DNA of 64,000 bases from positions 1 to 64,000 of the forward strand of contig JABIFY010000027.1 of assembly GCA_018650465.1 (NCBI GenBank). The letters are read 5' to 3'. The translations under genes and the position numbers were made by a program. Each line of letters starts with the position of its first letter. Position 1 is the first letter of the stretch. The stretch is from Alphaproteobacteria bacterium. Lineage in GTDB: Bacteria > Pseudomonadota > Alphaproteobacteria > UBA2966. Below the pieces are notes generated by a model. The model was not told the DNA's origin, did not search any database, and saw nothing but the letters and a program-made list of their open reading frames with translations. Shown here piece after piece: positions 1 through 64,000 of the stretch.

Positions 1-98
1 AAAGAGAGAGGATCAAACGGAAAACAATGGAAACCCGGCGCTTGCAATACCGCAAACACGCCGCTTAATATTATTAACCAGATGAGCCAGATCCTCTC

Positions 99-746
99 TT
101 AGATCAGGCCGCAAGTTGTTCCAATTGCATGACGACAGACACTTCGATCATAAGCTGGTCGGTATCCGGACGTCAGTAGATCAAGCAATTGATCTCTGCT
201 CAGGACACGGTTGGGGTGTGTTGCAAAGGCAAGCAGCATGTCAAATTCGCCACTGGTCAATGAAACTTCTTCACCATCCGCGGAATATAGCTTGCGACCG
301 GCTGCATCCAGTTGCCAATTATTGAAGGAATATGTCGTCCCGTTCCCGGTGTCTTCGATGGTCGTACCAGGTGTAACCCGGCGCAGGACACTTCTGACTC
401 TTGCCAGCAATTCACGTGGTTCAAAAGGCTTGGTGACGTAATCATCGGCACCAACTTCCAGTCCCACGATGCGGTCGGTTGTATCGCCGCGACCACTGAG
501 AATAATAATGCCGATATTTGTGTGTTCCTTGAAGCTACGGGTCAAGGTCAAGCCGTCCGTGCCAGGCAATCCGATATCAATTATTGCAAGATCGAAATCT
601 TCGGCCTCCATCCTGGCTGTGGCCGAAGGTCCGTTGTCCGTTGTTGCAACCCGATAGCCAGCATCGACCAAACAACGTTCCACGATGTCCAGTACATCTG
701 GGTCGTCATCTACGACCAGAACATATCCCAGTGATTCCTGCGTCAT
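99..746 (-). CDS. OmpR-family response regulator with aberrant, shortened C-terminus
   Basis: Two-component response regulator of 215 residues. The receiver is intact: acidic pair at D13-D15, phospho-acceptor D57 in 'IIDIGLPGTDG', S84 and K106 in 'VTKPFEP'. A winged-helix output domain starts near residue 135 and is normal up to 'DRSV' near residue 203. There the usual recognition helix (DVxIxRLRRKIE) is replaced by 'CRHAIGTTCGLI' and a stop. The other two reverse frames of the next 90 bases carry helix-like and wing-like remnants (for example 'IKRRVCGIA', compare IKTVRGVGY), which suggests one or more frameshifts. DNA binding is therefore doubtful while phosphotransfer looks possible. No partner kinase is adjacent; the nearest kinase is at 8.2-9.7 kb. 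Sequencing error cannot be excluded. Confidence 0.8.
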   Translation of the reverse strand: MTQESLGYVLVVDDDPDVLDIVERCLVDAGYRVATTDNGPSATARMEAEDFDLAIIDIGLPGTDGLTLTRSFKEHTNIGIIILSGRGDTTDRIVGLEVGADDYVTKPFEPRELLARVRSVLRRVTPGTTIEDTGNGTTYSFNNWQLDAAGRKLYSADGEEVSLTSGEFDMLLAFATHPNRVLSRDQLLDLLTSGYRPAYDRSVCRHAIGTTCGLI

Positions 747-1171
747 ATCTACAATTAACGGGGTCTGGCCCGGTTCAGGGTGTGAACATCATGGCATTTC
801 AACCAGTGGCGAAATTGTTTCGCCATCGGCTACCATCTTGAGTCATTGTCTTTGTTCGTCAAAAAGCAATATCGGCCTATGAGCGTAAAGTCCAGACGAG
901 ATGCCATATTTCCGTATTTTAGACGATGTTGACCACGGGCAAACAGGTATTGGGCCAGCTCAGGACATACCTTGACATACATGGACACATTTCAGACGTC
1001 TGGATGACATCTACAAGGCTTACCGTGCATTTGTGTTTATCAGAAACTCAGTGTTGCAGTAATGCATTGAAAAGCAATGCGGATATGAGGCGGGGTTGCC
1101 CGGACTGCTCCGGTAATACTTCAGGTCTTATCTGCTACGCAGCAGTATCAAGAATGTAAAGCAAGAGAGCC
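747..1171. other. 425-base intergenic region between divergent regulators
   Basis: This stretch separates the divergent regulator genes and should hold promoters for both. I see no convincing protein gene: the open frame at 926-1159 (77 codons) has no ribosome binding site, is Cys/Ser-rich and resembles nothing I know. No strong hairpin with a T-run is visible. The segment just before the downstream gene has a purine-rich AAGCAAGAGAG at about 1160, the probable ribosome binding site. Confidence 0.5.
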
Positions 1172-1591
1172 ATGGTCATGAGACAGCCCAGACTATTTGT
1201 TGTTGATGATAATCCGGAGATCGGAGAGCTCATTCAAGATATTGCGCTTCCGCTCGATTTGGAACCGGTGATCATCACAAACTCCACGGAGTTCAAGTCA
1301 CAATGGCTTGCAAACAAGCCAGATATTCTGGTTTTGGATATGGTCATGCCAAATATGGATGGCTTTGATCTCATACAATGGTTGGCCCAGATAACGTGCG
1401 ATGTTCCGATCATATTGATCTCGGGTCGCGAGGAACTCTATGCCAAGGCAGCGTCCAAAGTTGGGCGCACCAAGGGGTTGAACATACCTTATGTACTCAG
1501 CAAACCTTTTTCTGTCATTGAAATGGAAACAGCATTGAAGGACGCCCTGAAGATGTCATTGACTGACACAGTTTGTTCTTTCGGGGCGTGA
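1172..1591 (+). CDS. Single-domain response regulator (CheY-like receiver)
   Basis: A 139-residue protein made of one receiver domain and no output domain. The phosphorylation set is complete: D12/D13 in 'VVDDNPE', phospho-acceptor D56 in 'LVLDMVMPNMDG', S84 in 'LISGREE', K111 in 'LSKPF'. Such proteins act as phosphate sinks, relays or protein-binding switches. It sits directly upstream of a chemoreceptor, so a role in chemotaxis or in tuning the neighbouring output is a reasonable inference, but CheA/CheW/CheR/CheB are not in the window. Two in-frame ATGs occur at 1172 and 1178; the purine-rich stretch before 1172 fits either. Confidence 0.88.
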   Translation: MVMRQPRLFVVDDNPEIGELIQDIALPLDLEPVIITNSTEFKSQWLANKPDILVLDMVMPNMDGFDLIQWLAQITCDVPIILISGREELYAKAASKVGRTKGLNIPYVLSKPFSVIEMETALKDALKMSLTDTVCSFGA

Positions 1592-1801
1592 GAAAACCAG
1601 AGCGTTTCCGGGTTTCACGGAACCGCGGCGTTTCATCAGTTTCCAGGTGTACGCCACAAATCAAAGCAGGCGAGATTACGATGCGACAATAATCGACTTT
1701 GCTAATTTATAAGAAATTCCATGGCGCGGTGGCAGTGTTAGTGGAAGGCGAGACACCGGAACCAAAACAGTAATTTGGTTGCATTAAACAAGGAAATAGT
1801 T

Positions 1802-3910
1802 ATGTCATCATCACTTCGATTTGGAATCACAGCGCGTATCTTTTCGCTGGTTGCCCTGGCGCTAGCCGGCATTCTGGCTGTATCCATTTTTCTGATTGTC
1901 GAGCGTCGCAATGCCGCAAACGAAATGGAAGTCCTTAACGAATTGGGGCAGTTCGCGCCCGTTGTCAGTGCCGTCGTTCATGAATTGCAGAAAGAACGTG
2001 GTATGTCGGCCGGTTTTATCGGCAGTAAAGGGAGCAATTTCAAAGACACTCTGCCTGGACAGCGTTCAGACAGTGATGCCCGGCGCACCGCCCTGTTGAA
2101 AGCTATCCAGGAACTGCCCATAGAGAATTATGGCGCAGATATTGGTGAAAGCCTTGAAGTTGCCGGCAAGGCCTTGGCCGGACTTGACCAGACACGGAGT
2201 GCCGTATCCAGTCTCGGGCTTACCGTTCCGCAGATGGCGAAATATTATACAGGCACGATCGGCAAGTTGTTGAAAATCGTTGAAGGCATGACGCATTACA
2301 GCCAGAACGCCGATGTTTCCCGAGCGATTTCCGCTTACACCGCGTATCTCCAGGGCAAGGAACGGGCCGGGATCGAGCGTGCGATGGGCGCTGGTGGCTT
2401 CGGTGCGAAAAAATTCAACCCGGCGGTTTATCGCAAATTTTTGCAACTGATCGCCATGCAAAACACTTATCTTGATCGCTTCATGTTGCAGGCGGAACCA
2501 GAAACCATCGCCTTGCACAAAGCGACAATCAAGGGGCCGACAATTGAAGAAGTAAACCGGCTGCGTAAGATCGCGATCGAAAGTCCCGTGACCGGGACGA
2601 CCGGTAATATTGCGGCGCCAGTCTGGTTTAAGGCCATTACCAAAAAAATTGACTTGTTGAAGAAAGTGGAAGATGGCGTTGCCGGGTACATGACGTCGTT
2701 GACCAATCAAGTCCTGAATCAAAAACGTACTGAATATTATATGTTTCTGATCGGAGCGCTGGTCCTTGTTTTGGTCGTCGGTGGTTTCGCGACGGCAATT
2801 GCGTTTGGTATTTCCCGTCCGGTAAATTATCTGACGGGTACGATGGAAAGTTTGGCAGGCGGCAAACTGGACGTAGATATCCAGTTTGTTGATCGCGCAG
2901 ACGAAATTGGTGGCATGGCAAGGGCTATAGAAGTATTCAAGGAACAAGCCATCGCCAAAATCCAGCTCGAGCAAGAGGAAACCAAATCCAGTCAGGAACG
3001 TCGTGATCGTGAGAAAGCTGATCGCGAACAGGAAGAAGCTGCTCGCGTAAAGGAACAGGCTCATGTTGCCCGTATTGAAGATTTGACGACTGGTTTCGAA
3101 ATGTCAGTTGATGAAGTTCTCGGCATTGTTTCATCATCGACAACCCAGGTTGAATCATCCGCCCGGTCCATGAACAATATCGCCAGTTCGACGATGGAAC
3201 ATAGTATCACTGTGGCATCTGCCGCCGAACAGGCTACTGCCAGCGTGCAAACTGTTGCCGCAGCTGCAGAAGAACTGACGGCCTCAATCGGCGAAATCAG
3301 CCGACAGGTTCATCAGTCAACGTCGGTTGCTCAATCTGCCGTCGAAGCAGCTGACAACACAAATGTGACGATCCGTAATCTGGCAGACAGCGCCCAGAAA
3401 GTCGGGGATGTTGTTAATCTGATCAACGATATCGCCAGTCAAACCGGATTGCTGGCTTTGAACGCAACCATTGAAGCGGCCCGTGCTGGCGAGGCAGGTA
3501 AAGGTTTTGCGGTGGTCGCGTCAGAGGTGAAGGATTTGGCCAGCCAAACAGCCAAGGCAACGGATGAAATCGCCATGCAGGTCTCGTCAATTCAGAATGC
3601 AACTGACGAAGCTGTAGAAGCCATTGGCAACATAACCAGTACGATTGGCGAGATGAGCGAAATCGCAACTGCCATTGCCTCCGCTGTTGAGGAACAGGGT
3701 GCGGCAACAAATGAAATCAGCCGCAACGTTCTGGAAGCCGCCAGTGGCACTGAGGAAGTGTCCGCCAGCATTATCGATGTGAAAAATGGATCGGAAGAGA
3801 CCGGTGCGGCGTCAACTGAGGTTTTGAGTGCCTCGGTCGAACTGAACGAACGTTTTGCGACCTTGCAGTCGGATGTCGCCAAATTCTTGACGGATATCAA
3901 GGCGGCCTGA
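1802..3910 (+). CDS. Methyl-accepting chemotaxis protein with NIT sensor domain
   Basis: Transmembrane chemoreceptor, 702 residues from the ATG at 1802, which has AAGGAA six bases upstream; the frame is open from a TTG at 1775 but that lacks a ribosome binding site. Order: TM1 (about 13-33), a large helical periplasmic NIT (nitrate/nitrite-sensing type) domain (about 55-295; '[12 protein letters not shown]' is typical), TM2 (about 310-332), HAMP (about 330-385), a charged Glu/Arg-rich helix, and a long methyl-accepting coiled coil whose hairpin tip lies around '[20 protein letters not shown]'. There is no C-terminal pentapeptide for CheR/CheB tethering. Ligand unknown; nitrate or nitrite is suggested only by the domain family. 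Transcribed alone, with a likely terminator downstream at 3934. Confidence 0.93.
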
Positions 3911-3933
3911 CACAACTTCGGTTAGACACGAGG

Positions 3934-3963
3934 GGGATCGCTTCTTTCAAACGGAGCGATCCC
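3934..3963. terminator. Hairpin between convergent genes, likely terminator
   Basis: Perfect 9-bp stem GGGATCGCT / AGCGATCCC with a 12-base loop, placed between the convergent stop codons of the chemoreceptor and the glycosyltransferase. Only a short T-rich stretch follows on either side, so it may be a weak or bidirectional terminator. Confidence 0.5.
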
Positions 3964-3981
3964 TTAACTGTTCAGCGGCCT

Positions 3982-4881
3982 TCAGCCAAAAAACCGGCTC
4001 AAGGTTCCGTTGAGACGACCCCAGTCCCTGGCAGCCTTGGACCAGTTTCCGGTCAAGCTGCGCAGAATTGCCTTGGCACAAAGTGCTGGTGCGTCTGACA
4101 GGGCCATCAGAACAGCACGGGTTGGGCCCAGATGTTTTTGCCGATACAGCGTGAGTGACCGTCCCATGTGGTAGTCGCGGCGATAGGCGATGCGGGCACT
4201 GGGGGGCGTTGATGTCCCGCCCAAATGCATGGCGCTTGCCCCCGGTTCCAGGATTAATGAATAACCCGCGTCTGCTATGCGCCAGCAAAAGTCATCGTCT
4301 TCATAAAACAGAAAAAAGGCTTCGTCGAACCCGCCGATCTTTTTTGCCACGTCAGTCCGGACCATAAAGGCAGCTCCACTGAGAAACTCTGCGCAAACGG
4401 CGCCTTCCGGCAAGGGGTCCAGTCTCTTTCTTGTCATGCCCAGGCGGCGATGCAGGGCCTTGTCATGCGAATGATCGGGTACACCGTCGTTATCAACAAT
4501 GGCGGGTGCGATCATGCCGGCACCTGGATATTTCTGTGCGCAATCCAGCAATCTCTGCAAGTTCGATGCGTCAAGAATGGCATCTGGATTGATCACCAGG
4601 GTCCACGCTGTGTCTATTTCCGCAAACCCGCGATTTACGCCAGCCCCAAAACCAGCATTTGTGCCCGTTTCGATAACTTTGGTATTGCTGCGCTGGCGAC
4701 ATATCTGGGCAGAGTTGTCCTTGCTGTCATTATCAATAACAACGGTTGGCTGATCCGGTATTGCGTCCAGGCAATCGGCGATAACCTGCCCGCTGTTATA
4801 GCTGACAATCAGGCGGGTAATGGATGACAGGTCGGGATCAGGCATCTGGCTCTGGTTTTGTGCACGAGGTTGAGTCAACAT
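3982..4881 (-). CDS. Family 2 glycosyltransferase (rhamnosyltransferase-like)
   Basis: GT-A fold glycosyltransferase of about 299 residues. Visible features: the N-terminal nucleotide-binding strand 'LIVSYNSGQVIADCL', 'VVIDNDSKDNS', 'VINPDA' (the metal-binding DxD equivalent), 'FLSGAAFMVRTDV' and 'FFLFYEDDDFCWR', all typical of WbbL/RfbF-like enzymes that add rhamnose or other deoxysugars to lipid-linked glycans at the cytoplasmic membrane face. The frame is open to 4977, overlapping the divergent rfbB, but similarity begins after an ATG at 4881 (a further ATG is at 4845), so a start at 4881 or 4845 is preferred. It is divergent from rfbB-rfbA, which supply dTDP-sugars; acting on dTDP-rhamnose is an inference. 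Confidence 0.85.
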   Translation of the reverse strand: MLTQPRAQNQSQMPDPDLSSITRLIVSYNSGQVIADCLDAIPDQPTVVIDNDSKDNSAQICRQRSNTKVIETGTNAGFGAGVNRGFAEIDTAWTLVINPDAILDASNLQRLLDCAQKYPGAGMIAPAIVDNDGVPDHSHDKALHRRLGMTRKRLDPLPEGAVCAEFLSGAAFMVRTDVAKKIGGFDEAFFLFYEDDDFCWRIADAGYSLILEPGASAMHLGGTSTPPSARIAYRRDYHMGRSLTLYRQKHLGPTRAVLMALSDAPALCAKAILRSLTGNWSKAARDWGRLNGTLSRFFG

Positions 4882-4965
4882 AGAACATATTAACCCATTT
4901 GACACCGCCCCACTGACCTGCGATAGCCTGACAATCCGAGAACCTGGAAATCCACCACATTCATC

Positions 4966-6051
4966 ATGCCTGAACAATCAAACAATAAATACCTGGTCAC
5001 TGGCGGCAGCGGGTTTATCGGTTCTGCTGTTGTGCGACACCTTATTGGGCGCGGCGACGATGTGCTTAACGTCGATAAGTTGACTTATGCAGCGAACCCG
5101 GCGTCACTGGCTGACATCGAAAATGCACCGACGTACCGTTTTGCCCAGGCTGATATTTGTGATGCCGGGGCTATGCAAGACTTGTTCGCAGATTATCAAC
5201 CTGACTTTGTGATGCATTTGGCGGCGGAAAGTCACGTTGATCGATCTATCGATGGTGCGGGTCCCTTCATTGAAACCAATGTTGTCGGCACCTGGAACAT
5301 GTTGGAAGTTGCCACAGCCTTTTGGCGCAGCCGATCTGAAGCAAAACAAGAAGCCTTTCGCTTTCTTCATATTTCAACTGATGAGGTATATGGCGCATTG
5401 GGGGATGAGGGCTATTTCACCAACCAGTCCCCCCATCGTCCAAATTCCCCTTACGCCGCCAGCAAGGCATCTGCCGATCATTTGGCACGGGCCTGGTGTC
5501 AGACCCATGGCTTGCCGGTGATCGTATCGAACTGTTCAAATAACTATGGGCCATACCAGTTTCCGGAAAAGCTGATCCCGCTGATGATCCTCAAGGGTTT
5601 GGCCGGAGAGCCTTTGCCCGTTTATGGCGATGGCAGCAATGTGCGGGACTGGATGCATGTTGATGATCATGTTCAGGCCCTGATGGCCATGCTGGAAAAA
5701 GGCCAGCCAGGCGAGGTCTATCTGGTCGGCGGCGATAGCGAGCGAACAAATATTGATGTTGTCGACGGCATTTGCGATTTGCTTGATGAATATCTGCCTG
5801 ATTCGAAACAGCAACCGCACCGCGATTTGCGTCAGTTTGTAACGGACCGACCAGGTCACGATTTTCGCTACGCCATCGATAGCACACGGGCGCACAAGGA
5901 CCTGGGCTGGCGGCCACAGGAAAGTTTCGAAAGCGGGCTGGCCAAGACCGTGCGCTGGTATCTGGACAATGAAAGCTGGTGGCAGCCGATCCTTGACGGA
6001 CGCTATCAGGGCCAACGACTTGGAAAAACGGGTGAAGAGGACACAGCATGA
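4966..6051 (+). CDS. rfbB: dTDP-glucose 4,6-dehydratase
   Basis: Extended short-chain dehydrogenase, 361 residues, the usual length. It converts dTDP-glucose to dTDP-4-keto-6-deoxyglucose, the branch point for rhamnose and other deoxysugars. Visible: N-terminal '[10 protein letters not shown]' for NAD, '[12 protein letters not shown]', the catalytic 'STDEVYG' (Thr-Asp-Glu), '[10 protein letters not shown]' with the catalytic Tyr-Lys, and '[17 protein letters not shown]'. The next gene, rfbA, starts inside its stop (ATGA), so the two are translationally coupled. rfbC and rfbD are not in the window, so the final sugar cannot be named from here. Confidence 0.95.
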
Positions 6052-6926
6052 AGGGCATCATTCTGGCAGGCGGTTCCGGTACGCGTTTGCACCCGATCAC
6101 CAAAGCCGTCAGCAAACAATTGTTACCGGTCTACGACAAACCGATGATTTATTATCCCCTGTCCGTGCTGATGCTGGCGGGGCTGCGCGAGATTTTGATC
6201 ATCACCACGCCTCATGACCAGGCTGCCTTTCAGGGACTGTTGGGGGATGGCTCGCAATGGGGTCTCAAGCTGGTTTATGAGGCCCAACCTAATCCGGAAG
6301 GTCTTGCCCAGGCCCTGATCATAGCCGAAGACTTCCTCGAGGGTGAGCCCAGCTGCCTGGTCCTGGGAGATAATCTGTTTTTTGGTCGGGGCTTAAGTGA
6401 GATACTGATGCAAAGCGCTTCCCGTATTTCTGGCGCTAAAGTATTCGGTTATCCCGTTTCAGACCCTGAGCGCTATGGTGTGGCCGTGCTGGATGGCGAG
6501 GGCCGGATTGCAGGTATTGTGGAAAAACCAACAGATCCACCGTCCAACTTCGCTATTACCGGTCTCTATTTTTACGATGGCCGGGCACCGGAAATTGCCC
6601 GTAACCTGAAGCCCTCCGCGCGGGGTGAACTGGAAATTACGGACCTGAACAATGTTTATCTGCGTGAAGGCAAACTGGATATGGAAGTCTTTGGTCGCGG
6701 CTTCGCATGGCTGGATACTGGCTCGCCTGATGCCTTGATCGAGGCCGGGAATTTTGTTGCAACCGTTGAAAAACGTCAGGGCCTGAAAATCGCCTGTCTT
6801 GAAGAAATTGCTTATCTGAAAGGCTTTATCGACAAGGCCGCTCTGGCAGCCCAGGCGGAAAAGCTGAAGAACAGCAGCTATGGCGCATATCTCAAAGCCA
6901 TCCTCAACGGCACGATCCAGCTTTAA
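6048..6926 (+). CDS. rfbA: Glucose-1-phosphate thymidylyltransferase
   Basis: Makes dTDP-glucose from glucose-1-phosphate and dTTP, the first step of dTDP-deoxysugar synthesis. The 292-residue length is standard. Visible: the nucleotidyltransferase signature '[11 protein letters not shown]' followed by '[19 protein letters not shown]', 'VLGDNLFFG' (metal-binding Asp), '[20 protein letters not shown]' and '[14 protein letters not shown]'. The gene overlaps the end of rfbB by four bases. Gene order is rfbB-rfbA, unlike the common rfbBDAC; rfbC/rfbD must lie elsewhere if rhamnose is the product. About 100 bases without a gene follow. Confidence 0.96.
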
Positions 6927-7028
6927 GTCTGTCTTGCGTCCTGAATGGCAACCGGGTAGTAAGGTTCGAACCAGTCGTGAGCCTCATTTTATCGTTTCCA
7001 ACACACTTTTTAACAAGGATTACAGCCA

Positions 7029-8213
7029 ATGACATTGCGTCAGGGTCGTGAGTTTTTAAGCATTCCGGGACCAACAAATATTCCGGATGAAGTGTTAAAC
7101 GCGATGCACCGTCCGGCTATCGAAATATATTCCGGCGATTTGCTGGGCGTGACAGAACGCCTGCTGAACGATCTGCGCACGGTTTTTCGCACCACGGGGC
7201 GCACTTATATCTATGCTGCAAATGGCCATGGTGCCTGGGAAGCCGCAATTTCCAATGTGCTCAGCAAGCACGACAAGGTGCTTGTCCTGGAAAGTGGTCG
7301 TTTCGCGGTTGGTTGGGGCGAGATGGCTGGTGTACAGGGGTGTGAGTTTGAGATTTTGAAGTCGACCCCTCGGCGCGCGGTTGATCCGGCAGCGGTTGAG
7401 GCGCGCCTGCGGGAAGATATCGCAGGCGAGATCAAGGCCATAATGGTCGTGCAGATCGACACTGCCAGCGGCATTGTCAATGATATCCCTGCCATCCGAA
7501 ACGCCATCGATGCAGCCGGTCATCCGGCTTTGTTTATGGTTGATGGCATGGCATCAATCGGCTGCATGCAATTTGAAATGGATGCCTGGGGCATCGACGT
7601 GGCCATTGTAGGGTCGCAAAAAGGCCTGATGTCACCACCCGGACTTGGCCTGGTTGCTGCCGGACCCAAGGCGGTCGAAGCCCACAAAACGGCGGGCTTG
7701 CGTACCCACTATTGGGATTGGACAGCGCGGGAAGGTTCTGTTCATTATGAAAAGTATTGTGGCACGCCGCCTGAACATCTGTTGTTTGCCCTGTGCAAAT
7801 CCATGGATATGTTGTTTGAAGAAGGCTTGGAAAATGCCTGGGAACGCCACCGCTTGCTGGCGGGTGCCGTTCATGCTGCCGTCGCTGTCTGGGGTCGTGA
7901 AGGGGCCATGGAGCTGAATATTCAGGAGCCATCCGAGCGGGCAGCGTCCGTATCACCGGTGCTTCTTGGCGATGGAATTGATCCGGCAGAATTGCTTAAG
8001 TGGTGTAGCGAGCAATGTGGTGTTGTCGTGGGCAGTGGTATAGGCGACATGGGGCATAACGCCATCCGCATTGCCCATATGGGTTATGCCAATGCGCCCA
8101 TGCTACTGGGTACGCTCAGTGTTCTGGAAATGGGCTTTCAAGCACTTGGCGTACCGCACGGCAAAGGCGGCGCGCAGGCTGCGATTGATTATCTGGCTGA
8201 CGCGATAAAATAA
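7029..8213 (+). CDS. Class V PLP aminotransferase, serine/alanine-glyoxylate type
   Basis: Fold-type I PLP enzyme of 394 residues. The N-terminal 'IPGPTNIPDEVLNAM' and the PLP-lysine motif 'VGSQKGLMSPPG' (K198) are those of serine-glyoxylate and alanine-glyoxylate aminotransferases; 'VDGMASIGCMQFEMDAWGID' holds the cofactor-binding Asp. The probable reaction is transfer of an amino group from serine or alanine to glyoxylate. Glyoxylate is the end product of the purine pathway encoded a few kilobases away, so it may salvage that carbon; this is inference, since the gene is separately transcribed. A ureidoglycine-glyoxylate aminotransferase role is possible but less needed because a complete allantoicase route is present. 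The start has AAGGAT upstream. Confidence 0.85.
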   Translation: MTLRQGREFLSIPGPTNIPDEVLNAMHRPAIEIYSGDLLGVTERLLNDLRTVFRTTGRTYIYAANGHGAWEAAISNVLSKHDKVLVLESGRFAVGWGEMAGVQGCEFEILKSTPRRAVDPAAVEARLREDIAGEIKAIMVVQIDTASGIVNDIPAIRNAIDAAGHPALFMVDGMASIGCMQFEMDAWGIDVAIVGSQKGLMSPPGLGLVAAGPKAVEAHKTAGLRTHYWDWTAREGSVHYEKYCGTPPEHLLFALCKSMDMLFEEGLENAWERHRLLAGAVHAAVAVWGREGAMELNIQEPSERAASVSPVLLGDGIDPAELLKWCSEQCGVVVGSGIGDMGHNAIRIAHMGYANAPMLLGTLSVLEMGFQALGVPHGKGGAQAAIDYLADAIK

Positions 8214-8219
8214 CCAGGG

Positions 8220-9737
8220 CTAATCCGGTTCAAACAGGGGCAATCGGGATGTCGGCAAAGTCAGGGTGACGGTTGTGCCAATTGTTTCGTGACTGGCGAT
8301 GTCAAACTTTCCCTCGTTCAGTTCAATCAGGGAAATTGTCAGGGGCAGACCCAATCCGGTTCCCTGCTGTTCCCGCGTCAGGTGGTCGCCGGTTTGACCG
8401 AAGGGTTGCAAAACCTTGTCCAGGTCTTCCGTCGGAATCCCGCGTCCCGTGTCTTCAAATTCCACTCTGACTTCCGAACGACCATGAGAGAGCATGCGAA
8501 CCCTGATGGCACCCCCCGCATCGGTAAACTTTACTGCATTACTGAGAATATTCAGAAAAATCTGGGCAACGTGACGACCATCGGCCCAGGCAAGCGGCAG
8601 GTTGTCAGGAACCCTCGTTTCGATATGAATTGTCGAACTGGTAATCGCCTCATCAAGTAGAGAGAGCGCCGCCGCGAGGCTGTCCTTCAAATCAACTGCT
8701 TCAGGCACCACAGGCGTCTCACCGGCTTCTATGCGCGCTGTATCCAGAATGTCGTTGATGATTTGCAGCAAATGGATGCTTGAAGAACGGATATCGGACG
8801 CATATCCGCCATATTTTTCATGCCCCAGCGGCCCAAACATGGCGCGTTCCATAATGCTGGAAAATCCGATAATCGCGTTTAACGGGGTTCTCAGTTCATG
8901 GCTCATATTCGCCAGAAATTCAGATTTGACCTTATTGGCTTCTTCGGCGGCTTCTTTGGCAATGCGGAGTTCATTTTCGGTTTCTGTACGTTCCCGGTCA
9001 TCACGCCCGGTTCCCCTGTAACCGCAAAAATTGCCCTGGTCATCAAAAACCGGGCGTCCATCGACACTGATCGGCAAGTGGCCGCCGTCTTTCAGGCCGA
9101 TGGAATAGCGCAGATTTCGAAACGGTCGGCGGGCATCAAGATCGGCAAGGTGTGCCTGCCAACCTTCCGTATCAGATAACTCCTTGCTGACATCCCTGCG
9201 GCTCTTGCCAATATATTGATCTGAAGAAAATCCGGTAACTTCACTTTGTCGTTCGGAAAAATATGAAAATTTCAGGTCTTCATCCATCTCCCAGAACCAG
9301 TCAGCCGCTGCAGCAGAAAAATCCCGAAAGCGTTTTTCATTATCTGCCAACGCTCTTTCTGCGATGACGCTTTCTGTGACCTCGATCATGGAAATGCAAA
9401 CGGCAAGTTCACCCTCCCACTCAACCACGACGGGGCGATTTTTCATCCAAAGTTCGCGATTATCCGGCCGTTTGCCCTGCAGGACATACTCTTCGGGCAC
9501 AGGTTCTCCGCGCAGTCTGGCATCATGGAAGCCTTTCATGCGAATTAATTCGTGGTCCTGTATTAAATCACGCACGGAATCGATAGCCATTAAATCGGTC
9601 ACCGATGCATAGCCAAAAGCATCTGCTGTCGCTTGATTGCCATACAATGGTTTGAAGTCCCTGTGGATAAGGATACCCATACTGGAGACTTCAACAAGTG
9701 CGCGAAAAGGGTCCATGTGACTTGGTCCAAATGACAA
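8220..9737 (-). CDS. PAS-domain sensor histidine kinase
   Basis: A 505-residue kinase with no transmembrane segment, hence probably cytoplasmic. Order: PAS-like domain 1 (about 10-125), PAS domain 2 with a PAC-type end (about 135-250), HisKA dimerisation helix with phospho-acceptor H280 in '[17 protein letters not shown]', then a HATPase_c domain with N box 'ILSNAVKFT', G1 'EDTGRGIP' and G2 '[11 protein letters not shown]'. No receiver or output regulator is adjacent, so it is an orphan; the two response regulators at the window start are candidates but nothing links them except proximity. It ends seven bases from the convergent aminotransferase. An internal Met at residue 8 is an alternative start. 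Confidence 0.9.
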
Positions 9738-9817
9738 ATTACGATCGATTTTTACATCTGCGAGTTGTCGATGAATGCAACGGCAATTGAAAATTGGTTA
9801 TTCTTTGAGTCGTAGTT

Positions 9818-10666
9818 CTAAGCAACAAGATTGGAGAAAAACTCCGTCATTTTCTTTCTGTTGGCTTTCAAGCCTGACATCAAATCAAATGCAGCCATGG
9901 CCTGATGAAGACACATGATGTCCCCGGTAACAAATTGGCTGCCGAGACTGCGAACATATTTTACAAGTGGTGTTTCAAGCGGAAAATAAACAACCTCTGC
10001 AATCTGATGACGCGGGCGGATCAAGTGTGGCGCCAATGGCAGACCGCCCTTGCCATGCATACCTACGGTGCTGGCATTGACCAATAACATGGCTTGATCC
10101 GTCGCAGACTCAAGATCGATGACAAGATTTATCCTTGGATCGTCGAAATGAGCCACAGTCGCCTGCGCCTGTGCCATGTCCGGATCATGGATCAAAATAG
10201 ATGACGTTGTCTTTTGCTGCAATCCATATATGACGGCGCGTCCGGCACCACCTGCACCCAGGACCAACGCGGCTCCCTGATGTGGGATGGCGCTTTTGGT
10301 TTCCAGGGCGTCCAGCTGGGCGGCAAAACCCAGCCAGTCTGTGTTGTGCCCAGTGGTTTTGCCATCGCGAATGACAACAGTATTGACGGCCCCCAGTTGG
10401 GCGGCATCATCTGAGACATTGTCCAGCAAGGGCATGATCGCCGTCTTGAATGGATGTGTTACATTGCATCCAGCGAAACCAAGACGAACCAGTGACGCCA
10501 GCACCTCAGCCAGATCAGTGTCCTGCAAGCTTCGTTCACTAAAATCGATGGGCTGATAAAAGCCGGGCACACCAAGCGCCCGAAAACCCTCATTATGCAA
10601 AGCAGGTGACAGGGAGCCGCTCAGGTCTCGACCCAACAAACCGGTGAGGTAGCTGGTGTCATTCAT
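9818..10666 (-). CDS. Shikimate/quinate dehydrogenase-like protein (AroE family)
   Basis: NAD(P)-dependent dehydrogenase of 282 residues, the AroE family length. Substrate-domain motifs are present: 'SGSLSPALHNEGFRALG', 'GCNVTHPFKTAIMPLLD' with catalytic K74, and 'NTDWLGF' with D110. The Rossmann glycine motif is 'VLGAGGAGRAVIYGL'. It is last in a minus-strand run (regulator, puuE, uraD, alc, allA, CMD-like, this gene), an odd position for a housekeeping aroE. It is therefore more likely a quinate/shikimate dehydrogenase-like paralogue (YdiB or RifI type) with a catabolic or unknown substrate than the sole biosynthetic AroE. Substrate is not determined by the sequence I can read. Confidence 0.82.
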   Translation of the reverse strand: MNDTSYLTGLLGRDLSGSLSPALHNEGFRALGVPGFYQPIDFSERSLQDTDLAEVLASLVRLGFAGCNVTHPFKTAIMPLLDNVSDDAAQLGAVNTVVIRDGKTTGHNTDWLGFAAQLDALETKSAIPHQGAALVLGAGGAGRAVIYGLQQKTTSSILIHDPDMAQAQATVAHFDDPRINLVIDLESATDQAMLLVNASTVGMHGKGGLPLAPHLIRPRHQIAEVVYFPLETPLVKYVRSLGSQFVTGDIMCLHQAMAAFDLMSGLKANRKKMTEFFSNLVA

Positions 10667-10675
10667 GCCGAATCT

Positions 10676-11248
10676 CTATTCAGCGAAAGGTGGTTCCACG
10701 CCCTCAGGCAGGGGGACGTTGAAGGCGTTCAGGGTCAGGGATACCAGGTGGTAATAACCGATCACGCCGACCAGTTCGACCACACCCTGTTCGCCAAAAA
10801 TTGCCAGGGCTCTTGCGTGCATGTCGTCACTGACACGGCCGTCGGCCACCAGTTCAGTGGCGTAGTCGTGCACCATGTTTTCTTTTTCCACATCTGCGTC
10901 AGGTGCTGCTGCAAAATCTGGACGCCCACCTGCCAACATGGCATCTATGGTCGCTTGGCTATGGCCCGCTTCCATGGCAATTTTTGAATGCAGATACCAT
11001 TCGACCTGGGCCCTGTATTTTCGGGCGGTGATCAAAATGGCGATTTCACTGAGGCGCGGCCCAAGGGTGGTATGATAGCGACAGAACTCGCCCAGTTTTT
11101 GGGCTGAATTGGCAAGGGCCGGGCTGCGTAGCCAGGCATTGAACGGCCCTTGGATGCTGCCACGAATACCGCCAGTGATATCGTCGTAAACTTCTTTTTG
11201 CGGATCGTTCAAATCATCGCGTGTAAGAGCGGCTAGGCGGCTGGTCAT
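10676..11248 (-). CDS. Carboxymuconolactone decarboxylase-family (AhpD-like) protein
   Basis: About 190 residues, all-helical, from the ATG at 11248, which has AGGAC nine bases upstream; the frame is open further upstream but that part runs into allA. Features such as 'GPFNAWLRSPALANSAQKLG', 'LSEIAILITARKYRAQVEW' and 'HSKIAMEAG' fit the CMD/AhpD family. The CxxC redox pair of true AhpD is absent (the site reads EWYLHS), so peroxidase-coupled disulphide chemistry is unlikely; a decarboxylase or isomerase role is open. It lies between allA and the AroE-like gene, 35 bases after allA, and is probably co-transcribed with the purine genes. Function unknown. Confidence 0.78.
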   Translation of the reverse strand: MTSRLAALTRDDLNDPQKEVYDDITGGIRGSIQGPFNAWLRSPALANSAQKLGEFCRYHTTLGPRLSEIAILITARKYRAQVEWYLHSKIAMEAGHSQATIDAMLAGGRPDFAAAPDADVEKENMVHDYATELVADGRVSDDMHARALAIFGEQGVVELVGVIGYYHLVSLTLNAFNVPLPEGVEPPFAE

Positions 11249-11282
11249 GATAGAGGTCCTGTCGATTATTAATGTGTGGCAA

Positions 11283-11783
11283 CTATAGCAGCGTGGCAGT
11301 GGGGGACTGATCCTCATGGAACCAGTGCTCCACCAGATTGTCGCCGGGACCGCCGCGATCGACAACCAGAAAATCGTGATTTTCCTGCAAAACCAGCAAC
11401 GGGTGATGCCAGACCCCGGCATGATAGTTCACACCCTGATCAGCCTCGGCCTGGAAAGCGACAAGGTCTTGTGCTAATGGCGCATCACCTGGCTTGGCGA
11501 CAACAACAAGATACGGTGCCAGTTGCAGCGGCACAAATGCCTGCGATCCAAGGGGATGATGTTCCATCAAACAGATGCCAATGGGCTGCAAGCGGGGCTG
11601 ACCACGAAAGACATTGATCAGGGTATGCCCGCCGTCCAGCGTTTGCACATCGGCCAGGTTATGAAAGCGCTGGGTTGTGCCCTGATTGATGTTCATGATC
11701 TCTGCCCCATCGACCTCGATCACATCACCAAAGGGCGCAAAGGCGTCTTTTGTCAGGGGCTGGATATTCAGGGACAATACCAT
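11283..11783 (-). CDS. allA: Ureidoglycolate lyase
   Basis: Cupin-fold enzyme of 166 residues, the normal AllA length. It splits (S)-ureidoglycolate into glyoxylate and urea, the last step of allantoin use. Recognisable features: N-terminal 'LTKDAFAPFGDVIE', 'INQGTTQRFHNLA', 'LMEHHPLGSQAFVPL', and 'GVNYHAGVWHHPLLVL' with the active-site histidines. It starts nine bases after the allantoicase stop and is part of the puuE-uraD-alc-allA operon. No urease gene is in the window. Confidence 0.95.
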   Translation of the reverse strand: MVLSLNIQPLTKDAFAPFGDVIEVDGAEIMNINQGTTQRFHNLADVQTLDGGHTLINVFRGQPRLQPIGICLMEHHPLGSQAFVPLQLAPYLVVVAKPGDAPLAQDLVAFQAEADQGVNYHAGVWHHPLLVLQENHDFLVVDRGGPGDNLVEHWFHEDQSPTATLL

Positions 11784-11791
11784 GGTTCAAC

Positions 11792-12793
11792 TTATGCCGG
11801 TTTGCCAAAAATACGAAAGCGGCTGATGCCGCCATCGGGGATGCTGTTCAGCTTGACGTGACTGACAGGGCCCAAGGCCGCTATGTCACTGCCACTCCAG
11901 GTATGGATGTTGTCCATCTGAAGTTTTTGCGGTGCCAGCAGCTCTGGCCAGAACATGGCTTGAGTGGTTGTTGAGGCATCCGTACCGCCATCCATCAGGG
12001 CTGCTTGCACAGAACACATATCCGGATAGTTGCCTTTGAAATGTGCCGTATCAACTTCGATTTTTTCAACAATGCCAGGGCAGCCCAATTGCACAATGAT
12101 CCAGTCATTGCCGGGTTCACGTCGGCGACGGGTTTCCCAGCCGTCACCCATATCGGCCCCCCGACCTTCCGTCAGTATGACCCAGGGATCGCCATAGTGG
12201 CTGTTGTTATATCCGACAACGCGCCCGCCACTGGTAATGGCAGATAGTTCCACGGTATCGCCCGAAGCTGACGACCAGTCGACAATCGGCTCGCCATATA
12301 CCCGCAGTCTCGCGATACCGCCGTCCGGGTACATGTGCAGTCGCAAATAGTTGTAGGGCTGGTCTGCCTCAACAGCGACAAAGTGATGGGCGCTTGAACC
12401 CAGTGTTGTCGGCGGCACGATTTCCGTCCACTGGGCATCGTCGCCGGGGTCCTGGTCAGAATACAGGGCTTCGATGGAGGCCGCTGGCGGGAAATTGCCA
12501 GTGAAATATGACGTATCAATATCAACGCCGCGGATCAGTCCGGCGACACCCAGTTTGACGATGCAATAATCGCGGCCACCGTCGCGACGGCGACGGCTTT
12601 CCCAGCCGTCCATCCATTTGCCGTTGTCGTCATAGACATCGGCTTTCCAGACAGCGTCATGGTCCTGCAACATGCGTTCTTTTGGTGCAAAGAAATCGTC
12701 GGTGGCAAAGACAGCCTCAGACCCCAGGCGAGGGGACGCAAGATTGATGGCGCCTTTAGCAAAGTCGGGAAGTTCTGTTTGATCGTCTGCCAT
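11792..12793 (-). CDS. alc: Allantoicase
   Basis: Hydrolyses allantoate to ureidoglycolate and urea. The 333-residue protein has the two tandem jelly-roll repeats of the family: first with '[20 protein letters not shown]' and '[17 protein letters not shown]', second with '[20 protein letters not shown]' and '[17 protein letters not shown]'. The two copies align closely, as expected for the internal duplication. Upstream is uraD (28 bases), downstream allA (9 bases). The pathway here is therefore allantoate to ureidoglycolate directly, not the AllC/AllE ureidoglycine route. Confidence 0.96.
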
Positions 12794-12821
12794 GTCGGCG
12801 AAACCTTTCTGGTCAGGTGAA

Positions 12822-13343
12822 TTAGTCTATCTGGTTGAGCCGGATCAGGGCAATGCGATGCACCTGTTTCAGGGCCTCGGCAAATTCGACATCGGGGCTA
12901 TTGTTGATACGGCTGCGGAAGTCATCCAGAATTTCGACCCGGCCCCGGCCGCTGACCGCCAGGATATATGGGAAGCCAAAGCCTGATTTATATCGATCAT
13001 TCAGGTCCTGAAATTCTGCAAATTCTTCCGCTGTGCATAGGTCCAGACCGGCACCGGCCTGTTCGCTGCTGGACTGGACGGTAAGATCGCCTTGCACGGC
13101 CAGTTTCCCGGCCAAGTCCGGGTGGGCCCGCAACAGCGCCAACTGCGCCGCCTCACCTGAAGCATCGACGATTGCGGCCAGTGTCTTGTGCAAAGCTTCG
13201 GCCTCGTTGTGTGCCTCATTCAGACCACCGTCCCAAGCCTCTTGGGCAATCCACGGAGAATGTTCGTACACCGGGCCAAAGACTTCAACAAATTCATCGC
13301 GTGACAGATCGGCGGGAATCGATTTTGAATATTTGTGTGACAT
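12822..13343 (-). CDS. uraD: 2-oxo-4-hydroxy-4-carboxy-5-ureidoimidazoline (OHCU) decarboxylase
   Basis: A 173-residue all-helical enzyme that converts OHCU to (S)-allantoin, third step of urate breakdown. Visible: N-terminal '[20 protein letters not shown]', the catalytic histidine in '[13 protein letters not shown]', and '[14 protein letters not shown]' near the end. It lies two bases after the puuE stop and is transcribed with it. Standalone form; in some bacteria it is fused to other urate enzymes. Confidence 0.95.
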
Positions 13344-13345
13344 GT

Positions 13346-14263
13346 TTATTCGGCTGCCTGATACGGGTGGTGCTCGCGCCAGTGCCGGGCAATGTCGACC
13401 CGACGGCAGAACCAGACATCACTGTGGGCCTGGGCATGATCGATAAAGCGTTCCAGCGAAGCGATCCGGCCTGGCCGACCTATGATGCGACAATGCAGGC
13501 CGATGGACATCATGCGGGGAGTATCGGCACCTTCGCGATACAAAACATCAAAGGCATCGCGCAAATAATTGAAGAACTGGTCCCCGGCATTAAAGCCTTG
13601 CGGCGCAGCAAAGCGCATATCGTTGCATTCCAGCGTATAGGGAATGACCAGGTGGCCTTTATCGTCGAATTTGGACCAGAAGGGCAGGTCATCGCTGTAA
13701 TCGTCCGCGTCATACAAAAAGCCACCTTCTTGTGCGACCAGCCTTCGTGTGTTGGGACTGGTGCGCCCGGTGTACCAGCCAAGGGGGCGCTCACCCGTCA
13801 GGCGTTTGTGGATGTCGATGGCTTTAAGCATATGTTCGCGTTCAAGGTCTTCAGGGAAATCCTGGTAATTAATCCAGCGATAGCCGTGGCTGCACAATTC
13901 ATGCCCGTCTTCAAGGGCCGCTTCAATGGCTGCGGGATTTCGCTCCATGGCCATGGCAACAGCAAAAACCGTGATCGGGATGTCCTTGCGTTTGAACAAA
14001 TCAAGCAAGCGCCAGACACCAACCCGACTGCCATATTCATACAAGCTTTCCATGCTCATATGGCGCTGGCCTTCCAGGGGTGGGGTGCCGATCATGTCAC
14101 TGAGAAAGGATTCCGATGCGGCATCGCCGTGCAGGATAGAGTTTTCACCACCTTCTTCGTAGTTCATGACAAACTGCACCGCGACACGGGCACCACCAGG
14201 CCAGTTTGCCTTTGGCGGCTTGGAACCGTAGCCAAGCATGTCTCTGGCATAAGGTTCTGTCAT
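13346..14263 (-). CDS. puuE: Allantoinase, PuuE (polysaccharide-deacetylase fold) type
   Basis: Opens the allantoin ring to give allantoate. This is the metal-independent PuuE class of the NodB/polysaccharide deacetylase superfamily, not the dihydroorotase-like AllB. The 305-residue length is typical. Visible: 'YGSKPPKANWPGGARVAVQF', 'NYEEGGENSILHGD', 'SMESLYEYGSRVGVWRLLD', 'GHELCSHGYRWINYQ' and 'GWYTGRTSPNTRRL'. Its ATG overlaps the stop of the upstream GntR regulator by four bases, so regulator and enzyme are coupled. Confidence 0.95.
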   Translation of the reverse strand: MTEPYARDMLGYGSKPPKANWPGGARVAVQFVMNYEEGGENSILHGDAASESFLSDMIGTPPLEGQRHMSMESLYEYGSRVGVWRLLDLFKRKDIPITVFAVAMAMERNPAAIEAALEDGHELCSHGYRWINYQDFPEDLEREHMLKAIDIHKRLTGERPLGWYTGRTSPNTRRLVAQEGGFLYDADDYSDDLPFWSKFDDKGHLVIPYTLECNDMRFAAPQGFNAGDQFFNYLRDAFDVLYREGADTPRMMSIGLHCRIIGRPGRIASLERFIDHAQAHSDVWFCRRVDIARHWREHHPYQAAE

Positions 14264-15018
14264 ATCAAGTTTCCTGATTTTTCATTATTGACGCGGACAT
14301 TAGAGAAAATGGCGCGCAAATCGGTGCCGTTCTCCTGTTCATCCAGATCAAGCTTTGCTTCACATTCTGCCAGATGCTGCGTCATCTCGTGTTGGGCTGC
14401 TTTCACGTCGCCTGCGTCGATGGCGTCGATGATGGCGAAATGTTCTTTTTGTGAACAAGCCGATTGCCCAGGCGTTTCATATTGTGAAATGGCCAACGAC
14501 GTGCGGCTTACAAGACTGCGCAAGGTGTCGCCCAGGGTTTCGTTCCCGGCAATGTTTGCCAAGGCCAGATGAAATTCACCCGACAGCCTGATCCAGGCAC
14601 CCTTGTCATTGCCCTCAAAGGCTGCCTGTTCTTTTTCCACCAGGCTTTTTAGGACAGAGATATCGTTCTTTTCGCGCCGCTGGCAGGCCAGTTCGATGGC
14701 ACCGTTTTCAATAACCCGGCGAGCCTCAAAAACGTCACGAACTTCTTCTATGGATAAGGAGGCGACCACGGCCCCACGATTGGGTCGGATTTCAACGACA
14801 TGATCGTGCGACAGCCGCTGTAATACGGTCCGGATGACTGTGCGGCTTACGCCAAAGATTTCACCCAGAGTGTCTTCGGCCAGTTTTGTATCCGGTGCCA
14901 GGCGTTGTTCCAGAATCGCGGCAAAAATCTGATCATAAATCCACGCCTGCACATTCCCCTTGGCAGCAGGAGGCGCAGATGTCGGCAAAGTTGACATGTT
15001 ATTTACATTTGATTTCAT
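14260..15018 (-). CDS. GntR-family regulator (FadR/FCD type) of purine genes
   Basis: DNA-binding regulator of about 252 residues from the ATG at 15018; the frame extends to a TTG at 15075 and another ATG lies at 14997, and none has a clear ribosome binding site. Winged helix at about 30-95 ('EDTLGEIFGVSRTVIRTVL', 'VEIRPNRGAVVA'), then a helical FCD ligand-binding domain ('EVRDVFEARRVIENGAIELA', 'FHLALANIAGNETL'). It is the first gene of the puuE-uraD-alc-allA unit and is divergent from uraH-xdhABC, so it probably controls both, with a purine intermediate as ligand (inference). Candidate operators are listed in the divergent gap. Confidence 0.9.
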   Translation of the reverse strand: MKSNVNNMSTLPTSAPPAAKGNVQAWIYDQIFAAILEQRLAPDTKLAEDTLGEIFGVSRTVIRTVLQRLSHDHVVEIRPNRGAVVASLSIEEVRDVFEARRVIENGAIELACQRREKNDISVLKSLVEKEQAAFEGNDKGAWIRLSGEFHLALANIAGNETLGDTLRSLVSRTSLAISQYETPGQSACSQKEHFAIIDAIDAGDVKAAQHEMTQHLAECEAKLDLDEQENGTDLRAIFSNVRVNNEKSGNLI

Positions 15019-15062
15019 GATCAAAATTCGATTTGATTGTTTTTCGGTTACAGGAACAGAAA

Positions 15063-15090
15063 ATATTGTATCCAAAACAAATTACAATAT
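15063..15090. promoter_or_regulatory. Candidate operator: inverted repeat ATATTGTA-N12-TACAATAT
   Basis: Perfect 8-base inverted repeat with a 12-base spacer in the AT-rich divergent promoter between the GntR regulator and uraH. An overlapping direct repeat TGTATCCAAAA occurs at 15067-15077 and 15090-15100, and a further TACAATAT half-site lies at 15200-15207. The position just upstream of the regulator start suits autoregulation. Assignment to this regulator is inference. Confidence 0.4.
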
Positions 15091-15216
15091 GTATCCAAAA
15101 ATATAGATATACAAGCTCAAAATTAAGGGTTTCAACCATTGGTTTTTTTGTGTGACACGAAATTAGGTAATATTTAGTGATCTGAATAATTATTATGAAT
15201 ACAATATTTCTATTTT

Positions 15217-15247
15217 TTGCATGCAATTCAAAATATGGCATGCCATA
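15217..15247. promoter_or_regulatory. Candidate operator: two GCATGC-centred palindromes
   Basis: TTGCATGCAA (15217-15226) and TATGGCATGCCATA (15234-15247) are perfect palindromes sharing the GCATGC core, with centres 19 bases apart, roughly two helical turns. They lie 38-68 bases before the uraH ATG, where a repressor would block transcription of uraH-xdhABC. The FCD-type GntR encoded next door is the likely binder; this is inferred from position only. Confidence 0.45.
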
Positions 15248-15284
15248 CTTCTGCGATGGGTGGAATATTAAGGGTGGGGCCTGA

Positions 15285-15638
15285 ATGGGATTTTTGACGA
15301 CACATGTTTTGGATACGGCACGGGGCTGCCCTGCTGAAGGTGTCGGGATAGAGCTTTTTCGACTAACCGGTGACAAACGTGAAAAGCTGAACACCGTTGT
15401 GACCAATGATGACGGCCGCGTGGACGGCCCCATATTGGCTGAAGCAGACTTTCAAACCGGGACGTATGAGCTGGTTTTTTTGGCCGGAAATTACCTTAAA
15501 GCCTCTGGTGCACCTTTGACGGACCCCGCCTTTCTGGATGAAATCCCGATCCGCTTCGGCATATCCGACGGGGACGCGCACTATCATGTGCCTTTATTGT
15601 TGTCGCCTTATGGCTACAGTACCTACAGGGGAAGCTGA
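15285..15638 (+). CDS. uraH: 5-hydroxyisourate hydrolase (transthyretin-like)
   Basis: Hydrolyses 5-hydroxyisourate to OHCU, second step of urate breakdown. The 117-residue protein begins '[18 protein letters not shown]' and ends with the family's diagnostic C-terminal 'YRGS', preceded by '[15 protein letters not shown]'. No signal peptide, so cytoplasmic. First gene of the rightward purine unit; xdhA follows after 18 bases. Confidence 0.96.
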
Positions 15639-15656
15639 CGTGAGGTCTGATACGTA

Positions 15657-17120
15657 ATGCGATCAAGCGTAAATTTTTTGCTGGGTGACGAGCCACGCGA
15701 ACTAACCGACATCGATCCAACCATGACAGTGCTGCGGTATTTGCGTGAAGTCGAAGGCCGGGTGGGTTCCAAGGAAGGTTGTGCCGAAGGCGATTGTGGC
15801 GCCTGCACCGTTGTTCTGGCTGAAGTTCAGGGCGACGCGCTGACATATCGTGCCGTCAATGCCTGCATTCAGTTTGTACCCACGCTGGAAGGCAAACAAT
15901 TACTTACCGTAGAAGACCTGAAGGCGTCGGACGGCGCCCTGCACCCGGTTCAACAATCCATGGTCGACAATCATGGCTCCCAATGCGGGTTCTGCACCCC
16001 CGGATTTGTCATGTCCCTGCATGCGCTTTACCAGCAGGGCGGGGCGCAGGATCGTCTTGAGATCGATAATGCTTTGGCCGGGAACCTGTGTCGTTGCACT
16101 GGCTATGGTCCCATTGTCGCTGCCGCCCGCGCCATGACCGATTATGACGCGCCCGCCGAGGGCGATATGCCTGTGGCCGAGGTGATCGCACATTTGAAAG
16201 GCTTGCAAGAGGGCGATGGTGTGTCGCTGGAATGGCGGGGCCGGAAATATTTTGCGCCGCGCAGCCTCGAAGCCCTGGCCGCGATTTATAAACATCACAC
16301 TGAAGCCAATATTCTGGCGGGCGGAACCGACATTGGCCTCTGGGTCACCAAACAACATCGGCGCTTGCAAACAGTGATCTATATTGGCGATGTTGCAGAA
16401 CTTGATACGCTGGAAGTGGTCGATGGTGTATTACAAATCGGGGCCGGTGTGACCTACGAGCGGGCGCTTGAAACGATCTGCGAACATTTCCCTGAATTTG
16501 GCGAGGTCATGCGCCGCATCGGCTCAACCCAGATCAGGAATGCGGGCACCATCGGCGGTAATGTGGCTAATGGCTCACCCATTGGTGATTCGCCGCCGGT
16601 TCTGATTGCGCTGGGCGCAAGGTTGGTATTGCGCTGTGGCCCGGATGTCCGCGAGATGGCGCTGGAAGACTTCTTTGTGGATTACGGCAAGCAGGACCGC
16701 CAGCCCGGCGAGTTTGTCGAACGCATTGATGTGCCGTTGGCTGCCCCTGACGTGATGTTCAGAAGTTACAAAATCAGCAAACGCTTTGATCAGGATATTA
16801 CGGCAGCGCTTGGGGCTTTTGCCGTGACTCTGGATGACAGTGGAAATGTCGCCAGCGCCCGCATTTGTTTTGGCGGCATGGCAGCAACACCCAAACGCGC
16901 CACCGCGACCGAGGCCGCCTTGCTGGGCCAGCCCTGGACAGAAGAAACGATGCAGGCCGCTGCGGAACACATGGCGACCGATTATGCACCCCTGACCGAT
17001 ATGCGTGCGAGTGCTGATTACCGCATGAAGGTCTCGAAAAACCTGCTGACAAAATTCTGGCTGGAAACCACAGACGAGACCCTGGAGTCACGCTTGGTGG
17101 GGGTCGCCGTCAATGGATGA
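15657..17120 (+). CDS. xdhA: Xanthine dehydrogenase small subunit (FeS + FAD)
   Basis: Electron-transfer subunit of molybdenum xanthine dehydrogenase, which oxidises hypoxanthine and xanthine to urate. The 487 residues hold a plant-type [2Fe-2S] domain (C42, C47, C50, C70), a second helical [2Fe-2S] domain (C110, C113, C145, C147 in 'CGFCTPG' and 'CRCTGY'), and a FAD-binding domain (about 195-480) with 'ILAGGTDIGLWVTK' and 'GTIGGNVANGSPIGD'. GAGGT precedes the ATG. Overlaps the start of xdhB by eight bases. Confidence 0.96.
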   Translation: MRSSVNFLLGDEPRELTDIDPTMTVLRYLREVEGRVGSKEGCAEGDCGACTVVLAEVQGDALTYRAVNACIQFVPTLEGKQLLTVEDLKASDGALHPVQQSMVDNHGSQCGFCTPGFVMSLHALYQQGGAQDRLEIDNALAGNLCRCTGYGPIVAAARAMTDYDAPAEGDMPVAEVIAHLKGLQEGDGVSLEWRGRKYFAPRSLEALAAIYKHHTEANILAGGTDIGLWVTKQHRRLQTVIYIGDVAELDTLEVVDGVLQIGAGVTYERALETICEHFPEFGEVMRRIGSTQIRNAGTIGGNVANGSPIGDSPPVLIALGARLVLRCGPDVREMALEDFFVDYGKQDRQPGEFVERIDVPLAAPDVMFRSYKISKRFDQDITAALGAFAVTLDDSGNVASARICFGGMAATPKRATATEAALLGQPWTEETMQAAAEHMATDYAPLTDMRASADYRMKVSKNLLTKFWLETTDETLESRLVGVAVNG

Positions 17121-19476
17121 TGTTGTGGCCGCCGATCCAAAACCTGCCAACATTCGCGGCGCTGTCGGCACCAGCCGCATTCATGACAGTGCGGCCAAGC
17201 ATGTCGCTGGCGAAGCCGTCTATATTGACGACATTCCACTGCCACAAAATTGCCTGCACATGATTGCAGGGATGTCTGAACGTGCTCACGCGAAAATCCT
17301 CAAGCTCGATGTCAGTCAGGTCCGTACCGCACCAGGCGTGGCGTTAGTGCTGATCGCAGAAGATTTGCCTGGGGTGAATGATATCAGTCCCACGGGCACC
17401 AAAGACGAACCCGTATTGGCGACAGGCAAGGTTCACTTCCATGGCCAGCCTTTATTTGCCGTGGCCGCCGATACGATAGATCTGGCAAGGGCCGCCGCCA
17501 AAAAGGCCGTCGTTGAATATGAAGACCTGGAACCGTTGGTGACAGTAGATGCAGCCCTGGCGGCAGGTGAGACTGTGTTGCCGACCGAGGTGCTGACATG
17601 TGGTGATCCGGCCGGAAAGCTGGAAAGTGCACCCCATCGCCGACAAGGCAAAGTGCGTCTTGGCGGGCAGGAACACTTTTATCTCGAAGGGCATATTTCT
17701 CTGGCTCTGCCGCAAGAAGATGGTGACGTGCTTGTGCACTGTTCGACCCAGCATCCGTCGGAAGTCCAGCACAATGTTGCCCATGTATTGGGTCGGCCCA
17801 ACAATGCCGTGACCGTTGAAGTCCGGCGCATGGGCGGTGGCTTTGGGGGCAAAGAAACACAAGGCGCGCAATGGGCAGCCCTGGCTGCAGTGACCGCTGT
17901 CAAAACCGGACGCCCGGCCAAGTTCTGCCTCGACCGGGATGACGATATGATCATGACCGGCAAGCGCCACGATTTTATTGCAGATTACGATGTGGGCTAT
18001 GACGATGACGGTCGCATTGTGGGGCTTGATGTGATGCTGGCCGCGCGCTGTGGTTTTTCGGCAGATCTTTCCGGGGCCATCGCCGACCGGGCCATGTTCC
18101 ATATCGATAACGGCTATTTTCTCGGCGACCTGAAAGTGACCTCCCATCGCAACCGCACCAACACGGTGTCCAACTGTGCCTTCCGTGGCTTTGGTGGACC
18201 GCAAGGTATGGTGGTGATCGAACGCATCATTGATGACATTGCCCGGACCTTGCAAAAAGACGCTCTGGACGTGCGCAAGATCAATCTTTATGGCGATGAA
18301 GGGCGCAATGTGACGCCCTATCAGATGACCGTCGAAGATAATGAACTGCCTGAAATGATAGCCATGCTGGAGCAGTCTTCTGATTATGTCGCCCGCCAAA
18401 AAGAGATCGCTGATTACAATGCCAACAGTCGGATCCTGAAACGTGGCATTGCCATGACGCCCGTAAAATTTGGCATTTCCTTTACCACAACATTCCTGAA
18501 CCAGGCCGGTGCCTTGATCCATCTCTATACGGATGGGTCTGTTTATCTGAACCATGGCGGCACGGAGATGGGGCAGGGCCTGTTCCTGAAAGTGGCACAG
18601 GTGGTGGCCCAGGAATTCAGCATCGATATCGACAACATTAAAATATCGGCGACCAATACGAGCAAGGTGCCAAATACCTCAGCCACGGCAGCGTCCAGCG
18701 GTAGCGATATGAACGGTATGGCAGCCCAGGCCGCCGCCCGCACCCTGAAGGATCGATTGACCGGGTTCGCCTGTGCTCATTACGGTGTCACAGCCAATGA
18801 AGTTGTCTTTGCGGCCAACAAGGTCCAGGTCGGGGACAAGACTTTTACCTTCGCCGAAATAGTGAACCAGGCTTATCTCAACCGGGTGCAGTTATCGGCC
18901 ACAGGTTTCTATAAGACACCCAAAATCCATTATGACCGCGAGACATTCTCAGGCCGGCCTTTCCTGTATTTTGCTTATGGGGTGGCCGTCTCGGAAGTCA
19001 AAATTGATACCCTGACCGGCGAGACCCGTACAACACGTGTGGACATTCTGCATGATGTGGGGTCTTCCCTGAATCCGGCGATCGATGAAGGCCAGGTGGA
19101 AGGTGGTTTCATTCAGGGTATGGGCTGGTTAACGAGTGAAGAACTGGTTTATGCCGATGACGGTCGATTGTTAACGCACGCGCCGTCTACATACAAAATC
19201 CCGGCCTGCGCCGACCGACCTGAAGAATTTAATCTCAAGCTCTGGCCGAAGGGCCGCAATCGCGAGGAAACCATCCATCGTTCCAAAGCAGTGGGCGAAC
19301 CACCCTTGATGCTGGCCATTTCTGTGCATCATGCCATTGCCGAAGCCGTTGGCAGTGTTGGTGCCCCTGGCCATATCGTGGCCCTGGATGCCCCGGCCAC
19401 ACCTGAATGTGTGCTGGATGCCGTAGACCGGGCAAAAAGTTCCGTGGCCAAAAAAACTGTACGAGGCGCGCAATGA
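17113..19476 (+). CDS. xdhB: Xanthine dehydrogenase large (molybdopterin) subunit
   Basis: Catalytic subunit carrying the molybdenum cofactor, 787 residues, normal for the bacterial heteromeric enzyme. Visible: 'GTSRIHDSAAKHVAGEAVYI' at the start, 'RMGGGFGGKETQ' (cofactor loop), 'NCAFRGFGGPQGM' (substrate arginine loop), 'GGTEMGQGLFLKVAQV', and near the end 'AVGEPPLMLAISV', whose Glu is the catalytic base region. Overlaps xdhA upstream and xdhC downstream (ATGA), so subunits and the maturation factor are coupled. Confidence 0.96.
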   Translation: MDDVVAADPKPANIRGAVGTSRIHDSAAKHVAGEAVYIDDIPLPQNCLHMIAGMSERAHAKILKLDVSQVRTAPGVALVLIAEDLPGVNDISPTGTKDEPVLATGKVHFHGQPLFAVAADTIDLARAAAKKAVVEYEDLEPLVTVDAALAAGETVLPTEVLTCGDPAGKLESAPHRRQGKVRLGGQEHFYLEGHISLALPQEDGDVLVHCSTQHPSEVQHNVAHVLGRPNNAVTVEVRRMGGGFGGKETQGAQWAALAAVTAVKTGRPAKFCLDRDDDMIMTGKRHDFIADYDVGYDDDGRIVGLDVMLAARCGFSADLSGAIADRAMFHIDNGYFLGDLKVTSHRNRTNTVSNCAFRGFGGPQGMVVIERIIDDIARTLQKDALDVRKINLYGDEGRNVTPYQMTVEDNELPEMIAMLEQSSDYVARQKEIADYNANSRILKRGIAMTPVKFGISFTTTFLNQAGALIHLYTDGSVYLNHGGTEMGQGLFLKVAQVVAQEFSIDIDNIKISATNTSKVPNTSATAASSGSDMNGMAAQAAARTLKDRLTGFACAHYGVTANEVVFAANKVQVGDKTFTFAEIVNQAYLNRVQLSATGFYKTPKIHYDRETFSGRPFLYFAYGVAVSEVKIDTLTGETRTTRVDILHDVGSSLNPAIDEGQVEGGFIQGMGWLTSEELVYADDGRLLTHAPSTYKIPACADRPEEFNLKLWPKGRNREETIHRSKAVGEPPLMLAISVHHAIAEAVGSVGAPGHIVALDAPATPECVLDAVDRAKSSVAKKTVRGAQ

Positions 19477-20330
19477 ACTGGTGGCATCCTGCCAAAGCAG
19501 CCTTTGATAGTGGGGAAGCCTGCATCCTTGTTCGGGTGTTGAGCATTTCCGGATCAGCCCCGCGCGAAGCAGGGGCCACGATGATTGTTTTCGAAAGTGA
19601 TTTTGCCGGCACCGTCGGCGGTGGTGCTCTGGAACATCGCTGTATGCAGCGCGCGCGGGAACTACAAAAAGACGACGGCCTTGCTATCGGTGAAACGATT
19701 ACCGAAAACTGGATTTTGGGGCCGGATATTGGGCAATGCTGTGGTGGTGCCGTTGATCTGACATTGCAGCGTATGGGCCTTGCCGTGTTCGATGGGCTTG
19801 AAAAGACCGAAGCTGCTACCCGGGCCTTGTTGCCGGAAGTGGTTATTTTCGGTGCTGGTCATGTTGGCGGCGCTATCGCCAGAGCCCTGACTTCGCTGCC
19901 CCTGCGCACGGTTTGCGTTGATAGCCGGGCGGAATTATTGGTACGTCACGAGATGTTCGTGGAGACCCGCCTGGTCGATGATCCAGTATCGGAAATGGCC
20001 AATGTCAGCGCAGGTGCACTGGTTTTTGTCATGTCGCACAGCCATGATCTTGATTATGATCTTTGTCAGGCAGCACTTGAGCGCAATGATCTTGTCTTTG
20101 TAGGACTGATCGGCAGTCAAACCAAAAAGGCCCGCTTTTTTCAACGCATGGAAGGTCAGGGCATGGGCAAAGACATGCTATCAAAGTTAACCTGTCCCAT
20201 CGGTATTGGTGGTATTACCGGTAAGGAGCCTGCGGTTATAGCGGCTTCGGTGGCAGCACAGGTATTACAAATAGTCGATCAAATGGCGAAAAGCCAAAAA
20301 GACATCAGGGTGGCATCAACAGGGGGCTGA
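19473..20330 (+). CDS. xdhC: Xanthine dehydrogenase accessory protein (cofactor sulfuration)
   Basis: XdhC binds the molybdenum cofactor and presents it for sulfuration before insertion in XdhB; it is not part of the finished enzyme. About 285 residues from the ATG at 19473 that overlaps the xdhB stop; the frame is open upstream inside xdhB but the family start 'NWWHPAKAAFDSGEACILV' is here. Features: 'GSAPREAGATMIV', 'GTVGGGALEH', the 'IGQCCGGAVDLTL' cofactor loop, and a C-terminal Rossmann part 'VVIFGAGHVGGAIARAL' with 'GIGGITGKEPAVIAASVAAQ'. Confidence 0.95.
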   Translation: MNWWHPAKAAFDSGEACILVRVLSISGSAPREAGATMIVFESDFAGTVGGGALEHRCMQRARELQKDDGLAIGETITENWILGPDIGQCCGGAVDLTLQRMGLAVFDGLEKTEAATRALLPEVVIFGAGHVGGAIARALTSLPLRTVCVDSRAELLVRHEMFVETRLVDDPVSEMANVSAGALVFVMSHSHDLDYDLCQAALERNDLVFVGLIGSQTKKARFFQRMEGQGMGKDMLSKLTCPIGIGGITGKEPAVIAASVAAQVLQIVDQMAKSQKDIRVASTGG

Positions 20331-20331
20331 A

Positions 20332-21912
20332 TTGCAGTCAGAAGAAAACACGCAGTCGAAGCGGGTCGAAAAGCCTCTGCTTTCGCTGAAAGGAATTACC
20401 AAGGCGTTTCCCGGCACACTGGCAAATGACGATGTCGGTTTTGATATTGGTCATGGCGAAATCCATGCCTTGCTGGGGGAAAACGGGGCAGGGAAAAGCA
20501 CCCTTGTTAAAATCATCTATGGCGTCCTGAAAGCTGATGCCGGTGAGGTGCTTTGGGATGGTGAGGCCATGACTGTGGCCGGGCCAGCCGCGGCCCGCCA
20601 ACGGGGCATCGGCATGGTGTTCCAGCATTTTTCCCTGTTCGAAGCCATGACCGTACAGGAAAATATTGGCTTGGCTGTGACGGACGAAAAAGACCGTAAG
20701 GTTTTGCGTCAGCGTATCATTGATGTTTCCACAGGGTATGGTCTGCCACTGGACCCGGACCGCCACGTGCACACTATGTCCGTAGGCGAGCGCCAGCGCA
20801 TCGAAATTGTTCGCTGCCTGCTGGCCAACCCCAAGCTGTTGATCCTGGATGAACCCACATCCGTGTTGACTCCGCAGGAAGTCGCCCGTTTGTTCGAAAC
20901 CCTGAACAAGCTGTCGTCCGAAGGCTGCGCTATTCTCTATATCAGTCACAAACTGCATGAAGTACAGGAATTATGTGAACATGCCACCATTCTTCGGGGT
21001 GGCAGAGTGGTGGGGGAATGTAATCCAAAAGTCGAAACGCCGCGCAGCATGGCCGAACTGATGATCGGCGACAAACTGACCCCGCCTGAACGTAACAAGC
21101 CAGACCTGACAGATGCACCGACCCGACTTGAGGTTTCAAACCTGTCGTTGGCGTCCGACAATCCTTTTGGCGTTGATCTGGACAAAGTATCCTTTGCCGT
21201 CAAAGGCGGTGAAATCCTGGGTGTGGCGGGTATCGCTGGCAGTGGTCAGGTGGAACTGATGGCGGCCCTGGCAGGGGAGACCATTATTGCGGACTTTGAT
21301 GATTGTGTGCGCATCGATGGCCAAGGCGTTGCATCCCATGGCCCCGGCAAACGCCGACGACTGGGGGCTGTGTTTGTGCCAGAAGAACGCAATGGCCATG
21401 GCGCGGTTCCGGGCATGTCACTGGCTGATAATGCCTTCCTCACGGCCTTTCGTCGCATGAACCTTGTCAAAAATGGTTTGATCCAATCCGATCCGACCGA
21501 AGCTTTTGCCACCGATATTATCCAATCCTTTGATGTTCGAACGACGGGACATGCTGCCGAAGCCGGTAGTCTGTCGGGTGGCAATTTGCAGAAATTCATC
21601 GTCGGTCGGGAAGTGCGCCAGGAACCAGGTGTGATGGCCATCAACCAGCCGACATGGGGTGTGGATGCCGGCGCTGCTGCGGCCATCCATCAGCAACTGA
21701 TTGACCTCTCGGCGCGCGGTGCAGCGGTGCTGGTGATCTCTCAGGATCTGGACGAAATTTTTGCCGTCTGCGATCATATCTGCGTGATGGCTGAAGGCCA
21801 CTTGTCTGACGTGCGACCCATTGGTGATGTGACCGTGGAAGAAATTGGTATTCTTATGGGTGGTTTGCACGATCAAACAGTAACCCCTGAAATTCAACAG
21901 GCGGAGGCGTAA
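20332..21912 (+). CDS. ABC importer ATPase, nucleoside/BMP family (two ABC domains)
   Basis: A 526-residue ATPase with two fused nucleotide-binding domains, the form used by BMP-type (purine nucleoside) importers such as NupO/YufO. Domain 1: Walker A 'GENGAGKST', signature 'SVGERQRIE', Walker B 'LLILDEPTSVLT'. Domain 2: degenerate Walker A 'GIAGSGQVE', signature 'LSGGNLQKF', and a Walker B region reading 'VMAINQPTWGVDAG' with Asn in place of Asp-Glu; this asymmetry is common in the family. The start is TTG at 20332, one base after the xdhC stop, with AGGGGG just upstream; no ATG fits. Physically tied to xdh, so probably imports purines or nucleosides. Confidence 0.9.
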   Translation: MQSEENTQSKRVEKPLLSLKGITKAFPGTLANDDVGFDIGHGEIHALLGENGAGKSTLVKIIYGVLKADAGEVLWDGEAMTVAGPAAARQRGIGMVFQHFSLFEAMTVQENIGLAVTDEKDRKVLRQRIIDVSTGYGLPLDPDRHVHTMSVGERQRIEIVRCLLANPKLLILDEPTSVLTPQEVARLFETLNKLSSEGCAILYISHKLHEVQELCEHATILRGGRVVGECNPKVETPRSMAELMIGDKLTPPERNKPDLTDAPTRLEVSNLSLASDNPFGVDLDKVSFAVKGGEILGVAGIAGSGQVELMAALAGETIIADFDDCVRIDGQGVASHGPGKRRRLGAVFVPEERNGHGAVPGMSLADNAFLTAFRRMNLVKNGLIQSDPTEAFATDIIQSFDVRTTGHAAEAGSLSGGNLQKFIVGREVRQEPGVMAINQPTWGVDAGAAAAIHQQLIDLSARGAAVLVISQDLDEIFAVCDHICVMAEGHLSDVRPIGDVTVEEIGILMGGLHDQTVTPEIQQAEA

Positions 21913-21913
21913 C

Positions 21914-22996
21914 ATGGTCAGACTGGAACCCAGACAGCAACATTCCCAGGCCATGATTTATCTGTCGCCTGTGATTGCCATTATCCTGACCCTGCTCAGT
22001 GGCCTTGTTATCTTCGCCTTGTTCGGCAAGAACCCTGTCACCGCCCTGTATACCTTTTTTGTCTTGCCGTTGACGACCATCTACAGCCTGACGGAACTTT
22101 TGGTTAAAGCCACACCGCTGATCTTGATCGGCGTTGGTCTGTCCATTGGCTTTCGCGCCAATGTCTGGAACATCGGTGCCGAAGGACAATTGACCATGGG
22201 CGCCATCTTTGGCGGCGGCCTGGCGATTTGGTTGCATGACAGCTCGTCTATTTTCTTGTTGCCGGGCATGATTGTTCTTGGGGCTGTTGGTGGTGGTTTA
22301 TATGGGGCAGTGCCGGCCCTGTTGAAAACCAGATATGGCGTTAATGAAATTCTGACCAGTCTGATGCTGACTTATGTGGCGACACTCTTGCTCAGTTATC
22401 TGGTGACAGGTCCCTGGCGCGATCCAGGCGGATATAATTTTCCTGAATCCCGCACCTTCCCTGATGCAGGTATGATGCCCATCATCCTGGAAGAATCCCG
22501 TTTACATTTTGGCTCAATCCTTGCGGTCATGGTGGTCATTGGCGGCTGGGTCCTGATGGCAAAAACGGTTATCGGCTTCCAGCTCAAGGTCGTAGGACTG
22601 GCACCGGCGGCCGCAAAGCATGTTGGTTTTGTCGAAAATAAACTGATCTGGTTCGGTTTATGCTTGGGCGGTGCCCTGGCGGGAATCGCCGGGGTAAGTG
22701 AAGTCGCGGGGCCCATAGGACAATTAAACCCCTCCATATCTCCAGGTTACGGCTTTACGGCGATCATCGTGGCCTTTTTGGGGCGCTTGCATCCCGTTGG
22801 CGTGGTGTTCGCTGGTCTGGTCATGGCCTTGACCTATATCGGTGGCGAGACAGCACAAATTGAAATCGGTACGCCCGCTGCTGTGACCGGATTATTTCAG
22901 GGGATCCTGTTATTTTTCCTGCTGGCTTCAGATGTTTTGACCAGCTACCGCATCCGTTTTGGGCGCCCTAAAGTAGCCGAGGGAGGCGCATCATGA
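21914..22996 (+). CDS. ABC importer permease, nucleoside/BMP family (NupP-like)
   Basis: Polytopic permease of 360 residues with about eight to ten membrane segments in the branched-chain/nucleoside permease fold. Visible family features: 'LIGVGLSIGFRANVWNIGAE' with 'GQLTMGAIFGG', 'KTRYGVNEILTSLMLTYVA', and 'VEVAGPIGQ'-like 'SEVAGPIGQLNPSISPGYGF'. It begins two bases after the ATPase stop; the second permease starts inside its stop codon (ATGA). Partner of the TTG-started ATPase. Confidence 0.92.
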   Translation: MVRLEPRQQHSQAMIYLSPVIAIILTLLSGLVIFALFGKNPVTALYTFFVLPLTTIYSLTELLVKATPLILIGVGLSIGFRANVWNIGAEGQLTMGAIFGGGLAIWLHDSSSIFLLPGMIVLGAVGGGLYGAVPALLKTRYGVNEILTSLMLTYVATLLLSYLVTGPWRDPGGYNFPESRTFPDAGMMPIILEESRLHFGSILAVMVVIGGWVLMAKTVIGFQLKVVGLAPAAAKHVGFVENKLIWFGLCLGGALAGIAGVSEVAGPIGQLNPSISPGYGFTAIIVAFLGRLHPVGVVFAGLVMALTYIGGETAQIEIGTPAAVTGLFQGILLFFLLASDVLTSYRIRFGRPKVAEGGAS

Positions 22997-23922
22997 ACGG
23001 TATTGAATGGATTGTCCCGGTCGTCCTGACTGTGATCACCGCCTCAACACCTTTGGTCTTTGCCGCCATTGGTGAACTGGTCACCGAGAAATCAGGTGTC
23101 CTGAACCTTGGTGTTGAAGGCATGATGTTGGTCGGGGCCGTATCTGCCTTTGCCGTGGCGTCATCCACGGGAAGTGGCTCCCTTGGCATCATCGCCGGGG
23201 CCGCAGCAGGCGCTTTGATGGCAGCGATCTTCGGCTGGTTGACCTTGACCTTATTGGCAAATCAGGTGGCCACGGGTCTGGCGCTGACGATTTTCGGCGT
23301 AGGTTTCAGTGCATTGATCGGTTCAGCATTTGTCGGCTTTGCCATTGAGCCTCTACCCAAGTTGAACCTGCCAGGCCTGTCAGAAATCCCGATTGTCGGT
23401 CCGCTGTTGTTTGGCCAGGATTTCCTGGTCTACCTGTCTTTTGCATCGGTGTTCGCTGTTGGCTGGTTTCTGAAAAACAGCCATGGCGGCATGGTTCTTC
23501 GGGCCGTGGGCGAAAGCCATGACAGCGCCCATGCCATTGGCTATAACGTCATCGGCATTCGTTATCTGGCAACCATGTTCGGCGGGGCCATGTCCGGGCT
23601 GGGCGGGGCTTATCTTTCCCTGGTTTATACACCCATGTGGGCGGAGAACATGACCTCGGGCCGGGGCTGGATTGCCCTGGCACTTGTGGTCTTTGCCACC
23701 TGGCGTCCCGGGCGTTTGATACTGGGGGCCTACATGTTTGGCGGCATCACGATTTTGCAACTGAATGCCCAGGGACTGGGGCTTGATGTGCCATCGCAAT
23801 TGATGTCCATGTTGCCCTACCTGGCGACGATCGTTGTGCTCGTATTGATTTCCAGGGATCAAACAAAAATTCGCCTGAACGCGCCGGCTTGTCTTAGCCA
23901 GCCGTTCCGCCCGGCACACTAG
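22993..23922 (+). CDS. ABC importer permease, nucleoside/BMP family (NupQ-like)
   Basis: Second permease, 309 residues, about eight to nine membrane segments. The N-terminal signature 'TPLVFAAIGELVTEKSGVLN' with 'LGVEGMMLVGA' and the mid-protein 'VGESHDSAHAIGYNV' are standard for this half of the transporter, as is 'GGAMSGLGGAYLSLVYTPMW'. The usual third component, a BMP-family lipoprotein/periplasmic binding protein, is absent on both sides: puuD follows after 28 bases. The binding protein must be encoded elsewhere if the importer works. Confidence 0.92.
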   Translation: MNGIEWIVPVVLTVITASTPLVFAAIGELVTEKSGVLNLGVEGMMLVGAVSAFAVASSTGSGSLGIIAGAAAGALMAAIFGWLTLTLLANQVATGLALTIFGVGFSALIGSAFVGFAIEPLPKLNLPGLSEIPIVGPLLFGQDFLVYLSFASVFAVGWFLKNSHGGMVLRAVGESHDSAHAIGYNVIGIRYLATMFGGAMSGLGGAYLSLVYTPMWAENMTSGRGWIALALVVFATWRPGRLILGAYMFGGITILQLNAQGLGLDVPSQLMSMLPYLATIVVLVLISRDQTKIRLNAPACLSQPFRPAH

Positions 23923-23950
23923 TTATTTGAAAAACTGATCGAGTAATATA

Positions 23951-25144
23951 ATGGAAGCTGTTGCCTACGACTGGGTCTCCCTGCTGTTACGCTGGACCCA
24001 TCTGATTGTCGGGATCGCCTGGATTGGTTCTTCATTTTTCTTTGTCTGGCTGGACCTGAGTTTACGCAAGCGCGAAGGCGGTGACCCAGGCGTCCAGGGC
24101 GAAGCCTGGCTGGTGCATGGTGGGGGTTTCTATTTCACTGAGAAATATATGAATGCGCCGGACCGCATGCCCGCTGATTTGCACTGGTTCAAATATGAAG
24201 CCTACTTCACCTGGATAACCGGCTTTTTGTTGCTGGGTGTGATTTATTACTGGGGTGCAGAATCTTTCCTGATCGATCCGGATGTGATGGAGCTATCACA
24301 GTGGCAGGCCATCGGTATCAGCATGGCTTTGCTGGCTGCGGGGTGGGTTGCCTATGATCTGATTTGTCGCTCTCCCATCGGGCAAAATACTGCCTTGCTG
24401 GCTATCGCTGTCTTTGTTTTGACGGTGGGCAGTGCCTGGGTTTTCCAGCAATTGTTCAGTGGTCGCGGGGCCTATGTGCATGCCGGTGCGGCCATTGGTA
24501 CGATGATGGCAGCCAACGTATTTTTTATCATCATCCCCAACCAGAAAAAAACTGTTGCGGCTCTGATGGCGGGCAACGCCCCGGATGCGATTTGGGGCAA
24601 GCAGGCCAAGCAACGCTCCACCCATAACAACTATCTGACCTTGCCCGTTTTGCTAATGATGGTTTCCAGCCATTACCCCATGACCTATGGCCATGACCAA
24701 GCCTGGATAATCTTTGGCGGTATTGTTATTTTAGGTGGCGTTATTCGGGACTTCTTTAATACCCATAATGCTGGTGGTCATGGCATGGCGATCTATTGGC
24801 AGTGGCCCTTTGCGACCTTGCTGGTTCTGGGGCTGATCTGGTTTTCATCACCGGTCACAGGACCTATCGGAGAAGATGAAGAGGTGATTTCCTCCACCGA
24901 TGCGCTGGCCATTGTGCAGACGCGCTGTATAACCTGTCATTCTGCCAAGCCATCGCATGCAGATTTTGAAAAGGCACCGGGCGGCATGAAGTTCGATACT
25001 CTGGCGGACATTCGCACCCACAGCGCCAAGATATTGGCGCAAGCCGTATTGTCAAAATCCATGCCGTTGGGGAATGAAACGAAGATGACGCTGGACGAAC
25101 GAAAAAATCTGGGTCTTTGGATCCGAAGCGGTGTGCCCGATTGA
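23951..25144 (+). CDS. puuD: Membrane urate hydroxylase with cytochrome c domain
   Basis: Oxidises urate to 5-hydroxyisourate, passing electrons to a respiratory chain instead of O2; it replaces soluble uricase, none of which is in the window. The 397-residue protein has about eight membrane helices beginning 'LLLRWTHLIVGIAWIGSSFF', the family loop 'GGFYFTEKYMNAP', and 'LTLPVLLMMVSSHYPMTYGH' with heme/substrate histidines. A C-terminal periplasmic cytochrome c domain carries 'CITCHSAKPSHADF' (heme attachment near residue 323) and a probable axial Met in 'SKSMPLGNETKM'. It completes the xanthine-to-allantoin steps with uraH and uraD. Confidence 0.95.
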   Translation: MEAVAYDWVSLLLRWTHLIVGIAWIGSSFFFVWLDLSLRKREGGDPGVQGEAWLVHGGGFYFTEKYMNAPDRMPADLHWFKYEAYFTWITGFLLLGVIYYWGAESFLIDPDVMELSQWQAIGISMALLAAGWVAYDLICRSPIGQNTALLAIAVFVLTVGSAWVFQQLFSGRGAYVHAGAAIGTMMAANVFFIIIPNQKKTVAALMAGNAPDAIWGKQAKQRSTHNNYLTLPVLLMMVSSHYPMTYGHDQAWIIFGGIVILGGVIRDFFNTHNAGGHGMAIYWQWPFATLLVLGLIWFSSPVTGPIGEDEEVISSTDALAIVQTRCITCHSAKPSHADFEKAPGGMKFDTLADIRTHSAKILAQAVLSKSMPLGNETKMTLDERKNLGLWIRSGVPD

Positions 25145-25174
25145 AAGGGACGCGCCGAAGGGGGGAGCAACAAA

Positions 25175-25570
25175 GTGGATTTCAAGACACTTAAACTGAC
25201 GCCTAAGCCAAACCAATTTCTGGTGGCACCGGATGGCTATTGCCAAAACGCCAAGCCACATCAGATGAGCAAGGTTTATGAAGTTGCCGTTGAAGTTCTG
25301 CACGAGGCCTTTCGTAACGTCGCCACGCGTCAGCCACGGGTGACTATGACGGATGATCGCAGCGATGGGGTGCAGTTTGTACAAAAAAGCAAGTTGATCG
25401 GATTTCCAGATTTTATTGACGCGCAGTTCCTGTCCATGGCGGCAAAACAATCAACTTTGTTGATCTATAGCCGGTCGAAATATGGCCGAAGTGATTTCGG
25501 CGTGAATGCCAATCGTATTCGTGCCTGGCTGGCGGAACTGGATAGCGAACTGGCAAAGGCGTCTGACTAA
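25175..25570 (+). CDS. DUF1499 family protein
   Basis: A 131-residue protein of unknown function matching DUF1499 by its pattern: 'PKPNQFLVAPDGYC' near the N-terminus, 'GFPDFIDAQFLSMA' in the middle, and the family C-terminal block 'LLIYSRSKYGRSDFGVNANR' followed by 'IRAWL'. The start is GTG at 25175 with a strong GGGGGAG eight bases upstream; no upstream ATG. No signal peptide or lipobox in this copy, although many family members are exported. It lies between puuD and a ferredoxin-reductase; a link to either is not shown. Confidence 0.82.
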   Translation: MDFKTLKLTPKPNQFLVAPDGYCQNAKPHQMSKVYEVAVEVLHEAFRNVATRQPRVTMTDDRSDGVQFVQKSKLIGFPDFIDAQFLSMAAKQSTLLIYSRSKYGRSDFGVNANRIRAWLAELDSELAKASD

Positions 25571-25575
25571 CCATT

Positions 25576-26571
25576 ATGAGCAATCTGCATTTTTATAACC
25601 GGGTATTTCCAGTTGGCGACGGGCAAACTGTGCTTGATGTTCTGTTGGAAAATGGCCAGGACATACCCTATTCCTGCAAGATGGGCGTTTGTGTCACCTG
25701 CGTTATGCAGGTGGTTGAAGGCGACGTTGCCGCAGAAACCCAAGCAGGATTGCGCGATTCCCTGGTAAAACAGGGCCATTTTTTGCCCTGTGTATGTCAA
25801 CCAGACAAAGATTTACATGTTGTTATGGCTGACCGTCAGGATTTGTTCAGCCCGGCGATGGTTCAGGACGTCGAACACTTGAAGGGCGATATCTGTCGGG
25901 TGTTTCTGGAACCGGCAACACCGCTTTATTATCACGCAGGCCAGTTCATGAACTTGCGCCGCGAAGATGGCCTGTCGCGCAGTTATTCCCTGGCCAGTGT
26001 ACCCAGCCAGGACGGGCGTTTGGAATTCCATATCAAACGCCTGCCAAGGGGGCAGATGAGCAACTGGATTCTGGATGATCTGAAACCGGGCGACCATCTT
26101 GAAATACAGGGACCAACGGGAAACTGTTATTACCAGCCACAAAAACCGGATCAAAGTATGCTGCTTGTGGGCAATGGCACCGGTCTTGCCCCCTTGATCG
26201 GCATTGCCCGTGATGCGCTGGCATCAGGTCACCAGGGTCCAGTGCATCTTTATCACGGTAGTCGATTTGTAGATGGACTATATCTTGTCGACGAACTGCG
26301 CGGCATGGAAGCGGCCTATCAGAACTTTCACTACATCCCTTGTGTCTCAGGCGATGTTGAGGAAAATGCCGACGGTTTGCGCCCTGGACGGGCAGATGAT
26401 GTTGCCTTTGCCGACCACGCTGATCTTGCGGGCTGGCGGGTATTTCTGTGTGGCTATCCGCCTATGGTCCACAATGCGCAAGAACGTTCCCTGTTGGCAG
26501 GGGCGCAAATTGCGGATATCTATACAGATCCATACGAGCTGAAGGATCTGCGCAAGATCGCCAGAACCTGA
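25576..26571 (+). CDS. Ferredoxin-NAD(P)H reductase fusion (2Fe-2S + FAD/NAD domains)
   Basis: Electron-transfer protein of 331 residues. N-terminal plant-type [2Fe-2S] domain with C34-x4-C39-x2-C42-x29-C72, then a FAD-binding barrel ('LSRSYSLASVP', about 130-142) and a nucleotide-binding domain ('MLLVGNGTGLAPLIGIA'). This is the layout of oxygenase reductase components (phenol hydroxylase or benzoate dioxygenase reductase type). No oxygenase subunits are nearby; instead a truncated haemoglobin follows 36 bases later, and together they would supply the flavohaemoglobin functions on two chains. That pairing is inference. Confidence 0.9.
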   Translation: MSNLHFYNRVFPVGDGQTVLDVLLENGQDIPYSCKMGVCVTCVMQVVEGDVAAETQAGLRDSLVKQGHFLPCVCQPDKDLHVVMADRQDLFSPAMVQDVEHLKGDICRVFLEPATPLYYHAGQFMNLRREDGLSRSYSLASVPSQDGRLEFHIKRLPRGQMSNWILDDLKPGDHLEIQGPTGNCYYQPQKPDQSMLLVGNGTGLAPLIGIARDALASGHQGPVHLYHGSRFVDGLYLVDELRGMEAAYQNFHYIPCVSGDVEENADGLRPGRADDVAFADHADLAGWRVFLCGYPPMVHNAQERSLLAGAQIADIYTDPYELKDLRKIART

Positions 26572-26607
26572 GTTAAACAATGAAACGACAAGTGGCGGAA
26601 GGTCGCA

Positions 26608-27033
26608 ATGGCATTTTTTGAAGAAGTCGGTGGTAAACCAGTTATCGAACGTGTTCATACACTTCTCTATAACAAACTGTTGTCGCATCCCTGGTTAAAG
26701 GGATATTTTGTTGGCGTTAGACGATCTCATCTGGAAGACCAGCAAACAGATTTCATGAGTGATTTGTTTGGTGTGGAGCCGAAGGTTTATTTCGGTCGCT
26801 TTCCCATGCCGGCGCATCAGCATCTCTTTATTACCGAAGAAGTCTTTATGGTTCGCCACAAGCTGCTGGCCGATTCGTTGATAGAAGCGAAGATTTCTGC
26901 TGAGCATCAGGAGCGTTGGCTGAAATATGATATGGGCATGAAAAGGACTGTCGTCAAAACATCGGTGGATGAATGTGAAAAACGCTATAACTCCGACACT
27001 ATTATCGACATCCCCAAACCGGCTGGCATGTAA
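26608..27033 (+). CDS. Truncated-haemoglobin-like protein
   Basis: A 141-residue protein with the 2-over-2 globin pattern: 'FFEEVGGKPVIERVHTLLY' (helix A/B, with Tyr21 at the usual B10-like place), 'LLSHPWLKGYFVGV', 'HLEDQQTDFMSDLFG' (helix E, distal Gln candidates), then 'GRFPMPAHQHLFIT' giving the proximal histidine candidate H70. It has about 20 extra C-terminal residues. GGAAGG precedes the ATG. Likely roles are NO or O2 chemistry with electrons from the upstream reductase. Assignment rests on motif spacing, not on a search. Confidence 0.78.
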   Translation: MAFFEEVGGKPVIERVHTLLYNKLLSHPWLKGYFVGVRRSHLEDQQTDFMSDLFGVEPKVYFGRFPMPAHQHLFITEEVFMVRHKLLADSLIEAKISAEHQERWLKYDMGMKRTVVKTSVDECEKRYNSDTIIDIPKPAGM

Positions 27034-27039
27034 TCAGGG

Positions 27040-28446
27040 CTACATCAGCCCGAACCAGGTCAGCGTCGCCCCCAACGAGGCAATCACGAACCCGGCGGAA
27101 TAGCTGAAAGGCCCGTTCCAGCGCCAGGCGACAGTCAGATTATTTTCCTTTGTCAGCCTCGAAATATATAGCACCGTGGCAGACGTCGGAGACATGTTGG
27201 TGCCCAGACCCCACAGGGCCAGAAGGGACAGCACCATGACCGAAGGTGAAACCCCCAACAGTTCGGGTGTCAGAAACTGACTGAACAGAATGATCGTGAT
27301 GACCGGGTGTATGCCCACTGCACCAAAAGTCAGGTAAGTGAACGCCAATAGCAAAAGCATGCCCCAGGTTCCGAATTCCAGATCGCCGACAAAAGCGGTA
27401 ATCAGGTCGGGATCGAATATACCTGCGATGCCAACGCCCATGGTATTGGCCGCCGTAAACAGCACAATTTCGCTGCGAATATTCTTTAATCCGGCAATGG
27501 CCCGATAGGCGAACCCGGCGCTCTGGGCCATCCGTTCCGATGGTTTGTACAAAGATGCCCGCCAAACCAGGGCAAGGGGTGGGGCGACCAAGCCCAAGGC
27601 AATGGGTATAGTGATGCCGGAGCCTTCGACCATCAGAATGATCAGGGCAAACAGGGTGCCCAGAATGCCGCCGGTTCTCAACCAGGCAAGGCCGGTAACT
27701 TTTGTTGGTTCTGGTCGGTCTGCCGTGACCAAAGGTGCCGGGTTAAACAGTTTGTCCAGTCCCCAGCTCAGGCTCCACAGGATAAGGGCAAGGCATATGC
27801 CGTAGGGTGCCACTTCTAACCATTTGACCTGGGGCCAGGCCGCAAAAATCACAACCGCGCCAACAAACACCGGCGACCAGCACGGCACCAGGGCAAACCC
27901 CTGGGCCATGGCCCGTCCCAGCCTACGGCGCAGACGTGGCGGATGTTTGTCGCTGATCATGCCGGACAACAGTGAAATACCCGCCAGATTGAAAGCGAGG
28001 CCCAATCCATGGGCGGCGACCCCCAGATAGGCAAACCGACGCCCAGGTCCCTGGGTCAGCACCATTTCCCGGATCATGCGCAGGGACGGGCTTTCCCGTG
28101 CCGGAACCGCCAACCAGGCCACAGATCCAAACAGCACCAGGAAAACCCGTGTCCGGCTGATGCCTTCCCAGAGATTATTCCAGGCGATATCCAGGCTTGA
28201 GGCCGCCAGTAAACCAATGGCCAGCAGCAGGGCCGACATGATCATGGGAATGCGTTCTGTCCGCCGATATTCAAGAACGATGAACGCCAGCATCAACCAG
28301 TTGGCCAGGCTATCGAGCGCATGAAGCGGCCAGATCGCCTCAAGGATTGTCAGAATGTAGGCAGCAAAATATAGAAGCGACGGCAGAGACCAAGGCTCAT
28401 GCATTTGATCTGTCTGTTCGGTGATTTGTTCGGCATTGGTACTCAT
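27040..28446 (-). CDS. Polytopic membrane protein, ion-transporter-like
   Basis: A 468-residue protein with roughly eleven to twelve hydrophobic segments and a short cytoplasmic Gln/Glu-rich N-terminus. The C-terminal half has re-entrant-loop-like sequences 'YLTFGAVGIHPVITIILFSQ' and 'LWGLGTNMSPTSATVLYI', reminiscent of the ion-transporter superfamily that includes DctM and SLC13-type anion carriers; I cannot place it in a named family. Its ATG overlaps the stop of the upstream dehydrogenase-like gene (ATGA), so the two proteins probably serve one pathway, perhaps import of that enzyme's substrate. It ends six bases from the convergent haemoglobin gene. Confidence 0.75.
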   Translation of the reverse strand: MSTNAEQITEQTDQMHEPWSLPSLLYFAAYILTILEAIWPLHALDSLANWLMLAFIVLEYRRTERIPMIMSALLLAIGLLAASSLDIAWNNLWEGISRTRVFLVLFGSVAWLAVPARESPSLRMIREMVLTQGPGRRFAYLGVAAHGLGLAFNLAGISLLSGMISDKHPPRLRRRLGRAMAQGFALVPCWSPVFVGAVVIFAAWPQVKWLEVAPYGICLALILWSLSWGLDKLFNPAPLVTADRPEPTKVTGLAWLRTGGILGTLFALIILMVEGSGITIPIALGLVAPPLALVWRASLYKPSERMAQSAGFAYRAIAGLKNIRSEIVLFTAANTMGVGIAGIFDPDLITAFVGDLEFGTWGMLLLLAFTYLTFGAVGIHPVITIILFSQFLTPELLGVSPSVMVLSLLALWGLGTNMSPTSATVLYISRLTKENNLTVAWRWNGPFSYSAGFVIASLGATLTWFGLM

Positions 28447-29846
28447 CGTCCGGCAGGCATCCCGAAGAAGCGATCTTGTTCCTGGCGCAGTTGAACCAGG
28501 CGTGAGGTCTCTGGCAAATCCACGGCGTCCGCCGTGATCATCTCGCCCTGCGCCACATCCCGCTTTAGTGTCTGATGCAGGGCGAGGTAATAGGGGAGGG
28601 GATTTTGATCCGTGACTGGTGTCGCGTCGGCCAGAAAACTGTCGACCCCGTGCATTGTGTGGTGATGGGGATCAGAAATCTCGAACTTCATACCCGCTTT
28701 CAGGGGTGCGACGGCGCGGGCGACCAGATCGACAACCGGGCGCGGATCCGCACCACCTGTTGAGCGGCCCAGACGTACCGCCGACAACATGGATATCGGT
28801 GCCTCCAGGCCCAGCAGGTGTTGTGGGTTATAGAGCAAGGCATGGTCATTGGCTCGACTGACCGGGATGCCCTTGCCTTTCAGGGTTTTCCAGGTGCCTT
28901 CGTCACTGCAACGCACAACAATGAAAACACCACCGGCAAAGCTGGCTTCATCAGGACGGCGCAAACAATTAAAGACATCAACGACGCCGGACCGCTGCAG
29001 CATGCCGCCAAAGGCAGCGGGGCGCAGAATTTCCGGGACTTCAACTGTGCGACAGATCGGCGCGTGGAAATCGCTGCGATCAGGCTTCAGGCCGATGGCA
29101 TTGCAAACCACGCCCATTTCGCAATAGTCCGGCACGATGCGTCGCGGGAAAGCTGATAATTGCTCAGCCCGTGCGGCCAGGGTTTCTGCAAGGTCGCTGG
29201 ATGGCAATTGCCAAAGCTGGTCAAAGTCCGGCACGTTGACAACTTGATCTCGCCAGCTCACTGATTTCTGCGCCGGGTCATAGACAAAGTCATATTCGCT
29301 GGATTTGCCCGCGGTCACAATTTCAAGACCCAGCACCCGGGCCCATGTGACCAGGCCAATGAGCAAGCTGGGTTGGTCGCCATCAATGGGTGTGTAGGTT
29401 AAACCAGCTGCCTGCGCCCGGTGATGCAGGATGGGGCCGACAACAGAATCTGCTTCTTTGCTGACCATAGCGATGTGACGACCGTGGTCGATGGCTGCGA
29501 TGGCATTGGTGGCAGCAACCTCTGGCACGCCGGTGGCCTCAACGACGATATCAATGTTCAGATCATTGATCAGGGTGGCGTCTTCCAGAATAACCGTCTT
29601 GCCGGCATCGAACGCAGATTGCGCGGCCTTAACCGTATCGCAGACGGAAATTTGATCAGCATCGACCCCGGCGGCCACGGCAGCTGCGCGCGCACGTGCC
29701 GTATCCTGATCACACAATACCCGCACATTCAGGGAGGGCATGCGCTGGCCCTGGGCGATCAGGGACGCACCGAATTCACCAACCCCGATCAAGGCAGATT
29801 CAACCGGCTTGTCATCCGCGCCGGCAAACAGCATCTCAAAGTTCAT
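28443..29846 (-). CDS. Homoserine dehydrogenase-like oxidoreductase with C-terminal SAF domain
   Basis: A 467-residue protein: N-terminal Rossmann domain ('ALIGVGEFGASLIAQGQ', 'DIVVEATGVPEVAATNAI'), a middle catalytic-like domain, and a C-terminal SAF-like stretch after about residue 390 ('LKRDVAQGEMITADAVD'). Proteins of this shape are often annotated as homoserine dehydrogenase-like or, misleadingly, FlgA because of the SAF part. True homoserine dehydrogenase is unlikely given the SAF domain and the catabolic setting with a permease downstream and an SDR upstream. The substrate is unknown; a branched sugar acid or polyol derivative is a guess from general context only. Confidence 0.75.
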   Translation of the reverse strand: MNFEMLFAGADDKPVESALIGVGEFGASLIAQGQRMPSLNVRVLCDQDTARARAAAVAAGVDADQISVCDTVKAAQSAFDAGKTVILEDATLINDLNIDIVVEATGVPEVAATNAIAAIDHGRHIAMVSKEADSVVGPILHHRAQAAGLTYTPIDGDQPSLLIGLVTWARVLGLEIVTAGKSSEYDFVYDPAQKSVSWRDQVVNVPDFDQLWQLPSSDLAETLAARAEQLSAFPRRIVPDYCEMGVVCNAIGLKPDRSDFHAPICRTVEVPEILRPAAFGGMLQRSGVVDVFNCLRRPDEASFAGGVFIVVRCSDEGTWKTLKGKGIPVSRANDHALLYNPQHLLGLEAPISMLSAVRLGRSTGGADPRPVVDLVARAVAPLKAGMKFEISDPHHHTMHGVDSFLADATPVTDQNPLPYYLALHQTLKRDVAQGEMITADAVDLPETSRLVQLRQEQDRFFGMPAGR

Positions 29847-29848
29847 GA

Positions 29849-30685
29849 TCAGACAGCGTCAAAAGCGGCCTGCAAAGCCCCCATGCCTTCCTGGTGGGCC
29901 GACCACTGACGCCCGCCCAACAAGCCACCATCCACAACGATGTCGCGGGCGCTGATAAACGAGGCGTCGTCACTGGCCAGGAACAAAGCCATCTGGGCGA
30001 TATCTTCCGGCATGCCTGCCCGTTTGATCGGCTGCATATTGGTGATGGCCTGTTTCATGAGCTCGGCCGTGCCTTCGGCCTTTTCTTCGTCCAGACCAAA
30101 CGCCTTGCCAAAAATTCCAGTGGCAATGCCGCCCGGCGAAATTGAATTGACCCGAACGCCACTTTCAGCCAATTCCATGGCCACGCATCTAGTCAGATGG
30201 ATGACTGCCGCCTTGGCCGCCGAATAAGTCATGGACGACGACCAGCCTGCCTGATGACCCGCGACGCTGCCATTATTGATAATCGAGCCTGATCCCTGGC
30301 CCATCATAACAGGGGCCGCGTGTTTCATGCATTGGGCAACACTTGCCACCAGGGTATCCATAGCCCGGTGATAAGCAGGCATATCCAGGTCAACGATTGA
30401 TCCTCTGGGGGCGGGGCCACCGGCGTTGTTAAACATCACATCCAGTCGGCCATGACGGCGCACGGTTTCTTCAACCAGATGCGCAACCTCTGATTCTATC
30501 GTCACATCCGCCTTAATGAATTCGACAGCATCGCCCAGGTCCCTGGAGATCTGCTCGCCGCGATCCAAACGGCGTCCGCAAAAGACGACCGTCGCACCTT
30601 CATTGGCAAATACCTTTGCTGTGTGAGCGCCGATGCCACTGGTGCCACCTGTAATGATCGCAATCTTGCCGTCCAGCCGTGCCAT
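29849..30685 (-). CDS. Short-chain dehydrogenase/reductase
   Basis: Classical SDR of 278 residues. Visible: 'ITGGTSGIGAHTAKVFANEG' (cofactor), 'DVMFNNAGGPAPRG', 'IINNGSVAGHQAGWSSSMTY' containing the catalytic Ser and, with the next residues 'SAAK', the Tyr-x3-Lys pair, and 'VNSISPGGIATGIFGKAFG'. Cofactor probably NAD(H), as Arg-Arg-Leu-Asp after strand 2 is ambiguous. It lies two bases before the SAF-type dehydrogenase gene and is the first gene of a three-gene unit with it and the permease. Substrate unknown. Confidence 0.9.
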   Translation of the reverse strand: MARLDGKIAIITGGTSGIGAHTAKVFANEGATVVFCGRRLDRGEQISRDLGDAVEFIKADVTIESEVAHLVEETVRRHGRLDVMFNNAGGPAPRGSIVDLDMPAYHRAMDTLVASVAQCMKHAAPVMMGQGSGSIINNGSVAGHQAGWSSSMTYSAAKAAVIHLTRCVAMELAESGVRVNSISPGGIATGIFGKAFGLDEEKAEGTAELMKQAITNMQPIKRAGMPEDIAQMALFLASDDASFISARDIVVDGGLLGGRQWSAHQEGMGALQAAFDAV

Positions 30686-30761
30686 AAATCTTCCCCTGCA
30701 AAAAATGTTAGCTTAGCACAAACAGGGACGGGCATTGCCAGCGCCTTGAGTAATTATGCGT

Positions 30762-31472
30762 TCAATAACTTTCAGGCAGGGTTGTAAACAGACGGCGGAC
30801 GACGTCGTGGATCATGCTGGGCAACATATCGCGGTCGTCCATAAACTGACCGGCCCGGACGGTATCCACAACCAGCCCCACAGGAGACAGAGGCAAACCA
30901 CCCCCTGTCCGACTGGTCCTGTGCCTGGCTTGCCACAGAATATCATCCTTGCCGAAACGTTTCAGGGTCAGCGCCAGGCCAATGTTTCGGGCCCCAAAGG
31001 CCAGTAAAAAAGTCTCACTGGCCGATGTCAGTTTCCATGTCAGAACGGCCCGACAGCGCGTTTTCCAGGCAAAGGCCCGGGCATCCCCAGGGTGATCCAG
31101 GTCGAGCTTTTGTTTTGCGAGCAGGCGTTGTAATTGGGCCGGTCCTATCACCCGGTCAAACTTGGCTTGGAGGTGAATGGTGACGGCCTGCCCGACGTCT
31201 GCTGCCAGAACAGACCGGGCACTGCTGGCATCGGCGGACCGAATGACAACGCAGGCAGGTGGGTCTCGGTCATAATCTTGCGACAGGCTAAAGATGACAC
31301 GCTGGCCATCATCCTGGATCGGGGTGGGCGGATGCTGGGTGTTTGTTGAGGCCCCGGACGTATTGCGCGGTGACCCCATGGGTTCTCGTTCAACTGAATA
31401 TCCACCGGCCATGCAGCCCGCCAACAATGATGACGCAATCAGGATCAGCAAATGGCTTTTAATAACAGACAT
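30762..31472 (-). CDS. Lipoprotein, CsgG/LpoB-like fold candidate (envelope cluster)
   Basis: About 236 residues from the ATG at 31472, which has GGAG nine bases upstream; the longer frame begins at a TTG. Residues 1-20 are a lipoprotein signal with lipobox 'LLAGC' (C20). The mature part alternates strands and helices: 'VGQAVTIHLQAKFDRVIGPA', 'LQRLLAKQKLDLD', 'RAVLTWKLTSASETFLLAFG', similar in rhythm to CsgG/LpoB-type envelope proteins. This is weak pattern evidence. It is the last gene of the middle operon and overlaps the preceding gene's stop by four-base coupling. No known name. Confidence 0.7.
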   Translation of the reverse strand: MSVIKSHLLILIASSLLAGCMAGGYSVEREPMGSPRNTSGASTNTQHPPTPIQDDGQRVIFSLSQDYDRDPPACVVIRSADASSARSVLAADVGQAVTIHLQAKFDRVIGPAQLQRLLAKQKLDLDHPGDARAFAWKTRCRAVLTWKLTSASETFLLAFGARNIGLALTLKRFGKDDILWQARHRTSRTGGGLPLSPVGLVVDTVRAGQFMDDRDMLPSMIHDVVRRLFTTLPESY

Positions 31473-31474
31473 GA

Positions 31475-32536
31475 TCAGGTGCTCCGGCAATGACGCACAG
31501 CGGACAAGTCGATAATGCCAGCGATCAGAACCCCGTCGACACGGAAGTCGCGAATGCGCAAGCGTGATCCGCTCAAGTCATAGCTGGCCGTAATGGAGAT
31601 GGCGGTGTCATAGCGGCTGCCCACCAGGTTTTGCAGGGCCCCCAGGGTCAGGGCATCGACACGACGGGGAAATATATGAACTTCGCTACCGACAGGGCCG
31701 TGACGTTGCCTGATTTGGCGGACTGTCTGTCGTTCTGCCTCTGGCAGGCGACCAGCGGTCTGGCGCACAAAACCGCTGTAGTAGTCACGATTGGGCCGCC
31801 AGGATTCACCCCGGCGAGACTCCGCCACAAAAAGTTGACCACGTCCGTCCATCAGGGCCAATTGCATGCCAAAACACTGGCGCAGTTGTTGTGAAAGGCG
31901 CGCTCTCGCCTGCCGTCCACCAGGCCAACTGATTTGAAGCATCGGGCCTTTGCCATGCTCCAGTACCCTCAGCAAGGCCCGGCCCTTGCTTGCCGTTTTA
32001 ATGCTGGCGTAGTGGACCGTTTGACGTGGTTTGGCAGGCGTGGGGGAAGTCTGTTGGCGCAACACCGGCGAAATTTTTCTTTTGACAATTTCCGGCTTCG
32101 CGGGAACTGGCTTTGGATCAGGTTGTGGCTTCAAGACCGGCCGATCAGCCAACAGATCGGGCGACTGGAGGATGGGCGCAGGTTTTTTTGGTTGTAGTGG
32201 GATGGGGGGGGCAGGGTGCTTGGCGGCTGTTACAATCTTTGCTTCAGGCTGAAGCGCCTGAATTACCGAAGCCGGAGAAACGGCCGGCGCTGTGGCTGTT
32301 TCCTGATGCCGGACGACAACTGGTGGCGGCGGCATCATGACAACAGTTTGTGTTTTGTCGTGTACGGGCTCGGAGGTTGCGACGAGCACCTGTTCAGTCT
32401 TTTCGATCTTTTTTTCCTGTGCAGGCCTGATCGTTTCCTTGGGAACAGGCACCTGCCAGACCAGCAGTCCAGCCAGGAACAAAGTCAGGGCGACGGACAG
32501 CCGTGTCTGGGTTTTTGATGAGGACAGAAAAGACAT
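31475..32536 (-). CDS. TonB/TolA-like architecture protein of unknown function (envelope cluster)
   Basis: A 353-residue protein with one N-terminal membrane helix (about 13-29, 'VALTLFLAGLLVWQ'), a Pro/Lys/Ala-rich periplasmic linker of about 130 residues, and a C-terminal globular part (about 175-350) containing 'MLQISWPGGRQARARLSQQL' and two Cys (one in 'RQCFGMQ', one four residues from the end). The shape, not the sequence, recalls TonB/TolA/GspC-type connectors that span the periplasm. It sits downstream of an ExbB-like candidate and of another short anchored protein. Function unknown. Confidence 0.72.
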   Translation of the reverse strand: MSFLSSSKTQTRLSVALTLFLAGLLVWQVPVPKETIRPAQEKKIEKTEQVLVATSEPVHDKTQTVVMMPPPPVVVRHQETATAPAVSPASVIQALQPEAKIVTAAKHPAPPIPLQPKKPAPILQSPDLLADRPVLKPQPDPKPVPAKPEIVKRKISPVLRQQTSPTPAKPRQTVHYASIKTASKGRALLRVLEHGKGPMLQISWPGGRQARARLSQQLRQCFGMQLALMDGRGQLFVAESRRGESWRPNRDYYSGFVRQTAGRLPEAERQTVRQIRQRHGPVGSEVHIFPRRVDALTLGALQNLVGSRYDTAISITASYDLSGSRLRIRDFRVDGVLIAGIIDLSAVRHCRST

Positions 32537-32554
32537 CTGAATATGCCGTTCAAA

Positions 32555-33157
32555 CTACTGTTTGACCGTATCAAGGAACCGCAGTTCCATATCTTCGGCC
32601 AGGCGCAACAACTCACGACGGCGCTCACGCGGTGTCATGAATTTGGGTTGGGCCGGTTCATTGGCTGCAACTTCTTGCTCACCCGTAACTTCACCCAAAA
32701 CTTCGGCCCGACGGCGGGCAGCAGCCGGGTCCTTGCGGGCGACGCTGGCGGCTTTGTCTGCATCAATTTGCACGGCAGACCTGGCAGGAATTTCAGGGGC
32801 TGCGGCAACTTCAACTTCCTGGCCCTTTGGCGCAGGTGCTTGTCGAACCATTGCTGGCTTGGCGATAGGTGTTGGTGCTTTGGCCGCTTTTAAAGGTGCT
32901 GAAGCGAGGGGCATTGGCGCCGGTTTGACAACAGCCACCTTTGCTTCCTTTGCGGCTTTTGGCGCAAGTGCAGTTTCTGCTTTTTCTTGCAAAATTTCTT
33001 TGCTTACCGCCACCGTATCAAGCGCCTTGCTCCAGGCGGCATCGGCACTGGCGGTCAATTTGGCGACAACGTCGTGATTGCGAATTTCCGGTTTATCGCT
33101 CAGAAACAGATAGCCAAGGGCGGCGGCGACGACGATATTGAAGGTCAGGAATTTCAT
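32555..33157 (-). CDS. Membrane-anchored Ala/Lys/Pro-rich protein (envelope cluster)
   Basis: A 200-residue protein with an N-terminal membrane anchor ('FNIVVAAALGYLFLS'), a helical stretch, a low-complexity Ala/Pro/Lys region (about 60-120), and a charged helical C-terminus 'TPRERRRELLRLAEDMELRF'. The ATG overlaps the stop of the ExbB-like gene upstream (ATGA) and has GGGAGA eight bases before it. I recognise no family. Tight coupling to the membrane-channel candidate suggests they work as a complex. Confidence 0.7.
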   Translation of the reverse strand: MKFLTFNIVVAAALGYLFLSDKPEIRNHDVVAKLTASADAAWSKALDTVAVSKEILQEKAETALAPKAAKEAKVAVVKPAPMPLASAPLKAAKAPTPIAKPAMVRQAPAPKGQEVEVAAAPEIPARSAVQIDADKAASVARKDPAAARRRAEVLGEVTGEQEVAANEPAQPKFMTPRERRRELLRLAEDMELRFLDTVKQ

Positions 33158-33702
33158 GAGTTTTCTCCCGGATAATAGGGCAGGGTACGGGCGCTTGAGG
33201 CCGTCCAGCTGGCGTGACTGATCAGTAACAAGGCACGTAGGATCGCGGCGGAGGGTAAGCCGACAACAGTGGTCATAAAGGCCATGCTGAAATGGCCGGT
33301 CAGACCCTGAATGACGGTTTGAATGGTTTCGGTAGTCAGGGGTTGATCGGCAAGGCTGCCGATACCGAGGCTGATCCCCAACAAGGTATAGGTCAGGGCG
33401 AGTGTGGCTACACCACTGGCCGCATGCATGCCGGATTCAAGCCAGGGCGCAGCCCGGATGCTGTCATCCCGCAGTTGACCCAGGCGTACCCAGCAGAACA
33501 GTGTGGTGGCAACCAGCAGCAGATACAGCACCGTGAAGGTGGGACCAAAGACGTCCTGAGCCAATTGGGCAAAGTCACGTGCCTCAAACGATCCGGTGCC
33601 CGATGCCACCGCAACAGCAATGACGACGCCGCCCAGTAAATAACTTGTGGTCCGCGACGCTGTGCTGAACAGGGAGACCCTCCCCCTTGCCTTGGCAGAC
33701 AT
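33154..33702 (-). CDS. ExbB/TolQ/MotA-like membrane protein candidate (envelope cluster)
   Basis: A 182-residue protein with about four hydrophobic segments. The last two resemble TM2 and TM3 of the MotA/TolQ/ExbB proton-channel family: 'LALTYTLLGISLGIGSL' (compare LLGLLGTVxGI), then a short loop and 'GLTGHFSMAFMTTVVGLPSA' (compare GISxALxTTxxGLxxAIP). It lacks the large cytoplasmic loop of TolQ and is shorter than the family. It starts at a TAATG junction with the preceding gene. Proton-channel function is an inference from spacing and small-residue pattern; a structure prediction would settle it. Confidence 0.62.
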   Translation of the reverse strand: MSAKARGRVSLFSTASRTTSYLLGGVVIAVAVASGTGSFEARDFAQLAQDVFGPTFTVLYLLLVATTLFCWVRLGQLRDDSIRAAPWLESGMHAASGVATLALTYTLLGISLGIGSLADQPLTTETIQTVIQGLTGHFSMAFMTTVVGLPSAAILRALLLISHASWTASSARTLPYYPGENS

Positions 33703-34109
33703 TATCTTGGCCCCGAATGCGTGGACATGATCGACTGGGTTGTCAGGCCCATGGCTGTGAACCAGTTATCCACCATCAGCATTTTCTTTTCCGTCGCGGC
33801 ATGCATCAGGAAAGTCAGGTCATAGTTTTTGAAGGCGGTGCGCACTGCCGGTGTGGGGCGGGCGGTCAGGCTGTCATCCCGCAACACGATGCGTTCCAGA
33901 TCAACCAGGCGGCGTTGCGACGCGCCAATTTTGACCAGGCGTTCATCCGGACCTAAATCTGGCATCAAGATGGCCTGCAGCACCATGGCGCGTTCCCGCT
34001 CCAGGTTTTCCACGCTGCCAGCCTGGGCCGGAGCAGTTGAAATAAATGCGATGCTTGCTGCCGCGGCGGCAATGAAGCTCAAATGACGAAGTTTTTTGGA
34101 TAAGGACAT
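33702..34109 (-). CDS. Small exported helical protein (envelope cluster)
   Basis: A 135-residue protein with a classical signal peptide ('FIAAAAASIAFISTAPAQA', cleavage after about residue 30). The mature 105 residues look helical, with 'NLERERAMVLQAILMPDLGP' and 'KIGASQRRLVDLERIVL'. No Cys, no recognised domain. Its stop overlaps the ATG of the channel candidate (TAATG) and it starts 13 bases after the previous gene. Periplasmic; function unknown. Confidence 0.68.
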   Translation of the reverse strand: MSLSKKLRHLSFIAAAAASIAFISTAPAQAGSVENLERERAMVLQAILMPDLGPDERLVKIGASQRRLVDLERIVLRDDSLTARPTPAVRTAFKNYDLTFLMHAATEKKMLMVDNWFTAMGLTTQSIMSTHSGPR

Positions 34110-34122
34110 TTCTGTCTCCCGT

Positions 34123-34995
34123 TCAATTATTCACAAAAAGATTGACGACGCTGGTGATGTCTGTGGGTTCGGTAATATCCGAGTCCGCATAATCCGAATC
34201 GGCGATTTCCTCAGACAGAACCATGGCGTCCAGGGCAACGATCTTGGCCATGAAGCCCAGGATCTGGCTTTCCTGATCAATCAGTGCCAATTCAGCTTCG
34301 GCATCGGCCACCATGCGACGGACATATTCCGGTTTGGAAATGTCATCATCCAGTGCGCTTTGGCTGTTCATGGGGTGGGATTTGATGGCGGCAACCAGCG
34401 ACTGGATAGCCTGCAGATTTTTGCCGTATTCCCGCGAATATTTACTTTCCGGCACATCGCTTTCGGCAAACAAATTCATGTCGACTTTGGATGCCGAGGC
34501 ATTGAAACGCTGGCGGGCGGCGGTTTGCTGATCTGCCAGCTTTTGTTTCGCCGGGCTCATGCCACCGGCCTTGCGATTGAGCTTGGCCAACAGCCGTTCC
34601 AGGACCCGGTGGCGGGTCGAGACCTGTTTGCGTTGCAGGTCTTGTTTTTGCTGCATCATATCCAGATAGCCGCGTTTCTCGGCGAGGAATTGATGTTTGA
34701 GTTCAATGAGCACGTCACCGTCAGCCTGTTCGATGGCTTGTTGCAGATCGGCCAGGGTCTGGGTTTTTAAGCCTATTTCCCGTTCGATATCCTGAACGGC
34801 CTGGCCCAGGGCGGAGCGGGCAAAGTCCCGGTCCAGGGATTTTTTCATGTAGGCCGGCGGCAACTTTACCAGCCGTTCACTGACTTTGGGCTGCCAGGTT
34901 GGGCTGCCAGAGTTGGCGGCGATCACCGGCGACGAAGCGAGGAGAACACCCACAAGGGCGCTGCTCGCCAGAAGTTTGAATTTGTGCATGGACAT
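34123..34995 (-). CDS. Exported coiled-coil protein (envelope cluster)
   Basis: About 290 residues, signal peptide at the N-terminus ('LLASSALVGVLLASSPVIAA'). A strong AGGAGG at 35001-35006 points to ATG 34995 (or 34989), not to the GTG at 35001. The mature protein is rich in Lys, Gln, Glu and Leu heptads ('LQQAIEQADGDVLIELKHQF', 'QQKQDLQRKQVSTRHRVLER'), so a long periplasmic coiled coil is likely, and it ends with an acidic Asp/Ser tail ('SDYADSDITEPTD'). No recognised family. Possibly a structural spacer in the envelope. Confidence 0.68.
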   Translation of the reverse strand: MSMHKFKLLASSALVGVLLASSPVIAANSGSPTWQPKVSERLVKLPPAYMKKSLDRDFARSALGQAVQDIEREIGLKTQTLADLQQAIEQADGDVLIELKHQFLAEKRGYLDMMQQKQDLQRKQVSTRHRVLERLLAKLNRKAGGMSPAKQKLADQQTAARQRFNASASKVDMNLFAESDVPESKYSREYGKNLQAIQSLVAAIKSHPMNSQSALDDDISKPEYVRRMVADAEAELALIDQESQILGFMAKIVALDAMVLSEEIADSDYADSDITEPTDITSVVNLFVNN

Positions 34996-35004
34996 CATCA
35001 CCTC

Positions 35005-35631
35005 CTACATGTGCTTCCAGTAATTCATGCGACGGATTTCCGCTTTCACCGCGTCATTGACGTTGGCGACAGAATAAGTTCCGACCGTATGTTTGGGTTT
35101 CAGACTGACCAGCACTTCCATGGTGCTGACAAAGGATGAGCCATCCGGGTAATACAAATCCTGCCCGGCAAATGCCGATTTGAATTTGTCCAGGGCATCA
35201 CGGGCGACGGCCACGTTGCCACTTTTCAGATGGTTCTGAACCGCCAGGGCATTGGCCTGCATGCGGTCCTGTTCATCGATAACGGTGATGTCTTGCAGTC
35301 CAGCATCACATTTTTGCAAGGCGCGGGCACTGGCGGCGTATTTTGCTGCCGAGGCCGATTTGCGGGCCTGGCTATCCAGCACCATGGCCGCATCCCGGCA
35401 ATCCCGCCATTCACGGGCTACCATGATTTCGGTGTTGCGCTTGACCCTGAAGTCAATGCCCTCACGGGAAGCGGTATTGCCCAAAAGATTGGTCTGACAG
35501 GCGGAAAGCGCCATAACAGCCCCCAGCATCACCAATATGGTTTTGCCTTTTGTCTTGTAGGTTGGTGCGATATGCGGTCGGCAATTTGTCTGCTGAGCCG
35601 CGGTATTCTGCGATTTATTGATCATTTTCAA
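35005..35631 (-). CDS. Lipoprotein of unknown function, first gene of middle operon (envelope cluster)
   Basis: A 208-residue protein with a long N-terminal segment, then a membrane-like stretch ending in lipobox 'ALSAC' (C45). The mature part is helical with two more Cys ('WRDCRDAAMVL', 'ALQKCDAGLQ') that could pair. The helix-turn rhythm ('AALAVQNHLKSGNVAVARDAL'-like) resembles TPR-type repeats but I cannot confirm it. GAGG precedes the ATG. The shared 26-base upstream element lies only 27 bases before the start, so the transcript leader is short. Confidence 0.7.
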   Translation of the reverse strand: MKMINKSQNTAAQQTNCRPHIAPTYKTKGKTILVMLGAVMALSACQTNLLGNTASREGIDFRVKRNTEIMVAREWRDCRDAAMVLDSQARKSASAAKYAASARALQKCDAGLQDITVIDEQDRMQANALAVQNHLKSGNVAVARDALDKFKSAFAGQDLYYPDGSSFVSTMEVLVSLKPKHTVGTYSVANVNDAVKAEIRRMNYWKHM

Positions 35632-35657
35632 AACCTCTTATGAAAGTCATACGGAGG

Positions 35658-35683
35658 TAATGCAGGGACCAGAGCGCTTTTTT
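35658..35683 (-). promoter_or_regulatory. Shared envelope-cluster promoter element, copy B
   Basis: On the minus strand: AAAAAAGCGCTCTGGTCCC followed by TGCATTA. Near-identical copies precede the two sister operons at 41100-41125 and 46534-46559. Identity extends a few bases further (GG before the A-run, CC after ATTA). Likely the promoter or a regulator site for the seven-gene unit running down to 30762. It does not fit the sigma-54 spacing. Confidence 0.65.
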
Positions 35684-35723
35684 CCGCCCCAAGCCAATAA
35701 ATCGCAATTTATGTCAGGTTAGT

Positions 35724-37019
35724 TCAGGGCAGGATCCTGTGGCGGGCGGTCAGGGTCTGGGTTTGGGCCGCCAGGCCGCTGATGGGCGTCTTGCTGATGC
35801 TGACAGAGATATTGTATCTCACAGGGCGCTTCAGGCGTTTGGGCACGTGGGCACGCCAGCGCAGATTTCCTTTTGTGGCAAGGTTTCCCTTCAGGGTTTC
35901 GGGCAGGCGATTACGCACAAACCGGCCCCTGGTCAAATTGACGGCAGCCGAGACAAAACGATCTTCAGGACCAACGGCAACCTCAAATTCAAGGCCACAA
36001 AGCCCGGCCACATTACTATCGGCAAGTTGATCGCCGCTCACAGGCCCGAGTGCCCGTTTCACAGGTTTGGCATCTGAAAACTGTATGGCGGCGCAACTGC
36101 TGCCTGCGGCTGCCCGCAATTCATATACCTTGAGAGTTGGCACGTGCGCGGGGGCAGGTTTTACTTTGGCTGTGACAGGCTTCGCGACCACGACCTTTGG
36201 GGCGGCTTTCGGCGCTGGTTTGACTTGCGCAGCCTTGACTGGCTCGGGGGCGGATTTTTCTTTTACAACGATGGGCGGCACCGTCTTTATTGGTTGTTGA
36301 TCAAAATAAATGAACGCACCGGCCCCGGCGACGAGGATCGATATTCCCAAAACTGTAAACAAAGTCCGCAAGCCGTTCCCTGACTGGGGTTCTGGTGCTG
36401 CATTTGCAGGTATTGGAGGCGCAGGTATGACAGAAGCCGGCGCATCGGCTTCGTCCAACAAATTCAGATGACGTTGAATATCCTTGGCTGACGTGACGGC
36501 AGTGCTCTCGATGTCCTCGCGGGCCGTCATGGATTTCAGATTGGTGTCTGGCACGAAGAACCGCAGTGCCGTGCCTTCTTTGATGTGCTGGTCAATCAAA
36601 TCAGCAGAAGCGTGCAGTTTTTCCGCCACATGGCCCACGGCACCCACGCCCAAGTCACTGTCCAGGGCACCGGTAATCCAGAGCGCTTCTGCGACCTCGT
36701 CGTCGGGGCCAGCCAGGCGATTTTCCGCAGCCAGGGCATGGGCGATAAAAACACCCAGTTGCCAGCTTTCGCCGTCGGTGATCGGGCCAGATACATCCAG
36801 CCTGAATGCACCACGTGGACCAGAAACGTCCCAAGGGCCAAATTCCCGCTCGATGACACCTGAAGGGGCACGCACAAAGGCGTCATAGGCGGCACTGATG
36901 GGCAAGACGCGGGTTGTGCGTTTTACACAGATCGCCGATTGGGCCGCCGGTTCCCGCGTGATGCGTTCAATGGCGACCGGGCCTTCCGTGGTCGGTATGA
37001 AAACGCGAACCAGGCTCAA
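35724..37019 (-). CDS. Membrane-anchored protein with Lon (S16)-like protease domain (envelope cluster)
   Basis: A 431-residue protein. Residues about 60-170 follow the Lon proteolytic domain pattern: 'ITDGESWQLGVFIAHALAAE' with candidate nucleophile S85 (Lon: DGPSAG), then 'WITGALDSDLGVGAVGHVAE' followed by K134-L (Lon: TGExxLxGxVxPIGGxxEK), and 'RFFVPDTN' (Lon: xIPxxN). Ser-Lys spacing is 49 residues, against 43 in E. coli Lon. There is no AAA+ domain. A membrane helix follows (about 219-238), then a Pro/Lys/Ala linker and a Cys-containing C-terminal domain outside the cytoplasm. The start is TTG, overlapping the previous stop (TTGA), with GAGG upstream. Confidence 0.7.
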   Translation of the reverse strand: MSLVRVFIPTTEGPVAIERITREPAAQSAICVKRTTRVLPISAAYDAFVRAPSGVIEREFGPWDVSGPRGAFRLDVSGPITDGESWQLGVFIAHALAAENRLAGPDDEVAEALWITGALDSDLGVGAVGHVAEKLHASADLIDQHIKEGTALRFFVPDTNLKSMTAREDIESTAVTSAKDIQRHLNLLDEADAPASVIPAPPIPANAAPEPQSGNGLRTLFTVLGISILVAGAGAFIYFDQQPIKTVPPIVVKEKSAPEPVKAAQVKPAPKAAPKVVVAKPVTAKVKPAPAHVPTLKVYELRAAAGSSCAAIQFSDAKPVKRALGPVSGDQLADSNVAGLCGLEFEVAVGPEDRFVSAAVNLTRGRFVRNRLPETLKGNLATKGNLRWRAHVPKRLKRPVRYNISVSISKTPISGLAAQTQTLTARHRILP

Positions 37020-37564
37020 CGCAGAAATACCTCTGTGCCATGGTCGCGCAGGGCGATCAGGACGGCATCATCATGTTGCAACAACACTTGGATCACCCCA
37101 CCTTGTGCGGCCGGCAATTCCAGGCGCTCCAGGGTGCCACCGGCGGCGCTTGTAATCAGGGTTCGCGGGGCATTTGCTTCTGCGTCTTTCAATTCAATAA
37201 TGACGTAAACCTGATCTGGTTCGGCGCGAGAGGACTCAATGCGGATCGCACAAAGATCAGTTTCCCGCAGCCTCAGGTCTTCATCCGTACTGGCCGCCGC
37301 GGCCTGGGGCAAATGCGACCATGAAATTTTTTGCAACAAAGCATTAACGTCAGCCGCCAGCTTTGAGTCGTGCCTTAGGGCAGTCAGCAAATCAGCATCA
37401 TGTGTCACCTCACCACTGGCAAAACGCCAAAGTCTGCTGAAGGCGATTGTAGGCTCGGCCTCTCGCATAGCTGTCAGGGTTTGCCGGACATTATCTTCGT
37501 CGGCGAAATGCTCCTGGACGGTTGCCATGGATTGATCGTCCGGCAGGTTGATCTGTATCGTCAT
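37016..37564 (-). CDS. Cytoplasmic protein of unknown function (envelope cluster)
   Basis: A 182-residue soluble protein without signal peptide or membrane helix. The N-terminal half is helical and acidic, the C-terminal half strand-rich ('VYVIIELKDAEANAPRTLIT', 'VIQVLLQHDDAVLIALRDHG'). It is wedged between the 522-residue unknown protein and the Lon-like protein with overlapping start and stop codons on both sides (ATGA and TTGA), which argues for fixed stoichiometry or direct contact with the cytoplasmic Lon-like domain. I recognise no family. Confidence 0.68.
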   Translation of the reverse strand: MTIQINLPDDQSMATVQEHFADEDNVRQTLTAMREAEPTIAFSRLWRFASGEVTHDADLLTALRHDSKLAADVNALLQKISWSHLPQAAAASTDEDLRLRETDLCAIRIESSRAEPDQVYVIIELKDAEANAPRTLITSAAGGTLERLELPAAQGGVIQVLLQHDDAVLIALRDHGTEVFLR

Positions 37565-39129
37565 TCTTTTTCTCCGTACATGACGGTAAATAAACTCTGG
37601 AAGACTTGTAGGTCGGTGCTGAATACCTGTTCAAGATCGTCGTCATCCGATTGTAACCTCGCTAGAACAACAAGATAATCGGCCAGATGATCCCGGGCCA
37701 GAACCAAGGCTCCGGCACCGATGCTGAAACCTTCGCGAATGTTCGGATCTTCCAGATCATCTTCTGAAAAACCACGTCTGTTCAGGTCCTTAAAGGCCGC
37801 CAGACTTTGCTCGCGGGCACCATCGGGCAAAGTTTTGCCAGCAAACAGAGGCACGACATTTGTCGTATCGGCATCCTCAGGCAGATCCGGGTCCTGGTCT
37901 GTATCCGGCCCTGGATCTTCACGGGTCAGCACATGCAGGACGGCTTTCTGGACGCGCAACAAATGTTGTTCGTAATCGTGAAAGCGCAAGGTGCGCTCGG
38001 CATAGGGTTCCGCATCCGCACAACCCAACAGATCCTGCACGACATTGTTCCCTGCTTTGCGCCGCAAGGCCTGGGTGATGCGGGCTTGAACCGAGCCAAA
38101 GACTTCGCTGCGCATTATGGACAATGGCAAGTCGATGGCCAGGGGGCCACAATCCATCAGGAAGTCCAACCCTTCCCGTTCACGTTTGTTCAGGAATTTA
38201 ATGGCATCCGCGGGTGGGCTGTCCAGCAAAGCCAAAGGTGTCTGCCAGGCCCCGGCAGGATCATCACCTTCCAGAACCATGGGATCAATTTCACCGGCAT
38301 CGCGATCCGTGCCCAGGGGTCTGGCATAGCTCACCATGGATTGGGTGCTGCCAGTTTCAATGGCACGCAGAAAATCAACGAAGCTGCCAACAGCCGACCG
38401 ATAGGTGCGAAAATCACTGATGGCGTCGGCATGGCCATTATTTTGCTGCAACCAGAACTGTAGAATATTTTCGTCACTGACCTGCACCGACCCGCTGTCA
38501 CTGCTGGTTTTCAGGTAAGCCACAATGGCCTCAAATTTTTCCGCCGCATGGGTTCCTGGCAAATGATCGCGCAGCCAGTCATAGATCAAACGGTTCAGGG
38601 CATTGGCGGCGTCCTTGACCTCGTCCTGATCGGTTGCATGTTTCGTCATTTGGGCAAATATCTTGTCAACCGGCTCATAACCGACCATGCCAATTACCGT
38701 TTCCAGCAAGGCCGTCAGGAAAGACATGCGGCCAAAGCCCAGGACGAAATCACCATCACTGTAGGTCATATGCAGGCCATCCACGCTGATTTCGAAACCA
38801 GGACGGCGCCAGTCATTTTGATTAACGGCTTCGTTCAACCAGGCCCGGATCGACGTGCCCCGGACTTTATCAAGGCCAAAGAAAAAGCGTTCCCAGCGAT
38901 CTTTGCCAGTGCCGCAGGCATCCACGGCATTGACCAGGTGGCAGAGTTGTAAAACCCCCCGACTGTATTTCCGACAGACCACAGCGCGGGCCAGATCACG
39001 GCTGATTTTGGTCGCAAATCGAGGCTCACCGTCCATGGCGGTGGCGTCGGCGACCGTGGCGAGCAGGGCCGTCAATTCAGAACTCTTTCCCGCTTCCAGG
39101 ACGTGCCTGGTCGCTTCGACGATTTCCAT
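37561..39129 (-). CDS. Large cytoplasmic protein of unknown function (envelope cluster)
   Basis: A 522-residue soluble, mostly helical protein with no recognised motif. Visible: an acidic linker near 415-430 ('EDPGPDTDQDPDLPEDADTT') between two helical regions, and an acidic C-terminus ('LQSDDDDLEQVF'). The ATG at 39129 has GGAG four bases upstream but lies 58 bases inside the preceding transglycosylase gene; the next ATG, 39036, avoids the overlap but has no ribosome binding site. It is coupled by ATGA to the next gene. It may be the cytoplasmic regulator or adaptor of the system. Confidence 0.65.
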   Translation of the reverse strand: MEIVEATRHVLEAGKSSELTALLATVADATAMDGEPRFATKISRDLARAVVCRKYSRGVLQLCHLVNAVDACGTGKDRWERFFFGLDKVRGTSIRAWLNEAVNQNDWRRPGFEISVDGLHMTYSDGDFVLGFGRMSFLTALLETVIGMVGYEPVDKIFAQMTKHATDQDEVKDAANALNRLIYDWLRDHLPGTHAAEKFEAIVAYLKTSSDSGSVQVSDENILQFWLQQNNGHADAISDFRTYRSAVGSFVDFLRAIETGSTQSMVSYARPLGTDRDAGEIDPMVLEGDDPAGAWQTPLALLDSPPADAIKFLNKREREGLDFLMDCGPLAIDLPLSIMRSEVFGSVQARITQALRRKAGNNVVQDLLGCADAEPYAERTLRFHDYEQHLLRVQKAVLHVLTREDPGPDTDQDPDLPEDADTTNVVPLFAGKTLPDGAREQSLAAFKDLNRRGFSEDDLEDPNIREGFSIGAGALVLARDHLADYLVVLARLQSDDDDLEQVFSTDLQVFQSLFTVMYGEKE

Positions 39130-39665
39130 TGCGCTCCATTCATCCAGACCTGACGCTGATATTGCTGCTGCCAGGAACGAACCTTTTTTACATAGCCACG
39201 TGTTGCCGGCATGACGCGGGCGTTGGGTAAATCCCCGACACGTGAACCACCATTATAATATGACAGTGCCAAATCTATTCTACCTCTATAGCGTACTAGA
39301 AGGCGTTGAAGGAAATGAAGCCCCAGGCGGATATTAATCCGCGGATTCCACAACATTTTTGCCGGAATGGCATATTCGTCCAAGGCTGTGGCGGGCATGA
39401 TCTGCATCACACCACGGGCACCCTTGTTGCTTTCCAGGTGAGGACGAAAGTCTGATTCGACCTTGGCGACCGCCAGGGCCAAGGCCACAGGCAAGCCAAT
39501 GTTGCGGGCTTCTTGTGCGACCATGGTTTTAATCGTCGCGACTTTCCAGCGTTGTTGCGGGCGGGTATCGGTTGCTGTACTGGCAAAAGCCTGGCTCATG
39601 ACCCCACCGACGACAGCCAGAACAAGGGCTGCTGTGAGTGTGAGGGATAATCGAAAATGGGTCAT
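39072..39665 (-). CDS. Periplasmic lytic transglycosylase (SLT/GH23 type), copy 2
   Basis: Cleaves peptidoglycan glycan strands to 1,6-anhydro-MurNAc ends. The 197 residues carry a signal peptide (cleavage near 'SQAFA', residue 28) and a compact GH23 domain: catalytic E70 in 'AVAKVESDF', 'GARGVMQIMPAT', and 'LALSYYNGGSRVG'. It is a close paralogue of the gene just upstream (289 residues), matching it through the whole catalytic core but without its C-terminal extension. Its end overlaps the next gene by 58 bases. Confidence 0.93.
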   Translation of the reverse strand: MTHFRLSLTLTAALVLAVVGGVMSQAFASTATDTRPQQRWKVATIKTMVAQEARNIGLPVALALAVAKVESDFRPHLESNKGARGVMQIMPATALDEYAIPAKMLWNPRINIRLGLHFLQRLLVRYRGRIDLALSYYNGGSRVGDLPNARVMPATRGYVKKVRSWQQQYQRQVWMNGAQWKSSKRPGTSWKRERVLN

Positions 39666-39700
39666 GATCCGGGTTCCAGTTTGTTAAACATGCTCGTCGA

Positions 39701-40570
39701 TCAGGAAAAGTCATCAAGTGAGCCACGGATGGCCTTGAGACGTTTCTCGATATTGTCGAAGTCGCCATTGGACCGTACGTTCCGGCGGTTTTTGCGGTTC
39801 TGACGACGCTCTTTACGAAGTTCCTGGCGACTCTGGCGGGCGCTTTGACGCTTGCTTTTCGGGGTATTGGTCCATTTGACGCGGGGACGGATTGTTTGAG
39901 CCCAACGCTGATCTTCGTCTTCGCCGTGCCATTTAGCGACTTCAACTGCCATATTGGCGCTGCGTTCGTCGGCGCTTACGTTTGTATCCGTATCGGACTC
40001 TTGCAGCATAGCCAACTTGCGTTTACGCGTTCCATTTCCGTACACGCTGTCTTCGCGATCAACCAGGGCCATCCAGATTTTGCGTTGGGCGGCATAGCGT
40101 TGTTCCCAGCGCAGCACATTATTGACGTATTTGCGGGTCCAGGGCAGAACGCGCGCCTGACCTGGTTTGCCAACTTTTGAGCCACCATTATAAAAACTGA
40201 GGGCAAATTCCCAGTTGCCGTCATAGCGCTCAATCAATTGGCCCAGGTAATCAATACCAAGGCGTACATTCAGGCGTGGATCCCACAGCTCGTCTGGTTC
40301 GACACCCCATTCGCCGGTGCCGGTGGCGGGCATGATCTGCATCACACCGCGGGCCCCTTTGGAGCTTTCCACATGGGCTTGAAAGTCAGATTCAACCTTG
40401 GCAACAGCCAATGCCAATGACGGTGGCACGTTCGTCGCCAGGGCTTCTTCGACGACGATTTTTTTGATGTTTGCCCGACTTGATTCGGGGGCTTTGCTGG
40501 CATCGGCGGTGCTGATGCTCAAAGCCAGGGCGCAGGTTGTGATAACTGCGGTAAAGCGTGAGATATTCAT
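39701..40570 (-). CDS. Periplasmic lytic transglycosylase (SLT/GH23 type), copy 1, with basic tail
   Basis: A 289-residue exported enzyme with signal peptide (about 1-25) and a GH23 core: catalytic E60 in 'AVAKVESDF', 'SSKGARGVMQIMPATGTGEW', 'FALSFYNGGSKVG'. After residue 170 there is a long tail ending in an Arg/Lys/Asn-rich segment ('KSKRQSARQSRQELRKERRQ'), which could bind acidic polymers or the glycan. It overlaps the ExbD-like gene upstream by ATGA and is followed after 35 bases by its shorter paralogue: a tandem duplication. Confidence 0.93.
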   Translation of the reverse strand: MNISRFTAVITTCALALSISTADASKAPESSRANIKKIVVEEALATNVPPSLALAVAKVESDFQAHVESSKGARGVMQIMPATGTGEWGVEPDELWDPRLNVRLGIDYLGQLIERYDGNWEFALSFYNGGSKVGKPGQARVLPWTRKYVNNVLRWEQRYAAQRKIWMALVDREDSVYGNGTRKRKLAMLQESDTDTNVSADERSANMAVEVAKWHGEDEDQRWAQTIRPRVKWTNTPKSKRQSARQSRQELRKERRQNRKNRRNVRSNGDFDNIEKRLKAIRGSLDDFS

Positions 40571-40998
40571 TTTTCAGTCTCCTCAAGGGCGCGCATCCAG
40601 CGCTGGTCAAGTGTGGTTACGGTGATGTTTTGGGTGGTCAGGGCGGCGCGGGCATCCAGTGCCCCGGACAATGACAGGGCCGGATCAATGGCCAGAATAA
40701 TTTTCTCGTCCTGGTTGATTGACGAAAGGGCTATTGGTTTTAGCTGATCGCTCAAGTAACGGCCCTGATAGAAAACGATGATCCTGGATTTGTCGGCTGC
40801 GGGTTGGGTGCTATTTGATGGCTTGGAGGGCGAGACCCGCAGGGTGTCAGCCGTGGCCGACTTGACTGCCTCGACCACATCGCTGCTGCCGGCCCCCCCG
40901 GCACCCATAGAAACCATGGCCAGAACCATGACGCTGAAAAAGGCCATGGCCAGGGCCAGGGCGATCTCTGTCATGGCGTTGCCGTAGTGTCCTTCCAT
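40567..40998 (-). CDS. Short ExbD/MotB-like anchored protein candidate (envelope cluster)
   Basis: A 143-residue protein with one N-terminal membrane helix (about 11-31, 'EIALALAMAFFSVMVLAMVS', with a Glu at its cytoplasmic edge), a flexible Ser/Pro linker, then a small alpha/beta periplasmic part ('RIIVFYQGRYLSDQLKPIAL', 'KIILAIDPALSLSGALDARA'). This is the topology and size of ExbD/TolR. The conserved membrane Asp of ExbD is not evident, so proton coupling is uncertain. First gene of the right-hand six-gene operon; AAGGAG nine bases before the ATG. A leader terminator and the shared promoter element lie upstream. Confidence 0.6.
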   Translation of the reverse strand: MEGHYGNAMTEIALALAMAFFSVMVLAMVSMGAGGAGSSDVVEAVKSATADTLRVSPSKPSNSTQPAADKSRIIVFYQGRYLSDQLKPIALSSINQDEKIILAIDPALSLSGALDARAALTTQNITVTTLDQRWMRALEETEK

Positions 40999-41036
40999 CG
41001 TGCCGTCTCCTTAAATTGTTTGGTCCTGTGCCGGTC

Positions 41037-41072
41037 AAAAAAGTCGGCGGGGGCTTTGTTTTAACCCCCGCC
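41037..41072 (-). terminator. Leader terminator/attenuator upstream of the ExbD-like gene
   Basis: On the minus strand: stem GGCGGGGG / CCCCCGCC (8 bp, 11-base loop), then GAC and six T, a good intrinsic terminator. It lies between the shared promoter element (41100-41125) and the ATG at 40998, with no gene end just upstream on that strand. It would therefore stop or gate transcription of the six-gene operon rather than end a gene. It could alternatively end long transcripts from the LysR gene. Confidence 0.6.
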
Positions 41073-41099
41073 AGTGACAGGGAGGACGTTCAGCTACGT

Positions 41100-41125
41100 T
41101 TATGCAGGGTCCAGAGCTGTTTTTT
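41100..41125 (-). promoter_or_regulatory. Shared envelope-cluster promoter element, copy C
   Basis: On the minus strand: AAAAAACAGCTCTGGACCC followed by TGCATAA. It matches copy B (35658-35683) and copy A (46534-46559). It lies 102 bases before the ExbD-like ATG and 53 bases before the divergent DUF2332 ATG, so it might serve both directions. Confidence 0.65.
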
Positions 41126-41178
41126 CTTGCTCGGGCGGCTATTTCTCTTAAGCTCTTAAAAATGCTACATTTTCTGCC

Positions 41179-42234
41179 ATGAATAATGAAAAAGAGGTCC
41201 GTGAAGCCTTCGCGGCACAAGCCAAATGGTGTGCCATGCTGGGGTCGCCGCTGACGGCGGCACTGGTTGAGGGATTGGGGCAGCGCCTGGACCGAAGCAC
41301 CGAAGTCGGCCGAACGGTTCTTGATTGGCAAGGGCCACCCGATGCCCTTGGCGATTCCGTTCCCTTGCGCCTGGCGGGGGCCTTGCATGGCCTTGTGCGA
41401 AGCGGGCAGGCAACTGATCTGGCAAAGGTCTATCCGCCCCATGACTTGCCATCGCCGGATCAACTGCTGGTGGCTGCATTGGACGCGATTCAGGCGTTTG
41501 ACACACAAATTATGGCGTGGCTGCAATTTGCCCCGCAAACCAATGAGGTTGCCCGGTCTGCCGCCTTGTATCCAGGTATGATGCAGATCGCTGGCCAGAC
41601 CGGCTTGCCGCTGGCTTTGTATGAGGTCGGGGCAAGTGCCGGACTGAACATGAACATGGGACGATATGGCTATCGCCTTGGAGGCCAGGAGTTTGGTCAT
41701 TCAGAAAGTGCCGTCATGTTGACGCCTGACTGGAACCGTGCTTCGCTGGAAGGTGCCGAGCCGGTTATCCATAGTCGACGGGGTTGCGACCGAAACCCCA
41801 TGGACGTATCAAATCCGGAACAGTTTGAACGCCTTATTTCCTATGTCTGGCCGGACCAGCTTGACCGGCTGTCGCGCATTGAAGCGGCTTGTGAAATTGC
41901 CCAAAAATATCCCTTGCAGATCGACAAAATGGATGCGGCAGATTGGGTCGATGACATGTTTTCAGTCCCGGCGGAGAAGGGTGTTGTCCGGGTGCTCTAT
42001 CATTCCATTGCCTTTCAGTATTTCCCGGATGACAGCAAGAACCGGATTACTGAGCGTATGACACGTGTCGGTGAATTAGCCACAGAAGAGACGCCTGTCG
42101 CCTGGCTGGCCTATGAACTGGGCGAGGCAGGCCGGCCCGCCCTGACCTTGCGGTTATGGCCGGGCGGGGATGAACAATTATTGGCCATAGGCGATGCCCA
42201 CTGCCGCGACATTGAATGGCTCCTACAGACTTGA
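41179..42234 (+). CDS. DUF2332 family protein
   Basis: A 351-residue cytoplasmic protein. The pattern fits DUF2332: an N-terminal helical part ('REAFAAQAKWCAMLGSPLTA'), 'LPSPDQLLVAALDAI', 'TNEVARSAALYPGM', and a SAM-methyltransferase-like glycine segment 'LALYEVGASAGLNMNMGRYG', with a C-terminal 'VAWLAYELGEAGRPALTLRL'. Function unknown. It runs against the surrounding envelope cluster and ends one base from the convergent LysR gene. Probably an insertion between two operons of the cluster, not part of it. Confidence 0.82.
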   Translation: MNNEKEVREAFAAQAKWCAMLGSPLTAALVEGLGQRLDRSTEVGRTVLDWQGPPDALGDSVPLRLAGALHGLVRSGQATDLAKVYPPHDLPSPDQLLVAALDAIQAFDTQIMAWLQFAPQTNEVARSAALYPGMMQIAGQTGLPLALYEVGASAGLNMNMGRYGYRLGGQEFGHSESAVMLTPDWNRASLEGAEPVIHSRRGCDRNPMDVSNPEQFERLISYVWPDQLDRLSRIEAACEIAQKYPLQIDKMDAADWVDDMFSVPAEKGVVRVLYHSIAFQYFPDDSKNRITERMTRVGELATEETPVAWLAYELGEAGRPALTLRLWPGGDEQLLAIGDAHCRDIEWLLQT

Positions 42235-42235
42235 A

Positions 42236-43150
42236 TCAGGCCGCGTCCAGGGGAGCGACTTCCTGCAACAGCCATGTGCGAAAGGCGCTGATCGCGGGGC
42301 GGTCACGATATTCGTTGGGGACAACCAGGTAATAGGCAAAATCTGTCGGAATGACTTCTTCAAAGGGCTGTACCAGGCGACCAGACGCCAGCTCGTCACG
42401 CACCAGAGATGTGTTCACCAGGGCAACACCATGTCCCTCCACTGCGGCCTGCACCGCCATATTCTCCATGGAAAATTCAGGACCTTTGCGCCAATCAACC
42501 TGATCCGCCCCCGCCAGTTCCAGCCACATTGGCCATTCCGCATAAGAGACATCGTTAAAAACACTGCCGGAATGAAGCAGGGTGTGATGGACAAGGTCCT
42601 GTGGTTTTATCAGGGGGTGTGCCCCGGACATCAGTTTTGGACTGCACACCGGAAAGACTTCGTCTTCAAACAGCCGGTCGGCCGCATGACCGGGATAGTC
42701 ACCACTGCCCCAGCGAATGGCCACATCAATACCATCCCGTCGCAGGTCGATGATTGCCATTGATGCGTCAATGCGAATTTTGATGTCAGGATAAGCATCC
42801 TGAAAATCAACCAGTCGCGGGACCAGCCATTGACCACCAAATGAGGGCGTGGCCGTCACGGTCAGAACGTTCTCGTCCTGCTCGTCCATCAAGAGTTTTG
42901 CGCCGACTGCCAGCAAAGCAAAACCCTCTGTTAAATTGGGTAAGGCCGCCTGGCCGCGGTCTGTCAGCCTGAGAGCGCGAGTAAGACGTGTGAACAATGG
43001 CGCGCCGATAAATTCCTCCAGAGCCTTCACCTGGTGGCTGACGGCTGCAGGCGTGACGTTCAGCTCATTCGCGGCCTTGGTGAAACTCAGGTGTTGCGCG
43101 GCGGCGACAAACGCTCTCAGCGCGTTGAGGGGGGGTAGGTGAATAGACAT
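42236..43150 (-). CDS. LysR-family regulator, GcvA-like
   Basis: A 304-residue LysR regulator with N-terminal winged helix (about 5-65: 'LPPLNALRAFVAAAQHLSFT', 'KAANELNVTPAAVSHQVKAL') and a C-terminal substrate-binding domain. The start 'LPPLNALRAF' is typical of the GcvA branch. Divergent from a small 52-residue ORF; direct repeats suited to a LysR site lie in the gap. Convergent with the DUF2332 gene. Target unknown; nothing in the sequence ties it to the envelope cluster. Confidence 0.92.
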   Translation of the reverse strand: MSIHLPPLNALRAFVAAAQHLSFTKAANELNVTPAAVSHQVKALEEFIGAPLFTRLTRALRLTDRGQAALPNLTEGFALLAVGAKLLMDEQDENVLTVTATPSFGGQWLVPRLVDFQDAYPDIKIRIDASMAIIDLRRDGIDVAIRWGSGDYPGHAADRLFEDEVFPVCSPKLMSGAHPLIKPQDLVHHTLLHSGSVFNDVSYAEWPMWLELAGADQVDWRKGPEFSMENMAVQAAVEGHGVALVNTSLVRDELASGRLVQPFEEVIPTDFAYYLVVPNEYRDRPAISAFRTWLLQEVAPLDAA

Positions 43151-43155
43151 ACATA

Positions 43156-43184
43156 ATCATACATTAGAAATTCTATATCATACA
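43156..43184. promoter_or_regulatory. Candidate LysR operator: direct repeat ATCATACA
   Basis: ATCATACA occurs at 43156-43163 and 43177-43184, 21 bases apart (two helical turns), just upstream of the LysR start and inside the gap to the divergent small ORF. Position suits LysR autoregulation; binding is inferred. Confidence 0.35.
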
Positions 43185-43279
43185 ATGAAAATTTCTCGTT
43201 TGTAGAAAGCCCATCAGGAGCATAAATACACAGCATACCTTGAGTATGGATGAGATAAACACATTAGAGGAACTTGGTT

Positions 43280-43438
43280 ATGAACCCTTATCAGCTGATC
43301 GTCAAAACAAACCCTGAATTCACGAACAAAAACCGTTCGCCAGTAGACTTCCACACAATGATCAGTGTCGGAGCACTGCACGCCGTTAATGCAGTGGAGC
43401 GCACGTGGCGCTATTTGGTGCCCCGCGCCGGAAAGTAA
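43280..43438 (+). CDS. Small ORF, 52 residues, divergent from LysR gene
   Basis: ATG at 43280 preceded by GAGGAAC seven bases upstream, encoding a 52-residue basic protein (starts MNPYQLIVKT, ends VPRAGK) without membrane segment or signal. It fills the gap between the LysR regulator and the end of the FlgO-like gene and is divergent from the regulator, the classic place for a LysR target. I recognise no family; the evidence is the good ribosome binding site, length and position only. Confidence 0.45.
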   Translation: MNPYQLIVKTNPEFTNKNRSPVDFHTMISVGALHAVNAVERTWRYLVPRAGK

Positions 43439-43468
43439 CAAGTGCAGTCTGGCTGCTGGTGGACAGGG

Positions 43469-44902
43469 TTATTTGTTCGCCGGCAGCACGTTGATGACAA
43501 CACTGGCTTCGCTGATGCTGACATTCTGCATTTGGCGGAAAATATGTGGCAGGCGGAAATCCATGCCTTCGGGCAGGACCGGAAAATTGTTGGAACGAAT
43601 GGACTTTGGCAGTTTGTCGCTGATGTCGCTGGCCACGGCAAAACATTTTACCAGTTCGGTTCCGGCGGGTTCACCAAAGACCAGGTCAAAGGGGAGCATG
43701 CTGCCTGGAAGCGTTTGTAGTTTGCCGCCCGTGACCCTGGCATTCTGGTGATAGCGGTTGGGAAATATCTTCAGCATCCTGCCGTCGGCCTGGCGATAAA
43801 AACAATAAAGCCAGGCATCCTGATCCAGGCGAATTTCCAGGTGCAGTTTTTCACCGATATTGTAGACCGGCGTTTCGCCCCGGTTGCTGCGCAGGGCAAA
43901 GCGGAAAGGGCCAAGGCCGTCATTTTCCAACAATTGCGGCGGGAAATTTCCGTCCGGGCGTACATTCATTTCCAGCGGTGGCAAGACCTTGCCGGACCAG
44001 GCGGCTGTGCGCCCGTCTGGCGCCCGTAATCGCACTTTCAGATCGACGGCCTTGCCAAAATCCCAATAGCTGCCGGTCAGGATGTAAATATTGTTACCGC
44101 GCCCGGTTTTGATTTGGGATTCTTCTTTGTCTTTTCCTGTCCAGGCCGCGCGTTTGATGCGCACCATGCGCCCGGTGATCTTGTTGGAATAGGCAGCGGC
44201 CAGCTCATCCCGCAATTGTTCTTCGATATAGCGACCGAAACGGGTTTGCATGCGGGTGTTTTCGAAACGGATGCCGCCAAGCCGGATTTCATTGGCGTCA
44301 GCGGCCATCTGCGCCAGCCTGCGAGCGCCTTGGCGAATACCTTGTTCCAGGGTGACCGTGGCCTGGTTCTGTTGCAGGTTAATGAATTGACTGGAGGTCG
44401 AGGCCACGATGTTGCCGACCCTTGTTTTGCCTTTAGACGCCCCCAGGACTTTGTAGGACAAGGCGATGCGGCGGTTCTCCAGGGAAATTTCACCGATAAC
44501 CAGCAAATCGACACGCGCACTTTTGGAAACGGTTGCCACTGGATTTTCCATATCCTGATGGGTTTCTTCCAGATCCGCGATCAGGGCACCCAGTTCCTTG
44601 CGACCGACAAATACCAGCTTGCTGCCGGCTTTGCGTTGCAGGGCGGCTAGCAGGTTTATATTCAATTGTTCAGCGACCCGGGTGGAGACCGGGATATCCC
44701 GGCTTTGAAAGGGCCAGACCGCGACCCGGATTTTGCCGCCCAGCAGCCGGTTGTCCTTTAAGCCTTGCAGCAACTCGTCAGCCAGCAAGCCAAGCGTGAA
44801 GTCACTGCCGCCTGCACTGTCCTGGGCATAGGCTGGTGATCCAGCTTGAGAGAATATCAAGCCGGATATTGCCAACAGCATAAAAGCCAGGCGTTTCACC
44901 AT
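43469..44902 (-). CDS. Exported FlgO/CsgG-like protein with DUF4384-like C-terminus (envelope cluster)
   Basis: A 477-residue secreted protein, signal peptide about 1-26 (cleavage at 'AYA'). Residues about 50-190 look like the FlgO/CsgG/TolB-N fold: 'IRVAVWPFQSRDIPVSTRVA', 'LNINLLAALQRKA', 'VGRKELGALI', 'VDLLVIGEISLENRRIALSY'. Residues about 350-450 follow the DUF4384 pattern: 'IGEKLHLEIRLDQDAWLYCF', 'GRMLKIFPNRYHQNARV', 'FGEPAGTELVKCFAV'. DUF4384 is often found on caspase-like or surface proteins, but no protease domain is here. AAGGAG lies ten bases before the ATG, which overlaps the OmpA-like gene's end. Confidence 0.8.
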   Translation of the reverse strand: MVKRLAFMLLAISGLIFSQAGSPAYAQDSAGGSDFTLGLLADELLQGLKDNRLLGGKIRVAVWPFQSRDIPVSTRVAEQLNINLLAALQRKAGSKLVFVGRKELGALIADLEETHQDMENPVATVSKSARVDLLVIGEISLENRRIALSYKVLGASKGKTRVGNIVASTSSQFINLQQNQATVTLEQGIRQGARRLAQMAADANEIRLGGIRFENTRMQTRFGRYIEEQLRDELAAAYSNKITGRMVRIKRAAWTGKDKEESQIKTGRGNNIYILTGSYWDFGKAVDLKVRLRAPDGRTAAWSGKVLPPLEMNVRPDGNFPPQLLENDGLGPFRFALRSNRGETPVYNIGEKLHLEIRLDQDAWLYCFYRQADGRMLKIFPNRYHQNARVTGGKLQTLPGSMLPFDLVFGEPAGTELVKCFAVASDISDKLPKSIRSNNFPVLPEGMDFRLPHIFRQMQNVSISEASVVINVLPANK

Positions 44903-45453
44903 TTAATCACTTTCTCCTTGATCTCATTTTTTGGATCACTTTTTTGTCGACTATCAGCCTTCGTTCGCTCTGACTGTATCAGAACAAACTCCACACGGCG
45001 ATTTTCGCCACTGGTAGGGGCCAGTACATTTTTCAATCTGGTTTCACCCAGGCCTGATGGGGTAAGGCGTTTATTTCGAATACCGCCTTTATGAACCAGA
45101 TAGTCAAACACGGCTTTGGCCCGGCGTTGGGAAAGCTTCAGGTTCATGTTTGCACGACCGGAAGCATCCGTGTGGCCGACAATCTGAAAACGTTCGGCGG
45201 CCAGTTTCCGATCCTTCAAGGCATCAACAACGATATCCAGTTGTCGTTTGGCACGATTGGTCAGATTGCTGGAGCCTGTCTTGAATTCAATATCCAGATC
45301 AATGGCTCGGGCCTGACCACTGTGCTGCGCCATATAGCGGATGGGGGCGAGGCTACGGATGATGGTATTTTTGTCGATATCAGCGTTTTGAGCTGTGACC
45401 GCACCCATGCTTGCAAAAATCAGAAAGCTGGCCAACATCAAAAGTCTGGTCAT
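44896..45453 (-). CDS. OmpA/Pal-type peptidoglycan-binding protein (envelope cluster)
   Basis: About 185 residues from ATG 45453, which has AGGAG seven bases upstream (the longer frame to 45492 lacks one). Signal peptide ('LMLASFLIFASMGAVTA'), no lipobox. OmpA C-terminal domain at about 45-155: 'DIEFKTGSSNLTNRAKRQLD', 'FQIVGHTDASGRANMNLKLS', 'QRRAKAVFDYL', 'SGLGETRLKN', 'ENRRVEFVLI', with the Asp and Arg that bind diaminopimelate. A Lys-rich tail follows. Periplasmic; would anchor the system to peptidoglycan. Follows a hairpin after the lipoprotein gene. Confidence 0.92.
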   Translation of the reverse strand: MTRLLMLASFLIFASMGAVTAQNADIDKNTIIRSLAPIRYMAQHSGQARAIDLDIEFKTGSSNLTNRAKRQLDIVVDALKDRKLAAERFQIVGHTDASGRANMNLKLSQRRAKAVFDYLVHKGGIRNKRLTPSGLGETRLKNVLAPTSGENRRVEFVLIQSERTKADSRQKSDPKNEIKEKVIKW

Positions 45454-45499
45454 ATTTTTGCTCCTGGATGACACAAACAAGGAACGGTACAAGTCAAAA

Positions 45500-45529
45500 C
45501 CCGTCAGCAGCGTTCAGGCTGCTGACGGG
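45500..45529 (-). terminator. Intercistronic hairpin between lipoprotein and OmpA-like genes
   Basis: Perfect 12-bp stem CCCGTCAGCAGC / GCTGCTGACGGG with a 6-base loop, followed on the minus strand by TTTTGACTT. It would act as a partial terminator or an mRNA stabiliser, making more of the first gene than of the two downstream genes. Confidence 0.6.
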
Positions 45530-45541
45530 CCTTTGAAAATC

Positions 45542-46447
45542 CTACCAGTCATCAGGATCGAGATTGCGTTTCTTGCGTTTGGAAATTCGGGTCAGGACAT
45601 ATTCATTGCCCGAGAAGCGAACCCGACCAGAGACCCCGATGTGATCCAGCATCTTGCGCAGGTTACGGTTGAGACGTGTCGCTGTGCTGCTGCTTTCGTA
45701 CCAGTATTCGTGATGTGTGCGACCGGCATAAACCGCCCGGTGACGCTCGTAGCCGCGGAAGACAACGATATATTCTTCGATATCCATCATGTCGTCTTCG
45801 GTGAAGCCATCAAAGACCAGGGAGAAGCCATTGTTGATGTTGGCTTTGCCCGATCCGCTGCCGTCATTGTCATCGTCATAAATCGAGACCAGTTTTTCGG
45901 CCAGAACGGAGCCCACATCGCGGGCAATGATTTTGCTATATTTTCCGACGGTTTCCAGTAAGCATTCCCGTGGGCAATTAGCTTTGGCCGTCCATTCACG
46001 CGGGCTTTCGATTTCGAAATTACCAAGGCGTTGACCGCTTTTGACGGCCAGAAGGCGACCAGTGACTCGGGTCTTGATTTTGGTCGTATAGTTATAATCC
46101 CGGGCGCTGGCGTAGATCGTAAAGATCACGGCAATATCAATGGGCGGACGTTTGAGCGTTTTGGCGATGTCGATGATTTCGGCATCGGTGCGGCGCACCC
46201 GGCCTTGGGCAAAGTCATCCAGGGAGACCGCTGTTTCGTCAAAAACATCAAAGCCTTCGTTGTGGATTTCATTGGTCAGGGCATCCAGGACGCGGCGGAA
46301 AACGCGGCTGTTACGCGGCACGCTGTCCTCGTCTGCATCTTCGCCCATGATCAAAAGATTGGGCTTTTCTATGGCCATGGAGGGCGGCGCGCCTGCGCAG
46401 GATATCAGCAGCAAGGCACCGGCAAACATGAAGATCATTTTTTTCAT
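45542..46447 (-). CDS. CsgG/FlgO-like lipoprotein (envelope cluster)
   Basis: About 301 residues from ATG 46447, which has GGGAGA seven bases upstream; the frame to 46531 has no site. Lipoprotein signal with lipobox 'LLISC' (C17). The mature part has the CsgG-like rhythm: 'RVFRRVLDALTNEIHNEGFD', 'DAEIIDIAKTLKRPPIDIAV', 'TKIKTRVTGRLLAVKSGQRL', 'RDVGSVLAEKLVSIY', then a second acidic/basic domain ending in 'RISKRKKRNLDPDDW'. First gene of the left-running three-gene operon. Together with the FlgO-like and the 30.8-kb lipoprotein it gives three such proteins in one system. Family call is tentative. Confidence 0.72.
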   Translation of the reverse strand: MKKMIFMFAGALLLISCAGAPPSMAIEKPNLLIMGEDADEDSVPRNSRVFRRVLDALTNEIHNEGFDVFDETAVSLDDFAQGRVRRTDAEIIDIAKTLKRPPIDIAVIFTIYASARDYNYTTKIKTRVTGRLLAVKSGQRLGNFEIESPREWTAKANCPRECLLETVGKYSKIIARDVGSVLAEKLVSIYDDDNDGSGSGKANINNGFSLVFDGFTEDDMMDIEEYIVVFRGYERHRAVYAGRTHHEYWYESSSTATRLNRNLRKMLDHIGVSGRVRFSGNEYVLTRISKRKKRNLDPDDW

Positions 46448-46773
46448 CGTATTCTCCCAAAAGCTGGCCCGTCGGGGCTGGCAGGAATTAATGTCACAAT
46501 ATTTCAGTCGACGTATTCTATTCACTGCCAAGGTAATGGCGGGACCAGGGCCGTTTTTTCCTGAACCAGAAATATTTTTATCAGATTATGGCCTGGATGT
46601 CTCCTGGACCGGTTGTTTATGGCGCGTATTATGCACTTGTATTTTGATTTTGGCATCAAAATATTGGCAATAATTGCAGGTATTTACCAGCAAAAACGTC
46701 ACCAGAAAGGGACAAGACCTGTCCAATTTGTCGCAAAGTTAGCCGGATTTGCTGGTCCGGAATAATTATTGGA
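46448..46773. other. 326-base intergenic region upstream of the envelope cluster
   Basis: Promoter region of the three-gene lipoprotein/OmpA/FlgO-like operon. It holds copy A of the shared element at 46534-46559. The remainder, towards the PfkB kinase stop at 46774, is AT-rich and holds no gene or hairpin I can support. Confidence 0.6.
46534..46559 (-). promoter_or_regulatory. Shared envelope-cluster promoter element, copy A
   Basis: On the minus strand: AAAAAACGGCCCTGGTCCC followed by GCCATTA, preceded by AGG and followed by CCTTGG. It matches copies B and C in the A-run, GCYCTGGWCCC and CATWA blocks. It lies 87 bases before the ATG of the lipoprotein at 46447. Confidence 0.65.
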
Positions 46774-47883
46774 TTAAGTTGGCCAGTTCCAGCTGGTCAC
46801 CGGCAATTGTGCCGCAACTGCCGAGACCTTTTCATCCAGTTGGTCGCGATTGAGCAAACCGGACTGGGTATCAACGGCGGCCACCACGGCGGCGGCATTC
46901 ACGGCAGCTGCGCGCAAGGCCGCTTCGACTTTTTCACCACTGGCCAACAGGGCACTGAGTGTCGAAGTAAAGGCATCCCCGGCACCAGCGGTGCCTTTGA
47001 CTTCGGTACGCAGGGTCGGGCAGTGATACACGCCGTCGGCGTTTGCAAGATACGCCCCTTCGATGCCGTCGGTGATCAGGATGTTTGCCAAACCCCTGGC
47101 GCGCACACGGGTCATGAAATCAATCAGACCGAGATCAAAGCCGCCAAAGTGGAGGCCGCGAGCCATCAATCGTGGCTCGTCATTATCGATTTCTTCTTCT
47201 TCTTCGTCTGTGCCATCGGTGACGTCATCGGAAACGGCCAGGGCTGGTACCAGGGTTTCAGCTTCCACCCGGTTCACAGCCAGCAAATCAATATGCGGGA
47301 AACTGTCGAGAATGCTGGCCGTGCGCAAGGTTAACTGGCGGATGCCGGGATTGGCCGCAACAAAGGCACCGGCGGCATCAGCCTTGGTGGCAATATCACC
47401 AAAACAATCAGCCGAGCGACCAGAGAGGCTGGTGATATAAACCAGATCGCGATCTTGCATCAGATCAGGATTGATGTCGCTGGTTCGCATCAACGTGTTG
47501 GCACCGCGCTGGGTAAAGATCGTGGCGTTGCGATCATGGGACGAAACCATGACGGCGGTGCCTGTGGGCGCTTCGGCAGTGCGGATCACGGCGCCCGTCT
47601 CGACGTCCTCTAAGGTCATGCGATCCAGAATACGTTCACCATTTTGGTCTTCGCCAACCTTGACCAGCACGCCGGCCTTCATGCCCAGCCTCGCCATGGA
47701 GACCGCCGTATTGACCGCCCCGCCACCAATGTGGGTGGAGATGCTCTGGCTTTCGATCTTCAGGCCTTGTTCCAGCAACAAGAATGACGACGTCGCATTG
47801 GTCATGGTCATGCGTTCAACGTCTTTGCTGTTGACCAGAACAATGATGTCGACCATGGCCGACCCAATACATAACGCGCGCAT
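46774..47883 (-). CDS. PfkB-family sugar/nucleoside kinase with acidic insertion
   Basis: Ribokinase-fold kinase, 369 residues from ATG 47883 with AGGAA six bases upstream; the frame continues to 48144 only by reading through the long inverted repeat. Visible: 'ALCIGSAMVDI', 'HIGGGAVNTAVSMARLG' (substrate glycines), 'AVNRVEAETL', and 'GTAGAGDAFTS' with catalytic D303. An unusual acidic insertion ('DDVTDGTDEEEEEIDNDE', about 219-236) interrupts the segment after the N-x-x-E motif. Last gene of the amino-sugar unit, so a phosphorylated amino-sugar or related substrate is likely; fructose-type or pseudouridine-type activity cannot be told apart. Confidence 0.88.
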   Translation of the reverse strand: MRALCIGSAMVDIIVLVNSKDVERMTMTNATSSFLLLEQGLKIESQSISTHIGGGAVNTAVSMARLGMKAGVLVKVGEDQNGERILDRMTLEDVETGAVIRTAEAPTGTAVMVSSHDRNATIFTQRGANTLMRTSDINPDLMQDRDLVYITSLSGRSADCFGDIATKADAAGAFVAANPGIRQLTLRTASILDSFPHIDLLAVNRVEAETLVPALAVSDDVTDGTDEEEEEIDNDEPRLMARGLHFGGFDLGLIDFMTRVRARGLANILITDGIEGAYLANADGVYHCPTLRTEVKGTAGAGDAFTSTLSALLASGEKVEAALRAAAVNAAAVVAAVDTQSGLLNRDQLDEKVSAVAAQLPVTSWNWPT

Positions 47884-47908
47884 GGTTAGTTTCCTGTTGA
47901 AGTTCGGT

Positions 47909-47990
47909 GGCCACGCCGCCCACGCCCCCTCCCGACCGCCCATGCAATTATACTGGTGGGCGGTCGGGAGGGGGCGTGGGCGGCGTGGCC
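47909..47990. repeat. Perfect 34-bp inverted repeat (hairpin) between two genes
   Basis: Arms 47909-47942 and 47957-47990 are exact reverse complements, 34 bases each, G+C-rich (arm begins GGCCACGCCGCCCACG), with a 14-base AT-richer loop. It starts ten bases after the oxidoreductase stop and ends 25 bases before the kinase ATG. No T-run follows, so it is not a standard intrinsic terminator. I saw no second copy in the window. Could be an mRNA-stability element, a small non-coding RNA precursor or a miniature mobile element. Confidence 0.85.
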
Positions 47991-47999
47991 AATCATAAC

Positions 48000-49076
48000 T
48001 TAAAGACTCACAATCTTGCCGCTCTTTATAGACTGATCTGCGGCCAGGACAATGCCGAGTGAATTGACGGCGTCGGCCATGTGGTCGCTTAAGTCCACGT
48101 TGTTGGTGATGGCATCGAGGAAATATTCCTGTTCGCGTTGGCAAAGATCATCATGGCCAGGCTCGTCTTCGGTATTGATGATCTCATCTTCGCGGCTGAA
48201 ATTACCACTACCGTCCGTGTCACTGAAATGCAGTCGCAGGCTGTCTGTTTTGGTGTGGGCATCTACGTCGTCTGATTTGTGACCTTCACCGGCTTCCTCG
48301 GCGGCAACGATCGAGACACAGCCTCTGGGGCCAACCACGTCTTTTACAAAGAACGCGGTTTCACTCATCATCGGCCCCCAACCGGCTTCGTACCAGCCGA
48401 TGGAACCGTCATCAAAGAAGACCTGTAGCTGGCCGTAATTATACATGTCAGGATCAATCTCGGGTGTCAAATTGACACCCATGGCATGCACCTTGACCGG
48501 TTTGGCCCGCGCCATCAGGCACATCATATCCACATAATGCACACCGCAATCTACAATGGGCGACATGGTCTTCATCAGGGTCTTGTGGGTCTCCCATGTG
48601 GTGCCACTGGATTGTTGGTTCAGGTTCATGCGCATGACCAGGGGCTTGCCCAGGCCTTGCGCGACCTCAACCAGTTTGGTCCAGGAGGGGTGGTGGCGAA
48701 GGATATAACCGACCACCAGTTTTTTGTTCAAACGTTTTGCGGTATCGACCACGCGCGTGGCATCTTCCAGGGTTTCCGCGATGGGTTTTTCCAGAAATAC
48801 ATGGGCACCGGCTTCAAAGGCCTGGACGGCAAAATCGGCGTGGGTGTCGGAATAGGTGTTGATGGAAACGGCATCCGGCTTTAATTCGGCCAGAGCCTCA
48901 GTGTAGTCAGAAAACTTTGCGTAGGCGTCCAATTCCGTTGGCAGGCTGGTCATGCCGGCAATATTGCGACTGCACAGGCCGACAACCTCATAGCCCGGCA
49001 AGGCGTGATAGGCCTTGGCATGTGATAATCCCATATTACCCAGGCCAACGATCAGTACCCGTACCTTGTCCGTCAT
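48000..49076 (-). CDS. Gfo/Idh/MocA family oxidoreductase
   Basis: NAD(P)-dependent sugar-type dehydrogenase, 358 residues. N-terminal Rossmann domain ('VLIVGLGNMGLSHAKAYHAL'), the family's 'HVFLEKPIAETLEDA' with the conserved Glu-Lys-Pro, and 'VVGYILRHHPSWTKL'. The C-terminal sheet domain has 'VDCGVHYVDMMCLM' (substrate His). It is coupled to nagA by ATGA overlap, so its substrate is probably an amino-sugar derivative or a chito-/muro-sugar oxidised or epimerised before NagA/NagB-II. Exact reaction unknown. Confidence 0.88.
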   Translation of the reverse strand: MTDKVRVLIVGLGNMGLSHAKAYHALPGYEVVGLCSRNIAGMTSLPTELDAYAKFSDYTEALAELKPDAVSINTYSDTHADFAVQAFEAGAHVFLEKPIAETLEDATRVVDTAKRLNKKLVVGYILRHHPSWTKLVEVAQGLGKPLVMRMNLNQQSSGTTWETHKTLMKTMSPIVDCGVHYVDMMCLMARAKPVKVHAMGVNLTPEIDPDMYNYGQLQVFFDDGSIGWYEAGWGPMMSETAFFVKDVVGPRGCVSIVAAEEAGEGHKSDDVDAHTKTDSLRLHFSDTDGSGNFSREDEIINTEDEPGHDDLCQREQEYFLDAITNNVDLSDHMADAVNSLGIVLAADQSIKSGKIVSL

Positions 49077-50209
49077 GTGTCACTTCCTTCAATCCACGTT
49101 TTTGTCACTTGCAAGTCATCATCCAGTAAAGCGAAGTCGGCACGGTAGCCAGGTGTTATACGCCCCCGCTGGTCGCCCAACCCGAGAAATTCAGCCGGAT
49201 ATCTTGATGCCATGCGCAAGGCTTCTTCCAGGTCCAGGCCAACCCCGGCCACGGTATTGCGCACAGCACTGGCCATATCCAGGTGCGATCCTGCGAGCGT
49301 GCCGTCTTCTGCCATGCAACGATCATCCTCTACGGTGATGGTGCGGCCATATAAATCAAAAGCCTGCATGTCACTGCCGACAGAGGGCATGGCGTCTGTA
49401 ATCAAAATCATCTTGCCAGGGGCTTTGGCCTTGATGGCCGCACGTAACGTTGCGTCATGAATATGATGACCATCGACGATCAATCCACACCAGGTTGCGT
49501 CATCATCCAGGGCTGCGCCAACCACGCCAGGGGCGCGGCTTTCCATAGGCGTCATGGCATTGAACAGATGGGTAAAGCCTGCCAGACCTTCGCCCAGGGC
49601 ACTTTGCATATCATCATAAGTGCCCGCCGTATGGCCGGCACAAACCCGCACGCCTGATTTTGTCAGGGCGGCGATGGTGCCTGATGGTACGGTTTCAGGT
49701 GCCAGGGTAACGATACGCACGCCAAGGCCGTCTGACTGATACAGGGCCATCAGGTCTTCATCGACAGGGCGGATGCGGTCCTGATTGTGAATGCCCTTGC
49801 GTTTGATGTTCAGCAAGGGGCCTTCGAAATGGATGCCAACGATGCCAGGCATGTTCTGAACAATGGCTGACCGGATGGCCTCCGCCGTGGTTTGCATGGC
49901 GGTTAAATCATCGGTGATCAGGGTCGGCAGCATTGCCGTGGTGCCAAAGCGGCGATGGGCTTTTGCCAGGGCGGTCAGGCTGTCGACGGTGGTGTTGCCA
50001 TCAACCATAATGCCGCCGCCGCCGTTGACCTGAATATCGACAAAGCCAGGGACCAGTAATTGCCTGTTCAAGTCGATGCGGTCGCAGTCGTTGGGAACAT
50101 CGGCGCTTTCGCAGATTTCCCGCACAAAGCCATCGTCCACAAGAACAGCTTTGCCATTGAGGATCGTATCGCCATCAAAAAGGCGTCCGTTGATGAGGGC
50201 TTTCGTCAT
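49073..50209 (-). CDS. nagA: N-acetylglucosamine-6-phosphate deacetylase
   Basis: Removes acetate from GlcNAc-6-P. Amidohydrolase of 378 residues, normal size. Visible: 'LLVPGFVDIQVNGGGGIMVD' (metal-site loop), 'IVGIHFEGPLLNIKRKGIHN' (metal-binding Glu), 'VCAGHTAGTYDDM' and 'GFTHLFNAMTPMESRAPGVV' (metal histidines), 'ILITDAMPSVGSD' (catalytic Asp). Ten bases after the deaminase gene, coupled to the oxidoreductase. Confidence 0.95.
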   Translation of the reverse strand: MTKALINGRLFDGDTILNGKAVLVDDGFVREICESADVPNDCDRIDLNRQLLVPGFVDIQVNGGGGIMVDGNTTVDSLTALAKAHRRFGTTAMLPTLITDDLTAMQTTAEAIRSAIVQNMPGIVGIHFEGPLLNIKRKGIHNQDRIRPVDEDLMALYQSDGLGVRIVTLAPETVPSGTIAALTKSGVRVCAGHTAGTYDDMQSALGEGLAGFTHLFNAMTPMESRAPGVVGAALDDDATWCGLIVDGHHIHDATLRAAIKAKAPGKMILITDAMPSVGSDMQAFDLYGRTITVEDDRCMAEDGTLAGSHLDMASAVRNTVAGVGLDLEEALRMASRYPAEFLGLGDQRGRITPGYRADFALLDDDLQVTKTWIEGSDT

Positions 50210-50219
50210 AGCTGTACTC

Positions 50220-51284
50220 TCACAACGTCTCCGTCACTTTTTTCAAGTGACGCGGGCTGTCCGGATCAAGGCCCCTGGCCGCGGCAACCTTGTCGGCGAG
50301 GCGATAAAAACTCTGGATCATGGCGAGGGGGGCGGCGGCGGGGTGCATGTCGGCGACCACCGGCAAACGACCAGGGGCAGCGTCACCTTCTTCAGCCACA
50401 AACAAATCTGCCCCTTTTTCCCGCAAGGCGGCGGTCAGTTCGACAATACCGGGTCGGGTGCCGTCATTCTGGCTGAACATCAGGATCGGGAAGCCCATGC
50501 GCAGCAGAGCCATGGGGCCGTGTGCCAGTTCCGCTGAACTAAAGGGTTCGGCGTGGATCATGGAGGTTTCCTTGAGCTTCAGGGCGGCTTCCTGGGCCAC
50601 GCCATAACCAAGTCCGCGACCAAGGGTGAACATGTTGCGGGCTTCGGCAATGGTATTAACGGCCTCGCTCCAGTCCAGATCAGCGGCTTTAGCCAGCTGG
50701 TTGGGTAATTGACTCAAACTTTTTGTCAGTTCCTTGTCACGCGACCAGCAGGCCGTAATCTGCAACAGGCCCGCCAGCGAGGCGATAAAGGATTTGGTGG
50801 CGGCGACGCTGGTTTCCGGTCCGGCCTGAAGGTCCAGACTAACATCAGCCAGATTGGCCAAAGGTGAATTAATGTCATTGACCAAAGCCACAACAAAGGC
50901 CCCGGCTGCACGGGCGGCCTCGGTACTTTTCAACAAGTCGGGGCTGCGGCCAGACTGGGATATGGCCAGAAACATGGCCCCTTTCAGCTTGGGCTGCGTG
51001 TGATAGACGGAACTGACAGAAGGCGCAAAAGAGGAAACCGGTATGCCCAACTGGGTTTCAAACAGATACTTGCCATAGGTCGCCGCATGGTCAGACGACC
51101 CCCTTGCGCATGTCACGATAACTGGCGGCTGCAAAATTTCCAGCCGTCGGCCCAGTTCCAGGCAGGCCGACATGTTGGTGTCCAGCAGCCGAGCCACAGC
51201 AGCAGGTGCTTCGCCTGTTTCAAGGGCCATCTGGCTACCGCTACGGACAGGGGCCAGATCACCATTTGTTATATCAGAAGTCAT
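50220..51284 (-). CDS. Glucosamine-6-phosphate deaminase, SIS-domain (NagB-II) type
   Basis: Converts GlcN-6-P to fructose-6-P and ammonia. The 354 residues form two SIS domains and lack the glutaminase domain of GlmS, the mark of NagB-II. Visible: 'VTCARGSSDHAATYGKYLFE' (SIS 1 serine loop), 'AISQSGRSPDLLKSTEAARA', 'ETSVAATKSFIASLAGLLQI', and 'LGRGLGYGVAQEAALKLKET' (SIS 2), plus 'HAEPFSSAELAHGPMALL'. Coupled by ATGA to the GntR regulator upstream. Replaces classical NagB, which is absent. Confidence 0.92.
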   Translation of the reverse strand: MTSDITNGDLAPVRSGSQMALETGEAPAAVARLLDTNMSACLELGRRLEILQPPVIVTCARGSSDHAATYGKYLFETQLGIPVSSFAPSVSSVYHTQPKLKGAMFLAISQSGRSPDLLKSTEAARAAGAFVVALVNDINSPLANLADVSLDLQAGPETSVAATKSFIASLAGLLQITACWSRDKELTKSLSQLPNQLAKAADLDWSEAVNTIAEARNMFTLGRGLGYGVAQEAALKLKETSMIHAEPFSSAELAHGPMALLRMGFPILMFSQNDGTRPGIVELTAALREKGADLFVAEEGDAAPGRLPVVADMHPAAAPLAMIQSFYRLADKVAAARGLDPDSPRHLKKVTETL

Positions 51285-52054
51285 AATTGTAACTCGGCAA
51301 CAAAATCATAGGAATCGCCCCGATAGTGGGAGCGCACGAGTTCGACGGATGCGCCGTCAGCCAGGAACGATCGGCGTTCGATGTAAAGACAGGCGCTGCC
51401 CGGCTGCACGCCCAGCAAGGCGGCGTGTTCCGGGCTAAACAGTTCCGCACGCAAGCGCTGCAGGGCCCGCACCGGCCGGTAGCCATTTTGGTCAAGGGCG
51501 GCATACAACGACAACTCAACGCCTTGTGGATCGGGCAGGTATTTGTAGGGCAGGGTTGCGTGCTCTAGGCACATAGGCCGGTTGTCAGCAAAGCGCAGCC
51601 GATACAAACGACTGACTTTTGACCCTGGCGACAAGTTGAGGGCCAGGGCTTCATCGGGACTGGCGGTGGTGATCGATCGGTTCAGCCATTGCACGGTCGG
51701 TAACAAGCCACGCGCGGTCATGTCTTCTGTGTATCCGGTCAGCTGTGACAGGGGTTGTTCAACACGCGGCGTGACAAAGGTGCCGGCCCCCTGACGCTGG
51801 CTGAGCAAACCTTCATCAGCCAGTTCCTGCACCGCCCGCCGTACCGTAATGCGCGAGACACCCAGCAAGGTCGCCAGGTCGCGTTCGCTTGGTAGCGCAT
51901 CTTCCTGGCCAATGGCACCGGTATCAATGGCGTGGCGAATACCGCGTTGCAGCCTGCGATAAAGCGGCAAGCCCTTGGCTCCGCCGAATTCAACAGCCTG
52001 GCGGACGGTTTCCACAAAATTACCCTGCGTTGATGATTGTGGTTCTGCCGTCAT
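51281..52054 (-). CDS. GntR/HutC-family regulator (NagR/DasR-like)
   Basis: A 257-residue regulator: winged helix at about 30-100 ('SERDLATLLGVSRITVRRAV', 'GLLSQRQGAGTFV') and a UTRA effector domain (about 110-250: 'NLSPGSKVSRLYRLRFADNR', 'YIERRSFLADGASVELVRSH'). The class senses GlcN-6-P or GlcNAc-6-P and represses amino-sugar genes. It is sandwiched with ATGA overlaps between nagK and the deaminase, so it is autoregulated with them. The AT-rich gap at 52963-53223 is the likely site of its operators. Confidence 0.92.
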   Translation of the reverse strand: MTAEPQSSTQGNFVETVRQAVEFGGAKGLPLYRRLQRGIRHAIDTGAIGQEDALPSERDLATLLGVSRITVRRAVQELADEGLLSQRQGAGTFVTPRVEQPLSQLTGYTEDMTARGLLPTVQWLNRSITTASPDEALALNLSPGSKVSRLYRLRFADNRPMCLEHATLPYKYLPDPQGVELSLYAALDQNGYRPVRALQRLRAELFSPEHAALLGVQPGSACLYIERRSFLADGASVELVRSHYRGDSYDFVAELQL

Positions 52055-52962
52055 GTGGCACCAGCCACAGGTTTCCCTGTCACAGGTTTTCTTCGGGCCA
52101 GGGTGCGCCGGGCCATCAACAAGGCCCCGTCCAGTGAATCGCCTTTACGGGTTCCAAGATAGCCTTGAACGTCATCGGGCAGCCAGGCTTTGACGGGTTC
52201 CGCGATGCCGCCAATCAGACAAATGGTTTTGGCACCGCGCCTGGCAAGGGCGCGAACAAAGTCTGCCAGTTCATCGGCTGTTTGCTGGATTAACAATTGT
52301 GCAGCTTCATCGCCTTCGCGGGCAAAATCAAAAATACGCGGCACGTATTTCCCATAATCTCCGGGCTTCGCTGTTTCGGACCAGACGATCATGGCTTCGG
52401 GCGAATTTTTGAAATCACCCATGATCCAGGAACACATGGGCGTGTTCGGTTTGACATCGTCATGCGCGAGCAGGGCATATCTCAGGGCAGCTCGGCCAAG
52501 GTGGGCACCACTGCCTTGATCGGAAATCTGAAAACCCCAGCCGCCGAAGCTGGTAAATTCGCCCTTGTCGATCAGGGCGGCGCAGGACCCTGTTCCGGCG
52601 ATAAGGATGCCGCCGTCTTCGCCGCCATTGGCACCCAGGCATGCAATATAGGCATCCGTGTGGGCCGTAAAACCGGCAAAGCGGGTTGGTATTTCAGACA
52701 ATCTTTTTTGTTCGCGCTGCAGGGACAATCCGGCCAGGCCCGCACCCACATGAACTTCGATGACCCGGTCCTGGGGCAATCCGGCAAGTTCAAGAACTTT
52801 GTGGGTTGCCAGATTAATTTCGGCCATGGCGCGTTCACTGCCCAGCAAGGTATTGGCCGGGCCGGTCACCGCTTCCGCGAGAATGGTGCCGTCCGCATCG
52901 CAAAGCCGCGCCTTGCAGGCTGTGCCGCCACCATCAATGCCGAGGAAGAGGGGGTCCGTCAT
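52051..52962 (-). CDS. nagK: N-acetylglucosamine kinase (BadF/BadG family)
   Basis: Phosphorylates GlcNAc at O6. About 303 residues from ATG 52962, where the ASKHA fold begins 'PLFLGIDGGGTACKARL'; the frame extends to a GTG at 53010. Visible: 'GILIAGTGSCAALI' (phosphate loop 2), 'GGWGFQISDQGSGAHLGRAA', and 'ICLIGGIAEPV' (adenosine loop). Members of this family also phosphorylate MurNAc or glucosamine; the divergent murQ makes a dual GlcNAc/MurNAc kinase plausible. First gene of the minus-strand amino-sugar operon. Confidence 0.88.
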   Translation of the reverse strand: MTDPLFLGIDGGGTACKARLCDADGTILAEAVTGPANTLLGSERAMAEINLATHKVLELAGLPQDRVIEVHVGAGLAGLSLQREQKRLSEIPTRFAGFTAHTDAYIACLGANGGEDGGILIAGTGSCAALIDKGEFTSFGGWGFQISDQGSGAHLGRAALRYALLAHDDVKPNTPMCSWIMGDFKNSPEAMIVWSETAKPGDYGKYVPRIFDFAREGDEAAQLLIQQTADELADFVRALARRGAKTICLIGGIAEPVKAWLPDDVQGYLGTRKGDSLDGALLMARRTLARRKPVTGKPVAGAT

Positions 52963-53223
52963 GAATTCTCTGGTCCTGGTTCCGTGTCGCCCTGAAGAGA
53001 TTGTTGTCACATCATGTGAATAAGCAATGTAGAAATATACAATACCATTTTATGACCAATTTCAACAAAAACTTGTCGACCCCAGAAATAAATATTATTT
53101 TAAAAAAAAATTTTCCGAAATATCAATAACATAGCACAAAAAACCCGCCGAAAATGTCGATTCATGGCAGCCGATGGAAAAAAATGTTTTAGTTTTAGTA
53201 AATTTGTGTGGTATTAGATTGGT
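52963..53223. promoter_or_regulatory. Divergent promoter region of the amino-sugar genes
   Basis: AT-rich 261-base gap between nagK and murQ, with an A-run and T-run around 53098-53114. Candidate half-sites for the UTRA regulator are AATACCA at about 53040, and TGGTATT (53209-53215) next to ATTGGTAT (53218-53225) overlapping the murQ start. No perfect long palindrome is evident, so operator placement is tentative. No gene is seen here. Confidence 0.4.
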
Positions 53224-54177
53224 ATGCAAAATGCTGAGGACATCATTCATATGGTCTCATCTTCCGGGGGGACCGCAGAGGACTCGACGGAATATGCCAG
53301 CGACCGCTATTCGGGTTTTGATGCCTGGAGCAGCGAGGACGCGCTGGATGCCTTGTGGCAGGGACAGGTTGCTGCCGCCGCTTGTGCTGGTCCGGCGATT
53401 CCGGCGTTGGCCAGGGCTGCGGAAGATATTGCAACGCGTTTGCAGTCAGGCTTTGGGCGTCTGGTTTATACCGGGGCCGGTTCATCCGGATTGCTGGCCA
53501 TGCAGGACGGCATGGAAATGACCCAAACTTTCAGCTGGCCGCAGGATCGTCTGGTTTTTTTGATGGCCGGTGGTGATGCCGCCCGCTTGCAGCAAATCGG
53601 TGTTGAAGAAGATGATGCTGGCGCCGCTGCAACAGATGCAACGCGTGTGGCCTTTACGAATAAAGATGTTGTCATCGCCGTCGCTGCCAGTGGTACCACG
53701 CCCTACACAGTTGGCATGGTCGAGGCCGCTAATGCAGCCGGTGCTCTGACTGTTGCGATTATCAACAATGAAATGACGCCCATGGGCGTTGCCGCGGATC
53801 ATGAAATTATCCTGGCCTCGGGGCCGGAAGTGATTGCCGGATCCACCCGCCTTGGGGCAGGGACGGCACAAAAGGCAGCGTTGGGCATGTTGTCGACGCT
53901 GGTCATGACGCGTCTGGGTCATGTGCATGATGGCTACATGGTTAGCGTCGTTGCTGACAATAAAAAACTTGAGGAACGGGCCACCCGGATGGTCGCCAGC
54001 ATTGCCGGCGTCGCCGACGATGTTGCCCGTGCCGCTTTGAATACCTGTAACGGCCAGGTCAAGAACGCCGTACTGATTGCCAGAGGTATGTCCGCAGACG
54101 AGGCGGGAATTGCGCTGGAAGGGGCGGGGGGGAATCTTCGCGCCGTTTTGAATTTGAGTGAGACCAAGAAAAGCTGA
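53224..54177 (+). CDS. murQ: N-acetylmuramic acid 6-phosphate etherase
   Basis: Cleaves the lactyl ether of MurNAc-6-P to give GlcNAc-6-P and lactate, feeding NagA. The 317-residue SIS protein shows 'TEYASDRYSGFDAWSSEDAL', 'LVYTGAGSSGLLAMQDG', 'VIAVAASGTTPYTVGMVEAA', 'GPEVIAGSTRLGAGTAQKAA' with the catalytic Glu, and 'GYMVSVVADNKKLEERATRM'. ATG 53224 gives the full frame; ATG 53251 has GAGG twelve bases upstream and is an alternative. It leads the ABC importer genes, so imported MurNAc or muro-disaccharide is a likely substrate source. Confidence 0.93.
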   Translation: MQNAEDIIHMVSSSGGTAEDSTEYASDRYSGFDAWSSEDALDALWQGQVAAAACAGPAIPALARAAEDIATRLQSGFGRLVYTGAGSSGLLAMQDGMEMTQTFSWPQDRLVFLMAGGDAARLQQIGVEEDDAGAAATDATRVAFTNKDVVIAVAASGTTPYTVGMVEAANAAGALTVAIINNEMTPMGVAADHEIILASGPEVIAGSTRLGAGTAQKAALGMLSTLVMTRLGHVHDGYMVSVVADNKKLEERATRMVASIAGVADDVARAALNTCNGQVKNAVLIARGMSADEAGIALEGAGGNLRAVLNLSETKKS

Positions 54178-54210
54178 CAATAATTTATTTCAACTGGAGA
54201 GGACTGAACA

Positions 54211-55476
54211 ATGACTTCCAAACTAGGCTTCGCCCGTAAAGGGCTGATGCTGGCAGCGATTGCCGGCGTCATGACTTCAGCACCGGCCATGGCCGGATCG
54301 CTGAAAATTGAGAGCTGGCGCAATGACGATCTGCAGATCTGGATGGATAAAATCATCCCGGCATTCAACAAACATCACCCTGACATCAAGGTTGTTTTTG
54401 ATCCCATGCCGCCTGCGGATTACAACTCGGGCATCAACACCAAGCTTGAAGGCGGTACCGCCGGTGACCTGATCACCTGTCGCCCCTTTGATGCATCCCT
54501 GGCACTTTATAACCAAAAGCGCCTGGCACCGGTTAACGGTATCAGCGGCATGGAGAACTTCTCCAGCGTTGCCAAAAGTGCCTGGACCACGGATGACGGC
54601 AAGGTCACGTTCTGCGTGCCCATGGCTTCTGTGATCCACGGTTTCATTTACAACAAAGATATTTTTGCTGAACTTGGTTTGTCCGTTCCAAAGACCGAAG
54701 CAGAATTCATGGCTGTTGTGAAAACTGTCAAAGCCAAAAGCAAATACACACCGATCGCACTTGGTACGTCTGACCAGTGGGAAGCCGCAACAATGGGCTT
54801 CCAGAACATCGGTCCAAACTACTGGAAAGGTGAAACCGGACGGCAAGCTTTGATCGACGGCAGTGGCAAATATACTGATGCTGCTTACGTCAACACCTGG
54901 AAAGCTCTGGCTGCCTGGGCCCCGTACATGGGCAAAGGTTACAAGGCGCAAAAATATCCGGATACACAGAACCTGTTCTCGTTGGGTCGCGCCGCGATCT
55001 ATCCTGCCGGTTCTTGGGATATCAACACCTTCAATGGCCAGGCTGACTTCAAGTTTGGTGCCTTCCCGCCTCCCACACCGGCTGGTCAGTCTGATTGTTA
55101 CATCAGCGATCACACCGACATTGGTCTGGGCATCAATGCCTCAAGCAAAAACATGGCAGACGCCAAAACGTTCATGAGCTGGGTTGCTTCTGCTGAATTT
55201 GCAGAACTCTATGCAAATGCAGCACCGGGCTTCTTCCCGCTGTCCAACCATAAGGTCAGCCTGAAAGACCCAGTTGCCCAGGAATTTGTTAACTGGCGCG
55301 GCAAGTGCAAATCCACGATCCGGAACTCTTACCAGATTCTGTCACGTGGCAAGCCAAACCTTGAAAACCAGTTGTGGAACATTTCAGCTCAGGTGCTGAA
55401 CGGTACCATGACGCCTGCCGCAGCAGCTGCTGAAGCAGAAAAAGGTCTTCAAAGCTGGTACGCACCGCACAAGTAA
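54211..55476 (+). CDS. Sugar ABC transporter, periplasmic binding protein
   Basis: Solute-binding protein of 421 residues, family 1 (oligosaccharide) type, with signal peptide ('LMLAAIAGVMTSAPAMA', cleavage near residue 28). Mature protein: 'LKIESWRNDDLQIWMDKIIP', 'YNSGINTKLEGGTAGDLITC', 'LGRAAIYPAGSWDIN'. 'GGAGAGG'-like purines (TGGAGAGGA) precede the ATG. First transporter gene after murQ, 33 bases on. Likely ligand is GlcNAc, chitobiose or a muropeptide sugar, by context. Confidence 0.92.
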   Translation: MTSKLGFARKGLMLAAIAGVMTSAPAMAGSLKIESWRNDDLQIWMDKIIPAFNKHHPDIKVVFDPMPPADYNSGINTKLEGGTAGDLITCRPFDASLALYNQKRLAPVNGISGMENFSSVAKSAWTTDDGKVTFCVPMASVIHGFIYNKDIFAELGLSVPKTEAEFMAVVKTVKAKSKYTPIALGTSDQWEAATMGFQNIGPNYWKGETGRQALIDGSGKYTDAAYVNTWKALAAWAPYMGKGYKAQKYPDTQNLFSLGRAAIYPAGSWDINTFNGQADFKFGAFPPPTPAGQSDCYISDHTDIGLGINASSKNMADAKTFMSWVASAEFAELYANAAPGFFPLSNHKVSLKDPVAQEFVNWRGKCKSTIRNSYQILSRGKPNLENQLWNISAQVLNGTMTPAAAAAEAEKGLQSWYAPHK

Positions 55477-55492
55477 GCGGTACAGGTGAAAT

Positions 55493-55526
55493 CCGGGCAG
55501 GGTGGTCTCCCTGATGCCCTGCCCGG
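55493..55526 (+). repeat. Hairpin between binding-protein and permease genes
   Basis: Perfect 10-bp stem CCGGGCAGGG / CCCTGCCCGG, 14-base loop, 17 bases after the binding-protein stop. No T-run. Such hairpins usually stabilise the upstream message and lower permease expression relative to the binding protein. Confidence 0.6.
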
Positions 55527-55574
55527 GTTCATCACATTATTAATCGATCTATTACCTCCGCCGGGGACACGATC

Positions 55575-56507
55575 ATGACAACCAGTACAAGCTCATCGCG
55601 CCGTTTTCCGATCCACATTGTGGTGTTTCTGGCACCAGCGGTGATCGTCTATACCCTGTTCATGATTTATCCGCTGCTAGACAGTCTGCGGGTCAGTTTC
55701 TATACCCCCGACAATACCGGTGCCATTTCCTGGGTTGGCCTTTCCAACTACGTCACCTTGTTTACGGATCCGAACTGGTCCAAGGGTTTTTGGAACGCCT
55801 TTTCCAACAACATCATTCTTTTTGTCATTCACATGCTGGTACAAAACCCCATCGGTTTGCTGCTGGCGGCCTTGCTCAGCTTGCCAACCTTGCGCGGGCG
55901 GCACATCTATCGCACGGCCATGTTCCTGCCGACCATGATGTCGGTGGTCATCATCGGTTTTGTCTGGACACTGATCCTCAACCCACTCTGGGGTATCGCC
56001 GAGACCCTGCTCGATATTATTGGCATGGTGGACTATTTCCAACCCTGGCTGGGTCAGGAGAGTACGGCTCTGGTGACCATTTCCCTGATCTCGGTCTGGC
56101 AGTTCGTTGGCATTCCCATGATGCTGATCTATGCCGCCTTGCTGAATATTCCAGAAGATCTGACCGAGGCCGCCATCGTTGACGGGGCCAATCACTGGCA
56201 AGTTTTCTGGCGCATCAAGTTGCCGCTGATTCTGCCGACTTTGGGTATCGTTTCCATCCTGACTTTTGTGGCTAACTTTAACGCCTTCGATCTGATTTAC
56301 GCCGTCAAGGGTGGCCTCGCCGGACCAAATTTTGCCACCGACATCATGGGCACATACTTCTACCGCGTACTGTTTGGCTTCCAGTTGCAGATGGGCAGTA
56401 ATGGCATGGGAGCGACGGTTGCTGCCATGATGTTCCTGATAATCCTGACCGGCGTAATCATCTTTTTCTTTGCCATTCAGCGTCGTCTGCTTCGGCATTC
56501 ATTCTAG
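55575..56507 (+). CDS. Sugar ABC transporter permease 1 (MalF-like)
   Basis: Inner-membrane permease of 310 residues with six predicted helices starting 'IVVFLAPAVIVYTLFMIYPL'. The cytoplasmic coupling motif is 'EAAIVDGANHWQVFWRIKLP' followed by 'LILPTLG' (EAAxxDGA...G...LP). Family and gene order place it with the second permease 15 bases downstream. Confidence 0.95.
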   Translation: MTTSTSSSRRFPIHIVVFLAPAVIVYTLFMIYPLLDSLRVSFYTPDNTGAISWVGLSNYVTLFTDPNWSKGFWNAFSNNIILFVIHMLVQNPIGLLLAALLSLPTLRGRHIYRTAMFLPTMMSVVIIGFVWTLILNPLWGIAETLLDIIGMVDYFQPWLGQESTALVTISLISVWQFVGIPMMLIYAALLNIPEDLTEAAIVDGANHWQVFWRIKLPLILPTLGIVSILTFVANFNAFDLIYAVKGGLAGPNFATDIMGTYFYRVLFGFQLQMGSNGMGATVAAMMFLIILTGVIIFFFAIQRRLLRHSF

Positions 56508-56522
56508 AGGGAGCGTGATCTG

Positions 56523-57368
56523 ATGTCTCGCAAAAGTCTGGTCGATAAATCTCTGTCCGCGACCCTCGTCCACGGTATACTGATCTGTTATTCAATCCTT
56601 GCCCTGTGGCCAATTTTTCTGGTTGTGAGTAATTCCTTCAAATCACGTAAGGGCATCTTCAACGATCCCATGGCCGTGCCGACAGCGGAGACTTTCAGCA
56701 CCATTGGATTTGACAAGGTGCTGGGGCGCTCGAATTTCGACGTATATTTTCTCAATTCCATCACGGTCACGGTGATGACCCTGGGCATCACGCTGCTGAT
56801 CGGGGCCATGGCGGCATGGGCCCTGGCGGGTTACAAATATCGCCTCAATACATTATTGGCCTTTTACCTGGCCATTGGCATCATGGTGCCGATCCGTCTG
56901 GGCACCGTTAGTATTCTCAAACTGGTAGTTGCCATGGGCCTGATGAACTCCCTGACAGCGTTGATCCTGGTTTATATCGCCATGAGCCTGCCGCTGACCA
57001 TCTTCATTCTCAATGAATTCATGCAACAAATTCCCAACGATCTGAAAGAGGCCGCACGCTGTGACGGTGTGTCAGAATACCGCATTTTCTTCCAGATCAT
57101 TTTGCCCCTGACCAAACCGGCCATTGCCACCGTTGGCGTCTTTACCATGGTGCCGGTGTGGAACGATCTCTGGTTCCCGCTGATATTAACAGCCGATGAC
57201 AGTGTGCGCACGGTCACGCTTGGTGTGCAGCAATTTGTCGGGCAATACGTGACCGACTGGAATTCTGTGTTGGCCTCGCTGACCCTGGCCATTGTGCCGG
57301 TGTTTATTCTCTACATCATTTTCTCCCGACAGCTCATCCGCGGCATTACTGCCGGCGCGGTCAAGTAA
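56523..57368 (+). CDS. Sugar ABC transporter permease 2 (MalG-like)
   Basis: Partner permease of 281 residues, six helices. Coupling motif 'EAARCDGVSEYRIFFQIILP' then 'LTKPA'. The N-terminus 'ILALWPIFLVVSNSFKSRKG' and the conserved 'VPVWNDLWFPLIL' are typical. It forms the heterodimeric membrane channel with permease 1; the ATPase gene follows after 12 bases. Confidence 0.95.
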   Translation: MSRKSLVDKSLSATLVHGILICYSILALWPIFLVVSNSFKSRKGIFNDPMAVPTAETFSTIGFDKVLGRSNFDVYFLNSITVTVMTLGITLLIGAMAAWALAGYKYRLNTLLAFYLAIGIMVPIRLGTVSILKLVVAMGLMNSLTALILVYIAMSLPLTIFILNEFMQQIPNDLKEAARCDGVSEYRIFFQIILPLTKPAIATVGVFTMVPVWNDLWFPLILTADDSVRTVTLGVQQFVGQYVTDWNSVLASLTLAIVPVFILYIIFSRQLIRGITAGAVK

Positions 57369-57380
57369 AGGAAAATTGTC

Positions 57381-58438
<1,058 letters not shown>

Positions 58439-58442
<4 letters not shown>

Positions 58443-59125
58443 ACCACCGTAATATTGATTTCCCCCACGCCTTCGATGGTGCCGTGCAGTTTGTCGCCGC
58501 GGTCGACGGGGCCGACGCCAGCCGGGGTGCCGGTAAAGATCAAGTCTCCGGCGGCCAGGGTGAACAGGCCGGAAAGGTAGGAAATACTTTCGGCCACATT
58601 CCAGATCAACTGGTTCAGGTCGCCGTCCTGGCGCACCTCACCATTGACCTCCAGCCAGATACGCCCGTTGCCGGGATGACCAATGCTGGAGGCAGGGTTC
58701 AAGGCTGAGCAAGGCGCTGAATTCTCGAACGCCTTGCCGATTTCCCAGGGCCGTCCAGCCTTTTTCATCTGCCCCTGTAAATCCCGCCGGGTCATATCCA
58801 GACCAGCCCCATAGCCAAAGATGCAATCCAGCGCCTGGTCTTGCGGGATATTGTCGCCGCCCGATTTCAGGGCCACCACCAGTTCCATTTCGTGGTGTAC
58901 GTCATTTGATTTGGCGGGGTAGGGAAAATCGCCACCGCCTGGCAGAACGGTATCCGCACTTTTCATAAAGAAAAACGGCTCCTCCCGATCCGGGTCGCCG
59001 CCCATCTCACGGGAATGGGCCGCATAGTTCCGGCCCACACAATAAATCCGGTGAATGGGAAACTGATCGTCGCTGCCGACAACGGGCAGGGTGGCCTGGA
59101 TTGGCGCCGGAATGACATATGCCAT
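58439..59125 (-). CDS. Fumarylacetoacetate hydrolase-family protein
   Basis: A 228-residue member of the FAH superfamily. Visible: 'IYCVGRNYAAHSREMG' (near N-terminus), 'FFMKSADTVLP', the metal-binding 'VHHEMELVVALKSGGDNI', and 'GDLIFTGTPAGVGPVDRGD'. Small FAH proteins of this type include fumarylpyruvate hydrolases, acylpyruvases and oxaloacetate decarboxylases. It lies near an acyl-CoA ligase-like gene and a cyclase-family gene, hinting at a degradative pathway for an aromatic or cyclic acid; substrate not known. Confidence 0.9.
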
Positions 59126-59186
59126 GGGGAAATCCTTTGATTAATAAATACAGGTACTGTGCGGGGTGACTAAAAAAATCAATATC

Positions 59187-60176
59187 TCAATGAAAGGCGG
59201 GCTTCAAGAGCAGGTCGCTGCGGTTCATGGTGATGACGGCAAAGCGGAAATAGTCTTCGTCGCGCAGGATGGTCAGGGGGATTTCGACGCCGGCTTCGCC
59301 TTGTTGCCAGACGGCACGAAAAAATCCGGCCAGGCTGTTAACGGGCTCGCCTGCCACATCGACGATAATATCGCCGCTTTCAATCCCGGCCAGATCAGCG
59401 GGCCCACCTTCGGCGACGCCCATGACCACGGCATGATGGCTGGCCTCGTTGGCGAACAGGCCCATCCATGGGCGTGGGGTTTGTTGTACCTGGCCATAGG
59501 TCGTCATATCGGTAAGGATCGGCTCCAGCAATTCAATGGGGATGGCCATGTTTCCTTCGCGCGGGGTGCCGGTTTCCACATCTTGAATATACAGCGATCC
59601 GAGACCCTGTAATTTCCCGTCCTGGCCAATGACGGCGGCACCACCCCAGTGGCGATAGGCCGGCGTAGTGAACAAAGCCATCTCCAGGACATATTCCCAA
59701 TATCCGGCGAATTCACGTTTGTCGGTCAGGGTCGCGGCCAAAGCTTTTCGACGCCCACCATGCCCGGCGAAGATTACAGATTCACCGACTTTTGTGCTGG
59801 CGCTGCTGCCGCGCTCGATTGCCGGGACGCCCAATTGTCCCATGGCCTGCAACAGTCCAAAGCCCGAGGTCTGATCATAGGCCAACACATCAGCCTGGAC
59901 GACGATACCGGTATTGGTGGTCAGCCAGACTTCAGTGGCTTCGGTGACCAGATAGCCGATGGTCAGGACAAGGCCGTTGTTCTTTCCCGACAAGTCGCTG
60001 ATGACAACTCCGTTGCCCTGGCGTTCCTCCCCCAGGATGCCTGCCGTATAGGCATTGTGGGGAATGCGGGCATGAACGGCGACGATCGATGACAGGGCAC
60101 GATCAATGTCAAAGTCGTATTTGGTCGGGTCGGGTTGGGCCGACGCGGGGATTTCCCAGTTTGGATTTTCGCTCAT
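59187..60176 (-). CDS. HtrA/DegP-like protein with PDZ domain and lost catalytic triad
   Basis: A 329-residue protein with a trypsin-fold N-terminal part (about 25-215) and a PDZ domain (about 235-320: 'RPWMGLFANEASHHAVVMGV', 'GPADLAGIESGDIIVDVAGE'). The three catalytic positions are changed: His to Y75 ('LTIGYLV' for LTNxHVV), Asp to G105 ('YDQTSGFGLL' for DPxTDLALL), Ser to W177 ('RHWGGAAV' for GNSGGPLV). There is no signal peptide, so it is probably a cytoplasmic pseudoprotease or scaffold. Neighbours are unrelated metabolic genes. Confidence 0.85.
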   Translation of the reverse strand: MSENPNWEIPASAQPDPTKYDFDIDRALSSIVAVHARIPHNAYTAGILGEERQGNGVVISDLSGKNNGLVLTIGYLVTEATEVWLTTNTGIVVQADVLAYDQTSGFGLLQAMGQLGVPAIERGSSASTKVGESVIFAGHGGRRKALAATLTDKREFAGYWEYVLEMALFTTPAYRHWGGAAVIGQDGKLQGLGSLYIQDVETGTPREGNMAIPIELLEPILTDMTTYGQVQQTPRPWMGLFANEASHHAVVMGVAEGGPADLAGIESGDIIVDVAGEPVNSLAGFFRAVWQQGEAGVEIPLTILRDEDYFRFAVITMNRSDLLLKPAFH

Positions 60177-60251
60177 GAATTTTTTGTCACTTTACCGTCG
60201 TGTTGATCATCGTCGTGCCTAGAACAATTATGTATGTCGGATGTGGCGAAA

Positions 60252-60953
60252 TTACCAGTTTTCTATGTGCGGTCGCAGATCAATTTCAAAAGTCCAGGCG
60301 GAGCGTTTCTGGCTGGCCACGGCCCAATAGCTATCGGCAATGTCATCCGCATTAAGGCGGGCTTCAACCGGTTTGTCGGGCTGGCGGGCAGCCGTGCGGG
60401 GGTTGTCGATGCCGCCATCGATGATGGCATAAAATACATGCACACCTTTTGGCCCCAGATCACGGGCGAGGGACTGGCTCAAGCTTCTTTGCGCAGCTTT
60501 GGCGGCAGCAAAGCCGGTGGTCAGGGGTTTGCCACGCAATGATGCCGTTGCCCCGGTCACCGCAATCACGCCCTTGCCCGCAGCCACCATGTCCGGGGTC
60601 AGGGCTTTGGCCCAATGAAACAGTCCCATGGCGTTGATCTGCCAACTGGCGGCGAAGTCACCCGCAGATATGTCTTCGATTCTGCCCCGCACACCACCGC
60701 CGGCGTTATACAGCAAGACTTGCACGGTGCCGACGTCACTGCGAATTTGCGCAATGGCGGCGGCTGTCTGGTCCGCGTCTGTGGCATCGCAGGACAGTGC
60801 CAGGGCGTCTTCCAGACCGGCGACAGCTGCTTGTGCCGTTGCCAGGGTTCGGGATATGGCGACAACGGCGTAGCCTTCTTTTGACCAACGTCGGGCCAAG
60901 GCGCCACCCAGGCCTGGTCCAACGCCGATAACAACTGCAACTGGCTTGCTCAT
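60252..60953 (-). CDS. Short-chain dehydrogenase-like protein lacking the catalytic Tyr
   Basis: SDR-fold protein of 233 residues with cofactor loop 'VIGVGPGLGGALARRWSKEG' and 'VLLYNAGGGVRGR'. At the position of the catalytic Tyr-x3-Lys the sequence is 'TTGFAAAKAAQRSLSQSLAR', so Tyr is Phe while Lys stays. Proteins with this change exist as a recurrent subfamily. Reductase activity is doubtful. It lies 21 bases downstream of the ligase-like gene and is probably co-transcribed. Confidence 0.85.
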   Translation of the reverse strand: MSKPVAVVIGVGPGLGGALARRWSKEGYAVVAISRTLATAQAAVAGLEDALALSCDATDADQTAAAIAQIRSDVGTVQVLLYNAGGGVRGRIEDISAGDFAASWQINAMGLFHWAKALTPDMVAAGKGVIAVTGATASLRGKPLTTGFAAAKAAQRSLSQSLARDLGPKGVHVFYAIIDGGIDNPRTAARQPDKPVEARLNADDIADSYWAVASQKRSAWTFEIDLRPHIENW

Positions 60954-60974
60954 GATGACGTGATCCTTATCCGC

Positions 60975-62570
60975 TCAGGGGATTTCTCTTAAGCTCCGCT
61001 TGACGATCTTGCCGTTGGCATTACGCGGCAGGGGCTTGGCCAAAAAAGTGACAAAATCCGGAATTTTATAGTCAGCCAGGCGTTCTGCGCACCAGGTTTT
61101 GACATCTGCTTCAAGCAAGCTGTCGTCTTTTGGGCAAACAAAGACGTGGGTTTTTTCGCCCAACACAGGGTCCGGCACGCCAATGACGGCGCTTTCCACC
61201 ACACCTTCGTGATGGGACAGGGCATTCTCGATTTCGGCGCTGTAGATATTATAACCGCCGCGATTGATCATGTCTTTTTTGCGATCAAATATGCGCAGAT
61301 AGCCCGCTGCATCGAGAGATCCGATGTCGCCGGATTTCCAGTATCCACCACTGAATTCCCGCGCTGTGGCTTCTTCGTTGTCCCAGTATCCGGGCACCAC
61401 CATGGGACCACCGATCCAGATTTCACCGGCCTCGCCCGGGGCCACGGGCACGCCGTCGTCGTCCATTACAAGGACATAACCACAGGGCACAATTTGGCCT
61501 ACACTGTCCATGTGGTCCAGGCCATGGCCCAAGGGCATCAGGGCTGTTGGCGATGTGGTTTCCGTGGCCCCGTAGGTATTCAGCAAGGTCATGTCCGGCA
61601 GGGCATCAGCCAGGCGGTTTATGGAATCTTCTGGCATGGGCGCGCCCCCAAAGGCACCGATGCGCCAGGCGCTGAGGTCGTAATTACTGAAGTCGGCCCG
61701 CAACAGACACAGGTTATACATGGCGGGCACCAGAATTTGCGTGGTGATTTTTTCCGATGCGGCCAGGGCGAGGAATTCTCTGGCATCAAATTTTCGCATC
61801 ATGACGATGCAGCCACCCAGGCCCAGCATGGTATGAATGATCGCAACCAAACCGGTCACGTGACTGGCGGGCACCACCAATAAGGAGCGTTCCTTTTCAC
61901 CCAGCTCAAAACAGGTGTCAAAATGCATCACTGAATGCACGATGTTCAGGTGCGTCAGCCTGGCCCCTTTGGGCCTTCCTGTGGTGCCGGATGTGTACAG
62001 GATCACGGCGGTGTCTTCTTCGTTGAAATCGAGCTCCGGCAGGTTGAGATCATGATCTGTCATTAATTGTGCAAAGGGTCGCGCAGGGGTCGCTTCGCCA
62101 CCAATGACAAATCGATGCTGCAGCAATGGCAGGCTGTCTGGTCCGGGCAGGCGGGGTGCTATTTCAGCCTCGTGTACCAGCACCTTCGCGCCGCAATGGT
62201 TCAGGATATAATCCAGCTCAGGTGTTTGTTCGCGGATATTGATGGGCACGGAAATCGCCCCCAGCCGTGCCGCCGCCATGACGACAATTACAAACTCGGC
62301 CCGGTTCGCCAGCAGCAAGGCCAGCCGGTCACCCTGTTCCAGCCCCAGTATTTTGAGATTGCCAGCCACCTTGTCCACCGCCGCATTCAGTGCCGCATAA
62401 GCCATGCGCCGGTCGCCATCCACAATGGCTTCAGCCTTTGGATCATTGGCTGCACTGCCGCGCAACAAATGATCCACATTGCCCGGTCGGGCCGTAAAAC
62501 AATTCAGCCGCCGCGCCCCAAACCGGGTCTCTTCAGCAATCTCATAACGAACGGGTTGTGGCCAGGGCAT
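60975..62570 (-). CDS. AMP-forming acyl-CoA synthetase/ligase
   Basis: ANL-superfamily ligase of 531 residues that activates a carboxylic acid as an adenylate then a CoA thioester. Motifs: 'VILYTSGTTGRPKGARLTH' (P-loop, A3), 'LNTYGATETTSPTALMPLG' (A5), 'GYWKSGDIGSLDAAGYLRIF' then 'DRKKDMI' (A7-A8), and 'RNANGKIVKRSLREI' with the C-terminal catalytic Lys (A10). Resembles long-chain or aromatic acid ligases. Upstream of the SDR-like gene in one unit; substrate unknown. Confidence 0.92.
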   Translation of the reverse strand: MPWPQPVRYEIAEETRFGARRLNCFTARPGNVDHLLRGSAANDPKAEAIVDGDRRMAYAALNAAVDKVAGNLKILGLEQGDRLALLLANRAEFVIVVMAAARLGAISVPINIREQTPELDYILNHCGAKVLVHEAEIAPRLPGPDSLPLLQHRFVIGGEATPARPFAQLMTDHDLNLPELDFNEEDTAVILYTSGTTGRPKGARLTHLNIVHSVMHFDTCFELGEKERSLLVVPASHVTGLVAIIHTMLGLGGCIVMMRKFDAREFLALAASEKITTQILVPAMYNLCLLRADFSNYDLSAWRIGAFGGAPMPEDSINRLADALPDMTLLNTYGATETTSPTALMPLGHGLDHMDSVGQIVPCGYVLVMDDDGVPVAPGEAGEIWIGGPMVVPGYWDNEEATAREFSGGYWKSGDIGSLDAAGYLRIFDRKKDMINRGGYNIYSAEIENALSHHEGVVESAVIGVPDPVLGEKTHVFVCPKDDSLLEADVKTWCAERLADYKIPDFVTFLAKPLPRNANGKIVKRSLREIP

Positions 62571-62637
62571 ATCAGGCTTTCCGGGAGTTAACAGGTGTAA
62601 CAGATTCGGGCAAACGAAACCAAATTCGATCTGGTCA

Positions 62638-63000
62638 TCAAATCATATAGTCGTGGGTTTCGAAACGGGTGCCCTCCAGATCCAGGTCGGCTTTGCGCCA
62701 GGCATCGACGCCGCCGGAGATATTGGTGAGGTTCGTGAATCCGGCCTTGGCCAACTGCTTGCAAGCCGCAGCGGAGCGTTTGCCGACGCCGCAAATGAAC
62801 AGCATCTTTTTCTCGGTGATGGCCGGAAACAGGTCCGGATCGAGGAACGACAGGGGTTGCAACAGCGAGCCCGGCACATGTTCAAATTCGTATTCCTGGG
62901 GCTCGCGTACGTCGACCAACAAGGCGTCGCCGCTCTGCAGCAGTCCATTTGCCGCCTGGACGTCGATTTCGTCGAAGCCCGGATTTTCAGTATCACTCAT
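62638..63000 (-). CDS. Single-domain rhodanese-like sulfurtransferase
   Basis: A 120-residue cytoplasmic protein with one rhodanese domain: 'GDALLVDVREPQEYEFEHVP' and the active-site loop 'LFICGVGKRSAAACKQLAKA' with catalytic C70. The six-residue loop CGVGKR fits sulfurtransferase (GlpE/PspE-like) activity. Divergent from the cyclase-family gene, 68 bases after which the ligase gene begins on the same strand. Confidence 0.93.
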   Translation of the reverse strand: MSDTENPGFDEIDVQAANGLLQSGDALLVDVREPQEYEFEHVPGSLLQPLSFLDPDLFPAITEKKMLFICGVGKRSAAACKQLAKAGFTNLTNISGGVDAWRKADLDLEGTRFETHDYMI

Positions 63001-63153
63001 GTTCTGGTCTCGTACTTGTCACGTTGATTATGATTCTCAGGTGCAGAAATAATCTTGCCATGCAACTTCTGCACTTGCCCTCAGTCATGTTAGCCTTTTT
63101 TCAAGAGAATTACATGTGTGCAGGTCACGTAACATGGATCAGGAACTTAAATT

Positions 63154-64000
63154 ATGGCAAAGCGTTGGGTTAATCGTCCGGACGGTTCGAACTGGGGTGA
63201 CTTTGGCGAAGACGACCAGCTGGGTCGTATTAATCTGTTAACGGCAGAACGGGTACGCCAGGCGGCCAGTGAAATACAAACCGGGCAGAATTTTTGCCTC
63301 AGCCTGCCGCTGGACTATCCCGGTGGCAATGTGCTCAACGCCCGGCGCTATCCACCTAATCTCAGTCCGACCGAGCTGGATGGTGAGCAATGGATGAACA
63401 TGTCCATGGGCAATCATATCAAGGGGGCGACCGAGGTCATATGTGATGACCAGGTTTTGCTCTGTCTGCAATATTCCACCCAGTGGGACAGTCTGGCCCA
63501 CGTGGGCAGTCATTTTGATGCCGATGGTGATGGCGTGGCGGAAAAGGTTTTTTATAACGGCTATCGGGCCGGAGAGCACATTCTCGGCCCGGATGACCAC
63601 GCCCAACCCGGCGCTCTGAAGCTCTCCATCGATAATTTTGCGACCCGGCCGATCCAGGGGCGCGGGGTTCTGGTTGATCTTTATCGCCACTATGGGAGAG
63701 AACGCAAAGCAGTTAATTTTGACGACCTGATGGGCGTGATGGACAAGGACGGCGTGGTCATCGAAGAAGGTGATATTCTGCTGCTGCGCACCGGCTTTTC
63801 CGAACTGATCCTGGAAATGGATCATCAGCCCGACAAAGCCGTGCTGAATAAATCCTGTGCCGCCCTTGATGGCACGGATGACCGTTTGTTGCAGTGGATT
63901 TCCGATTCTGGCATCTCGGCAATATGCGCCGACAATTACGCCGTGGAAAATTTTCTTGGCAAGGGCAGTGACACGCCTTGTGCGGCGTTACCTTTGCATC
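63154..64000 (+). CDS. Cyclase/KynB-superfamily metal-dependent hydrolase, truncated by window end
   Basis: Open frame of 282 codons from ATG 63154 (AGGAAC seven to eight bases upstream) with no stop before the window ends. The N-terminus 'PDGSNWGDFGEDDQLGRINL' and the metal-binding segment 'TQWDSLAHVGSHFDADGDG' belong to the cyclase family (PF04199: kynurenine formamidase, isatin hydrolase and relatives). 'GDILLLRTGFSE' and 'ICADNYAVEN' follow the family pattern. It probably hydrolyses a cyclic amide, lactone or formamide. The 3' end is missing. Confidence 0.88.
   Translation, partial: MAKRWVNRPDGSNWGDFGEDDQLGRINLLTAERVRQAASEIQTGQNFCLSLPLDYPGGNVLNARRYPPNLSPTELDGEQWMNMSMGNHIKGATEVICDDQVLLCLQYSTQWDSLAHVGSHFDADGDGVAEKVFYNGYRAGEHILGPDDHAQPGALKLSIDNFATRPIQGRGVLVDLYRHYGRERKAVNFDDLMGVMDKDGVVIEEGDILLLRTGFSELILEMDHQPDKAVLNKSCAALDGTDDRLLQWISDSGISAICADNYAVENFLGKGSDTPCAALPLH

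Follow-up and report, generated by a model that had tools for sequence, protein, structure and literature searches.

The window, an alphaproteobacterial stretch of 64,000 nucleotides, contains a conserved cluster of sixteen genes (g1–g16), which we read, at about an even chance, as a proton-gradient-powered trans-envelope machine coupled to regulated proteolysis. The core of the cluster comprises g10–g15 (usually with g16), normally together with g4 and one lytic transglycosylase, while g7-g8-g9 form a protease module that can be separated from it and is in places found on its own. No description of the cluster was found in the databases and open-access literature searched, a scope that excludes most subscription journals.

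The sixteen minus-strand ORFs (30762–46447) are arranged in three tightly packed groups, namely g1–g3 (46447–43469), g4–g9 (40998–35724) and g10–g16 (35625–30762), within which the genes overlap or are separated by short gaps (Table 1). All sixteen genes of the preliminary description are real, and dozens of other genomes carry homologues arranged in matching order. Between the first and second groups lie a LysR gene (42236–43150, minus strand) and a DUF2332 gene (41179–42234, plus strand), which are kept at that spot in the sister genome G001 and are absent from it in G003 and elsewhere. Occupying this position solely in the genus of the window, they were ruled out as parts of the cluster.

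Table 1. Genes of the cluster, with positions in the window and predicted features
Gene	Position	Strand	Features
g1	45542..46447	-	Lipoprotein, lipobox LISC17, 301 aa; further conserved Cys158 and Cys162; own family
g2	44896..45453	-	Exported OmpA-type peptidoglycan-binding protein, optional; Pfam OmpA E 1.5e-19
g3	43469..44902	-	Exported; N-terminal part CsgG/FlgO-like (weak), plus DUF4384
g4	40567..40998	-	Single-pass membrane protein, invariant Glu11 at helix start; proposed ExbD/TolR/MotB-like partner of g13
g5	39701..40570	-	Exported SLT lytic transglycosylase; Pfam SLT E 2e-22
g6	39072..39665	-	Second exported SLT lytic transglycosylase; Pfam SLT E 4e-17
g7	37561..39129	-	Soluble, 522 aa, mostly helical, no TM or signal; no known family or fold
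g8	37016..37564	-	Soluble, 182 aa, conserved C-terminal domain; no family
g9	35724..37019	-	Lon-like (S16) domain with Ser85/Lys134, TM 219-237, linker, probably periplasmic domain (Cys309/Cys341)
g10	35005..35625	-	Lipoprotein, lipobox LSAC45
g11	34123..35001	-	Exported, 292 aa, probably coiled coil; best core marker
g12	33702..34109	-	Small exported protein; order between g11 and g13 conserved
g13	33154..33702	-	MotA/TolQ/ExbB/ZorA-like membrane protein; all helical, two long inner helices
g14	32555..33157	-	N-terminal TM, Ala/Pro/Lys linker, conserved C-terminal stretch
g15	31475..32536	-	N-terminal TM, Pro-rich linker, conserved periplasmic C-terminal domain, two invariant Cys; TonB/TolA-like layout
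g16	30762..31472	-	Lipoprotein, lipobox LAGC; possible CsgG/GNA1162-like fold

The genes co-occur, and their order is stable across genera and families. Of 385 alphaproteobacterial genomes sampled, 19 contain the g11 profile; 16 of these also have g4 and 13 also have g7, which is far above chance (Fisher P for g11 with g4, 2e-23 counted by genome and 3e-17 counted by genus; for g11 with g7, 1e-15 and 2e-10, respectively). The order g4, transglycosylase, g7, g8, g9, g10 and onwards to g15 or g16, on one strand, is kept in about fifteen loci, some of them outside the class, where the cluster was found in four families. The g7–g9 genes are usually sited between the transglycosylase and g10, in many families. 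Homologues of g1 lie near the cluster in many loci, at times in two copies, and g2 is present in some loci only. The system of sixteen genes claimed earlier therefore stands as a conserved cluster and falls as one indivisible unit, since g7-g8-g9 are separable, g2 is optional and one transglycosylase is enough. Plasmid records gave no match for g11 or g7, phage records none for g13 and viral contigs none for g11, and a mobile-element origin was ruled out on these grounds.

All sixteen proteins were searched against Pfam, and subsets also against NCBIfam, PADLOC and the sequences of the PDB. Most of the genes gave no match to a Pfam, NCBIfam or PADLOC family, and for g1, g4, g7, g8, g10, g12 and g14–g16 nothing significant was retrieved from whichever of the four were searched. 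An assignment of g11 to HmpF was rejected: the NCBIfam match (7e-5) is far below the model cut-off and was attributed to the coiled coil.

Sequence and model comparisons support g13 as a divergent channel subunit of the MotA/TolQ/ExbB/ZorA type. The ZorA2 (MotA/ExbB/TolQ) models match 16 of 22 g13 members, at best with 2.9e-5 and for the window protein with 0.006. In the AF2 model (pLDDT 85.6) the long inner helices span residues 81–118 and 124–171, and its thirteen best PDB fold matches are exclusively TolQ, MotA and PomA chains; ExbB is also matched in fold. The TM-scores of the fold matches are low (0.26–0.40), with E-values of 0.17–1.2. The protein also carries a TolQ-type signature, TxxGI...ATxxGL. 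The pattern TxxG...A[LFM]x[AST]TxxG is shared by 23 of 29 g13 members and all five TolQ-type proteins of the same genomes, but by none of 7996 other ORFs. These three lines of evidence support the ExbB-like character proposed for g13 in the preliminary description. PF01618 (MotA_ExbB) matches two of 22 members (best E 0.1) without reaching the curated cut-off, and hhalign of g13 against ExbB/TolQ and MotA, with reversed controls included, gave no support (ExbB–MotA positive control, 95%).

The likely partner of g13 is g4. Its Glu11, which takes the form of Glu rather than Asp, is invariant in 18 of 18 members and is kept in further members. L136, a 6 kb contig of the order-mate G007, carries g4 and g13 side by side in the same orientation and lacks the rest of the cluster; outside L136 the two stand several genes apart. 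No profile match of g4 to the ExbD, MotB or ZorB models and no OmpA match was obtained, and hhalign against ExbD, reversed controls included, was likewise unsupportive, with a positive control that performed as expected. The earlier assignment of g4 as an ExbD-like candidate draws on its anatomy (an invariant transmembrane Glu) and on the pairing with g13 in one genome. A static envelope scaffold with a protease, in which g13 and g4 serve as common structural proteins of the membrane and no part is energised, would agree with the failure of hhalign for both proteins and with the lack of any Pfam MotA_ExbB or ExbD match over threshold. However, the convergence of ZorA2, fold and signature evidence for g13, the invariant charged residue in the g4 helix and the g4–g13 pairing make such a scaffold unlikely. 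The suggestion that the system is energised is supported by g13 as a putative MotA/TolQ/ZorA-type subunit and g4 as its likely partner.

The wall-directed and anchored components fit the peptidoglycan-remodelling, envelope-spanning character ascribed to the cluster earlier, through its transglycosylases, OmpA protein, lipoproteins and anchored linkers. Both predicted lytic transglycosylases were confirmed by SLT domains well over the cut-off of 21 bits (79 bits for g5 and 62 bits for g6), as was the OmpA-type peptidoglycan binder by the Pfam match of g2, which has no lipobox. Lipobox motifs occur in g1, g10 and g16. Of the three proteins described as CsgG/FlgO/LpoB-like, g3 retains weak, sub-threshold matches in single members (one to CsgG at 0.0018, one to FlgO at 0.033), and the other two are unsupported: no CsgG-like match was detected for g1 by profile search, and g16 matched GNA1162, likewise under the threshold, at E 0.28 only. 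DUF4384 was recognised in g3 (E 7e-17) and in 11 of 12 members of its family. The cluster differs from the CsgG, FlgO, LpoB and GNA1162 systems in containing no curli, flagellar or penicillin-binding-protein gene. Hydropathy and motifs confirm the three anchored proteins with Pro/Ala/Lys linkers reported earlier, g9, g14 and g15. The TM-linker-C-terminal domain layout is present in g15; unlike in TonB and TolA, the helices of g14 and g15 contain no conserved His.

The Lon-like Ser/Lys protease domain of g9 is genuine and is carried on a membrane anchor; its proteolytic activity is predicted. A search of the PDB with the g9 family (hmmsearch) retrieved only Lon proteases (E 2e-4) and, weakly, CalpL. 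S85 and K134 are invariant in 17 of 17 members, and the PADLOC model CARF_LON matches at 3.5e-4 over residues 96–201, that is, the Lon-like part only. The membrane-anchored Lon-like domain of the preliminary description is therefore upheld. Searches of Pfam, PADLOC and NCBIfam revealed no CARF or SAVED sensor domain in g9, g7 or g8. Of the two large cytoplasmic proteins of no known family noted earlier, g7 is indeed large, and g8 is rather small. The AF2 model of g7 (pLDDT 83) matched no PDB fold. The module shares with the Calp, CARF-Lon and SAVED-Lon systems of type III CRISPR a Lon-like Ser/Lys domain outside Lon, a three-gene organisation and two soluble unknowns, but g9 differs in the absence of CARF or SAVED and in having a central transmembrane helix and a probably periplasmic half. 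In relatives, the C-terminal part of g9 is swapped for an FGE-sulfatase or DUF4384 domain.

The cluster may alternatively consist of two independent neighbours, an envelope complex (g4, transglycosylase, g10–g16) and a Lon-like signalling module (g7-g8-g9), which share no function. The module is found without nearby g10–g16 in G002, G004, G006 and G120, as are g7-g8 in G170, and the envelope genes occur without g7 in G015, G117 and G220. We nevertheless consider this separation improbable, in view of the interdigitated gene order, the g11/g7 co-occurrence and the locus L046, in which the Lon-like part of g9 is fused to DUF4384 and the two gene groups are thereby linked.

An exported caspase, absent from the window and hence from the preliminary description, is a frequent accessory of the cluster. 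Exported caspase-family (Peptidase_C14) genes are linked to it in 9 of 19 C14-bearing genomes, against 0.65 expected. The caspase was ruled out as an obligate part, as eight cluster-bearing genomes have no C14 gene. In relatives, exported C14 and FGE domains are linked to or fused with the cluster, which resembles the bacterial caspase and FGE-sulfatase neighbourhoods in this respect, but the window cluster itself contains no C14 gene. OmpA has been reported as an operon neighbour of C14 genes (PMC3501461).

Like Tol-Pal, the cluster combines a TolQ-like inner-helix signature (g13), a single-helix acidic protein as the proposed partner (g4), a TM-linker-domain protein (g15), an OmpA-type protein and lipoproteins. 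Unlike Tol-Pal, it yields no match to PF01618 or PF02472 above the cut-off, lacks a TolB propeller and a conserved His in the g15 helix, and adds transglycosylases and the Lon-like module; a separate TolQ/TolR-type pair is encoded elsewhere in the same genome. Pal is an OmpA lipoprotein, in contrast to the optional, lipobox-free g2. With Zorya the cluster shares the ZorA2 models as the best g13 match and the nearby peptidoglycan-binding g2; however, g13 (182 aa, and similarly short in relatives) has no long ZorA cytoplasmic tail, and g4 no OmpA domain. Ten proteins scanned for ZorB, ZorC, ZorD and ZorE gave no match, and no ATPase, secretin, sheath or needle Pfam match indicative of type II, III, IV or VI secretion was found among the sixteen. 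The mismatch with known systems asserted earlier thus holds: no secretion or motility system was matched, and by the features tested the cluster is not Tol-Pal, Ton or Zorya.

The parallel layout would suit a duplicated and diverged housekeeping machine, a Tol-Pal-like or Ton-like outer-membrane tether or importer with no stress or defence role, as would the chromosomal location and the lack of plasmid, phage and viral-contig matches for the proteins searched. This origin is doubtful given the genome's own TolQ and TolR-type genes, a set of sixteen that includes neither a TonB-dependent receptor nor a TolB propeller, the patchy distribution, and the Lon-like and caspase links. Stator-type motors also power gliding and flagella, and lytic transglycosylases are typical of wall-crossing secretion machines, so that a gliding-like motility apparatus or new secretion system might be considered, but this is very unlikely, as no secretin-like, pilin-like or ATPase protein is present among the sixteen and no secretion or gliding model was matched significantly.

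In the proposed trans-envelope machine, g13, by analogy a pentamer, would form a stator-type motor with the single-helix g4 and its transmembrane Glu. The motion of this motor would be passed through the periplasm by the inner-membrane-anchored g14 and g15, with their extended linkers, to g10–g12 and the lipoproteins g1 and g16. The g2 and g3 proteins would be placed at the peptidoglycan or outer membrane, and the transglycosylases may open up the wall so that the machine can be assembled. The g7-g8-g9 module would control or report on this machine: the periplasmic half of g9 may sense the state of the envelope and its cytoplasmic Lon-like half cleave a substrate, likeliest g8 or g7. This coupling may be loose, because g7-g8-g9 occurs without the motor genes and vice versa. 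Where present, the linked exported caspase could take part in the same response as an additional protease, located in the periplasm. The output, the least certain step, would be a response to envelope damage or attack rather than movement or bulk secretion.

To our knowledge, the proton-driven motors of the envelope fall into only a few families (flagellar, Ton, Tol, gliding, Zorya and some secretion motors). The cluster appears to encode another, which is not confined to one class of its phylum and consists mostly of proteins with no family name. As a tentative extension, somewhat short of an even chance, it may represent an undescribed class of machines, in which a MotA/TolQ-type proton motor has a mechanical coupling to a transmembrane Lon-like protease switch (g7-g8-g9) and, in many species, to an exported caspase, so that wall or outer-membrane damage of a mechanical or chemical kind is converted into intracellular proteolysis as a stress or immune response. 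If so, the Lon-like and caspase links would tie the mechanics of the envelope to regulated proteolysis. Bacterial caspases, which have a largely open role, would gain a concrete multi-protein setting that gene deletions could test in relatives amenable to cultivation, such as Thalassobaculum.

We think that the sixteen genes form a proton-driven envelope machine with a Lon-like protease switch coupled to it; in its broad kind it would rank with Tol, Ton, flagellar stators and Zorya. Conserved linkage of the genes is supported, as are SLT and OmpA domains and a Lon-like Ser/Lys domain among their products. No description of the cluster was found in the open-access library searched. The genes fall into three tightly packed groups (g1-g3, g4-g9 and g10-g16). 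The LysR and DUF2332 genes between the first two groups are retained in the sister genome G001, in which the entire region is syntenic with the window (contig C59; genome size 4.8 Mb); because they are missing from that position elsewhere, they are not counted as cluster members. Apart from the four proteins assigned in the table, no significant Pfam family was found for the cluster proteins (12 of 16). Hydropathy and motif checks revealed lipoboxes in g1, g10 and g16; most of the remaining proteins have membrane or signal-like helices, whereas g7 and g8 have neither. Upstream of g4, at a distance of about 50 bases, lies a strong terminator-like hairpin that may insulate the second operon (g4-g9) or attenuate it.

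Features of the cluster, its proteins and the window
Feature	Position	Strand	Description
g1-g16	30762-46447	-	Sixteen genes, numbered by transcription order from 46447 down
g2			OmpA (Pfam)
g3			DUF4384 (Pfam)
g5, g6			SLT lytic transglycosylases (Pfam)
Hairpin	41045-41073	-	11 pairs, 8 GC, T run
Skewed segment	22001-24000		Marked local AT skew of -0.23, ordinary GC content
g9 helix	residues 219-237		Follows the Lon-like domain
g13 helices	residues 4-36, 41-52, 54-76, 81-118, 124-171		AF2 model, pLDDT 85.6
Locus L136	G007:C39:1-5977		Minimal g4-g13 version

Gene order was derived from iterated profile searches over about 50 fetched loci. The recurrent order is g3 and g1, g4, one or two transglycosylases, and then g7 through g16 in succession; g4 through g15 or g16 lie on a single strand in about 15 loci. 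The g4-g9 block is inverted or separate from the rest in some loci, follows g15 in L133, and in L061 the two cluster halves face one another. Genes g10-g15 are linked in nearly all loci possessing them, single genes being missed in a few. In G003, from another genus of the same family, order is retained within g4-g9 and within g10-g16, between which lie two genes, one of the caspase family and one alcohol-dehydrogenase-like. Matches to the g11 profile came from 19 of the 385 genomes sampled in the class (eleven families) and from 6 further genomes elsewhere in the phylum (four families). A g9-based scan of named genomes matched alphaproteobacterium BAL199, Thalassobaculum fulvum, several other alphaproteobacterial genomes and one MAG labelled Marinimicrobia. 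Plasmids, phages and viral contigs gave no matches to the cluster proteins searched. Within the 385-genome sample, g11 and g4 (19 and 18 genomes) share 16 genomes (Fisher P 2e-23; 3e-17 by genus), and for g11 and g7 the overlap is 13 genomes (P 1e-15; 2e-10 by genus); these P values ignore relatedness beyond genus. Four genomes (G002, G004, G006 and G120) carry g7-g8-g9 with no g10-g16 nearby, and three (G015, G117 and G220) have the envelope genes without g7. The L052 copy (G311) looks decayed, or affected by assembly errors, since g7 and g9 contain in-frame stops and g13 diverges from its family near the end.

The key protein of the cluster is g13, and its assignment as a MotA/TolQ/ZorA-type subunit is supported. 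Against ZorA2 models the window protein gave 0.006-0.012; 16 of 22 members match one such model (best 2.9e-5), and just two reach Pfam MotA_ExbB, at 0.1. The thirteen best PDB matches of its structural model are TolQ, MotA and PomA chains, with poor E-values (0.17-0.6) and TM-scores. Where g13 is most conserved it reads T-L-L-G-I...A-F-M-T-T-V-V-G-L, the pattern of TolQ-type proteins of the same genomes (T-V-W-G-I...A-L-F-A-T-A-L-G-L). The joint pattern occurs in 23 of 29 g13 members and in all 5 TolQ-type proteins but in none of 7996 other ORFs, counts that serve as a consistency check because the pattern was written after the sequences were seen and the background includes few membrane proteins. 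Alignment of g13 with ExbB/TolQ and MotA by hhalign was negative, which counts against the motor reading.

As the partner of g13 we infer g4, whose single helix opens with a Glu invariant in 18 of 18 members; no ExbD, MotB or ZorB model matched it. The best evidence for the pair is L136, a 6 kb contig of the order-mate G007 in which g13 directly follows g4 and the other cluster genes are absent. This pair is divergent from the sole caspase-family gene of that genome, which is exported. Two recombinase-like genes follow the pair. Proteins g14 and g15 would act as transducers.

A Lon-like domain makes up the N-terminal half of g9. When the family profile was run against every PDB chain, it matched Lon proteases (best E 2e-4), with a weak match to CalpL, a CRISPR-associated Lon protease; Ser85 and Lys134, invariant in 17 of 17 members, are taken as the predicted Lon Ser/Lys dyad. 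The domain is followed by a helix, a linker and a C-terminal part with two Cys, read as periplasmic. This part is swapped for an FGE-sulfatase domain in three relatives and for DUF4384, the domain of g3, in that of L046. In L010, L014 and L015, g9 homologues consist of the Lon-like part and TM fused to an FGE-sulfatase domain, with no g10-g16 near the fusion. The protease substrate could be g8, for which family searches gave no significant match, or g7, whose confidently predicted model (pLDDT 83) resembled no solved structure in a fold search. The output of the machine might be a stress or attack response.

By the features tested, the cluster is none of Tol-Pal, Ton and Zorya (comparisons based on PMC11890865 and PMC12204202); the window genome has a separate TolQ/TolR-type pair outside it.

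An exported Peptidase_C14 protein with the His and Cys motif is encoded in or beside the cluster at L012, L044, L045, L046, L059, L062 (two), L136, L142 and L144. Among the 19 genomes with at least part of the cluster and at least one C14 gene, all of whose C14 genes were included, 9 have one linked to the cluster versus 0.65 expected; in two of the nine (G015 and G451) it belongs to a different subfamily. Eight cluster-bearing genomes have no C14 gene, and the caspase is therefore accessory. None of the five C14 genes of the window genome lies at the cluster; G001 has nineteen, several of them grouped on contig C4.
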